This document shows positions 1-64,000 of a DNA stretch of 64,000 nucleotides, one piece after another. The position numbers and the translations under genes were made by a program. Within the stretch, counting starts at the first letter, position 1. Each line of letters opens with the position of its first letter. This DNA comes from Anabaena lutea FACHB-196 (GTDB lineage: Bacteria; Cyanobacteriota; Cyanobacteriia; Cyanobacteriales; Nostocaceae): positions 310,001 to 374,000 of the forward strand of contig NZ_JACJST010000002.1 of NCBI RefSeq assembly GCF_014698305.1, written 5' to 3'. Below the pieces are notes generated by a model that saw only the letters and a list, made by a program, of their open reading frames with translations, did not search any database and was not told where the DNA came from.

Positions 1-1
1 T

Positions 2-781
2 GCTTTGGGTACATCTATTGGTAGCTTTATCAATGTTGTGGTTTATCGCCTACCTTCTGGATTATCAGTGCTTTGGCCGCCTTCTCGTTGTCCTCAATGC
101 TTAAATAGACTCAAAGCTCACGATAATGTACCGGTGTTTGGCTGGTTGTGGTTAAAAGGACGATGCCGTTATTGTCAAAGCAAGATTTCTCTCCGTTATC
201 CTGTGGTAGAAGCATTAACAGGCATAATATTTTTGATAACATTTTGGGTTTTTCAATTTTCGATTTGGACAATAGGTTATTGGGCTTTTTGCAGTTGGTT
301 ATTAGCCTTATCCCTGATAGATTTAGATACGATGACTTTGCCAAATCCACTTACTCAGTCAGGCTTGATTTTGGGAATAGTGTTTCAAATGGCTGTTGGT
401 TTGTTATCAGAAGCTAACTGGGTGGGAATGGTAAATCACTTGATAGCAGCCATAGCTGGTGCTGTGATTGGCTTATGGCTATTTGATGGCATTTCAATCT
501 TGGGTTCTCTAGCTTTTGGAAAAGCTGTCATGGGTGCGGGTGATGGTAAATTAGCTGCCATGATGGGAGCTTGGTTGGGTTGGAGATATTTACTAATAGC
601 TAGTTTCACGGCCTGCACCTTAGGAGTATTGATAGGTGGAGGAGCAATTATGCTGTCACGTCATAAAATGGGACAAAAGATGCCTTTTGGGCCTTTCTTA
701 GCTTTAGGTGCTGTTATGACTGTGTTTAGCGGCCAAGGGATTTTGTCTAACTATCTGCGATTATTTGTTCATATATCTTGA
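2..781 (+). CDS. pilD: Prepilin peptidase / N-methyltransferase, 3' part (5' end outside window)
   Basis: Type IV prepilin leader peptidase, an inner-membrane aspartic protease that cleaves and methylates pilins. The frame is open to the left edge and begins mid-motif (GTSIGSFINVVVYRLP), so the true start lies upstream; a TTG at 5 is only a formal start. A cytoplasmic zinc-binding block with two CxxC pairs (CPQC and CRYC) follows. The two catalytic aspartate motifs are visible: LIDLDTMTLP and GAGDGKLAAMMGAWLG. About six hydrophobic segments make up the rest. Family assignment is firm; only the N-terminal few residues are missing. Confidence 0.9.
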   Translation, partial: ALGTSIGSFINVVVYRLPSGLSVLWPPSRCPQCLNRLKAHDNVPVFGWLWLKGRCRYCQSKISLRYPVVEALTGIIFLITFWVFQFSIWTIGYWAFCSWLLALSLIDLDTMTLPNPLTQSGLILGIVFQMAVGLLSEANWVGMVNHLIAAIAGAVIGLWLFDGISILGSLAFGKAVMGAGDGKLAAMMGAWLGWRYLLIASFTACTLGVLIGGGAIMLSRHKMGQKMPFGPFLALGAVMTVFSGQGILSNYLRLFVHIS

Positions 782-1349
782 AATATAGGAAACAAACTTA
801 AAATTCAAAATTCAAAATTCAAAATTCAAAGGTGTTTTTTTCTGATTACTTACCTATAGCAGTTCTAAAAGATTCATAAACACTTCTGTTAATAGTTCCC
901 TGTTACCTTCCCTCACCATAGGATTTCTATATTAACCCATGACCAGATAGATCATCAGAAACCTATATCGCCCATGACTGTCACCTTCATTACCCACTTG
1001 ACACGTGATATTTTGGTACAATTAACCTGTGACTTGCATTAACCTCAAATAACAAGATGCAGTTGGCAAATAAAAACTAAGCTGACATAAGTTAAGTATT
1101 CTATTACAGCAGGAACAGACTGGTATTGTCATCATTATTTTTGTTAAGTTTGCAACCAAAAAACGCTGACATCAGGTCTAAATTGCTGAGAATCTTAATT
1201 GGATGATTTAGTTAAGCCGAAAAAATCATCAATCTAAAATCTACAATCTACAAATTTTCAATACCCACTCTACCGGTGGGAATGGTCAATTCAAATCAAA
1301 ATAGAATGACCTGTTTTTGACCTCGATACCTACTTACATTAAGATAAAA
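782..1349. other. Intergenic region with short AT-rich direct repeats
   Basis: No gene is seen between the peptidase and accD. At about 798-830 there are tandem copies of a unit close to AATTCAAA. The remainder is AT-rich and probably carries the accD promoter; no clear motif was identified. Confidence 0.5.
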
Positions 1350-2300
1350 ATGGCGAACAACGAAGAATCACGCGGTTTAAAGTCTCTATTTGATTGGTTT
1401 GCTAATCGCCGTAAACCTGGCTCTAGCAGCCTAGAACGCCAAGAACGAGAAATTGCGGATGGGCTGTGGCATAAATGCCCTAAATGTGGTGTTTTAACTT
1501 ATGCCAAAGACTTAAAAGCCAATCAAATGGTCTGTGTTGAATGTGGTCATCATAATCGGGTGGATAGCGATGAACGTATCCGTCAATTGATAGATGCAAA
1601 TACATGGAAACCACTAGATGAGCATTTACGCCCCACTGATCCTTTACAATTTAAAGATCGTAAACCCTATAGCGATCGCTTGCGGGAAACTCAAGACAAA
1701 ATCGGTTTAATAGACGCAGTCAAAACCGGCTTAGGTCAAATCAACGGTTTACCAATCGCTTTGGGAGTTATGGACTTCCGGTTTATGGGTGGTAGTATGG
1801 GTTCCGTTGTCGGGGAAAAGCTCACCCGCTTAATCGAACAAGCCACTCAACGTCGTTATCCTGTTGTTATCGTCTGTACTTCGGGCGGTGCGAGAATGCA
1901 AGAAGGAATGCTTTCCTTAATGCAAATGGCGAAAATTTCCGCAGCATTACAACGCCATCAAGATGCCCGCTTATTATACATTCCCATTTTAGCAAATCCC
2001 ACTACAGGCGGCGTTACAGCTAGTTTTGCCATGTTAGGTGATCTGATTATCGCCGAACCAAAAGCCACTATTGGTTTTGCGGGAAGACGAGTAATTGAGC
2101 AAACCTTACGGGAAAAACTACCCGAAGATTTCCAAACTGCTGAAGATTTGCTCAAGCATGGTTTTGTTGATGAAATCGTTCCCCGTACTCAGTTAAAAAA
2201 TACATTGGCACAGCTAATTGCTTTGCACCAACCTCTACCAACTGCACCCAACATGGTTTTGTGGGAAAGCATGAGTTTGAGTTCTACCAGTGTCGAGTAG
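1350..2300 (+). CDS. accD: Acetyl-CoA carboxylase carboxyltransferase subunit beta
   Basis: Beta subunit of the carboxyltransferase of acetyl-CoA carboxylase; with AccA it moves the carboxyl group from carboxybiotin to acetyl-CoA to give malonyl-CoA. An N-terminal zinc ribbon is visible (CPKC then CVEC, 15 residues apart). The crotonase-like core carries [34 protein letters not shown] and [17 protein letters not shown] chose the ATG at 1350 ([11 protein letters not shown]), which matches the usual cyanobacterial N-terminus; an in-frame TTG at 1317 would add 11 atypical residues. Malonyl-CoA is also the extender unit needed by the glycolipid synthase in this window, but the distance argues against a dedicated link. 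Confidence 0.96.
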
Positions 2301-2304
2301 GGAA

Positions 2305-2415
2305 AAGAGGAGATGGGGAGATGGGGAAGAAGAGGACGCGGTGACGCGGTGACGCGGAGATGGGGAGATGGGGAGAAATAATATCTACTGCACCCTGCAC
2401 CCTGCCCCCTGCCTA
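2305..2415. repeat. Short tandem repeats downstream of accD
   Basis: Repeated GGAGATGGG units, then GACGCGGT repeated, then GCACCCTGC-type units. This is a compound of the short tandem repeats typical of Nostocales intergenic DNA. A similar GGAGATGGGGAG tract lies near 31,000-31,035. Confidence 0.7.
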
Positions 2416-2416
2416 T

Positions 2417-3880
2417 TTATTCCCTGTTCCCTGTTAAGAGTTCCCTGTTCCCTGTAACCTGTTCTTTAACGAAAATCAGCGGGATAAGTGCTGCAAGTCG
2501 GCAAATACTAGAGAGGGCAAAAAGACCTAATAAACCGCCAAAGTGGGGAGATTGGGCGATAAAACCGCCAATGGTTGTGCCTAAAGCACCAGTTACTCCA
2601 GCAATAGCAGCTGCGATCGCAAAATAGATTGATTGATTTCTGACTGGAGTAATGCCAATTTGCATATTGTTGTTACATAAATCCACCGCTGCTCCACTAC
2701 CACCGATAAAAATATATAACAGTGGTAGCCACAGCCAGACATCTAAATTACTCTTGCCAATTCCAAACCATAGCAAAGGCGTAACAGCAACAACCATCCC
2801 TACAAATATCAAAATTGGGCGATTTCCCACTTTATCTGCTAACTTACCCCACAGCACAACCATGAGCAGATTTGCCCCGGCTTGCAGACTGCTATAAACT
2901 GTCACCCAACCTACATCTATATTCAAAGTTTCTAGTAGATAGAGGTTAACAAAAGGGGCGCAAAGATTAAAAGCCAGCATCCATAAACTGAAATACAGTA
3001 TAAAAATCCAAAAATTAGAATTTTTACCGATATTGTAGGGGTTGAGCATCGCTAAACCCTTACCCGTTTGTTTTTGAGGAATTGATACCGTATCAGTTAT
3101 TTCGCCCAATTCATTTTTAATGTTAGAAGAATCAACTATATGAGTGTTTTGTAATTGGGGATTAACATCAATTTTGAAATACTGACATCCTAAACTAATC
3201 AATCCAAACAAAATCCCTACAAACAAAACTACCCCATAACCTTGGAGAGTTCCCCCATACCAATGCGATACAGCAAACCCAGCTAAAGGTACACACAACA
3301 AATTAGTCAAACTGGTAGCACTATTGCGGATGCCAAAATACCTTCCACGCAACCGTCGGGGAGCAATTATTGCTAACCAACTCATCCAAGATGCACTTCC
3401 CAGCCCACCTGAGAGATGACTAAAAAAGACGATTAACAGAGTTAATATAACCAACTGCTGCGAATTTACGACTCCCCAACCCGCACCAATAATACCAATT
3501 ACCAGAATTAGCCACAATAGCCGAGAAGTCCCATAAACAAGCATGGAATACTGAAAGCGGCTAGTAGTCCGTTCTGAAATATAAGCACCCAACGGCTGAA
3601 TCAGATTCACCAACATGGGAATGGAGGAAAGCATCCCAAAAATCACTGGACTAGCATCCAACTCCACCAAAAAGTTACTAAGTAAAATACCTCCAGTAGT
3701 AATAGAAAAAATTGTTGCAAAAATAGCATCTAAAGTAGATGCTTTTAAACTAGTACGAATAGCATTCTTAGGAAAACGAAAGCTAGATGGAGATTGAGAA
3801 GATAAGACTGTTGTTAATGAATCAATCTGAGCAATTTCTAGGTTTAAAGATGCAACCGTTTCAATTGGAACAGAATCCAT
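2417..3880 (-). CDS. MFS transporter
   Basis: Major facilitator superfamily membrane protein of 487 residues with about 12 hydrophobic segments after a 45-residue cytoplasmic N-terminus. The central loop (about residues 240-285) is hydrophilic, as usual between the two six-helix halves. A conserved WGKLADKVGNRP motif matches the MFS loop signature. The substrate cannot be told from sequence. The extreme C-terminus (EQVTGNRELLTGNRE) is encoded by a GTTCCCTGTT-type dispersed repeat, so the real protein may have been extended by repeat insertion. Start ATG at 3880. Confidence 0.85.
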   Translation of the reverse strand: MDSVPIETVASLNLEIAQIDSLTTVLSSQSPSSFRFPKNAIRTSLKASTLDAIFATIFSITTGGILLSNFLVELDASPVIFGMLSSIPMLVNLIQPLGAYISERTTSRFQYSMLVYGTSRLLWLILVIGIIGAGWGVVNSQQLVILTLLIVFFSHLSGGLGSASWMSWLAIIAPRRLRGRYFGIRNSATSLTNLLCVPLAGFAVSHWYGGTLQGYGVVLFVGILFGLISLGCQYFKIDVNPQLQNTHIVDSSNIKNELGEITDTVSIPQKQTGKGLAMLNPYNIGKNSNFWIFILYFSLWMLAFNLCAPFVNLYLLETLNIDVGWVTVYSSLQAGANLLMVVLWGKLADKVGNRPILIFVGMVVAVTPLLWFGIGKSNLDVWLWLPLLYIFIGGSGAAVDLCNNNMQIGITPVRNQSIYFAIAAAIAGVTGALGTTIGGFIAQSPHFGGLLGLFALSSICRLAALIPLIFVKEQVTGNRELLTGNRE

Positions 3881-4037
3881 AAATAATCGTCTATCAGTGA
3901 CGAAATTAGCAAAATTTCAGTTCATCATAATTGTTTGTTATTCTATCTACCATTTCTCAACAAAACTTTATCTTACTTAAATATCTATCCCTAGTTACAG
4001 AATGTATAAGTAAGGTGAGAGAGATTTTTACTTATTT

Positions 4038-5282
4038 GTGAACAAAAGCAAGTGTTTATATTTTTGGGGTTGGGTAATAGCTGTGAATATCATCATTATT
4101 AGCTGCCACAGTTTACCATCCAGTACATCATCAGTCACCATTAAACTCAGTGGTTGGGGAGGTTCTCCTGTAGAACAAAAACTTCTCAAACAGGTATTAA
4201 AAGACTTTGAAGCAAAACATCCAACTATCAAAGTTAAATATGAGGTAATTTCTGATCAATATATGGATGTAATTAAAACCCGCTTAATTGGAGAAGCAGC
4301 ACCTGATGTATTTTATCTTGATGCGTTAGAAGCACCTTTTTTAATGAGTCAGAATGTTTTAGAACCTCTCGATACTTACATCCAACCAGAATTTGATTTA
4401 GCAGATTTTGAAGACAATTTACTTAATAGCTTTAAATACCAAAACCATATTTATGGATTTCCTAAAGACTATTCTACTTTAGGTTTATTTTATAACAAAA
4501 AAGCCTTTAGTAACGCAGGTTTAAACAGTCACCCAACTACTTGGGATGAATTACGCCGCTATTCTCAAAAATTAACAGGTAAACTTAATCAATACGGCTT
4601 TGGCGAAAGTCCAGAATTGGCACGTCAGGTTTATAAAATTATAGCTTATGGTGGTAAAATAGTTGATAAAAATGGTTATGCCGCTTTTGCTAGTGAAGCA
4701 GGTTTACAAGGTTTAAATTTGGTGATTGACCAATATCAAAAAGACAGAACCTCAGCCCTTAAATCCGATGTTGGTGCTAGTTCTGGTAGTGATATGTTTG
4801 GTCAAGGTAAAGTATCAATGGTAATTGAAGGGAACTGGGCAATTCCTTATCTTCAAGAAACCTTCCCGCAGATAGATTTTGCAACAGCAGAAGTTCCCAA
4901 AATTAATAATAAAAAAGGCACAATGGTTTATACTGTTGCCTATGTAATGAATAAACAAACAAAACATAAAAAAGCAGCTTGGGAATTAATTTCTTATCTC
5001 ACCGGTAAACAAGGAATGGAAAAGTGGACAGGTACAGGTTTCGCTTTACCAACTCGTAAATCTGTAGCTGAGAAATTAGGTTATGATAAAGATCCTTTAA
5101 GGGCTGCTTTAGTAGCGGGTGTTGATTACGCTACTCCTTTGCAAGTGGGGAAATATCCAGCAGCAATTGTGAATAATTTTGATAATCAGTTTATTAGTGC
5201 TTTGTTGGGGGAACAGCCATTAAATCAGGCGATGTTAAAGGCGCAGAATAACGCTAATCAGCAGATTAAAATGATGGAATAG
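4038..5282 (+). CDS. Carbohydrate ABC transporter, extracellular binding lipoprotein
   Basis: Family 1 solute-binding protein of 414 residues. The N-terminus has a hydrophobic stretch ending in a lipobox-like IIIISC, so the protein is probably lipid-anchored at the periplasmic face. Recognisable family features are LSGWGGSPVEQKLLKQVLKDFEAKHP, APDVFYLDA, YGFPKDYSTLGLFYNKKAF and MVIEGNWAIPYL. The start is GTG at 4038. The two permeases that would complete the importer lie at 6413-8154 on the same strand, separated by an opposite-strand gene. No ATPase subunit is present; such importers often share a distant MsmK/MalK-type ATPase. The sugar is unknown. Confidence 0.88.
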   Translation: MNKSKCLYFWGWVIAVNIIIISCHSLPSSTSSVTIKLSGWGGSPVEQKLLKQVLKDFEAKHPTIKVKYEVISDQYMDVIKTRLIGEAAPDVFYLDALEAPFLMSQNVLEPLDTYIQPEFDLADFEDNLLNSFKYQNHIYGFPKDYSTLGLFYNKKAFSNAGLNSHPTTWDELRRYSQKLTGKLNQYGFGESPELARQVYKIIAYGGKIVDKNGYAAFASEAGLQGLNLVIDQYQKDRTSALKSDVGASSGSDMFGQGKVSMVIEGNWAIPYLQETFPQIDFATAEVPKINNKKGTMVYTVAYVMNKQTKHKKAAWELISYLTGKQGMEKWTGTGFALPTRKSVAEKLGYDKDPLRAALVAGVDYATPLQVGKYPAAIVNNFDNQFISALLGEQPLNQAMLKAQNNANQQIKMME

Positions 5283-5345
5283 TAGGTTGGGTTGTTCGCG
5301 TTAGCGTTGCGGAGCAATGGAAGGAAACCCAACATTTTGAAGAAC

Positions 5346-6083
5346 TCAATCTTTAAAATTCTCACGCTTAATAAGCTTAGGCTTAGAAATCGGTTTAGAG
5401 ATTTCAACATTTTTCGAGAGAATCTTCAAATCTTCAACTGCTTCAGCAATTACCTGCACTTGCATTGGTGTTAAGCAATCAGTAGAATTAACTATCATTT
5501 GTAGCAGTGCGGGTATACCTTGCAAAACTGGAACTGAGCAATCAGTCACTCCCAACCATTTAGCTACAGGAAAAATTACAGGAGCCTTAACTACTCCATT
5601 CGGTAAATTAGGAATCAAAGAATTAACCCACTGACTAAACATTCTTTGATGGTAGATACTTTGAGAAGTTGGACTATCTGATATTGGTTCCCAGTTGTTT
5701 CCCTCTCGTCGTTTCCATTTATCTTTATAAGCAGTAAATGAACCTTTCCAAGTTTTTACCTCTACTAAGAAAATACCACCTGCACCAATAATTAAAAGGT
5801 CGATTTCTGTTAAAGTATTTACATTAGAGGTAGGTATTAAAGCGTTATTAAACATTACCCAACTATCAGGTAATGATTTCAGCAGCAGTGAAACACTCCA
5901 TTCTCCCGCATTACCTTTCAATTGGTTTTGAAATTGTTTAATTTCAAATACTGCTGCACCCAATGAACCCAAAAAGCCATTACCTAATAATTCTTGAACT
6001 TCTTGATGTTTGACCGATTTTTTTCCGTCTACTTGTTGTTGGAATTTTTCCCGCAGTACCGGTGATTGTTTAAGGGTTCGCAT
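5346..6083 (-). CDS. NERD (nuclease-related) domain protein
   Basis: A 245-residue protein with a NERD domain at about residues 50-170. It shows NQLKGNAGEWSVSLLLKSL, then EIDLLIIGAGGIFLVEVKTWKG, the D...EVK arrangement of the restriction-endonuclease-like fold. NERD proteins are inferred to act on DNA but most are uncharacterised. It has no signal peptide. It sits on the minus strand between the binding protein and permeases of a sugar importer, so it has probably inserted there. The N-terminal 50 and C-terminal 70 residues have no recognisable domain. Confidence 0.8.
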   Translation of the reverse strand: MRTLKQSPVLREKFQQQVDGKKSVKHQEVQELLGNGFLGSLGAAVFEIKQFQNQLKGNAGEWSVSLLLKSLPDSWVMFNNALIPTSNVNTLTEIDLLIIGAGGIFLVEVKTWKGSFTAYKDKWKRREGNNWEPISDSPTSQSIYHQRMFSQWVNSLIPNLPNGVVKAPVIFPVAKWLGVTDCSVPVLQGIPALLQMIVNSTDCLTPMQVQVIAEAVEDLKILSKNVEISKPISKPKLIKRENFKD

Positions 6084-6412
6084 AAAATTTAATTCTCTGT
6101 ATTTTGGTTGAATTCTTGTATAGTTGAATAGCTAAAATATCTTCCGAAGGTAAATTTATATTCATATTGGATTTAAAAGCAACTTATATAATCATAATAA
6201 AACAGTATTAATAATTACGCAACTAAGATGAAACTAGACATAATACGGATTTTCTCTCGTTCTCTCGTTCTACCTGGGAATGCAATTTAGAAGGCTCTGC
6301 CTTCTGTTATTATGTAAAGATACCTAAGACGACTTTTGAACAAGAGGTAGAACCTCGCGGAAGGCATTCCCAGTCAGAGACTGGGAACGAGATAAATTAT
6401 CGAGGTTTATTT
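6084..6412. repeat. Intergenic region with GGGAATGC/GCATTCCC repeat element
   Basis: Between the divergent NERD and permease genes. From about 6249 to 6392 there is a repeat-rich block with CTCTCGTTCT tandem units, CCTGGGAATGC, AAGGCATTCCC and CAGTCAGAGACTGGGAACG, a dispersed repeat type common in Nostoc genomes. The permease promoter should lie in or near it; no clear motif was identified. Confidence 0.5.
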
Positions 6413-7321
6413 GTGTTTCCCATCAACAGACAACGCAGAAACCCACGCTGGAAAATTACAGAAAACCTAACAGGGTATCTTTTTATGATGCCTACAATTC
6501 TCGTTTTAGGCACTTTTGTAATTTTGCCAATTCTCTACGCTGTCTTTCTTTCCCTCCACAAAGTTCTACTTTTAGGCGGTATTGATGATAAATTTATTGG
6601 CTTTCGCAATTTCAGCAGATTAGTAGAAGATGAACAGGTTTGGATTGCTTTAAAAAACACCGCAGAATATGTTGCTATTGTTGTCCCCAGTCAAACTATT
6701 TTAGCTTTAATTTTAGCTGTAACTTTAAATTCTGGTATTCGTGGTAAAAGCTGGTGGCGTATCCTTTATTTTTTACCCACAGTCACATCTTCTGCGGTGC
6801 TAACACTTATCTTCATATGGATTTATAACACCGATGGATTACTAAATGATTTTCTCGCTTTTGTCGGTCTACCTAAATATAATTGGCTAGGAGATCCAGG
6901 AGTTGCACTCAAAGGCATTATGATCATGAATATTTGGTCAACAGCACCTTTTTATATGGTGATTTATTTAGCAGCTTTACAAGATATCCCCCAAACACTT
7001 TATGAAGCAGCAGAATTAGATGGTGCGAATTGGTGGGAAAGGTTTGTTTATATTACTCTTCCCTGGCTGCAACCTGTAACTTTTTTTGTGGTGACAGTGG
7101 GGATAATTGGCACTTTTCAATTATTTGATCAATCTTACATTTTCTCTGGTGGAACTGGTGGACCGAATAACGCTACATTGACAGTCGTATTGCTAATTTA
7201 TCAAGCTGTATTTAGAAATTTACAATTAGGATATGCATCTGCGATCGCATTTTTACTCGCAGCAGTCATCATTATCATCACTGTGATTCAGCGGAGAGTC
7301 TTTGGAGGTGAAAAAATTTGA
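6413..7321 (+). CDS. Carbohydrate ABC transporter permease (MalF-like)
   Basis: Inner-membrane permease of 302 residues with six predicted membrane helices. The EAA loop, which contacts the ATPase, is visible as YEAAELDGANWWERFVYITLPWL (about residues 200-222). It starts at GTG 6413 and overlaps the second permease by four bases, so the two are translationally coupled. It works with the binding protein at 4038-5282 as a family 1 sugar importer; the substrate is unknown. Confidence 0.9.
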   Translation: MFPINRQRRNPRWKITENLTGYLFMMPTILVLGTFVILPILYAVFLSLHKVLLLGGIDDKFIGFRNFSRLVEDEQVWIALKNTAEYVAIVVPSQTILALILAVTLNSGIRGKSWWRILYFLPTVTSSAVLTLIFIWIYNTDGLLNDFLAFVGLPKYNWLGDPGVALKGIMIMNIWSTAPFYMVIYLAALQDIPQTLYEAAELDGANWWERFVYITLPWLQPVTFFVVTVGIIGTFQLFDQSYIFSGGTGGPNNATLTVVLLIYQAVFRNLQLGYASAIAFLLAAVIIIITVIQRRVFGGEKI

Positions 7322-8154
7322 CTCATATCTCTCGCTTTCCCTATCTCAAAGTTCTTTTATACCTCTTTTTGACAATTTATGGTCTAATTACCCTGATTCC
7401 TTTCCTGTGGGCGCTTTCAGCATCATTTAAGCCGCTGTCAGAAATTATCAGCGGTGAGCCAAATTTCATCCCCCAAAATTTTACTATTGATAACTACAAA
7501 CAAATCTTTTTCCAAGAACCGCTATTTGGGCGCTGGTTATTTAATAGTATAGCGATCGCACTCAGTGTCACAGTTTTAAACTTACTCTTAAATTCAATGG
7601 CTGGTTACGCCTTAGCCAGACTACGCTTTGTCGGTAAACGTTTTTGGTTCTTCCTGATTTTAGCTGTACTAGCAGTACCCGCACAGATTACCCTAATTCC
7701 TACATTCTTGATTTTAAAAGCCTTGGGTTGGCTCAATTCTTACCAAGGTATGATTGTACCCAGCATGGTAAACGCCACCTTTATCTTCATGATGCGGCAG
7801 TTTTTTGTTAATTTTCCTCAAGAATTAGAAGAAGCAGGGCAACTTGATGGTTTAAACACCTGGGAAATTTTCCGAGATATTGTTTTACCCTTAGCAAAAC
7901 CGGCACTAGCAGCACAAGCTGTGTTTGTGTTTATGGGCAGTTGGAACAATTTTATACTACCTCTAGTAATCTTATTTGACCCAGAAATGTTTACCCTACC
8001 TCTAGGGTTGAACACCTTTAAAGGACAATACATCAGCTATTGGAACTACATCATGGCCGCTTCTATGGTTTTTACCCTTCCAGCTTTAGGTATTTACGCC
8101 TTTTTCAACCGCTATTTTATTCAAAGTGTTACCTTTACAGGCGGAAAAGGTTAG
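7318..8154 (+). CDS. Carbohydrate ABC transporter permease (MalG-like)
   Basis: Second permease of the same importer, 278 residues and six membrane helices. The EAA loop reads EEAGQLDGLNTWEIFRDIVLPLAKPAL, and the typical MalG C-terminus (YFIQSVTFTGGKG) is present. The start is TTG at 7318, overlapping the stop of the upstream permease (TTGA). No nucleotide-binding subunit follows; the next gene on this strand is psbV. Confidence 0.9.
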   Translation: MTHISRFPYLKVLLYLFLTIYGLITLIPFLWALSASFKPLSEIISGEPNFIPQNFTIDNYKQIFFQEPLFGRWLFNSIAIALSVTVLNLLLNSMAGYALARLRFVGKRFWFFLILAVLAVPAQITLIPTFLILKALGWLNSYQGMIVPSMVNATFIFMMRQFFVNFPQELEEAGQLDGLNTWEIFRDIVLPLAKPALAAQAVFVFMGSWNNFILPLVILFDPEMFTLPLGLNTFKGQYISYWNYIMAASMVFTLPALGIYAFFNRYFIQSVTFTGGKG

Positions 8155-8701
8155 GTATTGATAATTGTTAATTCTTAATTAGACATAGAGTCAAAAAGAA
8201 TGTAAAGGTGAGAATCCTTACCCAAGGAAGGTTTTTTCCAGACTTCTGGATGACGCATATTTAATTTTTACCAGTTGTCTAGCTCTTAATTCTCTCCAAC
8301 TCCCCAACTCCCCCAATCTGAGTCCACCATATTTTGGCTGATAAATTGGACTCCTTACATGATATTGGTATTAGAGCGACTCAATCTCTATCTAAATAAA
8401 AAGCGTTATGGGTTTTGCAAACCTGTGGAGTGCAGAGATAGCGAAATACCACGGAAACACTGTGGACAAGCAGTTTTCTCTGTTCAACTCAGTCTTAATT
8501 GCCTATAAACACCAGAAAACCCGTTTGGCGTTAGAGGATGTAAAGGCAATTATATGCCAAATATTTTCGGCAATCCACTCAGCTGCTAAGTGGGTGATAA
8601 TTGCTACTAGCAAAGAAAATTTAAAAGTCAGCAAGTAGCAATATGGAGATTGAGCATCGTTATCTTAGCTGTGTTGAGCATCAAAATCTTTAAGGGGAAA
8701 T
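8155..8701. other. Intergenic region upstream of psbV
   Basis: About 550 bases without a convincing gene. A 76-codon open frame at 8408-8638 has no recognisable family and poor protein character, so I do not call it. AGGGG at 8693-8697 is a good ribosome-binding site for psbV. Confidence 0.45.
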
Positions 8702-9190
8702 ATGTTTAGAACAATAATTGGTTTTCTAACTACCGTTTTGCTGACCTTTCAGCTATTTGTCGGTAGTGCAACAGCAGTGGAATTGGATAAAGCCACTCGA
8801 ACGGTTACGTTGAATGAGCAGGGTGATACTGTTGTGATCAGTGTGAAACAACTGTCAAAAGGTAAGAAATTATTTAATGACACTTGCGCTCAATGTCATG
8901 CTGGAGGTGTAACCAAGACTAACCAAAACGTGGGACTAGAACCCGAAGCTTTGGCTGGAGCTACACCCAAGCGTAACAATATTGAAGGGTTGGTGGACTA
9001 CATGAAAAATCCTACAACTTACGACGGTGAAGAAGAGATTTCTGAAATACATCCCAGCCTCAAGAGTGCGGATATCTTTACAGAAATGAGAAATTTGACC
9101 GATGATGACTTAAGTGCGATCGCAGGTCACATTCTCGTACAACCAAAAGTTGTTGGTACTAAATGGGGTGGCGGTAAGATTTATTACTAA
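8702..9190 (+). CDS. psbV: Photosystem II extrinsic protein, cytochrome c-550
   Basis: Lumenal extrinsic subunit of photosystem II that stabilises the oxygen-evolving cluster. The 162-residue precursor has a signal peptide of about 25 residues ending SATA before VELDKATR. The heme site CAQCH is at residues 62-66, and the second axial ligand is His117 (mature His92) in EIHPSL. The C-terminus (KWGGGKIYY) matches the family. It is complete and has no oddities. The gene is followed, after about 490 bases, by plastocyanin and then by cytochrome c6. Confidence 0.97.
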   Translation: MFRTIIGFLTTVLLTFQLFVGSATAVELDKATRTVTLNEQGDTVVISVKQLSKGKKLFNDTCAQCHAGGVTKTNQNVGLEPEALAGATPKRNNIEGLVDYMKNPTTYDGEEEISEIHPSLKSADIFTEMRNLTDDDLSAIAGHILVQPKVVGTKWGGGKIYY

Positions 9191-9683
9191 ACCTCTGCTA
9201 GCTAGCCTCGTTTAATAAAACCTGAGTTCCGATTCCTCATACCTGAGAGCTTCACGAAGAGACGCGGGGACATGGGGACACGGGGACAGAAATTAGACTC
9301 CGATTGTAACCCCGCCCAATTTCAAGTGTCTAAATAGAAAATTCAGACGGAGTTTCAGACCCCTGGAACTTTCTTTACAGACACGGGGCTTGAGACGCTC
9401 CGCGTCATCTTCGATGAAAGCACAATTTTCAACCTTAGTTAAGTATTGCTGCTGATTTTGCTTTGCTCTCTGGAATCAGGACAAGGTAGGGGGTTCTTTC
9501 CTCTGCCCCCTGCCCTCTTGACTGCTGGCAATCTAGGAATAATATTTACTCTTTGCCTAATTTGTTGTGCTTGATAGTCGGCAATTATTGAAAAAAAATT
9601 TATCTATGACAGATTGTCATATTTGGCGTTAATTGTATTTAAAATGAGAACAGGAAAATAAAACTATATCTCAGGAGAGAGCC
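9191..9683. other. psbV-petE intergenic region with short repeats
   Basis: Contains GGGGACATGGGGACACGGGGACA-like tandem units near 9267-9290 and a CCCCTGCC tract near 9508. No gene is seen. The plastocyanin ribosome-binding site (AGGAGAG, 9672-9678) lies at the right end. Confidence 0.5.
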
Positions 9684-10103
9684 ATGAAATTAATTGCAGC
9701 AAGTTGGAGACGCTTGACTTTAGCCGTATTGACTGTTCTTGTAGTTGTTAGCAGCTTTGCTGTTTTTGCTCCCACCGCATCTGCGGAAACATATCAGATC
9801 AAGTTGGGTAGTGACAAAGGATTGTTACAATTTCAACCCAGTAAGTTGACAGTTAAACCAGGTGACACAATTGAATGGGTTAACAACAAAGTTCCTCCCC
9901 ATAATGTTGTGTTTGACAAAGCAAAAAATCCCAAAAATGATGCCGTTTTAGCTGAATCTCTGTCTTACAAGAAGTTGTTAATGACTCCTGGACAGAAGCA
10001 AACAACAACTATCCCCGCAGATGCACCAGCTGGTGACTATACCTTCTATTGTGAACCTCACCGTGGTGCTGGGATGGTTGGTAAAATAACTGTTGCAGGC
10101 TAG
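9684..10103 (+). CDS. petE: Plastocyanin
   Basis: Type I copper protein that carries electrons in the thylakoid lumen from cytochrome b6f to photosystem I. The 139-residue precursor has a signal peptide of about 34 residues ending TASA. The copper ligands are all present: His73 (PPHNVVFD), Cys123, His126 and Met131 in FYCEPHRGAGM. A clear AGGAGAG ribosome-binding site precedes the ATG. The alternative carrier, cytochrome c6, follows 360 bases downstream on the same strand; in cyanobacteria the two are usually regulated in opposite directions by copper. Confidence 0.97.
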   Translation: MKLIAASWRRLTLAVLTVLVVVSSFAVFAPTASAETYQIKLGSDKGLLQFQPSKLTVKPGDTIEWVNNKVPPHNVVFDKAKNPKNDAVLAESLSYKKLLMTPGQKQTTTIPADAPAGDYTFYCEPHRGAGMVGKITVAG

Positions 10104-10462
10104 AAAACTTTCAATTTTGACCGATTGGATTTTTATAGACCATTAGGTGGTGCAGCGGTAATCAGTTTTATCCCGGTCTAACAGAGTAAACACTGTATGG
10201 CAATCAAGGGAGAAACTAGTTACCGCTAATTTTTATCCCATTTGCCCAAAAAATCAGGAAATCAGTAAATCCGTATGAGAACTATACATGATATTTTACA
10301 GATGTGGATATTCAGTAAATCTATCAGTCCACTCCACATATAGGCATTCTCCCTACCTTGGATAAAAGAATGGATGATAGTTTCGGCATATGTGGATAGA
10401 TTTGGATATATACTTGCTAGCTACATTTTTAGATGCTGGATGCTTGTTACGAGGAAAATCTC
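10104..10462. other. petE-petJ intergenic region
   Basis: No gene is seen. It should hold the petJ promoter, expected to respond to copper, but I could not identify an operator. GAGGAA at 10451-10456 is the ribosome-binding site that supports a TTG start for petJ. Confidence 0.45.
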
Positions 10463-10807
10463 TTGAGAATACTATTATTAACTCTAGTTTTAGCGATCGC
10501 TCTATTTAACTTAACCGGCATTCATCCAGCCTTAGCCGCAGAAACATTCAACGGAGGCAAAATTTTTAATGATAACTGCTCTGCCTGCCATATCGGAGGT
10601 GCTAATATCCTCATTGAGCATAAAACTTTACAAAAAGCAGCATTATCAAAATATTTAGAAAATTATGATATTGAACCGATCCAGGCTATTATTTACCAAA
10701 TACAGAATGGTAAAGGTGCTATGCCCGCCTTCAAGAACAAGTTAAGCTATCAGGAAATACTGGAGGTAGCCGCTTATGTTTTCCAGAAAGCGGAAACAAG
10801 CTGGTAA
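10463..10807 (+). CDS. petJ: Cytochrome c6
   Basis: Soluble lumenal c-type cytochrome that can replace plastocyanin. I chose the TTG at 10463 (MRILLLTLVLAIALF), because GAGGAA lies seven bases upstream and the signal peptide then has the usual length, ending HPALA. An ATG at 10433 would add ten polar residues. The heme motif CSACH is at residues 39-43 and the methionine ligand is Met87 in GKGAMPAF. At 114 residues it is of normal precursor length. The loop between heme and Met ligand (KYLENYDIEPIQ) is somewhat divergent, so it may be a cytochrome c6 paralogue rather than the main PetJ. Confidence 0.88.
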   Translation: MRILLLTLVLAIALFNLTGIHPALAAETFNGGKIFNDNCSACHIGGANILIEHKTLQKAALSKYLENYDIEPIQAIIYQIQNGKGAMPAFKNKLSYQEILEVAAYVFQKAETSW

Positions 10808-11087
10808 AGTGACTGTTCCTATCTCCCTGCTTCCATGTTTATATATTTTATTTTTTCAATTCAAAAAATTTTCAATTACCTGAAGAAAAGAATTTGAGAT
10901 TGAATTGGGGCAACGGTTTAAATCTCCTTAATTTATAAATTGATGTAGAAAAAAGCGCAGCCCAGTTATTCAAGTCTCCGTATTCATTCTTGGAGTCTTC
11001 AATTTTCAATGCAAGAGGAATTTTGAATTGCCCGAAAGAAATAACTGGGGATATAACCAACCCAGAATGCTAAATCCCCACGTGATT

Positions 11088-12485
11088 TTATTGTTCTTGA
11101 TTAGAGTTTTGTTTTTGTTCCTTGAGTTGACGTAACTGTTGTATTAATTTTTGAGTAGATTCACTAGATGGAGCAGGCTGAGTGCTGCTTACTGTTGCGG
11201 TAGGTGACGTTTTGATAATTACTACACCTGGAGTTGAGGGTTGAATTTTTCTGTTTTGAGGCTCAGGTGCTTTTTCAGAATTGTTATTTGGTGAGGGCTT
11301 TGGCTCAGAAGTCCCTTCAGGAATATTACTATTGTTTTGATTTTTAAACCGTAAGTGGAATGGATAAGAGCTAGTTCGCTTATCAGTTTTAGGTGGATTG
11401 GCGTTGAAAAATTCCCTGGCTTTTGATTGCAGTTCAGGGGCAACTGACCGATCTTGGAACTTAATATCTAAGACCTTGCCATCAGAATCCACAACTAATC
11501 GACCCAAAACATTACCTTCCAGATTTTGTTTATCCGTAGAAATGGTTTCACGAATTACTGCTTGTTCTTTAGCGTTAGGGTATTCTTGCTTGATTGTTGT
11601 TCTCAGCTTATTGTAAGAGTTGAGATTTGCCAGTAACTGTTGCGTTGTCTTACCTTGTGAATCCAACTGCTTAAAAGCAGGTAGTTCCGGTGGCTTTTTC
11701 GTTGCAGTTTCTGGTAACGGTGGTAAACCTTGTCCTGCTAATGCTAATTGGTCGTTAGCTGCTAAAGATTGTTCTCCAGGAACTTCAGACGGAGAATTTT
11801 GAGCTAACTTATCTCCCAACTGCATTTTTTGGGGTTGAGAAACTTCCTGTGGGGTACTAGATCCAATATCAATTGGATCAGGAGATGGGTTATTTAGTGG
11901 TTGCTCTGGAATTTTGTTGTCTGCTTCGACTTGTGGCAACCTGTTTAAATTTAGTGGTTCGGTTTCTCGAATTTTGCTGTCTAGATCATTAACAAAAGGA
12001 GAAACTGATGGAGAGAAGTTACTTCTGGCTTGAAAATTGGAAACTTGCCGGCTAAAGTCGTTTCTTGTAAATCTCGAACTAGGCTGGCTTCTGGGCAGGT
12101 AAGAAAGATTATAGTTACCAGATGACGTAGGGATAGGGGGCAATACCGCTTGGTTAGGTAAAGGTGCTTCTAAGGGTGGTAATGTTGTCAATTGGCTGTC
12201 AAAGTTTGCAGGAGGCAGTTGCTGTTGTAGCGGCAGTTGGGGTTGTTGTAAAGCAACTTTAGATGTGTCAGGAGTTTGGGGCAATCGGTTTTGATCAGCC
12301 GGACTCAATTCCATTAATCCGACTACTTTTGATGAATCAGTTGTTGAGGATTTATTAGAATCAACAGGCATTAATGGCACAATTAAGGCAATAGCACCGT
12401 GGATGCCAAGAGAGGCTATAGCTGCTATCCCAGTTGGTTGGCTTAATATTTCTGGTATATTTTTCAGCAGGGAGACGTAAGACAT
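11088..12485 (-). CDS. TonB-like / energy-transducer family protein with proline-rich linker
   Basis: A 465-residue protein with one N-terminal membrane segment (IAAIASLGIHGAIALIVPLM, about residues 19-38). A long low-complexity Pro/Gln/Ser/Asn linker follows, then a C-terminal domain (about 295-385: TTIKQEYPNAKEQAVIRETI, GNVLGRLVVDSDGKVLDIKF) that resembles the TonB C-terminal fold. A second disordered tail follows. This layout fits a TonB-type protein linking the inner membrane to outer-membrane partners, but no ExbB/ExbD or receptor gene is nearby. Function is inferred from architecture only. Confidence 0.6.
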   Translation of the reverse strand: MSYVSLLKNIPEILSQPTGIAAIASLGIHGAIALIVPLMPVDSNKSSTTDSSKVVGLMELSPADQNRLPQTPDTSKVALQQPQLPLQQQLPPANFDSQLTTLPPLEAPLPNQAVLPPIPTSSGNYNLSYLPRSQPSSRFTRNDFSRQVSNFQARSNFSPSVSPFVNDLDSKIRETEPLNLNRLPQVEADNKIPEQPLNNPSPDPIDIGSSTPQEVSQPQKMQLGDKLAQNSPSEVPGEQSLAANDQLALAGQGLPPLPETATKKPPELPAFKQLDSQGKTTQQLLANLNSYNKLRTTIKQEYPNAKEQAVIRETISTDKQNLEGNVLGRLVVDSDGKVLDIKFQDRSVAPELQSKAREFFNANPPKTDKRTSSYPFHLRFKNQNNSNIPEGTSEPKPSPNNNSEKAPEPQNRKIQPSTPGVVIIKTSPTATVSSTQPAPSSESTQKLIQQLRQLKEQKQNSNQEQ

Positions 12486-13264
12486 AGCTTTTATCGTTCA
12501 CTCGGCTCAGTTGCAGTTGACTAGTACCATAAGGCAGAAGGGAAGCTATTTTGTTGGGCGGCATGGCCCAAGGCTATTTCTGACGCGCTGCACTAGCAAT
12601 TTTATTTTTTAGACTCTTTTGCCATTTGAGAGATGGGGTTCTCTAACAAATAATAACTTCCTATATTGCCATTCAAAACAGGAATATTCAAGTGATATTA
12701 AAGTTTTTATTTTTTTAAGGGATAAATTATAGTTTTATAGCCGTGGACAGGGTGGTTAGGACATTAGACATTAATTGATAATGAAACTCTCACTAAAAGA
12801 GGGTTTTACTCCTGAACCGATAGCGCAGCGTGGCGTAAGCCATAGGTCTGCGAAGCGTCTCCTGACTCCTGCTATAAGTTGAATTTTCGCAAAAATGGTT
12901 AAAAAAATTACCACCTATTTGACTAAATTTGGTTATTAGCTGATATAGCTTACCCTTTTCTGGCAATACTTTTGACATTACTAACTCTTAAATGTTTCTG
13001 TGCATTTAAAATAGACAATGCCATAATCAATGGTGATTCTACCAGGTTATTGAGAATGTGCGATCGCTTACCGCCCATTTAAAAAAGTCACTTCAATCTC
13101 CTATTTTAACTATCGCATCACTCAGCACTATCAGCCGAGGCACTCCGTAACAGAAGTTCTACCAGCTTGGGTGGGATATTAGGCGTGAAAAATTACAGGA
13201 TTCCTAAAAATTTTGGTTAAGATTGTAATATAAATATACAACTACTCAAACCAGAGGTTTGTCT
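12486..13264. other. Intergenic region with dispersed repeats
   Basis: About 780 bases between the divergent TonB-like and cytochrome b6-like genes. Around 12,820-12,862 there is GCGCAGCGTGGCGTAAGCCA followed by GCGAAGCGTCTCCTGACTCC, a dispersed-repeat block. An open frame at 12793-12978 on the minus strand is partly made of this repeat and is not called. A HIP1 octamer is at about 13,061. Confidence 0.5.
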
Positions 13265-13882
13265 ATGCAAAGTACCTTAGTTGATCGGTTTTTGCGGCGA
13301 CTGGCGACGATATTATCCGTTGTGATTCTGACTTTGATGCTCATTTACACCTCTACAGGAGTTTTACTGTCTTTTTACTACGAACCAACAGCAGGTGGTG
13401 CTTATAATTCATTGCAGATGATTAATACGCAAGTATCCTACGGCTGGTTATTCTATAGAACTCATGAAATTGCTGGTAACGCCGTCATTGCGATCGCACT
13501 TATTAATCTCGTAGTCATGTTTTTAGGTCGGCAATTTCGTCCTAGTTGGCTGGCGGCTTGGATCAGTGGAATTTTGTTGACATTGAGTGCAATGGGATTA
13601 AGCTGGACAGCAATGCTCCTGGGTTGGAATCAGGAAGGATACTGGCGATTTCAAATTGAACTAGGAACCATTGAAGCCATTCCTTTCATTGGTAGGCAAC
13701 TGCGAGACATTTTAGTTGGTGGGGGAGCCATTAACACTCTGACAGTGCAACATCTTTATAGCCTGCACACCTACGTAATTGGGACTGCTGCCCTCATTCT
13801 GGCTATAGTGAATTTGTCGGCTTTGTTATGGCAAGAGTGGGAAATGTCTCAAGAAAACAGTTTTAAGAGTGCTGAGTGCTGA
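13265..13882 (+). CDS. Cytochrome b6-like protein retaining ligands for only one heme b
   Basis: A 205-residue relative of PetB, the four-helix heme protein of the b6f complex. It aligns along its length: STGVLLSFYYEPT matches ATGFAMTFYYxPT, VSYGWLFYRTHE matches VSFGWLIRSIHR, and EAIPFIG and LYSLHTYV also match. His67 and His168 correspond to the lumenal-side heme pair. The two partners that bind the stromal-side heme are replaced by Asn81 and Asn183, and the Cys that anchors heme c is absent. I start at ATG 13265, seven bases after AGAGG, rather than TTG 13259. No petD or petC is adjacent. The role is unknown; one-heme b6 paralogues may act in electron transfer or as heme-binding membrane proteins. 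Confidence 0.8.
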   Translation: MQSTLVDRFLRRLATILSVVILTLMLIYTSTGVLLSFYYEPTAGGAYNSLQMINTQVSYGWLFYRTHEIAGNAVIAIALINLVVMFLGRQFRPSWLAAWISGILLTLSAMGLSWTAMLLGWNQEGYWRFQIELGTIEAIPFIGRQLRDILVGGGAINTLTVQHLYSLHTYVIGTAALILAIVNLSALLWQEWEMSQENSFKSAEC

Positions 13883-13900
13883 GTACTGAGTACTGAGTGA
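13866..13900. repeat. Tandem GAGTRCT repeat at a gene end
   Basis: Four to five copies of a heptamer close to GAGTGCT/GAGTACT span the stop codon of the cytochrome b6-like gene and encode its last residues (KSAEC). Related ACTCGTTACTC units lie at 14,167-14,190. Confidence 0.75.
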
Positions 13901-14202
13901 CCGCATAGTTAAAACTAGGGAAGTGGAGTAAGTAAGGACGCATTATTTCTTGTGGCACTTTCGGCTGGAAATAAATCTTTTTTTGTTTTTCCATACCATG
14001 TGGGACTTCTCTGCGAGACGCTGCGCGTAGCTTGCTTTCCCGCAGGGGTATAGACATGAATGTACTGTTAGTTAGCTTTCTTCTCTACGAGACGCTCTCG
14101 TCCTGCGGACACGCTGTTCGCGTTCGTGAACGGAGCGTTTAGCCCATGCAATTAATTTTACTTTTTTACTCGTTACTCGTTACTCAGCACTGTTTCGGTG
14201 AT
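13901..14202. repeat. Intergenic dispersed repeats
   Basis: Palindromic repeat material typical of Nostocales: CTGCGAGACGCTGCGCGTAG near 14,010 and GAGACGCTCTCGTCCTGCGG near 14,089, followed by GTTCGCGTTCGTGAACGGAG. No gene is seen. Confidence 0.6.
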
Positions 14203-16122
14203 TCAATTAGTAGATGCCTCACTAGCAGAAAGTTGAGACAATTTAGCGGCGGGGAGTTCTTCCACCTCCGCTAAAGTTTCTAAAGACAGAGGCGTAGACT
14301 GACTAGCGCCCGATAAGCGTTTTAACAGATTGGGTCTAGAATCATATAACAAGTAGATAATGCGATCGCCAATTTCCCACTCTTGATTTGCGGACATTAC
14401 CTGTAGGCGTTCTTCTCGTTCTACCAACAATGGTACTAATAACCCAGTCTGGATTTTTTCTTGGATATGCTCCTGCTGGCTGGCAAATTCCTCCTCATTT
14501 AAAGTTGTTGTTCCCAACTTCACCCGGCCATCATTCAAGTATTCATTCCAAGTTTTAATCGGTAAATCGGACGCAAAAGCCTGATCAACTTTAGAATTAG
14601 TCGAGTTAGAAGCTTGAGGATCACGGGGGAACACGGCTAAAACACGGGGCGGACTAAATTCCTCAGCTGCCCGTTGAGCCAAAACAAAATTGACTTCCCC
14701 ATTATTCGTCACTGCCAAAAAAGTCCCCATAGAGGCAATTCCCGCCTCTTCCAACACTTCGGCATCCAGCGCACTGCTCGCAATCACGCGAAGATTTTGG
14801 GCTTCAGCTTGGGTAAAATACTGGGAGTCAGTATCAATCATCACTACACTTTCGCCCCGTTCTTGAAAAAACCGGGCAATCAACAAACTCAAAGGATTAC
14901 AACCAACAATTAAAGCTCCAGTTGCATCTTTCGAGGTGATGCGTAGCCATTTAACAATCCAGCCAGCTGTTAAGCCTTGACAGAAAACTGTCATGATAAT
15001 TGTCAGGAATACCAAAGCTTTAATCGCATCACCACCATTAATACCCCGCTGTGTCAGCGAAATCGCAAATAAAGATGCCACGGAAGCCGAAACTATCCCT
15101 CTTGGTGCAACCCAACTGAGAAATAGTTTCTGTCGCCAATTGAGATCACTGTTCCAAGTACAAAACAGGATGTTAATGGGGCGAACCACCAACATCAACA
15201 CCAAAACAGTCAATAAACTACCCCAACCCAAAGCTAAAACACTGGCAATAGATAAGTCAGCAGCTAGAAGAATAAACAGTACAGAAACGCTGAGAATTGT
15301 CAGTTGATTTTTAAAGCTTCGCAACAGTCGTTCTTCTGGAACTGATGAGTTAGCAAATACTACTCCAGCTACTACTGTAGTCATAATTCCTGACTCACTG
15401 CGAATCGTCTGCGCTAGGGTAAACAAACCCCACAGCACTGCCAGGACTACTAAGTTTTTTAGTTCAAAAGAGATGAAATTGGCGCGTTTGAAAATCCAAC
15501 TCATCAAGTAACCGCCAACGGCACCAATACTGCCTCCCACACCCAAACGCATCAATAACCCGATGATGGCGTTAATGGGGTCTGCATCACCGTTCAAAAT
15601 CGTATCTAGGACAACGTAGGCGAGGATAGCTCCCACTGGATCGATTAAAACTCCTTCACCTTCCAAAAGCGTTGCCACTTGCCGATCTACGTTAATTTGT
15701 TTGAGCAGAGGACCAATAACTGTTGGCCCTGTAACAACGACTATGGAAGCATAGAGAAAAGCTATGTTCCAAGGAAATTCTCCCAGCCAATGAGCCGCCA
15801 TACTGCCGCCCAGCAGGGTTATTAATGTTCCCAGGGTGACAAGCAGTTGCAAACTGACTGAAACTCTACCCAATTCCCGCAAATCCAATTTGAGTCCGCC
15901 TTCAAACAAGATAATTGCTGTGGCTAGGGAGACAATTACTTCTAGTCCAGTTCCTAGCATATGGGGATGCAGCAATCCCACACCATCAGCACCCAGTAGG
16001 ATGCCTAACAGGAGTAATAAGACAATGCTGGGTAGTTTGAAGTAGGCAGCCATTACTTGGGCGCTAATGCCTGCAAAAACTGTGATCACCATTTGTAGGG
16101 TGATGTCAAAAGATGCTTCCAT
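14203..16122 (-). CDS. Cation:proton antiporter (CPA1) with C-terminal NAD-binding domain
   Basis: A 639-residue membrane antiporter. Residues 1-395 form about 12 helices with conserved VTGPTVIGPLL, FEGGLKLDLREL and SWVAPRGIVSASVASLFA. This is followed by a TrkA-N/RCK-like Rossmann domain (ALIVGCNPLSLLIARFFQERGESVVMIDTD, about 400-500) and a C-terminal cytosolic tail. Such proteins exchange Na+ or K+ for protons, gated by a bound nucleotide. Ion specificity cannot be read from sequence. Unlike the second antiporter in the window (54.9 kb), it has no universal-stress domain. Confidence 0.88.
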   Translation of the reverse strand: MEASFDITLQMVITVFAGISAQVMAAYFKLPSIVLLLLLGILLGADGVGLLHPHMLGTGLEVIVSLATAIILFEGGLKLDLRELGRVSVSLQLLVTLGTLITLLGGSMAAHWLGEFPWNIAFLYASIVVVTGPTVIGPLLKQINVDRQVATLLEGEGVLIDPVGAILAYVVLDTILNGDADPINAIIGLLMRLGVGGSIGAVGGYLMSWIFKRANFISFELKNLVVLAVLWGLFTLAQTIRSESGIMTTVVAGVVFANSSVPEERLLRSFKNQLTILSVSVLFILLAADLSIASVLALGWGSLLTVLVLMLVVRPINILFCTWNSDLNWRQKLFLSWVAPRGIVSASVASLFAISLTQRGINGGDAIKALVFLTIIMTVFCQGLTAGWIVKWLRITSKDATGALIVGCNPLSLLIARFFQERGESVVMIDTDSQYFTQAEAQNLRVIASSALDAEVLEEAGIASMGTFLAVTNNGEVNFVLAQRAAEEFSPPRVLAVFPRDPQASNSTNSKVDQAFASDLPIKTWNEYLNDGRVKLGTTTLNEEEFASQQEHIQEKIQTGLLVPLLVEREERLQVMSANQEWEIGDRIIYLLYDSRPNLLKRLSGASQSTPLSLETLAEVEELPAAKLSQLSASEASTN

Positions 16123-16428
16123 GTTGTAGATTTTGAGCGATTGATTTCAAAATCCTTTGTAAAGAATCATAAATACTAACTCTACAGGGTACAACAGCAC
16201 ACCCCTTGTTAAGAAATTAAGAGATTTTTTCATGCTTAGTTTCTTATGGTACATCCTTTTCTATCGGCTGGCGACAAGGTAAGCGGCGCTAAATTTGTTA
16301 TGTGGACAGCAATCTAAGTCCCAAAAGAGCGATCGCTCAATCAAATTTTAGAACTTGTCAAAATTTTTGGAAAAACCTGTTGACATACTCTGAAAAATCC
16401 GTTATGTTATTAAAAGTCTGAGTCCAAT

Positions 16429-16501
16429 GCCCCCATCGTCTAGAGGCCTAGGACACCTCCCTTTCACGGAGGTAACGGGGATTCGAATTCCCCTGGGGGT
16501 A
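16429..16501 (+). tRNA. trnE: tRNA-Glu (UUC)
   Basis: A 73-base cloverleaf. The seven-base acceptor stem GCCCCCA pairs with TGGGGGT, and A is the discriminator. The anticodon stem-loop CTCCC-TTTCACG-GAG has anticodon TTC, and the T loop is GGGGATTCGAATTCCCC. CCA is not encoded. In cyanobacteria this tRNA also supplies glutamate for tetrapyrrole synthesis. Confidence 0.95.
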
Positions 16502-16757
16502 CTTTAAAGGTGTAGATAAAAAGAAAGCTAGAAAAGATTGAATCGATTGCTTTTCTACCTAACAAATAACTTTATCTGACCTACAGATTTACATAGTGCT
16601 TAAATTGGCACGTTGACTAGTAGCCATAAGGCTGAGTTGTCAGTCATTGCTGAGGCGGCGTTTAATGATTGATACTGGCATCGTCAGCGTCACCATTCAG
16701 GGGGGGTAGAAAAGAAATCACCAAAAATTCCCCTCAGAATCTGATAAATTAAGTGGC

Positions 16758-16931
16758 ATGGAACAGAAGCGCATTAATCACTTAGAGAAGATACCCCCAG
16801 AAGATTGGGAAAAGACTCCAACCAGCAGCAAGAAACTGGTGGAGGAAATGGCGCGGCAAATAGAACAACAGGAAAAGAAACTAACAGGAGTCTTGACAGT
16901 TCAAGAACAGTTCCACCAAAAAAATCAATAG
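16758..16931 (+). pseudogene. IS66-type transposase N-terminal remnant
   Basis: A 57-codon frame beginning MEQKRINHLEKIPPEDWEKT and including KKLVEEMARQIEQQEKKL. This resembles the coiled-coil N-terminus of cyanobacterial IS66-family transposases. The full protein would be several hundred residues, so this is only the start, ending at a stop at 16931. A further piece at about 17084-17200 (LKSQKPNVFEFIIQAVV...) may be the C-terminal end after a large internal deletion. It lies just downstream of tRNA-Glu. Family assignment is from memory of the motif. Confidence 0.55.
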
Positions 16932-17273
16932 AACATCACAAAACTCATCATCACCTGCTTCAAGAAGTAACGCTTTGGGCTACTCTGTAGATGAAGCCAA
17001 ACATTATGTCCAAAATATCCAAAGTGCAAACATCTGGCGACGTACCAGTTTCTACTCTCAAAGCCATGCTGGTAGTGTCGGATGTTAACTGTGGTTACAA
17101 TTCTTAAATCTCAAAAGCCTAATGTTTTCGAGTTTATAATTCAGGCTGTTGTTACTGCTACTTGTTCTGATGATTCTGAAAAGTTGCCAGCTGCTTAATT
17201 TTTATGAATTTATTTTTTGGCGTTGTTTTTCTTCTTTACACCCTCTGAACGCTTACTATTTTTGTTGATATTT
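16932..17273. other. Region between IS66-like remnant and ABC1 kinase
   Basis: No intact gene. A short frame ending at about 17200 reads like a transposase C-terminus (see the remnant at 16758-16931), which would make 16758-17200 one decayed insertion sequence. Confidence 0.4.
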
Positions 17274-18944
17274 ATGATAGCAAAAGCTAAAAAATTTCGT
17301 TGGCAAAAACCTAAATATTCTGCTTTATCTCGAAAAATAGATATTTTCATGGCTGCTGGTCAATTTATGTTATTTCTTTGGTGGGATAGTATTTTCCCTC
17401 AAGATTCTTTAGAACATAAGAAAAACCGCGCTATTTGGTTGGTTAATACTTTAATTGATTTAGGACCTACTTTTATTAAAATTGGTCAAACTTTATCAAC
17501 TCGTGCTGATTTATTACCTTTAGAATATGTGGAAGCTTTGGGAACTTTACAGGATCAAGTTCCGGCTTTTAGTAGTCAAGAAGCGATTGCTATGATTGAA
17601 GTGGAATTAGGTAAATCTGTACAATTTATCTATAAAGAATTTGAGTTTAATCCTTTAGCTGCTGCTAGTTTAGGTCAAGTTCATAGAGCAAAGTTATACA
17701 ATAATGATGAGGTGGTTGTCAAAGTACAACGTCCGGGTTTAGAAGTTTTATTTAATTTAGATTTTAAGATATTATTACAGTTAATTAAGTTTTGCAATCA
17801 ATATTTTGTTTGGGTTAGAAAGTATAATTTACAAGCTATCTATAATGAGTTTTTTGATTTGTTATTTCAAGAAATTGATTATATTCAAGAGGGTAAAAAT
17901 TCTGATAAATTTAGGGAAAACTTTTCTGGATATCCGCATATTATTGTCCCTAAAGTATATTGGCAATATACCACAACTAAGATATTAACTTTAGAATATA
18001 AACCGGGAATTAAAATTAATGATAAAGCAGCTTTAGAAGCTTGTGGAATTAATATTAATAAGGTAAATGAAACGGGTATCTGTTGTTATTTAAAGCAACT
18101 ATTACAAGATGGTTTTTTCCAAGTTGATCCTCATCCGGGGAATATGGCTGTCAATCCAGATGGTAGTATTATATTCTATGATTTTGGCATGATGGCAGAA
18201 ATCAGAACTTTGGATAAAGATCAGATGATTAAAACTTTTTTTGCTGTGTTAAAAAAGGATAGTAATGAGCTAGTAAATACTCTAATGAGTATGGGATTAC
18301 TGGAACCTATCCCAGATATGGCTCCAGTAAAAAGATTAGTCACATTTTTATTAGATAAGTTCACCGATAAACCCTTAGATATTAAAGCATTAAGTGAGTT
18401 GAAAAGCGAACTGTATGAAATGTTTGAACAGCAACCATTTCGTCTACCTGCTCAAATGACATTTATCTTAAAAGCTTTAACCACATTAGATGGTATAGCG
18501 AGAACTTTAGATCCTAAATATAATCCTACAGCATCATCTCAAGCATTTATAAAAAGTCTGGCAATGACAAAAGGTAGAGGAAATGCGATCGCCCAATTAA
18601 GCAAACAAGCAAGGGATTTTCTCCAATATCAACTGACAAAACCTAATAAAACCGAAGTTTTAGTTAAAAAATTAGAAGAGAGAGTTGAAAGGGGAGAGTT
18701 ACAATTAAGAGTTAAAAATGTTGAAAGTGATCGCATATTAAGACGAATTTATCTAGCAGTCAAAACATTAATTTATGCTTGTTTAACAGGATTTAGTATG
18801 TTGACGGGATTAATCTTGATCATCACCAAGTATAATAATTGGGCGATAGCGATTTTTTGTGTAGGTGGTTTTTGTTTATATTTATTAGTTAAATCCTTAA
18901 TGAAATTAGGAGTGATGGAGAAAATAGAAAAAATGGGCAAATAG
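17274..18944 (+). CDS. ABC1/UbiB (AarF) family protein kinase-like
   Basis: Atypical kinase-like protein of the ABC1 (UbiB/AarF) family. The nucleotide-binding features are visible: AAASLGQVHRAKLYNNDEVVVKVQRPG (Ala-rich loop and Lys), LTLEYKPGIKIND, DPHPGNMAVNPDGSIIFYDFGMM (catalytic and metal-binding motif) and KIGQTLSTRADLLP (family KxGQ motif). Two C-terminal hydrophobic segments fit membrane attachment. Members support quinone or prenyl-lipid metabolism; the precise role here is unknown. I use the ATG at 17274 (MIAKAKKFRW), although no good ribosome-binding site is present; a TTG at 17217 would add 19 hydrophobic residues. Confidence 0.88.
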   Translation: MIAKAKKFRWQKPKYSALSRKIDIFMAAGQFMLFLWWDSIFPQDSLEHKKNRAIWLVNTLIDLGPTFIKIGQTLSTRADLLPLEYVEALGTLQDQVPAFSSQEAIAMIEVELGKSVQFIYKEFEFNPLAAASLGQVHRAKLYNNDEVVVKVQRPGLEVLFNLDFKILLQLIKFCNQYFVWVRKYNLQAIYNEFFDLLFQEIDYIQEGKNSDKFRENFSGYPHIIVPKVYWQYTTTKILTLEYKPGIKINDKAALEACGININKVNETGICCYLKQLLQDGFFQVDPHPGNMAVNPDGSIIFYDFGMMAEIRTLDKDQMIKTFFAVLKKDSNELVNTLMSMGLLEPIPDMAPVKRLVTFLLDKFTDKPLDIKALSELKSELYEMFEQQPFRLPAQMTFILKALTTLDGIARTLDPKYNPTASSQAFIKSLAMTKGRGNAIAQLSKQARDFLQYQLTKPNKTEVLVKKLEERVERGELQLRVKNVESDRILRRIYLAVKTLIYACLTGFSMLTGLILIITKYNNWAIAIFCVGGFCLYLLVKSLMKLGVMEKIEKMGK

Positions 18945-19043
18945 TAGCGCTGTCAGGATTCGTCTTTTAAAAATAGCAATACAATCAAGGGCGGGGAAAT
19001 TCCGCCCCTACCATTAATTAATCTATTACGAATTACGAATTAT

Positions 19044-21062
19044 TTAATATGCTTTGTTGGCGACGGAAAACTGAGGTAAAGTCAAGGTGAAACAAATTTC
19101 GCTCAAGTCAGAATTGGCAATTGGAGTACTCTCAATAGCGATCGCACCATTTAAATGCAGTACCAGAGACTTGACTAAAGCCAATCCCAAGCCAGTACCT
19201 GGAGTCCAGCGTCCTTTGCCACGACGGAACTTATCAAAAATATAAGCTGCTTCTTCTTGGGAGATGCCACGTCCTGTATTAGTCACTTTAATAATAACTT
19301 GATCAAGTTGTTGTTCAACTCTATGAGTAGCTTGTAAGTGGACAACAGTATCATGCTCCGAGTATTTACCGACATTGGTTAACAGTTCTTGCAAAATGCG
19401 ATCAAAACTCTCGATTTCGGTTTGGAGTTTTAACGGCTCTTTGGGTAAATCAACGGAAACAACTAATCCCTTATCTGTGAGTAGCTTTTCAGCAGAGGCG
19501 ACAATGTGATTAATTGTGGTGTTTAAGTCTATGGTTTCAAATTGTGGTGCTTCTTGATGAGATTCTAGTTTCTGGAGTGTGAGCAGATCATTGATTAAAT
19601 TAATTTCCTTAGTACATTCTGATTCAAGAATATCTAGGTATCGAGCTTGACGCTCTGGGGAAATTCCTGGTAAACGTAAGTTACGGATTGACATCCGCAT
19701 ATTGGTGAGGGGATAACGCAAGCGATCGCTAATGTTGCTGACAAATTCATCCTTGAGTTCGTTGAGTTCTTGTAGTTGCTCAACATACTGCTTTGTTCTT
19801 TCGTACAATTTGGCCTGTACTTCTAAACTGCGCTTGAGTTGTTCTGTGCGTTCATCTACCAGATTTTGGACTTGTCGGAGTGTTTGTGACTGAATTATGG
19901 CGTTACTCAATTGAGCGCACACCATTTCTACAAGATTTAATTCGGCGGGTTGCCAACTGCGAGCTACAGCTTGCTGTAACACCACAAATCCTAACACTTT
20001 GCCTTGACTTTCCAATGGCATTAACAGTGTGGCAGGAAACTCCTCAATAGCAAATAAGGGATTGGGTTTCCAATTATCTTTTTGCTCTATCGAGTTATCA
20101 ATCATGATTGGTTTCCCCGACTCTGTAAATACACGCTGGCATAAACCACAATCTGACAATAAAAAAGAATGTTCTAACTTATCAGTCTGGGTTTTCTCGG
20201 TGTGTTGATTCTTATTCCATTCCCCAACTACTACAGCTTTGGCAGTGGGTATTTGTTTTTTTGAACGAGTTCTAAACAGTGGATCTGTATATTTCAATAA
20301 AATGAGTAACCCGCGATCTGCTTCTAACGATTCAGCCGTCGAGGAAATAACTAACTGGAGCATTTGATTCAACTCCAAGTTACTAAGACTTAGTATAGTT
20401 AATTGCTTAATTAAACTTTGGTGTTGGCTGCTTTTATGCAGATACTGTTGTTGGGTAGCGATGATATCTGTTTGTGCTATTTGAGCAAATGCGATCGCAC
20501 AAGATGACTCTACTGCTTTGAGTAATTCTTTATCTGATTCATCCCAATCATAGGGTTGAAATTTGATTAGGCTAATTACACCATTATTCTGTCCACCAAA
20601 TCGCGTGGGAATTGCTAAAACCGATTTAATCGGTATTTGTAAAGACTGACAGCCAATTACCAGAGTTTTTTGAATTGTGGAAATATCATCCATAGTCAAT
20701 GGTTCGGCCGCACATTGCACCACAGGTGAACTCATCAGCAACTGTTCCATTGCTAATATCTCGCCGGGGTGTGGTAATCCCTGATATTTTTCACTACACC
20801 AATTAGCCGTTGCTGCTTCACTAGAGCTATCACTTGTCACTTTCACTAAGCAACAGCAATCTACTTTAAATGCGACTCCTAGTAAATGAGCGATTTCTTG
20901 CAGCATCGAGGCTGCTGAAGGACTATGGGAGATTATATAGTTGATGCTTTGTGCCAACGCATGGGCAGTTTTTTCCTGTTGCTGCATTAGCTTGACTTGG
21001 TATGCTTGTAGTGGTTCTACGTTATTTATGTATTGAGGCGGTGATAATAAATGCTTTTTCAT
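19044..21062 (-). CDS. GAF-domain sensor histidine kinase with H-box His replaced by Asp
   Basis: A 672-residue soluble sensor. Two GAF domains (about residues 50-205 and 225-400) are followed by a coiled coil, a HisKA-like dimerisation region (about 435-500) and an HATPase domain (about 545-665). The H-box reads FVSNISDRLRYPLTNMRM: the phospho-accepting His is Asp446. The HATPase has the N-box ELLTNVGKYS, a G1-like TNTGRGIS (usual Asp is Asn) and an intact G2 GTGLGLALVKSLV. The protein should bind ATP poorly or fail to autophosphorylate in the normal way, so it may be a regulatory partner. No response regulator is adjacent. ATG start at 21062. Confidence 0.88.
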   Translation of the reverse strand: MKKHLLSPPQYINNVEPLQAYQVKLMQQQEKTAHALAQSINYIISHSPSAASMLQEIAHLLGVAFKVDCCCLVKVTSDSSSEAATANWCSEKYQGLPHPGEILAMEQLLMSSPVVQCAAEPLTMDDISTIQKTLVIGCQSLQIPIKSVLAIPTRFGGQNNGVISLIKFQPYDWDESDKELLKAVESSCAIAFAQIAQTDIIATQQQYLHKSSQHQSLIKQLTILSLSNLELNQMLQLVISSTAESLEADRGLLILLKYTDPLFRTRSKKQIPTAKAVVVGEWNKNQHTEKTQTDKLEHSFLLSDCGLCQRVFTESGKPIMIDNSIEQKDNWKPNPLFAIEEFPATLLMPLESQGKVLGFVVLQQAVARSWQPAELNLVEMVCAQLSNAIIQSQTLRQVQNLVDERTEQLKRSLEVQAKLYERTKQYVEQLQELNELKDEFVSNISDRLRYPLTNMRMSIRNLRLPGISPERQARYLDILESECTKEINLINDLLTLQKLESHQEAPQFETIDLNTTINHIVASAEKLLTDKGLVVSVDLPKEPLKLQTEIESFDRILQELLTNVGKYSEHDTVVHLQATHRVEQQLDQVIIKVTNTGRGISQEEAAYIFDKFRRGKGRWTPGTGLGLALVKSLVLHLNGAIAIESTPIANSDLSEICFTLTLPQFSVANKAY

Positions 21063-21916
21063 TACTGTTACGCCTGTGGATAATGATCCATTTTTTTCCT
21101 TGGCATCCGACTTTTTGGCATCTGTTTAACCTTTAGTTTTATTGCAGAAAGCGGATGAGTCAAGATTATTTTATGAAAACTTTCACTAGTTATTACCTCT
21201 GTATATTCTAATTAACTTTATATACCTGCTTACTGAATTAATTTCTAGTACCCACCGTATAATTATATTCTCTATCCCAACACATTTTTTCAAATATTTT
21301 CGATATTAGCTTGATCTAGAGTTAATTTACTGTCTCTATACCACGATATCCTGTCTGTTACTTTTCATAAACCGTAATTTCTCTAGAATTAAATAAAAAC
21401 TATTGTGAAGATAAACCGCGTTAATACCGGGTATAAATTGAGCAAATGCTTTTCTAAGTATTTAATCAATTTGAGTGATGTCAAGAGGAAACAGGGACTT
21501 CCAAATAAAAAAATACCCTTTCTTTGTTTTAGACAGGGGGCGACTCTTTTTTATTTTTCTAGAACTTACGCATTGACAGAGAACAGCAAATATGTGTTCT
21601 CAAAAATCCACATTTTCCGTAGGAGTTTAGCACTGCGCTTTACCCCTACAACATGACATCAACAAAATTATTAATCAAAACCTGAAAGAAACTATTTGGT
21701 TAAATGCACACCATGATCAATTTGTACAGTGCATAAGTCCTATTTTCTTATAAATTAATTTTTCTAAACATGAGTATTTTTCTCGTTGCGCCCCCTCTCT
21801 TCTTTCTTAATCACAAAACTCCTGTTTGGGGTAAGATGACCGAAACTGACGGTTATCACCACACAACGGCTATAAACTTTGTGGTGCAATACTTTTGAAA
21901 AAAATATAGTTTCTTC
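21063..21916. other. Long intergenic region with repeat-like sequence
   Basis: About 850 AT-rich bases between the sensor kinase and the PstB-like gene. An 83-codon frame at 21405-21656 has no family resemblance. Its second half is repeat-like (ACTTACGCATTGACAGAGAA and onward to about 21,650) and appears non-coding. Nothing else was recognised. Confidence 0.45.
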
Positions 21917-22714
21917 CTAAAAGCTATTGACGCTACTGTGCATACGCCCAGACGCATAGTCACGAAGACGGTAATCAATCGTGTGGGGTAAAAGTTTCTT
22001 CGTGGGGGCGCATTCTAGCACTTGTCCAAGTCCATTTTCGTTGTAGTGAAATAAAACTGTAAAATCTGATAGGCGAGAAACTTGCTGAATATTGTGAGAG
22101 ATAAAGACAATTGTCAATTCAGAACGCAAACACTCGATTAATTCTTCAATTTGCGTGGTAGAAATAGGATCAAGTCCAGCACAAAGTTCATCCATCAGCA
22201 GAACTTGGGGTTTAACTGCTAAAGCACGGGCAATACACAACCGCTGTTGTTGTCCATAAGATAATTCTAAAGCAGATTTAGAGAGTTTATTTTTTACTTC
22301 TTCCCATAAATTAGCAGATTTCAATGCTAATTCAACAATGTCATCTAATTCTGCTTTTGGATGCCAGCCGATCAATTTTACCCCATAGGCAACATTATCG
22401 TAAATGCTCATAGGAAAAAGATTTGGTCTGGCATAAATTGTACTTATTTGACGACGTAGCCGAGTTAAGTTGACACGACGACCATAGATATTTTGACCAA
22501 AAAATTCTACTTTTCCTTCAACACGTACTTCTCCTTCTAATTCACTCATGCGATTTAGAGATTTCAAAAAAGTAGACTTGCCACAACCGCTGGGACCGAT
22601 AATTGCGGTAATTTTATTTTGTGGAATATCAATCGATACGTCTTCAATGATTTTTTTGGTGTTGTAATAGAAACTGAAATTTTTAACTTTTATGGCAGGA
22701 ATTATTTTACTCAT
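21917..22714 (-). CDS. Orphan PstB-like phosphate ABC transporter ATPase with degenerate motifs
   Basis: A 265-residue ABC ATPase closest to PstB: GPSGCGKSTFLKSLNRM (Walker A), RPNLFPMSIYDNVAYGVKL and QQQRLCIARALAVKP. Three conserved positions depart from PstB. The Q-loop glutamine is Ala95 (TIYARPN), the signature is LSYGQ (Tyr153 for Gly), and Walker B continues MDELCAG where PstB has MDEPCSA. Walker B Glu176 and the switch His207 remain. No pstS, pstC or pstA is nearby. It may be an adaptor or an enzyme of reduced activity, or a decaying paralogue. Confidence 0.8.
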   Translation of the reverse strand: MSKIIPAIKVKNFSFYYNTKKIIEDVSIDIPQNKITAIIGPSGCGKSTFLKSLNRMSELEGEVRVEGKVEFFGQNIYGRRVNLTRLRRQISTIYARPNLFPMSIYDNVAYGVKLIGWHPKAELDDIVELALKSANLWEEVKNKLSKSALELSYGQQQRLCIARALAVKPQVLLMDELCAGLDPISTTQIEELIECLRSELTIVFISHNIQQVSRLSDFTVLFHYNENGLGQVLECAPTKKLLPHTIDYRLRDYASGRMHSSVNSF

Positions 22715-23124
22715 GCTGACAAACCCTGTAAAACCAATATTAAGGGAGCGATGTAGTGAAAATTAATATTGCTGTTTCACTATGCTGCTTGGTAGAGAAA
22801 GCAATGAATAAATTAAATTGATAAACAGCAAATACCTAGTTACTAGATGTTGACGAAATTATATTACCGTAATTTGGACTTTTACAAAATTTTGATTACT
22901 AATTATTACTATAGTACTTTTTCTGGAACTATGAAGAATATGGCAATTTTTACATTCGTGATATACATCAAGAAAGAATGAACCGCAGATAGAAGAGAAT
23001 GGACGCAGATAAATTTCTACATCGGCAGACTAGAAAACGCTATAACAGACAGGTATGCGTCAAACAAATGCGTAATGCCCTATTCTCCAAATAATTTTAA
23101 GTAAGAAGGACAGGTAAATTGGTT
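22715..23124. other. Intergenic region with a dispersed repeat
   Basis: Contains, at about 22951-23012, CATTCGTGATATACATCAAG then AACCGCAGAT and GGACGCAGATAA. A related inverted copy lies at about 36213-36267. AGAAGGA at 23104-23110 could serve the downstream gene. Confidence 0.55.
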
Positions 23125-24348
23125 ATGCTACAGCGTTTAAGTTTTATAGTTACTACTGTTATGTTCTGGCATCTGTGTAGCCCGTTGGCAGTGGCAGAGA
23201 GTAAAAAGCTAGAACAACTGGATAAATTTCCTCCTAGTCCATTAGAGATTACCACACCTGATCCTCTGATCCGAGGTGCGCTGGATAAACAACCTTTAAC
23301 TCTGGCAGAAATGGAAAAGTTGAAGATTTCCTTAGATGAGTTAAATCAACAAGCTGTGGTGACGCTGCAAGGGGGGGATAAGGAAAAGGCGTTTGAGATT
23401 TGGAACAGGGAACTACGTTTGCGACGCTTTTTAGGTTCATTAGCTGAGGTGGAAGCATTGTCACGAGTCGGTGCGATCGCTTGGAATGAAAATGACGGAG
23501 ACCAAGTAAAATATATTACTCAGCGCTTACAAGTAATTGAAAAGCAAATGCTCACCCAGAAAAGCACTGATTTAGAATTATGGCGATCGCTAGGTGATGC
23601 ATATCAAAAAATTCGCGTTCCTAAGTTGGCTGTAGGAGTTTATCAGCAAGTTTTAGCATTAGTGCGTCAGCAAAATGATACCACTGCGGAACTGGAAACT
23701 TTAAATACAATTGGGGAAATCCATTTGAGTTGGTTTGATTATTCATCAGCCGCAACCACATACCAAGAATTGTTGAAGTTAGCTGCTAACAAGGATAATA
23801 GGCTGAGTGAAGTAGCATATTTGCAACAACTAGCCTACATTTACGAAAAGGCTAAACAGCATCAACAAGGGATAGATGTCTTGAGTAAGTTAGTAAATAT
23901 TTACACCAATGAGAATAATCTTACCCAAGTTCCTGGTTTAAAGATAGCGATCGCTGCCAATTACGAATCTCTCGCACAGAAAAATCCTAATTTACGTCAA
24001 GAAGCTTTTAATAACTATCAAGAAGCTTATACAATTGCTTGGCAATTACAGCAGTATGTTAGTGCTAGTGAAGCTTTGCAAAAACTAATCACGCTTTACC
24101 GTTCACAAAAACAAATAGATGAAGCTTTACAAGCCAGCCAGATTCTTCTGGAGACAGAAAAACTAGCTACTAACTTTTATGGATTGATGCAAGCTTATGA
24201 CCAAATTGGACAATTGTATTCAGAACGCCAAGAGTATTCAAAAGCACTAACAGCTTTTCAAATGGGATTGGAAATAGCACAACAACTTAAACATGAAGAA
24301 ACCTACTTTACTCAGAAAATTGATACCTTATCAAAAACCAACTTTTAA
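23125..24348 (+). CDS. Secreted tetratricopeptide-repeat protein
   Basis: About 407 residues. The N-terminus (MLQRLSFIVTTVMFWHLCSPLAVAES) is a signal peptide. The rest is helical and rich in TPR-like units, for example LGDAYQKIRVPKLAVGVYQQVLALV, LNTIGEIHLSWFDYSSAATTYQELL and YDQIGQLYSERQEYSKALTAFQMGLEIAQ. TPR proteins are scaffolds; the partner is unknown. I prefer ATG 23125 to the TTG at 23119. It is the last gene before the glycolipid island. Confidence 0.75.
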   Translation: MLQRLSFIVTTVMFWHLCSPLAVAESKKLEQLDKFPPSPLEITTPDPLIRGALDKQPLTLAEMEKLKISLDELNQQAVVTLQGGDKEKAFEIWNRELRLRRFLGSLAEVEALSRVGAIAWNENDGDQVKYITQRLQVIEKQMLTQKSTDLELWRSLGDAYQKIRVPKLAVGVYQQVLALVRQQNDTTAELETLNTIGEIHLSWFDYSSAATTYQELLKLAANKDNRLSEVAYLQQLAYIYEKAKQHQQGIDVLSKLVNIYTNENNLTQVPGLKIAIAANYESLAQKNPNLRQEAFNNYQEAYTIAWQLQQYVSASEALQKLITLYRSQKQIDEALQASQILLETEKLATNFYGLMQAYDQIGQLYSERQEYSKALTAFQMGLEIAQQLKHEETYFTQKIDTLSKTNF

Positions 24349-24741
24349 TTAATAAAAACTCAAAAGTATTACAGCAAGTTTCAGGTAAATGTGGTACAAA
24401 ATTTAAGAACAAAGCCATATAAAAAAAGAGTTTCAACCCTGTTCCCTGCTGTAGATACCTGACTTGTTAGATAAGTTGGGTATATTGTTCTAGATTCAAA
24501 CAATTTACAAATAAATTTATACCTCAGCCCTATAGAAAATGCTATATCCTAACTTGATATTTTTCCAAAAAGTATCAAATTTACTAAAATCATTTTCATC
24601 AATAAGCTAAATTGAAAACAAATCTAGGAAATGAATCAATTACAACATTCAAGATCCAAGTGTTGTTTCAAATCAACATACGAAAAACCTCAAGTTAAAA
24701 TTTTCAATCTGCAAGCAAGAACAATATATTAATTACGATTG
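24349..24741. other. Intergenic region upstream of HetN-like gene
   Basis: About 390 AT-rich bases, no gene or clear motif seen. It is the presumed promoter region of the HetN-like and possibly the GMC gene. Confidence 0.4.
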
Positions 24742-25578
24742 ATGATGAAATCTATTTCAGGTAAAACAGTCCTTTTAACTGGGGCTACAGGAGGAATTGG
24801 AGTATATATTGCTCGTGCTTTAGCCCAAGAGAAAGCAACTATATTAGCGGTATCTCGTTCACCAGAAAAGCTCAAACACATATGTAATGAAGTAGATAAA
24901 TTAGGTGGTAGATGCGTTAGCTTTTGTTTTGATATTAGTCAAGTTACAGAACTAGGTATTTTATTAGATCAGATTTATGAAATTACAGAAAAAGTTGATA
25001 TCTTAATTAATAATGCAGCCATAGAAAAATATCGACCTTTCCAGGATTATACCTTAGAAGATATTCACTCTATATTAACTACAAATTTGATTACAGGCAT
25101 GGAATTAACTCGGTTAATTTTGCCTAAAATGATAAATCAAAATAGTGGACATATTGTAAACATTGCCTCTGGTTCCGGTAAAAAAGGAGCGCCATATAAC
25201 AGCATTTATTCAGCTAGTAAAGCTGGTTTAATTATGTGGACTGATGCAGTTAGGCAGGAATTAGCTGATAGTAATATAGGGATATCAGTAGTCTGTCCAG
25301 GATATACCAATGCAGGAATGTTTCATACTTTTGGACTATCTGCACCCCGTTTAGCGCGTGTTTCTGAACCGACAGAAGTTGCAATTGCTGTAATAAAAGC
25401 CATTAAGCATAATCAACCAGAAGTCATGCTAGATGGAATTTTAACAAAACTTTTATTTTCCAATATACAACTTTTTCCTAAATTTGGTGATTTAATTTTT
25501 CGGTGGATTGGTGTAAATCAACTCAACAAAACCTGCGCTGAAAATCAAATACGTGATCTTTCAAAACCAAAACTTTAA
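24742..25578 (+). CDS. HetN-like short-chain dehydrogenase/reductase
   Basis: Classical SDR of 278 residues. It has the NAD(P) motif TGATGGIG, NNA, catalytic Ser in NIASGSGKKG, YSASK, and PGYTNAG. Along its length it resembles Anabaena HetN as I recall it (GKTVLLTGA.. GVYIARALA; SKAGLIMWTDA.RQEL; CPGY). However, the segment holding the ERGSGR peptide in HetN reads INQNSGH here. HetN suppresses heterocyst formation through RGSGR, so this protein may keep only the enzymatic role. It sits 300 bases before a GMC oxidoreductase, not next to hetM. A TTG at 24739 is an alternative start. Confidence 0.8.
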   Translation: MMKSISGKTVLLTGATGGIGVYIARALAQEKATILAVSRSPEKLKHICNEVDKLGGRCVSFCFDISQVTELGILLDQIYEITEKVDILINNAAIEKYRPFQDYTLEDIHSILTTNLITGMELTRLILPKMINQNSGHIVNIASGSGKKGAPYNSIYSASKAGLIMWTDAVRQELADSNIGISVVCPGYTNAGMFHTFGLSAPRLARVSEPTEVAIAVIKAIKHNQPEVMLDGILTKLLFSNIQLFPKFGDLIFRWIGVNQLNKTCAENQIRDLSKPKL

Positions 25579-25606
25579 GTTCTACCTTTCTGAAAATGAA
25601 GCTGCA

Positions 25607-25755
25607 TATAGGACTAATATTTGATTTTTGAAATTTTACGTAGGGTGGGCATTGCCCACGATATCCTGGTTCTGTAAGGCATAGCCCTACCTACACTACT
25701 TAAAATTTTATGGCTACGCCACGCAAGCTATCAAATATCATTTATGATTCCTATA
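25607..25755 (+). repeat. 149-bp MITE-like element, copy 1
   Basis: Starts TATAGGACTAATATTTGAT and ends ATTTATGATTCCTATA, so the ends are imperfect inverted repeats. A 55-bp core (25640-25694) is bounded by GTAGG and CCTAC. Copy 2 at 50021-50169 has the same length; its flanks are the exact reverse complement of these, but its core has the same plus-strand orientation. Confidence 0.9.
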
Positions 25756-25882
25756 GAAGAAAAGATCAAGAATAATTGACCGTTGATAAACACAGATAAA
25801 TCAATGAATTGGATGATTCTGTGCAGCCTCACATAAAATTAGTATTACTCATTTTCAAGTTTTAATTACCACGGAGAAAAAA

Positions 25883-27424
25883 ATGACTCATTGTCATTAC
25901 GACTTCATCATCATTGGTACAGGTGCTGGTGGTGGTACTTTAGCATATCAATTAGCCAGCAGTGGCAAGAAAATTTTAGTTTTAGAACGGGGTAATTTTG
26001 TTCCCAAAGAAAAAGCCAATTGGGATACTCATGAAGTTTCGTACAAAGAACGCTATCGGACTGAAGAACTTTGGTATAAAAAAGATAGTGAAACCATCAA
26101 ACCATTAACTCATTATTATGTAGGTGGCAATACTAAATTTTATGGTGGTGCGCTGTTTAGATTTCGTGAACGTGATTTTGAAACAGTCATTCATCAAGAT
26201 GGTATTTCTCCCGAATGGCCATTAAAATATCAGGATTTTTCACCCTATTATGACCAAGCAGAAAAACTCTATGAAGTACATGGTCAAAGAGGTCTTGATC
26301 CTACAGAACCACATACTAATTCAAATTATCCTTTTCCCCCAGTCAGTCATGAACCTTATATTCAAGAAATTAATTATGCTTTAAAAGATCAAGGTTTACA
26401 TCCCTTTTACTTACCACTTGCTATTAAACTAAATAAGCTTAATCGTCAATTAAATAATTGCATTCGTTGTAAGACTTGTGATGGTTTTCCATGTTTAATT
26501 GATGCTAAATCTGATGCAGATATTAACTGTATATGTCCAGCAATAAAATATAAAAATTTCACATTAATAACTGAAGCAAAAGTAGTCCGTTTACATACTA
26601 GTGCATCTGGTCGAGAAGTAACTGGTGTAGAAGCAGAAATAGCAGGACAACTTCAGATGTTTTCTGGAGATATTGTGATTGTTGCTTGTGGTGCAATTAA
26701 TTCCGCCGCATTATTGCTTAAATCTGCCAATGATCAACACCCCAAAGGATTAGCTAACAGTTCTGATTTGGTAGGTCGAAATTACATGACACATAACTGT
26801 GGGGTGATCATGAGTTTGAGTACTAAGTTAAATCCGACAATTTTCCCTAAAACTTTAGCAGTCAATGATTTTTATTGGGGAGAAAAAAAGTTTAGTTACC
26901 CAATGGGTAGCGTGCAATTACTTGGTAATGTCAATAAAGATAAAATAACTGCTTATGGACCGCCTTTAATGCCACAGTTTATTGCTGAATCTGTAGCTAG
27001 TCATTCTATCTCTTGGTTGATGATAACAGAAGATTTACCCGATTACGATAATAGAATCAGTGTTAATAATAACAAAATTTTTATTAACTATACCAAAAAT
27101 AACCAGATAGCGTTTAATCATTTACTTAACCGTTGGACTGAAGTATTAAAATCAATTACACAATTTCAAATAACCAGACAATTATCTTGGCATATTCCTC
27201 AAAACATGGGGATGAGAGAAGTTGCACATCAATGTGGGACTTGTCGTTTTGGAGTAGATCCAAAAACTTCGGTTTTAGATATCAATTGTCGTACTCATGA
27301 TATCGATAATCTTTACATCGTTGATGGTAGTTTTTTTCCTTCTAGTAATGCTTTAAACCCATCACTAACTATTATGGCAAATGCCTTGCGAGTGGGAGAT
27401 CATTTACTAGCTAGAATCAAGTGA
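25883..27424 (+). CDS. GMC-family oxidoreductase
   Basis: FAD-dependent glucose-methanol-choline oxidoreductase of 513 residues. The N-terminal FAD-binding motif is IIGTGAGGGTLAYQLASSGKKILVLERG. A cysteine-rich insert lies at about 192-215 (CIRCKTCDGFPC). The C-terminal domain has HQCGTCRFG and VDGSFFPSSNALNPSLTIMANALRV, which forms the active-site and flavin-contact region. The family oxidises alcohols to aldehydes or ketones. It has a good ribosome-binding site (GGAG) and lies downstream of the HetN-like SDR. I infer a role in oxidising the long-chain hydroxylated alcohol of heterocyst glycolipids, from position only. Confidence 0.85.
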   Translation: MTHCHYDFIIIGTGAGGGTLAYQLASSGKKILVLERGNFVPKEKANWDTHEVSYKERYRTEELWYKKDSETIKPLTHYYVGGNTKFYGGALFRFRERDFETVIHQDGISPEWPLKYQDFSPYYDQAEKLYEVHGQRGLDPTEPHTNSNYPFPPVSHEPYIQEINYALKDQGLHPFYLPLAIKLNKLNRQLNNCIRCKTCDGFPCLIDAKSDADINCICPAIKYKNFTLITEAKVVRLHTSASGREVTGVEAEIAGQLQMFSGDIVIVACGAINSAALLLKSANDQHPKGLANSSDLVGRNYMTHNCGVIMSLSTKLNPTIFPKTLAVNDFYWGEKKFSYPMGSVQLLGNVNKDKITAYGPPLMPQFIAESVASHSISWLMITEDLPDYDNRISVNNNKIFINYTKNNQIAFNHLLNRWTEVLKSITQFQITRQLSWHIPQNMGMREVAHQCGTCRFGVDPKTSVLDINCRTHDIDNLYIVDGSFFPSSNALNPSLTIMANALRVGDHLLARIK

Positions 27425-27432
27425 AAATCTAT

Positions 27433-27560
27433 TACTCAACGTTGAGTACAAATAAACAGAATAAAAATAGCAGTAATTCATGAATTACTGCTACACAATA
27501 ATAAGGTTTTTAGTCAAATCTTGCGTAAGTACAAATAAATAAAGTCCGCAGGTGCGGACT
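27433..27560. repeat. Cluster of three palindromes after the GMC gene
   Basis: Within 130 bases there are TACTCAACGTTGAGTA (27433-27448, perfect), a 26-base perfect palindrome centred on TTCATGAA (27468-27493), and AGTCCGCA-gg-TGCGGACT (27543-27560). They begin eight bases after the GMC stop codon. Together they could form strong hairpins; one or more probably ends transcription. Confidence 0.75.
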
Positions 27561-27942
27561 AAGGAAATTGGATAAGGTTAAGTTGTCACCAAGAGAGCCT
27601 ACAAGATGTTAGACTTATTTGTATTTTTACTGACAAAATATAAAATATCAAGTCTATCAACGGAAACTTTAGGACATAATTTCAGGAGTTATGTCTGGTA
27701 AAAGGTAATTTTAACTTTTAGAATATCTTAATTTACTATTGTAGATAGTTGATAAAAATAACGTAATTTGCTATTTAGGAAAACAGGTAAGATAAAACAA
27801 GAAATAGTAATTAGGTGATAATTTTTACCAATTACCCCTTATTTAAGAATCATATCCTTAATTTAATCAGCCAAAAAAACAGACATAAGGAGAGGAATTT
27901 TGTCTATTATTTCCTTAATCTCTATATTTTAAGATGAAGAAA

Positions 27943-27970
27943 GACCCCATAAGTGATTACCTATGAGGTC
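27943..27970. terminator. Putative bidirectional terminator hairpin
   Basis: GACCCCATA pairs with TATGAGGTC across a ten-base loop, with one mismatch. T-rich sequence follows on the plus strand and A-rich sequence precedes it. It lies between convergent genes. Confidence 0.45.
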
Positions 27971-28370
27971 TATAGATTTTTAGGCACAGTTGAGGACAAT
28001 ACCAATAGCGCTATCAATTTGAGTAGGTCATTTCTCGACTGAGAACACTATGGCAAAGTTTATAGGTATCTCGAACTTAGCTCCTAAAAGTCCACAGGTC
28101 AATTACTGCAATACTCTACCAGAACTAATCGAGAATATGTAGCCAAAGTGGCTATTGTTTCTAGATTCATTAGTAAGCTGATCATTATTTAAACTTCAGC
28201 AGAACGTCTTTAAAACATTACGAATTATGCAAATTAAAGGCACATTAGCTTAATTAATATGACTTACGTATTAAGTACACAATTAGGGGCAATAACCTTC
28301 GGAAAGCAAGCTAAATGAATTGCCCCTACAGTAAATCAAGGCTTTTGCGTCATTTGTGCAACAGTTCTAA

Positions 28371-29639
28371 TTAAGAATGATTAGACAATTCTAACTTTTC
28401 GGGTATTTCAACTAACTCGTACAGCTTATCTTCAAATTTTTGAGTGCATACCGACCAATCAAATTCTAATATGGAGGGTCGAGCTTGCTGAGATAATTGT
28501 GCTTTGAGGTCAGGATTTTCCAGAATTGCAATTATCTTTTCGGCAAAATCTTTGGGGTTGTTGGGTTGAGCCAGAAAGCCGTTGTAACCGGGTATCACCT
28601 GTTCAGCCGTTGAGGGAGCAATAGCAGCAACGACAGGAGTTCCAGAAGCTAAAGCTTCGTTATTTGTAGTGCAGAAGTTTTCGGTGACTGAAGGGTTAAT
28701 AAAAACATCTGCTCTAGCGAACCATCCTAAAAGTTGTGTGCCGTGAGACTCACCCCAAATAGTAACACCAGATTCGTAATTTTGAGCGCGACGACGAATT
28801 TCTGCATCTAAAGGACCGCTACCCACAATAACCAAATGAACATCAGGAATTTTAGCAGCAATTAATGGATATGCATCTAAAAGTTGAGTGACATTTTTTT
28901 CTGCGGTAATGCGTCCCACAAAGAGAATTGTCGGCCGTTTATCCGTGGGAATTGGATCATAAGTGATGTTCCGGGGGTGAAACTTTTCACAATTAATTCC
29001 TTGATAGGGAAGGTATTCACCTGTTTGGCATTTTAGCTTTTGATATTTAGCTAGTTGTTCTCTCGAAGAAAATAAATTGAGATTATAAGACTCACTAAAT
29101 TGCTTAACTAAAAGTGGCACAATGGGACTGACTAAATTGAAGAATACATCTCCTAAGTAATATCTAATATAGGCAACAATATCCGTATGAAAGATGGATA
29201 TAATCGGGGTTTTACTTTTTTTGGCGTATTGAACTCCCACAGGGCGACCATAACCTTGTAAGAAAAATGAGTACAACCCTCTCATCTGCGCTGCTTCTTC
29301 AACTACGATGATATCAGGTTGAAATTTTTCTAGTAATTGAGTATCATTCCAATGGCGATAATGCAAGGGTTGGGGTAGAGATTTGTAGAAAATAAGTGGT
29401 TTTGTGGGGAAAGCAAATGATGAAAAGTTGGGGAAAGATTGTAGTTCATCTAATCCCGGCATGGGGCGATTACCAACGGCTTTAGGATATAGATTATTAA
29501 TTTCTGGGTGAATAAGAAAAACTTCATGTCCTTGCTCAAGCAACCAACGAACACGCTGATGTACTGCAACTGAAACTCCTGTTAAAAACGGAGCAAATAA
29601 GCCTGTGAATAATGCTATGCGAAGAGGTTGCTTTTTCAT
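28371..29639 (-). CDS. hglT: Family 4 glycosyltransferase, probable HglT
   Basis: GT-B glycosyltransferase of 422 residues. The N-terminal domain begins LRIALFTGLFAPFLTGVSVAV. The C-terminal donor domain has RPTILFVGRITAEKNVTQLLDA, LVIVGSGPL and VFINPSVTENFCTTNNEALASGTPVVA, the EX7E nucleotide-sugar motif. In Anabaena, HglT adds glucose to the long-chain alcohol of heterocyst glycolipids and lies at the end of the equivalent operon. The position here, last gene of the hgdB-hgdC operon, supports that name. The start is ATG 29639 rather than TTG 29645. Confidence 0.72.
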   Translation of the reverse strand: MKKQPLRIALFTGLFAPFLTGVSVAVHQRVRWLLEQGHEVFLIHPEINNLYPKAVGNRPMPGLDELQSFPNFSSFAFPTKPLIFYKSLPQPLHYRHWNDTQLLEKFQPDIIVVEEAAQMRGLYSFFLQGYGRPVGVQYAKKSKTPIISIFHTDIVAYIRYYLGDVFFNLVSPIVPLLVKQFSESYNLNLFSSREQLAKYQKLKCQTGEYLPYQGINCEKFHPRNITYDPIPTDKRPTILFVGRITAEKNVTQLLDAYPLIAAKIPDVHLVIVGSGPLDAEIRRRAQNYESGVTIWGESHGTQLLGWFARADVFINPSVTENFCTTNNEALASGTPVVAAIAPSTAEQVIPGYNGFLAQPNNPKDFAEKIIAILENPDLKAQLSQQARPSILEFDWSVCTQKFEDKLYELVEIPEKLELSNHS

Positions 29640-29708
29640 AATCAAAGGAAATAGTTCATAAAAATGTTGGCTTTTGTATTTTTTAGTTAACCAAATACCA
29701 GCATGAGA

Positions 29709-30968
29709 TTACAGAGAATGTTTGCCATCAATTGGTTGATCTAACCATTCATAAGGATGATATTCAACTAAGCGAATATTCCATGGCCCTTGAATTTTAT
29801 AAGTAAGTCCGCGCCATGTAACTGTTGACATCCACAGAGAAGATAGCATTGCTAATCCATAAATCCACTGTGTTAGAGGAATAGCAATTAACATTTTTAT
29901 GATTGTAGTCAGTGACACTTTAGCAATTACTTGACCTTGAGAGCGAATTACTTCTTGTACTCCTAATTCCATCACCAGCATCAATAAGAGTAATCCAATT
30001 GTGTAGATGCTATAGGATTTTAATAAGAAGACTGCTCCTTCCCATTCTGTTGCTAACAACAATCCTAGAGCTAATATGATTGTTACAGTCGGGAATAGAA
30101 TACTAGAAACAGCATCACTTACTAAAGCCAACCAATTTGGGTGATAAAGTCGGGAGCAAAGTATTAAGCGTTTGAGAGATGCAAATAAAGTAACTAAATC
30201 GCATTCTTCTCGATTAACCATTAATAAAGAAGGGACGAATTTTATTTTTAAACCGTGTTTTTTGATGACTTTATGTAGCAGCATATCATCACCAAAAGCT
30301 TCTCCCCACTTCTCAAGTAATTCTGTTTGGTGTAGCACTTCTGTTTTAATTGCTAAACTCCCACCCCAAGGAACTTGAAACAGGAACATTTGGACGACGG
30401 TCGAGACATTGCCGGCATAGCGTACCAACGACCCCCAATACTTACCTGTGGGTACATACCAACGGTTTCCTGTTGTTAATCCCACTTTGTCATTGGTGAG
30501 AGGACTAACTAATTCTCGTAACCAATTAGGATGAACAATTGTATCTGCATCTACTAAAGCAAGTACTTTGTAAGAATCATCTAAATCTGAAACAGCTTGC
30601 ACTAAAGAACTGCATTTGAGACTACAATTATGGCGGACGGTTCTTAAAGTGCTAATTTGGACATTAGTTGCACCGATTTCTGCGATCGCTTCTTTGGCAA
30701 TTTTAAAAGCTGGATCTTCTGGACTGTCAATGATCAGCTTTAAATCGTACTGTGGGTAATTTTGTTTTAAGAGCGATCGCACACAGTTAGGTAAAAACGG
30801 ATCAGCACCTCGTAAACAAAGAATTACTGCCGTTTTTGGTAATTGGTCATCCGATAATACAGGTTGTTTATATGAGCGCAAATACCATAAAAATAGCAGC
30901 GTTAAACATACCTGAATAACTAGCCAACTTATCAAAGACTTAGACAGAAATGTCATTACATCTTGCAT
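29709..30968 (-). CDS. Membrane glycosyltransferase, family 2
   Basis: A 419-residue GT-A enzyme anchored by an N-terminal helix and about four C-terminal helices. Motifs are AVILCLRGADPFLPNCVRSLLKQNYPQYDLKLIID, LALVDADTIVHPNWL (DxD) and GEAFGDDMLLHKVI; the layout resembles ceramide glucosyltransferase-like proteins. It is in the minus-strand operon between the DUF2141 gene and hglT, so it may modify or elongate the glycolipid headgroup or act in envelope polysaccharide synthesis. The acceptor is unknown. Confidence 0.78.
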   Translation of the reverse strand: MQDVMTFLSKSLISWLVIQVCLTLLFLWYLRSYKQPVLSDDQLPKTAVILCLRGADPFLPNCVRSLLKQNYPQYDLKLIIDSPEDPAFKIAKEAIAEIGATNVQISTLRTVRHNCSLKCSSLVQAVSDLDDSYKVLALVDADTIVHPNWLRELVSPLTNDKVGLTTGNRWYVPTGKYWGSLVRYAGNVSTVVQMFLFQVPWGGSLAIKTEVLHQTELLEKWGEAFGDDMLLHKVIKKHGLKIKFVPSLLMVNREECDLVTLFASLKRLILCSRLYHPNWLALVSDAVSSILFPTVTIILALGLLLATEWEGAVFLLKSYSIYTIGLLLLMLVMELGVQEVIRSQGQVIAKVSLTTIIKMLIAIPLTQWIYGLAMLSSLWMSTVTWRGLTYKIQGPWNIRLVEYHPYEWLDQPIDGKHSL

Positions 30969-31069
30969 GAAATCTATAGTCTCCGGCAGAATTAGGGTAG
31001 ATGGGGAGATGAAGAGATAAGGAGATGGGGAGAATTACCTGTTCCCCATTCCCTTTTCCTAGTCACTGA

Positions 31070-31537
31070 TTAGGGATCGAGAGAATATTTAAGTGAGATA
31101 TTAATAGTGGTATTTTTTGTCATTTTAAAACTTGAATTGCGGAACTTTGGTGTACCAGTTTGAACAGAAACAGTTGGATTTTTAGAAATTCCAAAACCTT
31201 CTTTAGGAATCCCAAAAAAGTCCTTATTTAGTTTGCGATCACCATTTTGATCATCAACAACTGCAACAGCATAAGTTCCAGGTTTTAAACCAGAAAATAC
31301 TTTCTTTACAGAAGTACCATTAATCTTAGTGCAGCCATTTTGAACTTCACTAGAATTACTCATGGGAAATCCTTTCTCAGAATCATAAACTCTGAAGCAG
31401 ATTTCACCTGTTTTGTGACGTACCCCATTGACTATTACAGTCAGTGTGGTGTTTGGTTCTGCATGAACTGTTTTAGCGCAACTTAGGCTTAATAAAGTTG
31501 CCAGAAACAGATAATGAAGTTGAGAAATTTTCAACAT
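31070..31537 (-). CDS. DUF2141 secreted protein
   Basis: A 155-residue protein with a signal peptide ending around KTVHA and a DUF2141 domain: GEICFRVYDSEKGFP, GLKPGTYAVAVVDDQNGDRKLNKDFFGIPKEGFGISKNP. Members are small periplasmic beta-sandwich proteins of unknown function, often beside glycosyltransferase or carotenoid genes. Its start overlaps the end of the upstream glycosyltransferase by 65 bases, so the two are likely coupled. Confidence 0.78.
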   Translation of the reverse strand: MLKISQLHYLFLATLLSLSCAKTVHAEPNTTLTVIVNGVRHKTGEICFRVYDSEKGFPMSNSSEVQNGCTKINGTSVKKVFSGLKPGTYAVAVVDDQNGDRKLNKDFFGIPKEGFGISKNPTVSVQTGTPKFRNSSFKMTKNTTINISLKYSLDP

Positions 31538-32534
31538 ATGAATTGATGCCAGAGTAATCGGTTAAAATTGTAGATTTGGTTTTTTTGAACTTAGTTGACA
31601 GCAGTATTTTGGCAGCTATCAACAAATCTTTAATTAATAAAGATTCTGTGCCAGATAGCTTTTTAACTATACTAAAGTAACAAAATACTTGCTCAAAAAA
31701 ACTCAAAGAACTTTGACTAATAGAAAGTATATATTCCCGCAAAATTCGCCAATGAGGAAATAAAATTTTGCCCTTATTCTTTGAGTCGAACCAGACTGAA
31801 TACTCATAAAAATCTGGTAACATATCTAATGAGTATTGAGGATTTTCGTGAGTAAATGCCAAATAATTTGGGAAAAACATACTCAGAGATTGCTGAGAAT
31901 GACTCCTCGCAAAAAATAAGTATTCAGGGATTTCATAAAACTGCCCGACCATACCCAGTCTTAATAATAAAATCCCATCTGCATTACCGTGACCACCCAT
32001 AGGAGGAATTTTTTTCAAAGCACTTTGACGAATTACACCATACATTTGATAACACAAATGTTTGGTTAGTAGTTCATGAAACCTCAAATGTGGTTTTGCT
32101 GAATCAGTGAGGAGTTTAATGCCGTAGTTTTGCAGAAATTCACCCTGTTCATCAATAAAAGATGTGTGAGAATGGCACAAGATATAATTGGGATTTTCTT
32201 CAAGTACCTGAATACATTTACTGAGAAAATCAGGAGCGTGTAAATCGTCGTAAGCTGCCCATTTAAAGTATTCACTATTGGACAATTCAAAAACGCGATT
32301 GAAGTTACAAGCACAACCAATATTATTCGCATTTCGATAGTAACGAATACGTTTATCTTGTGCAGCGTAGGTTCTACAAATTTCTTCAGTATTATCTGTA
32401 GATGCGTTATCTGAGATGATTAACTCAAAATCGCCAAAAGTCTGGTTTAACAAAGAATCTAGAGATTCTTGTAGAAATTTATCGCCATTATATACAGGTA
32501 ATCCAATGCTTACTTGTGGCTGATATTTGTACAT
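31473..32534 (-). CDS. Glycosyltransferase, family 2
   Basis: Soluble GT-A glycosyltransferase of about 353 residues. It shows VSIGLPVYNGDKFLQESLDSLLNQTFGDFELIISDNAS at the N-terminus, then NIGCACNFNRVFE and FKWAAYDD (DD metal-binding motif, about residue 95). No membrane helices are evident. It is the fourth gene of the hgdB operon, between the epimerase and DUF2141 genes. The acceptor is unknown. I start at ATG 32534; TTG 32540 is also in frame. Confidence 0.8.
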   Translation of the reverse strand: MYKYQPQVSIGLPVYNGDKFLQESLDSLLNQTFGDFELIISDNASTDNTEEICRTYAAQDKRIRYYRNANNIGCACNFNRVFELSNSEYFKWAAYDDLHAPDFLSKCIQVLEENPNYILCHSHTSFIDEQGEFLQNYGIKLLTDSAKPHLRFHELLTKHLCYQMYGVIRQSALKKIPPMGGHGNADGILLLRLGMVGQFYEIPEYLFFARSHSQQSLSMFFPNYLAFTHENPQYSLDMLPDFYEYSVWFDSKNKGKILFPHWRILREYILSISQSSLSFFEQVFCYFSIVKKLSGTESLLIKDLLIAAKILLSTKFKKTKSTILTDYSGINSYVENFSTSLSVSGNFIKPKLR

Positions 32535-32557
32535 ATGCAATTACCCAATAAATTAAC

Positions 32558-33562
32558 CTATTTCATCAATTTTTGGAGGTCAGTTTTTTGCAACCACTGA
32601 TGAGTACGCTTCATTCCTTCTTCGAGGTCAACTTTGGGTTTATAATTTAAGATATTTGTAGCTTTAGCAATAGAATAAGCATAAGGACGACTCATAAAAT
32701 CGACAGATTCAGGAAGAATATCCGCCTTTTTACGAAATAGCTTTTGTCCTTGATGACGGACGCGGAGAAATAATTTCATTTCTTCTTTAGGAAGAGACAT
32801 AGGTGCTGGTAAACCTTCCATGGCAGCTAAGTGAATAAAATATTCTTTCCACGAAGTTTCTTCACCATCTGTAATATTAAAAATTTCGCCGTAGGTTTCT
32901 TTTTCTATAGCTAAAAAGACGGCATCAATTAAGTTATCAACATACAAATGATTCATCACACCTTGACCATCATTTGCATAGGCAAATAATTTTTGTCGCA
33001 TCATCATTACTGGCCGTACTATCCAAGGCATACTACCTGGGCCATAAACATCTCCAGCACGGATAATAATGACACCGAATTCTGATGGAGAATTCAGTTG
33101 TAAAAGTTCTGCTTCTGCTTCAATTTTTGTCTGGCAATAGGGATTATTTTCACTAGAAAGTGTGCCTATTTCTGTGACATTGTTAGCATAATTGAAGCCA
33201 TAAACTAGAACAGTAGAAAGATGTACAAAGGTTTTCACACCAGCTTGCTTTGCGGCTTTGGCTATATTCAAAGTACCACTAACATTTATTTCTCGAAAAT
33301 GTTTGAGTTCTCCAGCTTCTTCAGCAAGTTGATTGGTATGTAAAACAATGTCTACTCCTTGACAAGCTTTCTGAGCTATTTTTGCATCGGTGATACTACC
33401 AACAATAATCTCAACTCCCAAATTTTGGAGGTTCTTATCCTGCTCCGAAGAACTTTGTAATCCTCTGACTTTCATCCCTTGAGCTAGAGCTAACTCGGCT
33501 GCACGCAAGCCGATAAATTCGTCAGTTCCGGTGATGAGAATAGTTTTGTTGTTGAAGTTCAT
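32558..33562 (-). CDS. NAD-dependent epimerase/dehydratase (extended SDR)
   Basis: Extended SDR of 334 residues. A slightly altered nucleotide motif (ILITGTDEFIGLRAAELALAQG) is followed by STVLVYG, YCQTKIEAE (Tyr-x3-Lys) and RAGDVYGPGSMPW. It resembles 3-beta-hydroxysteroid dehydrogenase or sugar epimerase relatives. In the Anabaena heterocyst glycolipid region a similar gene lies beside the hgdBC exporter pair. Here it is 58 bases downstream of hgdC, so a role in glycolipid or sugar modification is inferred, not shown. Confidence 0.8.
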   Translation of the reverse strand: MNFNNKTILITGTDEFIGLRAAELALAQGMKVRGLQSSSEQDKNLQNLGVEIIVGSITDAKIAQKACQGVDIVLHTNQLAEEAGELKHFREINVSGTLNIAKAAKQAGVKTFVHLSTVLVYGFNYANNVTEIGTLSSENNPYCQTKIEAEAELLQLNSPSEFGVIIIRAGDVYGPGSMPWIVRPVMMMRQKLFAYANDGQGVMNHLYVDNLIDAVFLAIEKETYGEIFNITDGEETSWKEYFIHLAAMEGLPAPMSLPKEEMKLFLRVRHQGQKLFRKKADILPESVDFMSRPYAYSIAKATNILNYKPKVDLEEGMKRTHQWLQKTDLQKLMK

Positions 33563-33620
33563 AGTGAATTATGGAAAGGTAAATATGTTGACTGAAATTG
33601 CGGAATTTAATCTAGATTAA

Positions 33621-34799
33621 CTAGAAAATATCAGCAGGATCTGCGGAGCGAAGTTTATTAATAGCTAAGGCTCCAGAAGTGATGCAAATCAAAACTATAG
33701 ATGTTAAGACAATCAATGCATTGTTAAGGGTCATGACGATGGGTAAATTAGTAGATTTCATAGCAAAATCATATAAAGCTACAGAAACGATAAACCCTGG
33801 TATATAAGCTAAGATTGCCAAAATTAACGCCTGTTGAAAAACCACATTCAGTAAATAACCATTTGCATAACCAATAGCTTTTAAAGTTGCATAGGCAATA
33901 AATTGAGTGGCAATATTGCTGTAAAGAATTTGATAAACGATAACTACACCAACAACAGAAGCCATTGTGAGCATTAAGTTAAGTATGAAACCAATAGGAG
34001 TTCTTACAGCCCAATATTTTTTTTCAAAGTCAATAAAGCCTTGACGAGTAAAAATCTGAACATCATTAGGTAGACTTGCTTGTAAATTTTTCAAAACCTG
34101 ATTTGTGTTCACCCCAGGTTTAAGTTTGATAATACCCACATCTATCTTTTCTACAGGACGAGAATTAGGATTTATTCTTAAGAAAGTTGAGTCACTAACA
34201 ATTAAATTTCCATCTACACCAAAGGAAGGACCCAAACTAAATAAACCCCCTACTCTTACCCGATAACCTTTTACAGCATCAAAAGGAAAGATTTCAATTG
34301 TTTGATCAGTATCTCCCCGCTCAAATTTTTCAGCGATTGGACCGAATTCTGGTCGGGAATCTCTGTCAAAAAACATGATGTCAGGAATTTTTAGTTTATC
34401 TAAATTCTGCTCTAATTCGGGAATATTCATGACTGGTTTTCCTGGATCAAAACCAATTACATATATTGAATATTTTTCACCCGTAGCAGGATTTTTTAAT
34501 TTAGCAAATTGTAAATACATGGGACTAACAGACTCAACACCATCAAAGCCTAATGTTTGGTATAAACGAGTCCGAGAAAAGCTTTGATTAGAAGTCAAGG
34601 ATTTATATTGAGAACTGACTAAAAATAAATCCCCCTTGAGATTTTGGTGAACTGCGGTAGCACTAGAATAAAGTGCATCTTGGAAACCAAGTTGAATAAA
34701 CATCAGCAGCACAATAAATGCAATCCCAGCTACAGCTACCACAAAACGCACTTTTTGCTGGGCAAGCTGTAGCCATGCTAAAGGAATTTTGATATTCAT
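33621..34799 (-). CDS. hgdC: DevC/HgdC-type ABC exporter permease
   Basis: A 392-residue MacB/FtsX-like permease of the cyanobacterial DevC family. One N-terminal helix (VRFVVAVAGIAFIVLLMFIQLGFQ) is followed by a periplasmic domain of about 240 residues and three C-terminal helices. Conserved features are LAWLQLAQQKVRF at the start and AYATLKAIGYANGYL near the end. With the HlyD-like protein upstream it would form a glycolipid exporter of the DevBCA type; the gene pair matches hgdB-hgdC of Anabaena in kind and position. No DevA-type ATPase is encoded in this window. Confidence 0.8.
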   Translation of the reverse strand: MNIKIPLAWLQLAQQKVRFVVAVAGIAFIVLLMFIQLGFQDALYSSATAVHQNLKGDLFLVSSQYKSLTSNQSFSRTRLYQTLGFDGVESVSPMYLQFAKLKNPATGEKYSIYVIGFDPGKPVMNIPELEQNLDKLKIPDIMFFDRDSRPEFGPIAEKFERGDTDQTIEIFPFDAVKGYRVRVGGLFSLGPSFGVDGNLIVSDSTFLRINPNSRPVEKIDVGIIKLKPGVNTNQVLKNLQASLPNDVQIFTRQGFIDFEKKYWAVRTPIGFILNLMLTMASVVGVVIVYQILYSNIATQFIAYATLKAIGYANGYLLNVVFQQALILAILAYIPGFIVSVALYDFAMKSTNLPIVMTLNNALIVLTSIVLICITSGALAINKLRSADPADIF

Positions 34800-34857
34800 A
34801 TATTTTGTTATTTGTTATTTGTCAGTTGTCAGTTGATCGACAATCAATGACTAGTGA

Positions 34858-36066
34858 CTAAATGTGAATAGAAACATCCACCTGCAAATGGGTTAATCGA
34901 GCTACTTTTTGATTATCAGCAGAATTTTCAATGGCTATTTTTACCTCAATTATGCGTCGATCAGTATCTGAATTGGGGTTAATACTAAAAATGCTTTGTT
35001 TCTCAACTTGCCAACCAATTTCTTTCACAGTTCCCTGTAATTGCTCAGGAAATGCAGCACTGGTGATAGTAGCTTTTTGACCAACACGTACTTTTTGAAT
35101 ATCGGTTTGATAAACTTCAGCAACCACATTCATTTCTGATGTATTACCAAGTTCAGCGAAACCAGAATTAGCAATTACTTCACCATTTTTGGCATGAATT
35201 TTCAAAATTCTGGCATCTATGGGAGATTTGATATAAGTTAAATCGTGATCGGCTTTGGCTTGTTGAATAGCAGTTTCAGCACTTTTGACTTCACTTTCTG
35301 CTAATTGAACATCGACGTTACGTACTTCGCTAATGCTGTTGAGTTTCGCTTTTGCTTCTTTTATTTGATCTTTCAGGGTATTTTGAGTACGCACAAGAGA
35401 GGCTTTAGCTTCTATTAATTGTTCTTGAGTAGTTTTAAGTTGCAAAGCTTTAGTATCAGTTATGGAAGCAGAAATTGCCCCGTCTTTGTATAATTGCTGA
35501 TAGCGATCGCTCTCTTTTTGAGCATTATCTACTTCGGCTTGGATGCGGTTAATTGTTGCAATTTGAGATGCGATATCACCTGTTAATTGGGAATTCAAAC
35601 GAGTAATTGTTGCTTTTTGAGCGTTGATGTCTCCAGGTTTAGCCCCAGCTTTTACTTGTGCTAATTTAGATTTAGCAACTAATAATTTATCAAAGGCTTG
35701 CTTAATAGCTGCTTTAGAACGAGCATAATCTTCTAAATAAGCCAATACTTGCCCCGTTTTTACCTCGTCTCCTTCAGTTACCAACAGTTTTTCTACACGC
35801 ACACCATTGATGGAATTAGGAGCAGATAAATAAGTAATTTTGCCTTGTGGTTGCAATCGTCCCAAAGCAGTTACAGAAACTTTTATAGGAGTTGGGTTGA
35901 GGGGATTAACTGGAGAAGATTGAACCTGATTCTCAGGGTTTAGCTTCAACTGAGAAAAACTGTAGAAAGATATAAAACCAGTAGCTAAAGTAATAGAAGC
36001 TGCCAAAATTATTTTCCACTTAATTGCAGCTTTTTTCAATAACTGGCGCTCTTTGTTTACTGCCAT
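34858..36066 (-). CDS. hgdB: DevB/HgdB-type membrane fusion protein
   Basis: HlyD-family periplasmic adaptor of 402 residues. A single N-terminal membrane helix (WKIILAASITLATGFISFYSF) is followed by a lipoyl half (LLVTEGDEVKTGQVLAYLEDY), a long coiled coil (about 115-255), the second lipoyl half (IDARILKIHAKNGEVI) and a beta-barrel. It bridges the inner-membrane permease to an outer-membrane TolC-like channel. It is the first gene of the seven-gene minus-strand operon. The 58-base gap to hgdC indicates cotranscription. Confidence 0.82.
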   Translation of the reverse strand: MAVNKERQLLKKAAIKWKIILAASITLATGFISFYSFSQLKLNPENQVQSSPVNPLNPTPIKVSVTALGRLQPQGKITYLSAPNSINGVRVEKLLVTEGDEVKTGQVLAYLEDYARSKAAIKQAFDKLLVAKSKLAQVKAGAKPGDINAQKATITRLNSQLTGDIASQIATINRIQAEVDNAQKESDRYQQLYKDGAISASITDTKALQLKTTQEQLIEAKASLVRTQNTLKDQIKEAKAKLNSISEVRNVDVQLAESEVKSAETAIQQAKADHDLTYIKSPIDARILKIHAKNGEVIANSGFAELGNTSEMNVVAEVYQTDIQKVRVGQKATITSAAFPEQLQGTVKEIGWQVEKQSIFSINPNSDTDRRIIEVKIAIENSADNQKVARLTHLQVDVSIHI

Positions 36067-36386
36067 ATTTTTATTCCAAGTATTTTCTGCTCAGGGATAG
36101 TTGTAATAGTTATATCCGCAGATTATCTAAAATAACTTATCCCCCATATTTGTAGTTTTAGTCAGTGGATATAGCGTTTAATAGTTGGCTGATGAACAAG
36201 TTGAAAGATAAAGTTATCTGCGTCCATCTGCGGTTAATTCTTTCTTGCTGTATCTCATGAATGTGGGAAATGCTATCAGCTTAATTAGGATTTGTAGCCG
36301 ATATAGATAAAAAGATGAACCACCAAATCAACAGTGATATTACTTCCAAGTATCCTCAGTTTTATGCTTAATGGGCATTTGGTAAA

Positions 36387-36400
36387 GTAGCGTAAAATAC
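36387..36400. promoter_or_regulatory. Putative NtcA-binding site
   Basis: GTAGCGTAAAATAC matches the NtcA consensus GTA-N8-TAC exactly. It is about 320 bases upstream of hgdB and 1.6 kb upstream of hglE. No well-placed -10 hexamer is obvious 22 bases to either side, so activity is uncertain. Confidence 0.4.
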
Positions 36401-37234
36401 CATAGTGCCAAATAAAATTCTCATCTCAAGATGTAACGAAGCGGTGATTGTACTGAACTATCAAAACTTGATTAACTTATATTTAAGTCTGCCAAAATAA
36501 TTCCTATTTGTCAACAAAATTAATCAGGTACTTTTCTCTAGCAAGAACAACAATAGTTGAGATGAACAACATAGATGAAACTAGATCTTTTCTATTCATC
36601 ATGATCTTATAAACTCATAAATTAGCTATTAAATCTGTATTTTGCTTATCAAATAGTCATTATCGGCTGGTAAATGTGCAGATTTCATCACAAGTCATGC
36701 TGAAGATGTTTAGCTAACAACATCCTGTAAATTAATATTTGCTTTATAAATAACTATTTTGTTGGGGAAGCCAAGTTATCTTATAAATTCATAAAAAAAG
36801 GAGATGGAATTATGATGCTTTTCTGAAAAAAATACCTTTATGTTCAAGGAATATATATGTGTATTTATTGATTTGTGACTTAGTAGACAACAGAGGTATA
36901 AAGCTTGCTCCATCAAGACAAACTTGTCGTTCAACCCGTAATTACTTGAACTAGTGATTAGTTGATTTTAGTTAAAGATTATACCTTTTTATTCATTTTA
37001 TTTGCAAAAGCAATATGAGTGACAAAGTATTTCTTTCTAAACTGACTTTAAATGAACTATTCAATTTCTCTAAGCTGTGCTAGTCTTTGTATTAATTCAA
37101 GGCGTAAAAGCTGCATAATAGTCAGGTAATTAATTGAAATAAAAAAGGAAAAAGAAAAAATACTATAACCTAGCCTGGTTATTAGAGGATATAAAAAGTT
37201 TAAGTATTTTTCAGGTTGCATGAATTCAGATTAA

Positions 37235-37528
37235 AGGTGTTGCCCTTTCTGTAACAAGTTTGGCAGCTTTTATTGGTCGAATAGCATAAAATATATTAAC
37301 CTAGATGGTGAAAATAGCTATGGTATTTATCAAAATACAGCACATAGGATTAATACTAATAGCCTTTCTGTAGCCAAGCTAGATTATCTCAATGGTGCGA
37401 GAAAAAAACACATTGCTATTTTCATCACGACTCCTCAGTTTTTCTGGTTCCAGAGGGATAAAATCGCCGAAATCTTTACTATTAATCTGGGATGCAATTC
37501 ACCAATTTATTACCTAAAGCACACCTAG
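37235..37528 (+). pseudogene. Start-less open frame, possible gene remnant
   Basis: A 97-codon stretch without stops and without a start codon near its beginning. It encodes sequence with protein-like composition (for example NSIKYINLDGENSYGIYQN and KKHIAIFITTPQFFWFQRDK). I recognise no family. It may be a fragment of a lost gene or chance. Confidence 0.25.
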
Positions 37529-38000
37529 AATATTTTACCAGTTGCCACAATATCAAGAATTGTTTGTGTAGAGGTTAGTAAATATTACGGTTAACTTGTG
37601 TTTCTAATATACCGTAATTTTCATTCATAACGTCTCTGAGAAAAGCACAAAAGGGAAGAGAAACTTGCATAGTATTTTTTTAGGACTACAGTGTTCCCAA
37701 ATTGCCTCAAAGCACAAAAAATGCCAATTATTTAGATATGGAGCTAAGGCAGTATTTACCGTGTGGTGTTGATTGAAAAAACCTTATTCCTTACGCAGAT
37801 AGGATAGCTAACTGCTGGTAAGAAGAGATAGCTTTATTATTTGTCAGCAATAGAAATTACTGTTGCTAAACAATCCACAGTACTCAAAATTAGTCTATGC
37901 CATGATATCTGCTTCTTCAATTAATACTGCCTTGTCGGAGTTAGAAGCTCAGATTAACAGTTGTGAAAAGGATTTGATTAGGTTTATAGAGGAAAAACAA

Positions 38001-41000
38001 ATGAAATCAGAAACGTCGATATCTACTAACAAAATTAATAGACAACTGCAACAAAATCCGATTGCGATTGTCGGCATGGCATCTTTATTACCAAAAGCCA
38101 GAAACTTACGAGAATATTGGCGCAATATTGTTAATAAAACTGACTGTATTACTGATGTTCCTGAAACACATTGGAGTGTGAAAGATTATTATGATCCTAA
38201 CCCCAGAACCCCAGAAGATAAAACCTATTGTAAACGCGGTGGATTTATTCCTGAGGTAGATTTTAATCCGATGGAATTTGGTATTCCTCCCAGCATTTTA
38301 GAAGTTACTGATGTATCACAACTATTAAGTTTAGTAGTTGCGAAAGAAGCAATGGAAGATGCTGGTTATAGTGAATCGCGTGAATTTAACCGCGAGAATG
38401 TGGGGGTAATTTTAGGTGTAGCGCAAGCCAAACAATTAGGAATACCACTATCTGCAAGGTTAGAATATCCGATTTGGGAAAAAGTTCTCAAAAGTAGTGG
38501 TTTATCTGACGATGATACTAAAGTAATCGTCGATAAAATCAAAACTGCTTATATCAAATGGGATGAAAATGCTTTTCCTGGAATGTTAGCAAATGTGGTT
38601 GCTGGCAGAATTGCTAATCGGCTCAACTTTGGCGGTACAAACTGTGTAGTTGATGCTGCTTGTGCTAGTTCCTTCGGTGCTTTGAAGATGGCAATTAGTG
38701 AGCTAATTGAATATCGTAGCGATATGATGCTGACGGGTGGTGTAGACACCGATAACAGCATCATGGCTTACATTTCTTTTAGCAAAACTCCTGCTGTTAC
38801 TCCTAGCGAAAATGTCAAACCTTTCGATGCTAAATCTGACGGCATGATGTTAGGTGAAGGTATCGGCATGATTGTTCTGAAACGTCTCGAAGATGCCGAA
38901 AGAGACGGTGACAAAATCTATGCAGTTATTAAAGGTATTGGCACTTCTAGCGACGGACGTTATAAGAGTATTTATGCTCCTCGCAAAGAAGGACAAGTCA
39001 AAGCTTTAGAACGTGCTTACGATGATGCTGGTTTTTCTCCTGCGACTGTGGGTTTGATGGAAGCACATGGTACAGGAACAATGGCTGGAGATCCCACAGA
39101 ATTCGGTTCTTTGCGAGATTTCTTTACTCAATATGACGACAAAAAACAGCATATTGCTTTGGGTAGTGTAAAATCGCAAATTGGACATACAAAAGCCGCA
39201 GCAGGTGCAGCAAGTTTAATTAAAACTGCGTTGGCTTTACATCACAAAATTTTGCCCCCAACTATCAATATTACAGAGCCAAATCCTAAACTCGATATTC
39301 AAAATTCGTCCTTTTATTTGAACACTGAAACTAGACCTTGGATCAAGGCAGAAGGGGAAGCGCCAAGACGTGCTGGTGTGAGTTCTTTTGGTTTTGGTGG
39401 GACTAATTATCACGTGGTTTTGGAAGAATACGAAGCAGAACAAAAACAAGCTTATCGTTTACATAATGCGGCTAGTGAAGTGTTGTTATTTGGTTCTACT
39501 CCAGCAGAATTGATCACTAAGTTAGAAGCAACTTTCAATAATTTGCAATCTAACGAGGGAGAAAGACATTATTCGCAATTAATCCAAGAATGTCAGTCTT
39601 TAGTTATTCCCAAAACTGCGGCGAGAATTGGGTTTGTAGCTGAGAATATCCAAGAAGCTTGTAAGTTGCTGAAAGTTAGTATTGATTTACTGAAAAATAA
39701 GCAGTCAGCCGTTTCTTGGGAACATCCTCAAGGTATTTATTACCGGGCTGCGGGGATGGAATTAGGCGGAAAAGTTGTGGCTTTATTCTCTGGACAAGGT
39801 TCTCAATACCTGGAAATGGGTAGAGAAGCGGTGATGAATTTCCCGGCTTTGCGTCGTCTGTATGGACAGATGGATGGGTTGTTAATTAAGGATAATTTGC
39901 AACCAATTTCGCAAATTGTTTTCCCGAATCCAACTTTTGAAGAAGAGGAAAAAACTGCTCAAATTGCAGCTTTGCAAAGAACTGAATATGCTCAACCTGC
40001 AATTGGGGTTTTTAGTGCCGGGTTGTATTCTATCTTCCAACAAGCTGGGTTTAAGTCAGATTTTGTCGCCGGACATAGTTTTGGTGAATTGACGGCTTTG
40101 TGGGCGGCGGGAGTGCTGACTGAGGAGGATTATTTGTTCTTGGTTAAGTCTAGAGGTCAAGCGATGGCTGCACCGAAAGACCCAGACCATGATGCGGGTA
40201 GTATGTTGGCGGTGAAGGAAGATATTAGTAAGGTGGAAGCGGTGCTGAGGCATTTTCCCCAAGTTGCGATCGCTAATTTTAATTCTCCCACGCAAGTTGT
40301 CCTCGCCGGGCCAACGGCGGAAATTAAGAAAATCCAGCAAAAATTCCAAGAATTAGGCTATGGGGCGGTGTTGTTACCAGTTTCTGCTGCGTTCCACACA
40401 CCTTTGATTGCATTTGCTCAAAAATCATTTGCGATCGCTACCAAGTCTGTCGATTTCCAAAATCCCAAAGTTCCCGTTTTCAGCAACGTTACCGGCAAAC
40501 AATATCCCCAAGAACCTTCAGGAATTCAAAGAGTTCTAGAAGGACACCTTTCCAGTTCAGTGATGTTCAAACAAGAGATTGAAAACATCTACGCTGCTGG
40601 TGGTTATTGCTTCGTAGAATTTGGTCCCAAACGGATTCTCACCAACTTAGTCAAAGATATCTTAGGCGATCGCCCTCATCTTACCGTATCACTCAACCCT
40701 AGTACTCAAAAGAATAGCGATCGCTCCCTCAGAGAAGCAGCAATCCAACTGCGCGTCATGGGTATGGCTTTGAGCAATCTTGACCCCTACCAACTACCCC
40801 CAGTCATCCCCCCAACTGCCACCAAAAAGGCATTAAACGTCAAATTAAACGGTGTTAACTACGTTTCCGAAAAAACCAGAAACGCCTTCACTGAAGCCCT
40901 ACAGGATGGTTTCACCGTAGGGGCGGGGTCTCCCCGCCCAAGGTCTCCCCGCCCTCTTACTCTCCCAGAGTCTCCCCGCCCTCTCACTCCCCAGCCTGAA

Positions 41001-43316
41001 ACTTTCATAGAAAATTCAGTCAAACCAAACAACATTCCAGCACAGACAACCAACGGTCATAACGGTAACGGACACAAAAAAACCCCTGTAATTAGCACCC
41101 CACAACAGCTTCAGATGACTCCTGCACCCCGTTCAAATCAAGCAATCCCAGAATTATTACCTACAGCACGCCAAGCAGTTGCACAGCGTCCAGGAGGGAA
41201 AATGGAAACACCAGATAAAAATATCAACTTCCAACAGGTTCTCGAAAGTTTAGAAAACCTCCTGAACCAGTTTCAACACAACCAAAGTGATAACTTACAA
41301 ATTCATGGGACTTATCTAAGTCATCAAATGGAATACGCCAAAACGTTCTTCCAACTGATGCAACAACAGAACGCCCTATTTATCAATAGTAAATCTTCCG
41401 AAACCGCCCAACTCAAACAAGTTGTTATGGAAAGTTTTGAGCGCAGCATGATGCAGTTTCACAACCAACAAAGTGAAACCCTCCGCATTCATGAACAATA
41501 TCTGCGGGAACAAGTAGAATACACCAAAAACTTTTTCCAACTCATACAACAAGAATATTCTCAACTAATTGCCGGTACAGAAACAACTCAACCTTTAATT
41601 CCCCCCCAACTCACAGAAACACACACCAACAGTTTACGGGAGTTGATAACAGAAGCACCTGTAACAGAAACAGTTGTTCCTCCTACCGCCAAAATCGTAG
41701 AAACCCAACCCGTAATCGAGCCAGTAGTTGAAGAAGCTGCACCTGTAATAGCAGCAATTCCCCTTCCTAAAATTGCAGAACCTACACCAGAACTTACCCC
41801 AGTTGTAGAAACTCAACCTGAATCGGTAGCACCTGTAGCTTTAATACCCGAACCAGCAACCACCAACATTAATATTGATGACATAGGTCAAAACCTCCTA
41901 ACCATAACCAGCGAGAAAACAGGCTATCCCATCGAAATGCTAGAACTCGACATGGACATGGAAGCCGACCTAGGAATTGATTCCATCAAACGGGTAGAAA
42001 TTCTGGGAGGATTGCAAGAACTATACCCCAACTTACCCAAACCAAACTTAGAAGAACTAGCAGAAAAACGCACCATTGGTCAAGTTGTCGAGTATCTACA
42101 AAAACAGGTGACAGGTGACAAGTTAACAGAAGAAATACAGGTGACAGGTGACAGGTTACAGGTGACAGAGAAGAAAGTAGAAGAAGCAAAGGAAGAATTA
42201 CCTATTACCTCTTCTCAGTCCCTAGAAGAAAGCGACGAATACGCAGATTTAGGTCAAACCCTGTTAAACATCACCAGTGAAAAAACAGGCTACCCAGTTG
42301 AGATGCTCGAACTAGACATGGACATGGAGGCCGACTTAGGGATTGACTCCATCAAACGGGTAGAAATACTGGGTGCAATGCAAGAAACGTACCCCAACTT
42401 ACCCAAACCAAATATAGAAGAATTAGGCGACCTGCGAACAATTGGACAAATAGTAGACTACCTCCAAAAGCTGGTGGGAGGTGAAAAAAAAAAGCTTGAT
42501 TTTGACCCGGTAGGGGCGGGGTCTCCCCACCCTCTTAATCCCTCCGTTCCAGAAGTAGTGGATTTAACCCCACCGCCAATAGTAGACCCAAATCTTCCCC
42601 GTCGCCCAGTAAAACTAAAAACCTTACCCCGACCGGATTTTTGGGAATGCAAACTACCAGAGGGACACATTAGTTTAATTACTGATGATGGTTCCCTCAC
42701 CACCACCAAACTAGCTCACGCACTGGTTGAACAAGGTTGGAAAGTAGTAGTTCTGAGTTTCCCCCAAACATTAGTTCCTCAACAATTGCCATTACCCCTA
42801 GGTGTTAGCCGCGTGATCATGGCAAATATGAGCGAACAACATCTACAACTACTATTACAAAGCATAACTACTCAACATGGAAAAATTGGGGCATTCATTC
42901 ATCTTCATCCTCAATTCAACACAGAAAACACAGGTAAAATTTCCTATCTAGAAACAGAAAAAGCAATAGTCAAACAAGTGTTCTTGATAGCCAAACATCT
43001 CAAACCAACATTGAACACAGCCGCTGATTTAGAAGGAAGAGTAAGCTTCTGTACAGTAGCCCATCTTGACGGCACATTTGGGTTAGAACACAAAGAAAAC
43101 TTTGGAGTTATCGGTGCTGGCTTATTTGGATTAACCAAAAGTTTGAGATGGGAATGGCCAAAAGTATTCTTAAGAGCAATAGACTTAAGCCCAACCTTAG
43201 ATCCTCACCAATCAGCAGAATATATTGTTGCCGAATTGCATGATTCCAACAGATATATAGGTGAAGTTGGCTATAGTTCACAAGGAAGAGTCACCCTCAT
43301 AGCTAAACCCGAATAA
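38001..43316 (+). CDS. hglE: Heterocyst glycolipid polyketide synthase HglE (KS-AT-ACP-ACP-partial KR)
   Basis: Large PfaA-like synthase that builds the long acyl chain. Numbering is from ATG 38001, preceded by AGAGGA seven bases upstream. KS: IAIVGMASLLP, Cys221 in VDAACASS, His356 (EAHGTG), His396 (GHTKAAAG). AT: FSGQGSQYLEMG, Ser693 in GHSFGE. A linker of about 400 residues contains a duplicated amphipathic helix unit. Two ACPs follow with Ser1328 and Ser1450 (DLGIDSIKRVEILG). The C-terminus (about 1560-1771) resembles the structural half of a ketoreductase; the catalytic half is in the next gene. In-frame upstream starts at 37902 (ATG) and 37863 (TTG) would add a coiled N-terminus. Linkers carry repeat-derived segments. 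Confidence 0.9.
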   Translation: MKSETSISTNKINRQLQQNPIAIVGMASLLPKARNLREYWRNIVNKTDCITDVPETHWSVKDYYDPNPRTPEDKTYCKRGGFIPEVDFNPMEFGIPPSILEVTDVSQLLSLVVAKEAMEDAGYSESREFNRENVGVILGVAQAKQLGIPLSARLEYPIWEKVLKSSGLSDDDTKVIVDKIKTAYIKWDENAFPGMLANVVAGRIANRLNFGGTNCVVDAACASSFGALKMAISELIEYRSDMMLTGGVDTDNSIMAYISFSKTPAVTPSENVKPFDAKSDGMMLGEGIGMIVLKRLEDAERDGDKIYAVIKGIGTSSDGRYKSIYAPRKEGQVKALERAYDDAGFSPATVGLMEAHGTGTMAGDPTEFGSLRDFFTQYDDKKQHIALGSVKSQIGHTKAAAGAASLIKTALALHHKILPPTINITEPNPKLDIQNSSFYLNTETRPWIKAEGEAPRRAGVSSFGFGGTNYHVVLEEYEAEQKQAYRLHNAASEVLLFGSTPAELITKLEATFNNLQSNEGERHYSQLIQECQSLVIPKTAARIGFVAENIQEACKLLKVSIDLLKNKQSAVSWEHPQGIYYRAAGMELGGKVVALFSGQGSQYLEMGREAVMNFPALRRLYGQMDGLLIKDNLQPISQIVFPNPTFEEEEKTAQIAALQRTEYAQPAIGVFSAGLYSIFQQAGFKSDFVAGHSFGELTALWAAGVLTEEDYLFLVKSRGQAMAAPKDPDHDAGSMLAVKEDISKVEAVLRHFPQVAIANFNSPTQVVLAGPTAEIKKIQQKFQELGYGAVLLPVSAAFHTPLIAFAQKSFAIATKSVDFQNPKVPVFSNVTGKQYPQEPSGIQRVLEGHLSSSVMFKQEIENIYAAGGYCFVEFGPKRILTNLVKDILGDRPHLTVSLNPSTQKNSDRSLREAAIQLRVMGMALSNLDPYQLPPVIPPTATKKALNVKLNGVNYVSEKTRNAFTEALQDGFTVGAGSPRPRSPRPLTLPESPRPLTPQPETFIENSVKPNNIPAQTTNGHNGNGHKKTPVISTPQQLQMTPAPRSNQAIPELLPTARQAVAQRPGGKMETPDKNINFQQVLESLENLLNQFQHNQSDNLQIHGTYLSHQMEYAKTFFQLMQQQNALFINSKSSETAQLKQVVMESFERSMMQFHNQQSETLRIHEQYLREQVEYTKNFFQLIQQEYSQLIAGTETTQPLIPPQLTETHTNSLRELITEAPVTETVVPPTAKIVETQPVIEPVVEEAAPVIAAIPLPKIAEPTPELTPVVETQPESVAPVALIPEPATTNINIDDIGQNLLTITSEKTGYPIEMLELDMDMEADLGIDSIKRVEILGGLQELYPNLPKPNLEELAEKRTIGQVVEYLQKQVTGDKLTEEIQVTGDRLQVTEKKVEEAKEELPITSSQSLEESDEYADLGQTLLNITSEKTGYPVEMLELDMDMEADLGIDSIKRVEILGAMQETYPNLPKPNIEELGDLRTIGQIVDYLQKLVGGEKKKLDFDPVGAGSPHPLNPSVPEVVDLTPPPIVDPNLPRRPVKLKTLPRPDFWECKLPEGHISLITDDGSLTTTKLAHALVEQGWKVVVLSFPQTLVPQQLPLPLGVSRVIMANMSEQHLQLLLQSITTQHGKIGAFIHLHPQFNTENTGKISYLETEKAIVKQVFLIAKHLKPTLNTAADLEGRVSFCTVAHLDGTFGLEHKENFGVIGAGLFGLTKSLRWEWPKVFLRAIDLSPTLDPHQSAEYIVAELHDSNRYIGEVGYSSQGRVTLIAKPE
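40919..40996. repeat. Dispersed GC-rich repeat inside hglE, copy 1
   Basis: Repeats of GGGCGGGGTCTCCCCGCCC and GTCTCCCCGCCCTC in tandem. They are in frame and encode a Gly/Ser/Pro/Arg-rich stretch (VGAGSPRPRSPRPL) between the AT and ACP domains. Confidence 0.85.
42100..42174. repeat. Tandem CAGGTGACAGGT repeat inside hglE
   Basis: Three copies of a unit close to CAGGTGACAGGTGACA encode QVTGDKL/QVTGDRL/QVTEKK in the linker between the two ACP domains. The same repeat type, in other orientation, encodes the C-terminus of the MFS transporter near 2,420-2,460. Confidence 0.8.
42509..42545. repeat. Dispersed GC-rich repeat inside hglE, copy 2
   Basis: GTAGGGGCGGGGTCTCCCCA followed by CCCTCTTAATCCC. 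It is in frame, encoding VGAGSPHPLNP, in the linker after the second ACP. It is the same family as 40919-40996. Confidence 0.8.
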
Positions 43317-43438
43317 CCAGTAGGGTGGGCATTGCCCACCTCACAAAAACTCCTCTCTTCCTCTTTGCGCCTCTGCGCCTCTGCGAGAGAAAATCATAAA
43401 CTTATTCATCAACACATAATCAATTATAAATTGGAAAC
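43317..43438. repeat. Short intergenic region with two dispersed repeats
   Basis: GTAGGGTGGGCATTGCCCAC (43320-43339) matches one arm of the 55-bp core of the 149-bp elements. It is followed by CTCTTTGCGCCTCTGCGCCT, a repeat that recurs at 62413-62441 and 63751-63779. Confidence 0.7.
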
Positions 43439-45172
43439 ATGACAGCAACACTTCAAATTAATCCATCATCTGTCTTCGTCGTCAGTGGTGGAGCCAAGGG
43501 AATCACTGCACAATGCACCATTAAATTAGCACAAAACCAACCTTGTAAATTTATTCTGCTTGGTCGTTCTGAAATCACCACAGAACCAGAATATGCTCGT
43601 AATTGTTTAGAAGATTCCGCCTTGAAAAAACGCATCATGGAAAATCTGATTTCTCAAGGTGAGAAACCAACACCCATGATGGTACAAAAAATATTTAATG
43701 ATATTAATTCTAGCCGAGAAATTAATAAAACCTTGGCAGCTATTGAAGCAGCAGGTGCAAAGGCAGAATATATTAGTGTTGATGTTACAGATACCGTAAC
43801 ATTGAAAGCCAAACTTGGCGCTGTCGTTCAAAAGTTTGGTCAAATTACAGGCATTATTCACGGTGCTGGTAATTTGGCTGATAAATTAATTGAAAAGAAA
43901 ACACAAGAAGATTTTGAAAAGGTTTACACCGCTAAAGTTCAGGGTTTAGAAAATCTACTCGCTTGCGTTAATATCCAGCAATTACAGCATTTAGTTTTAT
44001 TTTCTTCTGTGACTGGTTTTTATGGGAATATTGGTCAAAGTGATTATGCTATCGCTAACGAAATTCTCAACAAATCAGCCCACCTCATCAAACAATCTCA
44101 TCCTCAATGTCATGTAGTGGCAATTAATTGGGGTGGTTGGGATAGTGGTATGGTGACACCACAATTAAAAAAGGCATTTGCAGAAAGGGGAATTAGTATT
44201 ATTCCTCTGGAAGTGGGTACACAAATGTTAGTTAATGAACTGCACCCTGCTTATCAAGATAATACACAAATTGTCATTGGTAGCACGATGATTCCACCGG
44301 CAATGCCTTTAGATTTACAATTGCGAACCTATCGCATTCGGCGACGAATGACATTAGCAGAAAATCCATTTTTGTATGATCATACAATTGCAGGTTCTCC
44401 AGTATTACCAGCTACTTGTGCTAAATCTTGGATGGTTAATGGTTGTGAAGAAATTTATCCAGGCTATACATATTTCAGTTGTCAAGATTTCAAAGTTTTG
44501 AAAGGAATTACTTTTAACTCTAGTTTGGCTCATGAACATATTCTAGAAATACAAGAAGTCTCCAAAAGCGATGGTAATTTTGTTGAATTTCAGACCAAAA
44601 TTTTGAGTAAAACCCCTGAAGGAAGAACTCATTATCATTTTAGCGCTCTCATCAAAATAGTCCGCAAAATGCCAGAATCTCCCATTTATGAATCAGTGGA
44701 TCTCAGGGAAGATAACATTGTCACTACCACTGGTAAAGGTTTTTATCAAAATGGAGATTTATCCTTATTTCATGGTCCAGCATTCCAAGAAATTACTAAA
44801 GTCTTAAATATTAGCCCAGAAAAACTTACAGCCGAATGCTGTTGGCAAGAAATCACAGCCAAACAACAAGGACAATTCCCTGTTAAATGGCACAATCCCT
44901 ACATAATTGATTTGAGTACTCAAACTCTATGGCTATGGTTAAATCATTTCCATCAAGAAGTGTGTTTACCAGGACAATTAACATACTGTGAACAATTTTT
45001 AAGTGTTCCAGCCAATGTACCTTTTTATGTGTCTTGTGAAATTATTAGCAAAACCGATACTGGCATAAATGCTAATTTCTTGATTCATAATCGTGAGGGA
45101 AAAATATATTCACGTATTCTTGGAGCAAAAGCAGTTATTTGGCCAATGAAAATGCTCAATCGTAAGCAATAG
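43439..45172 (+). CDS. Ketoreductase catalytic half plus dehydratase (HG synthase component)
   Basis: A 577-residue protein. Residues 1-260 are the catalytic Rossmann half of a ketoreductase: VFVVSGGAKGITAQC, VLFSSVTGFYGNIGQSDYAIANEIL (Ser and Tyr), NWGGWDSGMV. The C-terminal part is a dehydratase-like hotdog domain beginning FLYDHTIAGSPVLPATC, with the DHxxxGxxxxP active-site motif. Together with the end of HglE it makes a complete KR, then DH. In the Anabaena locus this position is held by genes named in the hglF/hglG series; I do not assign a letter. Domain order follows the PfaA-type KR and fits processing of the beta-keto intermediate. Confidence 0.82.
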   Translation: MTATLQINPSSVFVVSGGAKGITAQCTIKLAQNQPCKFILLGRSEITTEPEYARNCLEDSALKKRIMENLISQGEKPTPMMVQKIFNDINSSREINKTLAAIEAAGAKAEYISVDVTDTVTLKAKLGAVVQKFGQITGIIHGAGNLADKLIEKKTQEDFEKVYTAKVQGLENLLACVNIQQLQHLVLFSSVTGFYGNIGQSDYAIANEILNKSAHLIKQSHPQCHVVAINWGGWDSGMVTPQLKKAFAERGISIIPLEVGTQMLVNELHPAYQDNTQIVIGSTMIPPAMPLDLQLRTYRIRRRMTLAENPFLYDHTIAGSPVLPATCAKSWMVNGCEEIYPGYTYFSCQDFKVLKGITFNSSLAHEHILEIQEVSKSDGNFVEFQTKILSKTPEGRTHYHFSALIKIVRKMPESPIYESVDLREDNIVTTTGKGFYQNGDLSLFHGPAFQEITKVLNISPEKLTAECCWQEITAKQQGQFPVKWHNPYIIDLSTQTLWLWLNHFHQEVCLPGQLTYCEQFLSVPANVPFYVSCEIISKTDTGINANFLIHNREGKIYSRILGAKAVIWPMKMLNRKQ

Positions 45173-45332
45173 TAGGTTAAGCGACAGCGCAACCCAACAA
45201 ATTCACCTGAATCCTTACATAATAACAGCGAAAGTTGTTAATCCTTGCCGATTGGGGGAATAGCGTAAATCCTTAAAAACTAAGGAAATTTTTATTTCCT
45301 TAACGTCTTATGCCCCAACGAGGATTTCAACA

Positions 45333-46694
45333 GTGGAAAAAATAGCGATCATTGGGTTATCTTGCCTCTTTCCAGATGCTAATAATCCTGAAGAGTTTTG
45401 GCAGAATCTCAGCGCAGAAAAAGACTCAACTTCATCTGTAAGTGTTGCTGAATTGGGAGTAGACCCCGCCATATTCTACGATGCTAATAAGGGGAAACCG
45501 GAAAAAATTTACTTCCAAAAAGGTGGATTTATCCGCAATTTCAACTTTGATGCTAGTGAGTATAATTTACCTGCAACATTTGTCCAAGGTCTGGATAATA
45601 CTTTTAAATGGTCACTGTATGCTGCTAAACAGGCAATTATCCACAGTGGTTATTGGGGAAATCAATCTGCTCTCTCGAAATGCGGCGTAATTTTAGGAAC
45701 TCTTGCTTTACCAACTAAAGCTTCTAATCAATTGTTTGCTCCCATTTATCAGCAAACTATTGAACCTGCGATTGGTGAACTTTTACAGGAAAAAGACTTC
45801 CGTTTAGGTGGTTCATTAACTGCTACGAAAGCATCTCCATATAATGCGATGGTGAGCGGCTTACCTGCTGCTATAATTTCCCGTGCATTTTCTCTTTCTG
45901 GAACTCATTTCTGTATAGATGCTGCTTGTTCATCAGCATTTTATGCCATTAAATTAGCATCCTATTATCTGCAATCTGGTAAAGCTGATTTGATGTTAGC
46001 TGGTGCTATTAGTTGTGCAGATCCGTTGTTTTTAAGAATGTTGTTTTCCGGGATTCAAGGATATCCAGAAAACGGTATTAGCCGTCCTCTAGATAAAGCA
46101 TCACGCGGGTTAATTACCTCCGAAGGCATAGGAATGGTAATGCTCAAACGCTACAGTGATGCTGTCAGAGATGGAGACAAAATTCTCGCAACAATCTGCG
46201 GTAATGGTCTATCTAATGATGGTAAAGGTAAGCACCTCCTCAGTCCCAATGCTCACGGACAAACCACTGCATATCAAAGAGCTTATGCTGAGGCTAAACT
46301 TAACCCCCAAGCAATTGATTATTTAGAGTGTCACGCTACCGGTACTCTGTTGGGAGATACCACTGAATGCAACTCAGTTGAAGGCTTTTTCGGTCAATAC
46401 CAAGCAACGCCTTTGGTGGGTTCAGCTAAAACTAACGTCGGTCATTTACTCGTTGCTGCTGGCATGGTGGGGATAACAAAGACGATTTTAAGTATGTCTC
46501 ACGGTGTTATTCCTGCAACTATCAATGTCAGTGAACCTGTGGGTTCTGAAAATAATGTGATTTCGCCTCAAAACATTGTCAGAACTGCCACACCTTGGCC
46601 GAGTAAAGGAAATAAGTACGTAGCTTTAAGTGCATTTGGTTTTGGTGGAAATAACTCTCATTTAATTCTTGAACAGGGGGAAGTCAGCAAATGA
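45333..46694 (+). CDS. hglD: Beta-ketoacyl synthase HglD
   Basis: Single KS of 453 residues with IAIIGLSCLFPDANNPEEFW, active Cys199 in FCIDAACSSA, His in ECHATGT, and GHLLVAAGM; all three catalytic residues are present. The start is GTG 45333 with an upstream CGAGGA. The stop overlaps the hglC start by four bases (ATGA), so HglD and HglC are probably made and act together as a KS/chain-length-factor pair, as in PUFA synthases. The name follows the Anabaena gene order hglE, hglD, hglC. Confidence 0.85.
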   Translation: MEKIAIIGLSCLFPDANNPEEFWQNLSAEKDSTSSVSVAELGVDPAIFYDANKGKPEKIYFQKGGFIRNFNFDASEYNLPATFVQGLDNTFKWSLYAAKQAIIHSGYWGNQSALSKCGVILGTLALPTKASNQLFAPIYQQTIEPAIGELLQEKDFRLGGSLTATKASPYNAMVSGLPAAIISRAFSLSGTHFCIDAACSSAFYAIKLASYYLQSGKADLMLAGAISCADPLFLRMLFSGIQGYPENGISRPLDKASRGLITSEGIGMVMLKRYSDAVRDGDKILATICGNGLSNDGKGKHLLSPNAHGQTTAYQRAYAEAKLNPQAIDYLECHATGTLLGDTTECNSVEGFFGQYQATPLVGSAKTNVGHLLVAAGMVGITKTILSMSHGVIPATINVSEPVGSENNVISPQNIVRTATPWPSKGNKYVALSAFGFGGNNSHLILEQGEVSK

Positions 46695-49600
46695 GTCTTC
46701 AAGAAAATATGACTGCAAAAATGGCAATTGTAGGCATGGATGCCTTTTTCGGTGAATGTGATCAATTAGATGCTTTTGAGAGCAGCATTTACGACGGAAA
46801 ACAGCATTTTATTCCCCTGCCAGAAAAAAGGTGGCATGGTATTAATGAGCAAGAAACATTACTGCAAGAGTACGGTTTAGAAGCCGGAAAAGTACCCCAA
46901 GGTGCATATATTAGAGATTTTGAAGTTGATACTTTAGCTTACAAAATTCCCCCTAACGAAGTTGAAAAAGTTAACCCGCAACAACTTTTATTATTGAAGG
47001 TGTGCGATCGCGCCCTCAAAGATGCAAAAATACCCGAAGATGGTAATGTAGCGGTCATTATCGCTGCGGACACAGAATTATCTGTACACCAACTACAACA
47101 ACGTTGGAATTCAGCTTGGCAAGTTAAAGACGGTTTAAACGCCGCAGAAATCGCCTTACCTCCCGAAAAAATTGCCCAACTAGAAACCATAATTAAAGAT
47201 AGTATTCACCACCAAGTTGATTTGGGTGAATATCTCAGCTATGTCGGCAATATTATGGCCAGTCGCGTTTCTTCGTTGTGGAATTTCTCAGGCCCCTCAT
47301 TCACTCTTAGCGCTGTAGAAACTGCCGCATTTAAAGCTTTAGAACTCGCACAAATGCTACTAGCGACAAATGAAGTAGACGCAGTTGTTGTTGGTGCTGT
47401 TGACTTAGCCGGTGGTGTGGAAAATGTCTTACTCCGCAGTCAATTCGGAAAAATAAATACAGGCATTAATACCTTAAGTTTTGATCAAAACGCCGACGGT
47501 TGGACTGTGGGAGAAGGTGCAGGTGCAGTTGTCCTCAAACGTCATGATACAGCTTTGGAAAATAGCGATCGCATCTATGCAGTCATTGACGGTATCAGCA
47601 TCGGACAATCTCCCTCAATGGCTGTAGACGAAGCGACCATTAGCCAAATCTGCAAACAAGCTTTTCAACAAGCGGGAATTCAACCCACAGAGGTAAATTA
47701 CCTGGAAGTCTGCGGTAGTGGAATTCCCGCAGAAGACGAAGCCGAAATTAACGGCATTCTCCAAGCTTATCCCCCCGTTGGTAACGGTTTACACTGCGCC
47801 ATTGGTAGCGTCAAAGCCAATATCGGTAACACCTTTGTCGCTTCGGGAATAGCCAGCTTAATTAAAACTGCCCTCAGTCTCTACCATAGATATATTCCCG
47901 GAACCCCCAATTGGTCTGGTGTCAAAACACCGCAAGTATGGGAAGGTAGCCCTTTCTACGTTGCGACCGAATCAAGACCTTGGTTTTCACCAAAAGAAGG
48001 CAGATGTAGAATTTCCGCTATTAATAGTATCGGCTGTGATGGCTCTTTTGCTCATGTCATTTTATCAGAAGACACCCATCAAGAAGAACGGGTCAGCCGC
48101 TATTTAGAGTCACGACCTTTTTATCTTTTTCCTATCGCTGCTGATGATTATGCCACTTTGTTTGCAGGTTTAGATAATTTGCAACAAAACATTGAAAATG
48201 CTGATAATCTTCAAGCTACTGCGAGTCAGACGTTTGTTAAATTTCAGCAGCATTCAAATGCTAAATATGCCTTATCTATTACCGGACGCAACCACAAAGA
48301 ATTACTCAAAGAAATTAACTCGGCGCGTAAAGGTGTAAATATTGCCTTTGAAAAAGGTACAGATTGGCAAACTCCTCTTGGTAGTTATTTTACACCAAAA
48401 CCACTTGGTAAAAATGGAGAAATTGCCTATATTTATCCTGCCGCAGTTAATTCCTATGTGGGCATGGGGCGGACTTTATTCCGTCTTTTTCCCAAATCTT
48501 TCGATGACTTAATCATCAAAAGTCTTTACAAACGTGCTGCTGATGTGGAACTACTTGTTTTTCCCAGAAGCCTGAGCAAATTGTCAACACGACAACTAGA
48601 AACTCTAGAAAAAAAATTGCTTGATGATTCTCTGGCTATGTTTGAAGCCGAAGTGCTTTTTACCAGAATGATCACGACAATTATCAGCCAAGATTTTCAA
48701 GTTAAACCTAAATATATCTTTGGGTATAGTTTAGGTGAAACAAGTATGATGGTTGCTCAAGGAGTGTGGAGCAATTTTTATGAAGTCAGTCACACCTTTA
48801 ATTCCTCAGCTTTATTTGGTGATAGATTATCAGGCCCCAAAAATGCTGTGCGTGAGTATTGGGGACTACCAAAAGCATCCTCAACTTCTGATAATAATTT
48901 CTGGAGTAACTACGTTCTCATAGCCAGTCCTACCCAGGTCAAAGAATGTTTAAAAGATGAAAATCGCGTCTACCTAACTCAGATTAATACACCAGAAGAA
49001 GTATTAATTGCTGGTGAACCAGCCGCTTGTGAGCGAGTAATTAAAAAGCTTGGTTGTAACGCTTTTCCAGCACCTTTTGATCATGTGATTCATTGTCAAA
49101 CAATGCAATCAGAAGCGCAAGAATTGGAAAAACTCTACACTTTACCAGCACAAACAATTCCCGGTATTACCTTTTATTCCGCTGCCGAGTATCAACCAAC
49201 TACACTTGATAGTCAAGTAATTGCTCATAACATTGCCAAAGGATTATCGCAACAACTCGATTTTCCCCGCTTAGTTAATCGTGTCTACGCAGATGGAGCT
49301 AGAATCTTCATTGAAGCAGGTGCTGGTGGTGTATGTTCTCGTTGGATAGATAAAATTCTTGGCAACCAAGAACACATCACCGTATCCCTAAATCGTCGCG
49401 GTATGGATGACCATACATCACTTGTTAAAGGACTAGCAAAATTGCTCAGTCATCGAGTGAATTTGAACTTAGATCCACTCTACAACTTATCCTCAAAAAC
49501 TGGCAATCAAAATCAAGCGACGCTGAAAAAAATTACCCTAGGTGGTAATTCTATGACTACTGCCATATTGAGTGACGAAAACCGCAAACTTTTCTCCCAT

Positions 49601-50011
49601 AGCAATTTTCAAAATCAGCAGCCAAATCTTTCTAATTACCGAGAGTATAAAATCATTAATTCTCTCCAAAGCAATAATCAAATTAGCCCCAGTGAAATTT
49701 ACCCTCAGCCAGAAAACATTGTCATGAAAACTATCATTGATAACTGTTTTGAATCTAGAGAAAACGTACAATCTTCTGAGTTAACCGCAACTTTACAGCC
49801 AACTAATCAACTCATTCAAGACTCCGAACCGACAATCAGCATGAATGATTTTAAAACCCATCAGTATCAAAAACTGAGTATCAATAATTCCAAATTGACT
49901 AAAGCCCACATCAGCTTTTTAGAAGCCAGACAAGACTTCAGTAAGCAAATGAGCGAAATCATTCAACTGCAATTAACCTGCGCGCAAAACTTGCTAAACG
50001 AAGAAACTTAA
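46691..50011 (+). CDS. hglC: HglC: chain-length-factor-like KS plus acyltransferase
   Basis: A 1106-residue protein. The N-terminal KS fold (about 10-460) has SFTLSAVETAAFKALELA at the active site, where the Cys is replaced by Glu210, so it cannot condense and looks like a chain-length factor. An acyltransferase-like domain (about 560-930) keeps Ser680 in GYSLGETSMM. The C-terminal 150 residues are low in similarity to known domains but end with a helix (AHISFLEARQDFSKQMSEII) resembling those in the HglE linker. It acts with HglD. ATG 46691 overlaps the hglD stop. Confidence 0.82.
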   Translation: MSLQENMTAKMAIVGMDAFFGECDQLDAFESSIYDGKQHFIPLPEKRWHGINEQETLLQEYGLEAGKVPQGAYIRDFEVDTLAYKIPPNEVEKVNPQQLLLLKVCDRALKDAKIPEDGNVAVIIAADTELSVHQLQQRWNSAWQVKDGLNAAEIALPPEKIAQLETIIKDSIHHQVDLGEYLSYVGNIMASRVSSLWNFSGPSFTLSAVETAAFKALELAQMLLATNEVDAVVVGAVDLAGGVENVLLRSQFGKINTGINTLSFDQNADGWTVGEGAGAVVLKRHDTALENSDRIYAVIDGISIGQSPSMAVDEATISQICKQAFQQAGIQPTEVNYLEVCGSGIPAEDEAEINGILQAYPPVGNGLHCAIGSVKANIGNTFVASGIASLIKTALSLYHRYIPGTPNWSGVKTPQVWEGSPFYVATESRPWFSPKEGRCRISAINSIGCDGSFAHVILSEDTHQEERVSRYLESRPFYLFPIAADDYATLFAGLDNLQQNIENADNLQATASQTFVKFQQHSNAKYALSITGRNHKELLKEINSARKGVNIAFEKGTDWQTPLGSYFTPKPLGKNGEIAYIYPAAVNSYVGMGRTLFRLFPKSFDDLIIKSLYKRAADVELLVFPRSLSKLSTRQLETLEKKLLDDSLAMFEAEVLFTRMITTIISQDFQVKPKYIFGYSLGETSMMVAQGVWSNFYEVSHTFNSSALFGDRLSGPKNAVREYWGLPKASSTSDNNFWSNYVLIASPTQVKECLKDENRVYLTQINTPEEVLIAGEPAACERVIKKLGCNAFPAPFDHVIHCQTMQSEAQELEKLYTLPAQTIPGITFYSAAEYQPTTLDSQVIAHNIAKGLSQQLDFPRLVNRVYADGARIFIEAGAGGVCSRWIDKILGNQEHITVSLNRRGMDDHTSLVKGLAKLLSHRVNLNLDPLYNLSSKTGNQNQATLKKITLGGNSMTTAILSDENRKLFSHSNFQNQQPNLSNYREYKIINSLQSNNQISPSEIYPQPENIVMKTIIDNCFESRENVQSSELTATLQPTNQLIQDSEPTISMNDFKTHQYQKLSINNSKLTKAHISFLEARQDFSKQMSEIIQLQLTCAQNLLNEET

Positions 50012-50020
50012 TCAAATATC

Positions 50021-50169
50021 TATAGGAATCATAAATGATATTTGATAGCTTGCGTGGCGTAGCCATAAAATTTTAAGTAGTGTAGGGTGGGCAATGCCCA
50101 CGATATCCTGGTTCTGTAAGGCATAGCCCTACCTACGTAAAATTTCAAAAATCAAATATTAGTCCTATA
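50021..50169 (-). repeat. 149-bp MITE-like element, copy 2 (flipped core)
   Basis: Starts TATAGGAATCATAAATGATA and ends ATATTAGTCCTATA. The outer 61 bp on the left and 33 bp on the right are the exact reverse complement of copy 1. The 55-bp core (50082-50136) is instead in the same plus-strand orientation as in copy 1, with one A/T change. It lies between hglC and the PfaD-like gene. Confidence 0.9.
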
Positions 50170-50280
50170 TCACACCGAGACGTAGAAATATCAAACCTCT
50201 TAACCTGTGTCTCTACGTCTTGAGCGTGATCTAAATTCTTCATCTCATATCCATTGCTTACAACTTGAGGAATAACTGCC

Positions 50281-51951
50281 GTGACAACTGTAGAGACGGT
50301 ACGAAATCAACATAATAATGGTCTAAGTTTTTTTTCTTGGTCTCAAAATCAAAAACAAATTTGGAAAGGTTCATTAGATTGTATCTCCTTTGAGCAAAAT
50401 GCCATCAAAGATAAATTGCTGGCATCAGATAAACCTTGTTATATTATTAGAGTTGGTGGCAAAATTGGTGTTACTAACGATGGGTATTTAGCACCTGCTG
50501 ATAACGGTTCTATAGGACAAGCAGAACTTTTAATCTCAGTTCCACCAATTCACCTACAACAATTTGGCGACCCCAATTTTCTCACTGCTTATGGTGTGAA
50601 ATATGCCTATGTGACTGGTGCAATGGCAGGTGGTATTGCTTCCGAAGAAATGGTAATTGCACTAGGAAAAGAGAAAATTTTAAGTTCTTTTGGTGCAGGT
50701 GGTTTAACACCAGACCGTTTAGAAGCTGCCATTAACCGCATTCAACAAGCCTTACCTGATAAACCTTATGCTTTTAATTTAATTCACAGTCCTAATGAAC
50801 CTACTATTGAACGTCGTGCTGTAGATTTATACCTCAATTATGGGGTTAGAACTGTAGAAGCTTCAGCATTTTTAGACTTAACTCCTAACATAGTCTATTA
50901 TCGTGTATCTGGGCTAAGTTTAAATAGTGCTAATCAAGTTGAAATCAAAAATAAAGTCATTGCTAAAATTTCTCGCCGCGAAGTTGCAACTAAATTTATG
51001 CAACCAGCACCGGCTAGAATTCTCAAAGAATTAATTCAGCAAGGACTAATAACTGAGTTACAAGCAACTCTAGCCAGCCAAGTTCCTATGGCTGATGATA
51101 TTACCGTCGAAGCCGATTCTGGTGGTCATACAGATAATCGTCCTTTAGTTTGTTTGCTACCTTCAATTATTAGTTTACGGGATGAAATTCAAGCACAATA
51201 TCATTACACAACACCCATTAGAGTGGGAGTGGCTGGAGGAATTGGCACACCAGAATCAGCCTTAGCTGGGTTTATGATGGGTGCTGCTTATGTAATGACT
51301 GGTTCAATTAATCAATCTTGTGTTGAATCTGGAGCTTCTGAACATACCAAAAAGTTATTAGCTCAAGCAGAAATGGCAGATATGATTATGGCTCCAGCCG
51401 CAGATATGTTTGAAATGGGAGTCAAATTACAAGTTCTCAAACGGGGAACAATGTTCCCCATGCGAGCGCAGAAATTATATGAATTATATCGTAGCTATGA
51501 CTCAATTGAAGATATTCCTGTAGCGGAAAGAGAGAAATTAGAAAAACAAATCTTCCGCAAAAGTCTCGCTGAAGTTTGGGAAGGAACTGCTGCTTATTTA
51601 TCCCAAAAAAATCCTGAAAAATTAGGTAAAGCAGTTAATAACCCTAAACTCAAAATGGCTTTGATTTTCCGCTGGTATTTAGGATTATCTTCTCGTTGGT
51701 CTAGTTCAGGAGAAAAAGGTAGAGAAGTAGATTATCAAATTTGGTGCGGTCCCGCTATGGGTGGCTTTAATGACTGGGTGCGAGGTTCATATTTATCTGA
51801 ACCAAATAATCGTCATGTAGTCGATATTGCTAATCAAATTATGAAAGGTACAGCTTTTCTACACCGCATCCAAAATTTAAAAATTCAGGGATTGCAAATA
51901 CCCAATTACTACGGTCAATATCACCCAGTCCAGTCTACATTGGAGATGTAA
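50281..51951 (+). CDS. PfaD-type trans-acting enoyl reductase
   Basis: A 556-residue FMN protein of the PfaD/2-nitropropane dioxygenase-like family: [95 protein letters not shown] and [19 protein letters not shown]. In PUFA synthases PfaD reduces the enoyl intermediate; here it would saturate the chain of the glycolipid alcohol. It starts at GTG 50281 after a hairpin (AGACGTAGA...TCTACGTCT, about 50177-50220). The stop lies two bases before the hetM start. Confidence 0.88.
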
Positions 51952-51953
51952 AT

Positions 51954-53471
51954 ATGAATTTAAAACCGTCTTATTCTGCTGAAGATATTCAAAAATTCTT
52001 GGTGACTAATTTAGCTGAAGTAATTTCAACTTCAACTGATGAAATCGATGTTGACGAAAATTTAGAAAATTATGGTTTGGATTCTGCCCAAGCCATGATT
52101 ATTATCAGTAAATTAGAGCAATTACTAGGATTTAAACCTTCTCCTGTTCTACTTTGGCATTATCCAACTATTGCTTCACTTTCCCAGCGTTTATCTGAAG
52201 AAGTACCAAATACATCTCAGATTACAGATTCTGAGGGTAAAACAGTTGCTGCTGTAAATATTGCTCCTCCTTTCCTCGATTTAGCTGCTGAAGTTGTCCT
52301 CGACCCCACTATCCAACCAGTTGGTAATTCTCCGGTGTCTATCAGCGACCCCAAAAATATCTTTTTGACTGGGGGTACAGGCTATTTAGGCGCTTTTATT
52401 ATCAAAGGACTTTTGCAAGAAACTCAAGCAAATATGTATTGCTTAGTTCGTGCTATTGATGTTGTAGAAGGTAAAAGCAAATTAGAAAATAATCTCCAAC
52501 AATATGGACTTTGGGATGATAGCTATAGCTCCCGAATTATTCCCATTGTTGGTGATTTAGCACAGCCACTTTTAGGTATTGATGCAGAACAGTTCCAAAC
52601 CTTAGCAGCTAATATTGATACTATTTATCATAGTGGAGCTTTGCTGAATTATGTTTATCCATATTCAGCTTTAAAAACTGCTAATGTTTTGGGAACTCAG
52701 GAAGTTTTACGCTTGGCTTGTCAAACCAAAGTAAAGCCTGTTCATTACGTTTCTAGTGTGGCTGTTTTTGAATCAACTGCTTATGCTGGCAAAGTAGTTA
52801 CAGAACAACAAGACTTTAATGATTGGGAAGGCATTTTTCTCGGTTACTCACAAACTAAATGGGTATCTGAAAAGTTAGTAAAAATTGCTGGTAGTCGGGG
52901 ACTTCCTATCACTATCTACAGACCACCTTTGATTTCTGGAGACAGCACAACTGGTATTTGTAATACCCATGACTTTATCAATTTGATGATTAAAGGCTGT
53001 CTACAAATGGGGTCTTTTCCTGATGTAGATTATATGTTAGATATGTCTCCTGTAGATTATGTCAGCAAAGCTATTGTTTATTTATCACGTCAACAAAAAT
53101 CCATTGGTAAAGCTTTTCATTTACAACATCCTCAACCCGCATCTTTAGCATCTTTAGTTGATTGGGTACGCTCATTTGGTTTTTCAATTAAGATGGTTCC
53201 CTATGAACAGTGGCAAGCAGAGTTAATTAATAATGTCACTTCTCCTGAGAATCCTTTATACACTCTGCGACCATTTTTATTAGAGCGTTGGTCTGATGAA
53301 CAATTGACTATTCCCGATTTGTATTTGCAAGCCCGAAGACCGATTATTAGTTGCCAAGAAACTCTAGATGCACTAGCTGGTAGTGCGATTGTTTGTCCAC
53401 CACTCGACTCTCAATTATTGATGACTTACACTTCTTATTTAGTTCAGACTGGTTTCTTGAGTCTTGCTTAG
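51954..53471 (+). CDS. hetM: ACP-thioester reductase HglB/HetM
   Basis: A 505-residue protein, also named HglB. An N-terminal ACP (Ser44 in YGLDSAQAM) is followed by an extended SDR thioester-reductase domain: [57 protein letters not shown]. It releases the finished chain as an aldehyde or alcohol, the C26-type alcohol that is then glucosylated. It is translationally close to the PfaD gene (two-base gap). HetI is the expected phosphopantetheinyl transferase for Ser44. Confidence 0.9.
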
Positions 53472-53554
53472 TTATTAAGTAAACGGGGTGGGCAATGCCC
53501 ACTCTACTCTGTTGAAATGCCAGTATTTACGGGTAATTTCACAAAATTTTTGAC

Positions 53555-54346
53555 ATGAATATACAAGACAAACAAACTGCTTTGATTACGGGGGCAGCTA
53601 GTGGAATTGGTTACGAATTAGCCTGTATTTTTGCCTCCAAAAATTACAATCTTATTTTGGTCGATAGAAATAGATTAAAACTTGCAGAAATAAACGTTGA
53701 ATTTCAAAAAAAATTCAAAGTTTTTCCTAAAATTCTTGTTAAAGATTTATCTATATCAACATCGCCTGAAGAAATTTTTACTGAGTTACAACAAGCTGAG
53801 ATCAAAGTTAATGTACTGGTAAATAATGCTGGATTTGGTACTTATGGCTTATTCAATGAAACAAGCCTGACTGTTGAATTAGAAATGTTGCAGGTAAATT
53901 TAGTTTGTCTTACCCATTTAACTAAGTTATTTCTCAAAGAGATGGTTAAAGAAGGTAAGGGCAAAATATTAAACGTTTCTTCCGCTGCTGCTTTTCAACC
54001 TGGGCCTTTAATGGCGGTTTATTTTGCAACTAAAGCTTATGTTTTATCGTTTTCTGAAGCTATAGCTAATGAATTGGAAGGAACTGGTGTGACGGTGACA
54101 GTTCTTTGTCCAGGTTCAACAGTATCTGCATTTCATGAAAGAACAGGAATGGCAGATTCTAAGCTGGTTAAGGGTCAGAGAATGATGGATGCTCAAACTG
54201 TTGCCCAGCTTGGTTATGATGGTTTAATGCGAGGTAAGACGATTGTGATTCCCGGACTTTTAAATAAAATACTGGCTAAAAGTGTCAGATTTTTTCCTAG
54301 AAAGCTGGTGACGAAAGTTGTGAGAACAATGCAGGAAGATAAGTAG
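53555..54346 (+). CDS. Short-chain dehydrogenase in the hetN position
   Basis: Classical SDR of 263 residues: TGAASGIG, NNAGFGTYG, NVSSAAAFQPGPLMAVYFATKAYVLSFSEA (Ser, Tyr-x3-Lys). It lies directly after hetM, where Anabaena has hetN. It resembles HetN less than the SDR at 24.7 kb does, and the site of the RGSGR peptide reads KEGKGK. I therefore do not call it hetN. A role in glycolipid carbonyl reduction or a general SDR function is possible. Confidence 0.78.
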   Translation: MNIQDKQTALITGAASGIGYELACIFASKNYNLILVDRNRLKLAEINVEFQKKFKVFPKILVKDLSISTSPEEIFTELQQAEIKVNVLVNNAGFGTYGLFNETSLTVELEMLQVNLVCLTHLTKLFLKEMVKEGKGKILNVSSAAAFQPGPLMAVYFATKAYVLSFSEAIANELEGTGVTVTVLCPGSTVSAFHERTGMADSKLVKGQRMMDAQTVAQLGYDGLMRGKTIVIPGLLNKILAKSVRFFPRKLVTKVVRTMQEDK

Positions 54347-54899
54347 TTTTAGTGATTATCAATGGTTTTTAAATTAGTAAAGTCCTTCTAAACGGACTTA
54401 TTTTTTTGCTTATACCAATTCAGTATGATAGCTTGCATGGCGTAGCCATAGATGCGCTTTCTTCATAAAAAGGCTGCATTTGGTAGAAAATAGATAGGAC
54501 TGAGTTTAAAAGTCGAGATAAAAGAGAGTCAACAAGAACTAACTAGAAAAAGCGGTGAAATATGTTAGAGTGGTAGGTGATGGCGTGGCAGTGATTGAGT
54601 TCAACCAAGGCGCATCTTTATAAAAAACTGATACAAATACTGTATTAAATAAGTCGATTTGCTGAGACCTTGCACTCCAATGCTTTGAACGAGAGTAAGT
54701 ATCAACTATAATTAATAAGCCTGATCAAGAGTATTAGCTTACTGGTGCTGTCGGGCGATGCCCGTGGTATTCTCGTTGCCATTCTCTCCGGCAGGAAACA
54801 ATTAATTACATCTGGAGATAGAGCAGTTAGGAAGATAGCAAACTGTATACTGTGTATGCTATTGCACAATTTGCCTTACATAACCTTTTTTTATTAAAA
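54347..54899. other. Intergenic region after the HG synthase operon
   Basis: About 550 bases. Left part has CTTGCATGGCGTAGCCATAG (54432-54451), like the flank of the 149-bp elements. GTCGGGCGATGCCCG lies near 54,749. No gene recognised. Confidence 0.45.
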
Positions 54900-57035
54900 A
54901 TGCCAGTAAATTTTCCTACGGAACCGCTCATTTCTTTTACAATTCTCCTCCTAGCTATTTTTATTGTTCCGCCGCTATTTGAGAGATTAAAATTACCAGG
55001 ATTAGTGGGTTTGCTATTAGCAGGTGTAGTGCTGGGTGACAATGGACTCAAGCTCCTAAACTCTAACTCCGAAACCATAAAACTGCTGTCAGATATTGGT
55101 AAAGTTTATTTAATGTTCGTGGCGGGTTTAGAGATTGATATTGAGCAGTTTCGCCGCACCAAAAATCGCTCAATGGGGTTTGGGAGTTTAACATTTTTAT
55201 TTCCTTTAATTGCTGGTATCATTACTGGACGTTTATTCAATTTTAGTTGGAATGCTTCTGTTCTGATTGGTTCTTTACTTGCTTCCCATACTCTGTTGGC
55301 ATATCCCATTGTCAGTCGATTAGGAGTCGTAGCAAATGAAGCAGTAACTGTGACAATTGGGGCAACTATTTTCACCGATACAGGTGCTTTGTTAGTATTG
55401 GCAATTTGTGTTGGTATTCACGGAGGAGATTTCACAGCTTTTAAATTATTCACTTTATTGGCTGGACTGGCAATTTATTCAGTTCTGATATTATTTGGCT
55501 TTAATAAGGTAGGAAAAGAGTTCTTCCGCCGCACTGGGGAGGAAGAAGGTAATCAATTTTTGTTTATCTTGCTGGCGTTATTTTTGGCATCTGTAGGAGC
55601 GCAGGTAATTGGAATAGAAAAAATTGTCGGTGCATTCCTGGCAGGTTTAGCAGTCAACGGCGTTTTGGGAAATAGTCCGGTTAAAGAAAAGGTAGAGTTC
55701 GTTGGTAGTGTTCTCTTTATCCCTTGTTTCTTTGTGGACATGGGATTACTAATTGATATACCTGCATTTATCAAAACTCTCAGTTCAATTGGTCTGACTG
55801 TGGCAATTGTAGTGGCGCTGATTAGCAGTAAATTTGTTGCGGCATTTCTAGCGAAAATATTTTATCGCTATAACAATTCAGAAATGTTAACAATGTGGTC
55901 ATTATCTCTACCGCAGGTAGCAGCCACACTAGCAGCAACATTAGTTGCTTATCAATCCCTAAATCCTGCTGGTGAAAGACTAATCAGTGAGGATGTCTTA
56001 AACAGTGTCATTGTCTTGATGTTGGTTACTGCCATCATTGGTCCAATAATTACAGCTAGGGTTGCTAGGTTTTTACAAGTTACCCCAGCCACGGACTGGA
56101 AAACAGACAGTCTATCGGTGTGGTGGGAATCTCAGGAAGCGGTGATTAAGAAACCAGAGAAAGCAGACAACCGTTTGCAGCAAGATTACCCGCCATTCAT
56201 TGTCGTGGTTCCCATTTATAACCCGCTCACGCAACGCTATTTACTGGAAATGGCAGCACTGCTGGCGCGCCATGAATCTGGACAGATTATGCCTTTAGCC
56301 ATTACTCAAGCCCATGTGAATATGGATGATCCGACGTTAGTAACGGCACTAGAAAAAAGTCAGGAAAGATTGAGGTTGGCTTTAGAAATCAGTCAAGAAT
56401 TTGAGGTAAAAGCATCACCTACAATTCGGATTGATGATGATGTGGCTTTGGGGATTAGTCACGCTAGTAGGGAACAAAATGCTAGTTTAGTGGTGATGGG
56501 TTGGGGAAATACCAGAAATTTCCGCGCTCGTTTATTCGGTAGTCTCATTGATAAGGTCTTCTGGTCTTCTCACTGTCCGGTAGCAGTAACACGCCTGTTA
56601 AAAAGTCCTACAGAAATCAAGCGAATTCTTGTCCCCGTTGGTGACTTAACGAGGGCGACTATCGGTACTGTGAGGTTTGCCCAAATTTTAGCTGATGCCA
56701 ATCAAGCTGAAGTTGTACTGTTGCACGTAAGCGATGCCTCCGGCGGGCTACGCCAACGCCGCATACCTGCTCATCAGGTTACAAATTTTACATCTCAATT
56801 GTCTGATATTACTAATCAAAGCAAGTTACAAGTAAATACAAATATCCAAACAATTGTTGGTGATGATATTGCCAAAGTCATTATTGAGCAAGCTCAAGCA
56901 TTTGATTTAGTGGTTTTGCGTTCTGTGCGCTATCGCACCGCTGGGGGATTAGCCGTTAGTGAAGTGACAACCCAGGTGATTAACAATTTGAAGTGTTCGA
57001 TTGTCATGCTGGGAGAACCTCAATCATGCGCGTAA
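54900..57035 (+). CDS. CPA2 cation:proton antiporter with C-terminal universal-stress domains
   Basis: A 711-residue membrane protein. About 12 helices (residues 1-400) carry FERLKLPGLVGLLLAGVVLGDNGL, FVAGLEIDIEQFRR and IVGAFLAGLAVNG. Two UspA-like domains follow (about 435-560 and 575-705), with VVMGWGNTRNFRARLFGSLIDKVFWSSHCPVAVTR. It probably exchanges Na+ or K+ for protons with nucleotide-dependent control. It separates the hetN-position gene from hetI. I prefer ATG 54900 to GTG 54852. Confidence 0.85.
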   Translation: MPVNFPTEPLISFTILLLAIFIVPPLFERLKLPGLVGLLLAGVVLGDNGLKLLNSNSETIKLLSDIGKVYLMFVAGLEIDIEQFRRTKNRSMGFGSLTFLFPLIAGIITGRLFNFSWNASVLIGSLLASHTLLAYPIVSRLGVVANEAVTVTIGATIFTDTGALLVLAICVGIHGGDFTAFKLFTLLAGLAIYSVLILFGFNKVGKEFFRRTGEEEGNQFLFILLALFLASVGAQVIGIEKIVGAFLAGLAVNGVLGNSPVKEKVEFVGSVLFIPCFFVDMGLLIDIPAFIKTLSSIGLTVAIVVALISSKFVAAFLAKIFYRYNNSEMLTMWSLSLPQVAATLAATLVAYQSLNPAGERLISEDVLNSVIVLMLVTAIIGPIITARVARFLQVTPATDWKTDSLSVWWESQEAVIKKPEKADNRLQQDYPPFIVVVPIYNPLTQRYLLEMAALLARHESGQIMPLAITQAHVNMDDPTLVTALEKSQERLRLALEISQEFEVKASPTIRIDDDVALGISHASREQNASLVVMGWGNTRNFRARLFGSLIDKVFWSSHCPVAVTRLLKSPTEIKRILVPVGDLTRATIGTVRFAQILADANQAEVVLLHVSDASGGLRQRRIPAHQVTNFTSQLSDITNQSKLQVNTNIQTIVGDDIAKVIIEQAQAFDLVVLRSVRYRTAGGLAVSEVTTQVINNLKCSIVMLGEPQSCA

Positions 57036-57059
57036 TTAAGCAAAAATGTTAACTAATTT

Positions 57060-57310
57060 TATCGAACAGAATTCAGGAGTCAGGAGTCAGAATTCAGTTG
57101 GGTATTCCGTGCGAGTGGCGGATGAATAACCGGGTTTAAAACCCCCACCAAATCTACGAATTGGTGGTCTACCCTTCCCTCCGGGACACTCCGTGAACGG
57201 GAAAGCCAAGGACGAACAATTAGTTGCGGGTCCCAATCCCCGACTGATTGATTCTGACCGGAGGCGGAGCGTCTCCGGCTCCACTCCTGGCTACTGACTC
57301 CTGACTCCTT
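57060..57310. repeat. Dispersed repeat block between antiporter and hetI
   Basis: CAGGAGTCAGGAGTCAG at the left, GGAGGCGGAGCGTCTCCGGC near 57,258 and CTCCTGACTCC on the right form inverted repeat ends. Open frames here overlap the repeat and are not called. Confidence 0.55.
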
Positions 57311-57317
57311 CTTCAAT

Positions 57318-58040
57318 CTAAATTAGGTTCCAACTATACAAATCCCCAATAGTACCTGCAACCACAACAGCAGCAGTGAAATTATTTGCTGGTGATAATT
57401 CTCTTAAACTCCAATTTCCAGATACAAGCAATTTTGCAGGTTCGGTTGATGTCAAAAATATCTCTATTTGCTCTAACTGAACTAAACCATCTCCAGTTGC
57501 TTTTAAATAGGCTTCTTTGCAAGTCCAGTAACGGAAAAATACTTGTTGCTGTTGATCTAAAGGCAGAGATTTGACTACTTCATATTCTCTGGGTAAAAAG
57601 AAGCGTTTGGCAAGATTTTCTAAATCTGACATCGGGCGAATATGTTCTAAATCCACACCTATTGTCCGCGTGCAACTTACCCCACACAGAGCTAAATCTT
57701 GAGAGTGAGACAAGTTAAAAAACAGCTTTCTATCGGCAAATTTAGCCGATAATAAAGGTTTTCCCCGTGGTTGATATTCAAATTCTACTTGTGAAGGCTC
57801 AACACCCAAATAACGTCCTAAAATAGAGCGTAAACTACTCCTTCCAGCAATGAAACGCTGGCGATGTTCTGGGAAATAAAACCTTTCTGCACGAGCAAGT
57901 TCATCACTTGATAGGGTTTTTCTGAAAGCTTGCAGTTGTGATTCTGATTGATTTAGATCTATTTTCCAGATATGCACATGAGCCGATGACAAAGTTAAAT
58001 CTGTGGGTGCAGGTAGCCAAATATAATTAGAATTATTCAC
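57318..58040 (-). CDS. hetI: 4'-phosphopantetheinyl transferase HetI
   Basis: Sfp-type phosphopantetheinyl transferase of 240 residues: AGRSSLRSILGRYLG, YQPRGKPLL, FNLSHS, GVDLEHIRPM (metal-binding Asp/Glu) and FFRYWTCKEAYLKATGDGL. It transfers phosphopantetheine from CoA to ACP serines, here presumably those of HglE and HetM. Start is GTG 58040. In Anabaena it lies beside hetN on the opposite strand; here the antiporter gene intervenes. Confidence 0.92.
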   Translation of the reverse strand: MNNSNYIWLPAPTDLTLSSAHVHIWKIDLNQSESQLQAFRKTLSSDELARAERFYFPEHRQRFIAGRSSLRSILGRYLGVEPSQVEFEYQPRGKPLLSAKFADRKLFFNLSHSQDLALCGVSCTRTIGVDLEHIRPMSDLENLAKRFFLPREYEVVKSLPLDQQQQVFFRYWTCKEAYLKATGDGLVQLEQIEIFLTSTEPAKLLVSGNWSLRELSPANNFTAAVVVAGTIGDLYSWNLI

Positions 58041-58113
58041 AAGCAGTTCAAAATTGAAGAAGAGACACGGGGACAGAAAGCGCGGGAAGAGGTGGCGCTG
58101 TCTTCTGGATAAA

Positions 58114-59199
58114 TTATCTCACCATAGCCACTTTATCAACTTCATGACTACGCTTTGCTTCTATCCACTGTAAAATGCGATTCCAAGCCCACCAGGGGTC
58201 AGGATCTTGTGCTTGGCGCTGGCATTTTTTACTACTCATATAACCAACATGACCTCCGTAAGAGGTAAGTAACAAATCTATAGCTGAATTTTTGGCACTA
58301 GCAGCTTTTAAATCGGGAATAATGTCGGGATGAAATAATGGGTCATCCGCAGCATAAAGAATCAAGGTTGGTTTTGATAACTGAGGTAATAAATTTAAAG
58401 CACTGCTGGCTTCATAATAGTCTTCTACAGACGCAAAACCCAAACGTTCAATTACTAGTTCTTCGTCAAATCCCCAAATGCTGTTAGCTCGTTCAATTGC
58501 TTCTGCTTCCAAACTACCAGGGTGAGCAGCGTGTATTTTCCATGCAAGTTTTTTTAATTCCCTGGCAATCCGTGGTTCTACGTATTTGCCAAAGGGTGTT
58601 GTGACTAAATACGTGAGCGATCGCAGTGAATCCAAACTTGGACAAATCACCGCCCCCCCAGCAATGTCACTCTCTTTAATTCCTAAATCCTCTGCTCTAG
58701 TCAAATCTACAGCCGCTTTCAGCGCCCACAGCGCCAATTGTCCCCCTAAAGAATACCCCGTAAACCAAAACTTTTTTGGGCAGCCCATAGCCGCTGCTGC
58801 TGCCGCAATGTGGACAAAATCTTCACCCTCATACAAACCATCGGAAGTTAAAGTTGGGGATAATTCTGCGGTTTTACCATGCGCTCGCCAATCAAATAAC
58901 ACCACAGCGTACCCTTGAGCGTATGCCTTACGCCCCAATAGCCGCAAAAACCATTGTTGATTCAACTCTCCAGTAATCCCATAAGTACCAATAATTGTGC
59001 TGTGGGCATTTGGGGGAATAGCAACCCAACCAAAAATTGGCACACCTTGCCCACCTGTAAAGATGACTTTCTGATAAAGTGGTTCTGGATGTATAGTTGT
59101 ACTTTCCCAATGACGGCTTCCCCACAAAGCAGTGTAGGCAGTCATTGTCACGCCATTTCGCAAAAAATAAGGCGGATTGTAGGTAGAGTCACACATCAT
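58114..59199 (-). CDS. Alpha/beta hydrolase
   Basis: A 361-residue hydrolase of the YheT-like group. Ser nucleophile in WFTGYSLGGQLALWALKAA, Asp in ILYAADDPLFHPDI, and His in TSYGGHVGYM complete the triad. HGK near RAHGKTAEL lies before the nucleophile. No signal peptide is seen. Substrate unknown. Divergent from rpaA. Confidence 0.8.
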   Translation of the reverse strand: MMCDSTYNPPYFLRNGVTMTAYTALWGSRHWESTTIHPEPLYQKVIFTGGQGVPIFGWVAIPPNAHSTIIGTYGITGELNQQWFLRLLGRKAYAQGYAVVLFDWRAHGKTAELSPTLTSDGLYEGEDFVHIAAAAAAMGCPKKFWFTGYSLGGQLALWALKAAVDLTRAEDLGIKESDIAGGAVICPSLDSLRSLTYLVTTPFGKYVEPRIARELKKLAWKIHAAHPGSLEAEAIERANSIWGFDEELVIERLGFASVEDYYEASSALNLLPQLSKPTLILYAADDPLFHPDIIPDLKAASAKNSAIDLLLTSYGGHVGYMSSKKCQRQAQDPDPWWAWNRILQWIEAKRSHEVDKVAMVR

Positions 59200-59353
59200 C
59201 TAAAAATTTCGTGTAAATTGATCTTGATCTCAAAGCCTTTTAATCTTAATATTTATGTTAGATTTTAAATCTTTTTGATAATCCTAATAACAATCTTTGT
59301 ATATCTCAAAGGTTCTTATTTATCCTTAAATAAGTAGTCATAATTTTTTAAGA

Positions 59354-60097
59354 ATGCCGAGGATTCTTGTCATAGACGATGACCCAGCGATTTCAGAACT
59401 CGTTGCTGTCAACTTGGAAATGGCTGGCTACGATGTTAGTCAAGCTGAAGACGGCATTAAAGGTCAGGCGCTGGCCCTCCAGCTACAACCAGACTTGATC
59501 ATGCTTGATCTCATGTTACCCAGAGTAGATGGATTTACCATTTGCCAACGCCTACGTCGGGATGACCGCACCGCTGAGATTCCAGTCTTAATGCTGACGG
59601 CTTTGAGCCAAACTCAATATAAGGTTGAGGGTTTCAATGCGGGTGCAGATGACTACTTGACTAAGCCATTTGAAGTCGAAGAAATGCTGGCACGAGTACG
59701 GGCTTTGTTGCGGCGTACTGACCGCATTCCCCAAGCAGCAAAGCACAGTGAGATTCTCAGCTATGGGCCTCTTACTTTAGTTCCAGAAAGGTTTGAGGCT
59801 ATCTGGTTTAATGAAACTGTGAAACTGACTCACTTGGAATTTGAGCTACTTCACTGCTTACTTCAACGTCATGGTCAGACAGTTTCTCCCAGTGAAATCC
59901 TGCGAGAAGTTTGGGGTTACGATCCTGATGATGATATCGAAACAATTCGGGTGCATATCCGCCACTTGAGGACTAAACTCGAACCAGATCCTCGTCATCC
60001 CCGCTATATCAAGACAGTTTATGGCGCGGGATACTGTTTAGAGTTACCCAGTGTACCTCCCTCGGCTGAGGGAACTGTCGCTACAGTGGTTGAGTAA
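59354..60097 (+). CDS. rpaA: Response regulator RpaA
   Basis: OmpR-family regulator of 247 residues, strongly like RpaA, the main output regulator of the cyanobacterial clock. Receiver: [25 protein letters not shown], Asp52 in [13 protein letters not shown], and [16 protein letters not shown]-binding winged helix: [74 protein letters not shown]. It is normally phosphorylated by SasA, which is not in this window. ATG 59354; its upstream region is shared with the divergent hydrolase. Confidence 0.92.
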
Positions 60098-60217
60098 ACT
60101 AACGCTACATAATGCTTTGATCTAATAAATTGGCACTCCATTCTGAAGTAATTCAGGGTGTGCCAATTTACAGCGATTTTCAGGTAAGAGAACTCCACAA
60201 CCAAGTTCAAAACCCTT

Positions 60218-60245
60218 GTAGAGATGTTGCATACAACGTCTCTAC
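60218..60245. terminator. Hairpin downstream of rpaA
   Basis: GTAGAGA ... TCTCTAC with an inner GTTG/CAAC pair around CATA; T-rich sequence follows. It lies between convergent rpaA and the HTTM gene. It is also a repeat type found elsewhere in Nostocales. Confidence 0.5.
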
Positions 60246-60372
60246 TTTGGTCTAATTAGTTGAAAACTGCTGTAATTACGGTAGTAGGGCATAAACCACC
60301 TATTCAAAATCCTTGAAAACCTGACACCATATTAATTTCTCATTTTTCATTTTTATTAGCCTTTTTTCTCGA

Positions 60373-62187
60373 TTATAAAGTTTGAGAACAAGATTGTTGC
60401 CAAGTTTGCTTTTTTTCAACGGTTTGCTGTTCACCTGGGGGAACAGTACGCTCATCCATAAAGTAAATATCGACTTTATCTAGATGTTTACTGCCTGTGT
60501 GTTGAGAATTCCAGTTACGACATAGATACTCGCCATAAAAAGGATAAAGCTTTTTACCAATTGCTCGATTGAGATTAATAAAATAAGTGCGCCATTGCAT
60601 ATTGCGATAAATGGCACTTCTGACACCCAAACTAGGTTTATCCCAATTAACAGGATCCCCATTTCTAAAAATATCAACTTCGCTACCATCTTCAAGTCGT
60701 CCAGGAATTATATGCCATCCATCATCTCTAGGGGGAGCAGGTGCAAAAATACTCCATGATTGATCAAGGCGTGTAACTCTGCCCATAAATGAAGTTTGTT
60801 GCCAGATTTTGCGCTTAAATAAATCAGGAGTGTAACTACTGATATTCCAGATAAAAGCGTAAATTAACAACACCAAGACCAGGATATTCAAAAAGCGTGA
60901 TTTACGAATTTCTAGAGGACGGAATTTGAAAGGTTTGGTGAAATTACCAGCGAACTTGCGGTTAGAAGCGATCGCTTCATAAAACTTTGTCCCCCCTGCC
61001 ATTATTGGTTTCCAGGTTAGCAACGGCACTAAAAACTTAAATATTGGCGACAGACTGACTACATAAACAATGCCTTTAAACTTAAAATGCCGGTTTCTTT
61101 GCCAATCTTCAATTACCCAAGAATTATAAGCCTGCATATCAGCATAAATATCTGGGTATTCCTGCGCCATTAATAACGGCGTTCCCGGTAAAATCAAAAA
61201 AGTCCGTAATATATGTACGACTTTTTTACAGAAGCCACAATCAGCATCAAAATAAATTGTTAAACCTTGACGTGCTGGTGTTCGCAGACGTTTTTCTAGT
61301 GCATTCCAAAAAGAACTGGGGAGGAATGCTAACCAACTAAAAATACTCAAAAATGGAAAAATGCCGATATTCAAAGTTAAGGCAAATCCGGCATGAAGTC
61401 CGATAAAAGTGATCACAGCACCTATCCGAAACAAGTTATTCCGAAAAGGAATAAATATCACCAAAGGCCCAATCCATTCCAACACCAAAGTGATTTGAGT
61501 AAATACTTTTAAAATAGGCTGAAAATTGAGGAGAAAATGACCAAAGGGAGTAACATATTGGTCAAAACTCAAAGCATAATAAACAGCGCTACCGTCAACC
61601 CAAATGGGGCTTTTTGTCTTAATTGCAGCAGAGAATATATAGATAAAGCACTGCTGACACATCAGAGCGAAAGTAGCACCAGATACGACTCTTTCCGGTA
61701 ACTGACGATGAGAAGTATTCAGCGCTCTATCAAGAGAATAACAAGCACCCCAAGGCAGGAACATAGCCCAAAACATGAGAGCGCGAAGGACATCATCCGC
61801 AGCAAAAATCAGGGCTGGATTGCGATTGTGGAGGGAAATCAACAATACCCAAGAAGCGATAGTTGCCACCCTAGTGCGATAACCCACCAACATGAGGATT
61901 GCGAAAAAAGCTGCGATCGCAAATAATACTACTTGAAAAATCGGCGCTCCACTAATGGTATGTAAAGACCAATACCCCGGTTTAGCGATTTCCGCTAGTA
62001 ACGCGCGGGGAAGAACACCGACATCAGTATAGTGAGCGGTGAGATCCCCAAAGCGAGTAAATAAATCTGTGAGAATGATTAAAGAAATACCGATGCGGAA
62101 AGCCGCAAGCGATCGCAAATCTAGTCCTAAGACAGTATCTAGATTTTTTTTCCAGGATGTTTTTGATGTTTGTTCTTGAGTAACCAT
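60373..62187 (-). CDS. HTTM-domain membrane protein fused to a DCC thiol-disulfide domain
   Basis: A 604-residue membrane protein. The N-terminal part (about 20-290) is an HTTM domain, the fold of vitamin K-dependent carboxylases: LRSLAAFRIGISLIILTDLFTRF and LVGYRTRVATIASWVL. The central part (about 306-400) has YFDADCGFCKKVVHILRTF, a DCC-family DxxCxxC motif. A further membrane helix and a soluble region follow. The activity is unknown. Convergent with rpaA. Confidence 0.8.
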   Translation of the reverse strand: MVTQEQTSKTSWKKNLDTVLGLDLRSLAAFRIGISLIILTDLFTRFGDLTAHYTDVGVLPRALLAEIAKPGYWSLHTISGAPIFQVVLFAIAAFFAILMLVGYRTRVATIASWVLLISLHNRNPALIFAADDVLRALMFWAMFLPWGACYSLDRALNTSHRQLPERVVSGATFALMCQQCFIYIFSAAIKTKSPIWVDGSAVYYALSFDQYVTPFGHFLLNFQPILKVFTQITLVLEWIGPLVIFIPFRNNLFRIGAVITFIGLHAGFALTLNIGIFPFLSIFSWLAFLPSSFWNALEKRLRTPARQGLTIYFDADCGFCKKVVHILRTFLILPGTPLLMAQEYPDIYADMQAYNSWVIEDWQRNRHFKFKGIVYVVSLSPIFKFLVPLLTWKPIMAGGTKFYEAIASNRKFAGNFTKPFKFRPLEIRKSRFLNILVLVLLIYAFIWNISSYTPDLFKRKIWQQTSFMGRVTRLDQSWSIFAPAPPRDDGWHIIPGRLEDGSEVDIFRNGDPVNWDKPSLGVRSAIYRNMQWRTYFINLNRAIGKKLYPFYGEYLCRNWNSQHTGSKHLDKVDIYFMDERTVPPGEQQTVEKKQTWQQSCSQTL

Positions 62188-62204
62188 AAAACTTTTTTAA
62201 TAAA

Positions 62205-62370
62205 CCGCGTTAGCGAAGCTTACCGTAGGGATAGACGCGTTCACGTTCGTGGAGCGTGGCGTTAGCCATAGTGTGCCGTAGGCATAGAACACGTTCGTCG
62301 AAGACGTTCCGTTCGCGCAGCGTCTCCGACAGGAGAAGGAAAGGAAGAAGGAAGAAGGAAGAAGAAAGGA
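62205..62370. repeat. Dispersed repeat array
   Basis: Contains GCGTTAGCGAAGCTTACCGT, CGTTCACGTTCGTGGAGCGT, GGCGTTAGCCATAG and a GAAGGAAGAAGGAAGAA tract; these are palindromic repeats common in Nostocales. Confidence 0.6.
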
Positions 62371-62412
62371 AAAAGATAATTATTTTTTTAGCAGGAAGAT
62401 AGTAAAGTTTTA

Positions 62413-62441
62413 CTCTTTGCGTCTTTGCGCCTTTGCGTGAG
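62413..62441. repeat. CTTTGCG repeat, copy B
   Basis: TCTTTGCGTCTTTGCGCCTT followed by TGCGTGAG. Related copies are at 43359-43390 and 63751-63779. Confidence 0.75.
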
Positions 62442-62447
62442 CATAAT

Positions 62448-63695
62448 TCATCGTCTCAGCAGCTTTTTAATTCCTGCCAATATCCATCTTCTAGCTACCT
62501 GAAGTTTATGATTAAAAGTTGGTAAACGTTGAATATAAACTCCTCGGCGAATGATGCGAGCTAGATTACCATCTATAGTGATACCAAAGCTATAAACTAC
62601 AGCATTATTAATACCCAAAGTTAGCATTTCTCCCAAATGTAAATAACTAAATGACTTTAATTTACGTCCTGTAATTTTTGCCCAGATATTACGAGCCGCA
62701 CAGGGAGCTTGTTGAAAAGCTGCTTGGGCTGTAGCCGGAGTTTCATTACCTTGAGCATCTCGAATTTCTGCCAAGTCACCTAATACAAATACATTGGGAT
62801 ATCCTGCCAATTGCAAAGTTGGAGTAGCAACTAATTGTCCTTGTTGATTATGTTGACAATTGAGGTTTTTTACCCATTGGATTGATTGATTTCCTCCTGT
62901 CCACAAAACCAAATTTGTCTGTAAATGCTGAGTTTTACCTTGGTGATTGATGATAATTGCATCAGATTTAATAGCTTCAATATTAGTATTCAAACCTATC
63001 TGCACACCACGTTTTACCAAAGCTCTGTATGATGCAGTCTGACTACCTTTAGAGAAAGTTTTAAGTATCTCATTTCCTCGGTCAATCAAGCGAATTTCTC
63101 CCCGCTTTCCTAGCCTATCTGCCAATTTACAAGCTATTTCCACACCATTAGGACCGGCTCCAGCAATCGCTATTTTAATCACGGGAAGATCTGATGCTTC
63201 AAGAAACCGTAACCTTTCTTTTAAATATTCAGCATCAGCCAAAGTGCGAAAAGTTTGGGCGTATTCTGCTGCTCCTGGGACTAAATCTAACCTTGTTTCC
63301 TTACCAACAGCCAACACCAAATAGTCATAAGTTAGTATTTCTCCATTTTGCAAAGTTACCAAATTTTCTTCTAAATCAACATCTTTAACTTCACCCTGAC
63401 AAAATTTCGCACTACTATCTGCCAACAACTTTTTATAAGATGGTGCAACTTCCCAATTATGTAATTCTCCAGTCACCACTTCATAGAGTAAAGGAGTGAA
63501 TAAAAAATTATCCCTTCTTTCTATCAGCTTAATCTCGTATTTGTAGGGGCATTTGGCAAAATTACCCAATTCCAAAGCCGTATACAGCCCACCAAAACCA
63601 CCTCCTAAAATACAAATCCGCAGCAAATGAGTATTACTAACAGAAAGTTGTTTAAACTTACCCTGGTTACGAAATTTATCATCTACTTGATACAT
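62448..63695 (-). CDS. Type II NADH dehydrogenase-like NAD(P)/FAD oxidoreductase
   Basis: A 415-residue flavoprotein of the NDH-2 family. FAD motif RICILGGGFGGLYTALELG near the N-terminus; NAD motif KIAIAGAGPNGVEIACKLADRLG near residue 160; FVLGDLAEIRD near 300. Such enzymes pass electrons from NADH to quinone without pumping protons and may sense redox state. A C-terminal amphipathic segment (RRWILAGIKKLLRR) may bind membranes. Confidence 0.85.
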   Translation of the reverse strand: MYQVDDKFRNQGKFKQLSVSNTHLLRICILGGGFGGLYTALELGNFAKCPYKYEIKLIERRDNFLFTPLLYEVVTGELHNWEVAPSYKKLLADSSAKFCQGEVKDVDLEENLVTLQNGEILTYDYLVLAVGKETRLDLVPGAAEYAQTFRTLADAEYLKERLRFLEASDLPVIKIAIAGAGPNGVEIACKLADRLGKRGEIRLIDRGNEILKTFSKGSQTASYRALVKRGVQIGLNTNIEAIKSDAIIINHQGKTQHLQTNLVLWTGGNQSIQWVKNLNCQHNQQGQLVATPTLQLAGYPNVFVLGDLAEIRDAQGNETPATAQAAFQQAPCAARNIWAKITGRKLKSFSYLHLGEMLTLGINNAVVYSFGITIDGNLARIIRRGVYIQRLPTFNHKLQVARRWILAGIKKLLRR

Positions 63696-63750
63696 GGTTT
63701 AATAATTAGTAATTAATACAAATTTCTTCTCAGACCACACTCTTGATTCC

Positions 63751-63779
63751 TCTTTGCGCCTCTGCGCCTCTGCGTGAGC
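63751..63779. repeat. CTTTGCG repeat, copy C
   Basis: TCTTTGCGCCTCTGCGCCTC then TGCGTGAGCC, the same repeat as near 43,359 and 62,413. Confidence 0.75.
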
Positions 63780-63794
63780 CAAAAAAGATGTAAT

Positions 63795-64000
63795 TCAATT
63801 AGGAACTATATTTGCCGCTTTTAACTGCTGAACAAGTTCAGTAGTCCGGGTACGGCGGCCGCTGGGATTAAGATGATAGTGAGTATCTGCAAATAGACTA
63901 GAATCTGTTTTGACATTTAAGGATTCTTTGTCATAAAGTACTGGGGCAATTTTGCCTAATTCTTCTGCTGTCTTGCGGATATTACCGAGAGTTGTGGAGT
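63795..64000 (-). CDS. C-terminal fragment of an SGNH-like (DUF1574-type) protein, cut by window edge
   Basis: A 68-codon open frame that runs off the right edge. It ends with FADTHYHLNPSGRRTRTTELVQQLKAANIVPN. The DTHYHLNPSGR motif resembles the catalytic Asp-x-x-His end of SGNH/AlgX-like proteins, including the DUF1574 family. Only this end is seen, so the assignment is tentative. Confidence 0.5.
   Translation of the reverse strand, partial: STTLGNIRKTAEELGKIAPVLYDKESLNVKTDSSLFADTHYHLNPSGRRTRTTELVQQLKAANIVPN

Follow-up and report, generated by a model that had tools for sequence, protein, structure and literature searches.

The window, a stretch of 64,000 nucleotides of the Anabaena lutea FACHB-196 genome, contains two 149-bp elements in inverted arrangement, copy 1 (copy A) at 25607-25755 and copy 2 (copy B) at 50021-50169. 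Both are intergenic: copy 1 has a short-chain dehydrogenase gene on one side and a GMC-oxidoreductase gene on the other, and copy 2 is flanked by a ketoacyl-synthase and a PfaD-like gene. Aligned with the reverse complement of copy 1, copy 2 is identical to it over its first 61 and last 33 bases, and the central 55-base cores (25640-25694 and 50082-50136), bounded by GTAGG and CCTAC, agree at 54 of 55 positions on the plus strand. We refer to the core of copy 1, which is flipped relative to the outer element, as state R, and to that of copy 2 as state F. This geometry, including identical flanks and co-oriented cores with a single A/T difference, had been described in an earlier note and proved exact on recheck. 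It is not a product of chance: GTAGGGTGGGCAATGCCCAC, allowing up to three mismatches, has seven matches at four places in the window where 0.00 are expected, and the element end has four matches against an expected 0.04. The only mismatch between the cores is a T at 25652 in copy 1 and an A at 50094 in copy 2, a position that forms the apex of the arm A palindrome GTGGGCA-N-TGCCCAC. As an A/T swap at this apex equals an inversion of the hairpin tip, the one-base difference may reflect hairpin-tip inversion. The features are listed below, together with their status in three relatives of the window strain (genome G000): G004, taken as Anabaena catenula FACHB-362, G003, taken as Trichormus sp. 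NMC-1, and G002.

25607-25755, minus strand: copy 1, read as a MITE; TA at both ends, the target duplication; empty TA site in G004 with contiguous flanks
50021-50169, plus strand: copy 2, read as a MITE; TA at both ends, the target duplication; missing in G004, G003 and G002
25640-25694, plus strand: REP-dimer core of copy 1, 55 bp, state R
50082-50136, plus strand: REP-dimer core of copy 2, 55 bp, state F
50082-50101, plus strand: arm A of copy 2, a GTAG-tagged palindrome; 25640-25659 in copy 1
50102-50115, plus strand: 14-nt loop of copy 2, GATATCCTGGTTCT, loop family T1; 25660-25673 in copy 1
50116-50136, plus strand: arm B of copy 2, GTAAGGCATAGCCCTACCTAC; 25674-25694 in copy 1
50094: arm A apex base, A; T at 25652, the only difference between the cores
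50045-50066, plus strand: 22-bp module ATAGCTTGCGTGGCGTAGCCAT in the left half of copy 2; 25710-25731 in copy 1; some copies lack it
50144-50169, plus strand: right end TTCAAAAATCAAATATTAGTCCTATA; the IS630-family insertion sequence at G000:C22:26564-27725 has an identical right end

The 22-bp module is missing in copies L021, L028 and L033. All four combinations of module presence and core orientation occur in T1, and the short forms may be deletions.

We read the 149-bp units as MITEs of an IS630-family insertion sequence, because on contig C22 of the window strain's genome a DDE_3 transposase of the IS630 type lies between inverted end motifs at 26564 and 27725. This insertion sequence has the 26-nt right end of the MITE, a PF13358 match of 56.7 bits between its end motifs (G000:C22:27179-27613), and two overlapping open reading frames that could be joined by a frameshift. 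We infer that the IS630 enzyme transposes the MITE. Searching the whole genome with the 149-mer gave at least 59 matching pieces, based on the best 40 of 163 candidates scored. The right-end pattern, with up to three mismatches, matches 70 times in G000, 46 times in G003 and 68 times in G004, and the reversed pattern, used as a control, has no match in any of these three genomes. A search of a plasmid collection returned one partial match, in Fischerella sp. NIES-4106.

Comparison with the relatives identifies the empty insertion sites. At the site of copy 1 in G004 the flanks join cleanly at a single TA (GCA-TA-GA), whereas in G003 and G002 the element is missing but the region has diverged. 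At the site of copy 2, G004, G003 and G002 all have the flanks joined with no element between them; the junction in G003 has a single TA (ATC-TA-TC) compared with two in the window, and that in G004 lacks approximately four further bases. Empty sites with one TA confirm a TA target-site duplication for the IS630-family-derived MITE, and because the sites are empty in sister species, both window copies are recent TA insertions. The flanks of 21 further copies were compared with G004 and G003, and a partner stretch was obtained for 17 of them (the others being L006, L007, L023 and L034). For seven of the 17 (L002, L003, L017, L021, L026, L028 and L033), G004 or G003 has an empty site whose junction is clean or almost so, the remaining partnered copies being occupied, at contig ends or unclear. 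The MITE family has been active after the divergence of these species. The flanks at the empty sites are contiguous and co-oriented (copy 1 in G004; copy 2 in G004, G003 and G002), and therefore the present order of the 24-kb segment is ancestral. The idea raised earlier, that the inverted pair could flip the 24-kb island, is thus unsupported, and with no sign of it at the empty junctions we dropped inversion of the segment by the element pair.

The 55-bp core represents a GTAG-tagged REP dimer composed of arm A, the 14-nt loop and arm B. GTAG is located at the outer end of each palindrome, and the two units are oppositely oriented (GTAGG...CCTAC). The cores fold more stably than most shuffled versions, at z scores of -2.0 and -2.6, with 11 and 2 of 200 shuffles folding as well, and the core is predicted to be able to self-fold as single-stranded DNA. 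Single REP palindromes are found outside the MITE at 43320 and 53483 in the window. Genome-wide there are 110 REP matches with up to one mismatch when both strands are counted, so that one palindrome may count twice, and many of those listed stand apart from the elements found. The dimer pattern, in contrast, has eight matches in the genome, all eight inside the outer element. No clean coreless copy of the T1 lineage with joined outer arms was found among the best 40 of 135 candidates scored, and the one outer element that seems to be without a core, and so might point to excision, is the diverged copy L049. When arm A is read from its GTAG tag, the apex base is T in 45 and A in 40 of 85 contexts, and never C or G, and single mismatches elsewhere in the same 15-mer are transitions in 26 of 32 cases; as the contexts are related copies, this A/T pattern is suggestive only. 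The cores of L013 and L103 are identical.

In order to tabulate core orientation relative to the flanks, 113 right ends were gathered from four genomes, and the 52 with a readable loop were typed. The 61 left out comprise 55 in which no loop could be recognised, one that was L105 read on its second strand, and five removed by hand as spurious or one-sided matches (L018, L042, L168, L174 and L175). The 52 typed elements divide into loop families T1 (F3/R7), T2 (F10/R5), T2b (F2/R2), T4 (F2/R7), T3 (F0/R12), T6 (R1) and T7 (F1), with orthologues entering as separate elements, so that the counts are not independent. Half cores account for seven of the 52, all of them T2 or T2b. Restricting the count to full-length cores (n=45) gives T1 F3/R7, T2 F8/R2, T2b F2/R0 and T4 F2/R7, and the window strain's genome alone has T1 F2/R4, T2 F4/R2 and T4 F2/R3. 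Both states are thus present in T1, T2 and T4. On a tree of the outer sequences, loop family requires 10 changes compared with a mean of 31.0 after shuffling (none of 200 shuffles being as low), whereas orientation requires 12 compared with 15.1 (5 of 200 as low). Given these numbers, the loop is passed on together with the outer element, and its direction is nearly, but not wholly, free of the outer lineage. Because the tree is poorly resolved (good support for 6 of its 46 inner branches) and orthologues are counted twice, we claim no more than that at least one flip took place in each of T1, T2 and T4. On this comparison the core flip is real and recurrent, the centre of the element having been reversed more than once.

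The orientation of the core also differs at one orthologous insertion. L013 in this genome (C9:60188-60446) and L096 in A. catenula (C38:15125-15274) occupy an identical site as judged by their flanks and have in common a private end variant, TTATTTCTATA, yet the loop is inverted between them. A simple flip of L013 would put arm B at the place where L096 in fact has arm A, so gene conversion from another copy at L096 is possible. L013/L096 is the one flipped set of six flank-aligned orthologous sets with comparable loops; the loop is unchanged in L009/L095, L012/L122, L128/L133, L031/L109/L131 and L045/L151, the last paired by its right flank only. Three further pairs, judged by short flanks only, are likewise unchanged (L010/L104, L016/L106 and L035/L102). 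At the orthologous site L012/L122 one arm has changed type and the loop has not flipped, and at L043/L099 a single palindrome stands in this genome in place of the whole dimer.

A wider contig scan of other Nostocales, in which at least 101 places were read in at least 100 stretches (including A. catenula and Trichormus copies already counted), revealed several REP families inside the same outer palindrome type, as well as longer-looped REPs within the same palindromes. In MAG I3-5_bin-073, one loop is present in both directions within the same outer element (L220 and L279); opposite loops were seen by eye in L255 and L262 too. A loop within one REP arm is inverted in Tolypothrix campylonemoides L212 compared with L204, L214, L234 and L270, and in Nostoc S13 L189 compared with L229, L235, L242 and L248. 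Inversion seems to act at several nested hairpin levels.

The earlier note had offered two readings of the window pair, in-place inversion of the core between its short inverted ends, and two insertions of a nested element, oppositely oriented. The first is borne out by both orientations within the same outer and loop families and by L013/L096. The second holds for ancestry, in that a REP dimer is nested in a MITE, but not for opposite insertion, as loop family follows the outer lineage; the sequences favour in-place inversion over repeated opposite insertion. We consider it probable, though well short of certain, that the elements are MITEs with a REP-dimer core that is flipped in place by template switching, both states then being spread by transposition. 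This reading starts from the identity of the element, its insertion at TA, the two orientations within lineages, and the opposite loops and arm changes at orthologous sites. A non-autonomous 149-bp MITE, moved by the IS630-family transposase and inserted at TA, would bring the GTAG-tagged REP dimer along as its core. As the dimer arms are imperfect inverted repeats, the single-stranded core could fold into a hairpin, and during replication the nascent strand would occasionally switch template across the hairpin and back, so that the core is copied reversed in place and, sometimes, both arms are made alike. Transposition of MITE copies in both states would then have given rise to the two window copies.

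Template switching between imperfect inverted arms is, by analogy, the likeliest mechanism. Switching between imperfect inverted repeats has been reported both to invert spacers and to homogenise arms, in one case within the same event (PMC8604942), and in chloroplast spacers recurrent inversions between inverted repeats are described as common (PMC2903610). We favour it because both parts of this published signature are present: a spacer inverted in place between inverted repeats at L013/L096 and in both states in T1, T2 and T4, and arm homogenisation at one site, L012/L122, and at L013/L096. Several observations speak against this mechanism. In 22 of 22 cores arm B stays on the loop's GGTTT side, so the asymmetric core is inverted as one block, whose ends fall inside a stretch of 5 bp. 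If switch points were scattered at random within the arms, one would expect more chimeric arms than the 2 of 106 detected by a strict pattern (L116 and L272), and the fixed position of arm B together with the rarity of chimeras therefore places the switch points or cuts in the outer GTAGG/CCTAC. Half cores without arm B are found in both directions (L110 and L111 versus L014, L016, L106, L108 and L117) despite having no long inverted arms. Two more observations against it are the single flipped set among six orthologous sets and family T3, which was never flipped (12 of 12 in state R). By eye, L028 also looks chimeric, and it is too mutated for the strict pattern.

The confinement of the flip to the GTAGG/CCTAC tags, the constant association of arm B with its loop end and the half cores in both directions are what would be expected if a RAYT cut the core at the GTAG tags and rejoined it either way, which would make it a module that can be inverted or reinserted under the direction of its tags. 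An intact RAYT of 180 aa is encoded in the genome (NF047646, 210.1 bits compared with a cut-off of 80), and GTAGG-tagged REPs flank its gene. However, the REPs beside it are of another sequence type, GTAGGTTGGGT, and of the exact core-REP motifs tried none is located within 1.5 kb of the RAYT gene; a cognate RAYT flanked by the same REP was not found, the single RAYT detected being that with the GTAGGTTGGGT-type REPs. In addition, hairpin tips and arm loops flip too, with no need of a GTAG cut, and cut-and-rejoin is not expected to homogenise arms. We therefore regard a RAYT-driven flip as unlikely, although worth keeping in view. A stricter form, in which the core is a miniature invertible module that a RAYT cuts and rejoins in place without moving it, while the carrier MITE is spread by another transposase, we hold to be unlikely; if true, a single 149-bp unit would be acted on by two transposition systems of unrelated kinds.

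A single flip per loop family, with the remaining pattern arising by transposition of both forms and gene conversion between copies, is improbable. The data force no more than one flip or more in each of T1, T2 and T4, the tree is weak, and L096 could have been converted from an L007-like copy. Nevertheless, orientation is far less clustered on the tree than loop family, the window copies combine an identical outer sequence with opposite cores, and such a history accounts for the number of events but not for the origin of a flip. Independent, opposite insertion of REP dimers at the same spot of different MITE copies is already disfavoured and very improbable, for although REPs exist outside the MITE and the outer palindrome type carries several REP families across Nostocales, a mixed pool would not give loop families that follow the outer lineage in both orientations, all eight matches to the dimer pattern lie inside the outer element, opposite loops are found at one orthologous insertion (L013/L096), and the candidates scored included no clean coreless T1-lineage copy.

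The many near-identical copies offer a natural replicated experiment on how hairpins drive inversion in bacteria: a few related genomes between them contain cores in both states, changed arm types and empty sites. The family also links the TATAGGA palindromes that carry REPs in Nostocales to a parent of IS630 type, and it cautions against treating the orientation of the loop or core of such repeats as an ordinary phylogenetic character. In open-licence PMC papers we found no account of these elements switching the orientation of their cores. The parts and the process are each of a known kind, and their combination seems undescribed as far as that literature reaches.

IS630-family MITEs such as Nezha have IS630-type ends and a TA duplication, are approximately 150 bp long and have no coding capacity; the MITE described here, likened to Nezha by description only, adds an inverting REP-dimer core. 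Small dispersed repeats nested in Nostoc minitransposons were reportedly described by Elhai et al. in 2008, and the likeness, again by description only, is that of very small repeats nested in minitransposons. The small inversions of chloroplast trnH-psbA (PMC2903610) and the spacer inversions of yeast (PMC8604942) resemble the present case, as presented in those reports, in that spacers flip recurrently and arms are made alike; here, however, inversion takes place within a dispersed mobile element, and asymmetric arms flip together with the loop over 55 bp. With REPIN/RAYT systems (PMC3116915), for which Nostoc punctiforme was among the genomes studied, our elements share a hairpin-capable REP doublet and a RAYT in the genome, but the copies have IS630-type ends and TA duplications, and RAYT action on the core REP is putative. 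A further likeness is to Anabaena variabilis, in which many GTAG-15 REP dimers are reported within TATAGGA palindromes (BMC Genomics 2013 14:522, PMC3733652), a paper that also names Nezha as a cyanobacterial MITE. The outer ends of our elements agree with the palindrome consensus given there, TATAGGAnTnnnATTTGATTnnTGAAA--TTTCAnnAATCAAATnnnAnTCCTATA, and both have a GTAG-tagged dimer inside and a cyanobacterial host. GTAG-15 REPs have loops of 9-15 bp (PMC3733652), compared with a one-base arm apex here and 14 nt between the arms, so the REP family may differ and the two are likened by description; the outer palindrome fits, but on account of the loop size we do not assign the core to GTAG-15. 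The nesting of a REP dimer in such a palindrome is therefore already known in kind, and in the part of PMC3733652 that deals with the A. variabilis palindromes no tie to an insertion sequence is made and core orientation is not discussed. To that picture the present elements add an IS630 parent, insertion at TA and a core that flips.

The insertion sequence that shares the ends of the MITE, the repeat modules and the RAYT gene are located as follows, where G000 is the genome of the window and C a contig.

G000:C22:26564-27725, IS630-family insertion sequence (locus L141), sharing its ends with the MITE
Window 50045-50066 and 25710-25731, 22-bp module ATAGCTTGCGTGGCGTAGCCAT within the MITE's left half
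Window 43320-43344 and 53483-53507, single REP palindromes of the same kind as in the core, not in any MITE
G000:C1, about 525790-526332 (L056:1468-2010), intact RAYT gene with REPs on its flanks

The insertion sequence contains two ORFs of 177 and 194 aa, whose overlap lies close to a stretch of A and may reflect a programmed frameshift. The 22-bp module is present in many MITE copies and absent from others; it could represent a small dispersed repeat that has become nested within the element. At locus L013 (G000:C9:60188-60446), the left half of the MITE carries an insert of ~110 bp that is absent from the orthologous copy in the sister genome, G004. Two MITE copies directly adjoin head to tail at L137 (G004:C13, about 88023-88250), with their terminal TATA either common to both or abutting.

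Half cores, in which arm B is missing, are found in either orientation with respect to the outer element (L110 and L111 versus L014, L016, L106, L108 and L117). The single palindromes in the window lie directly after polyketide-like cluster genes. The REPs flanking the RAYT gene are of the GTAGGTTGGGT type, and differ in sequence from the core REP.
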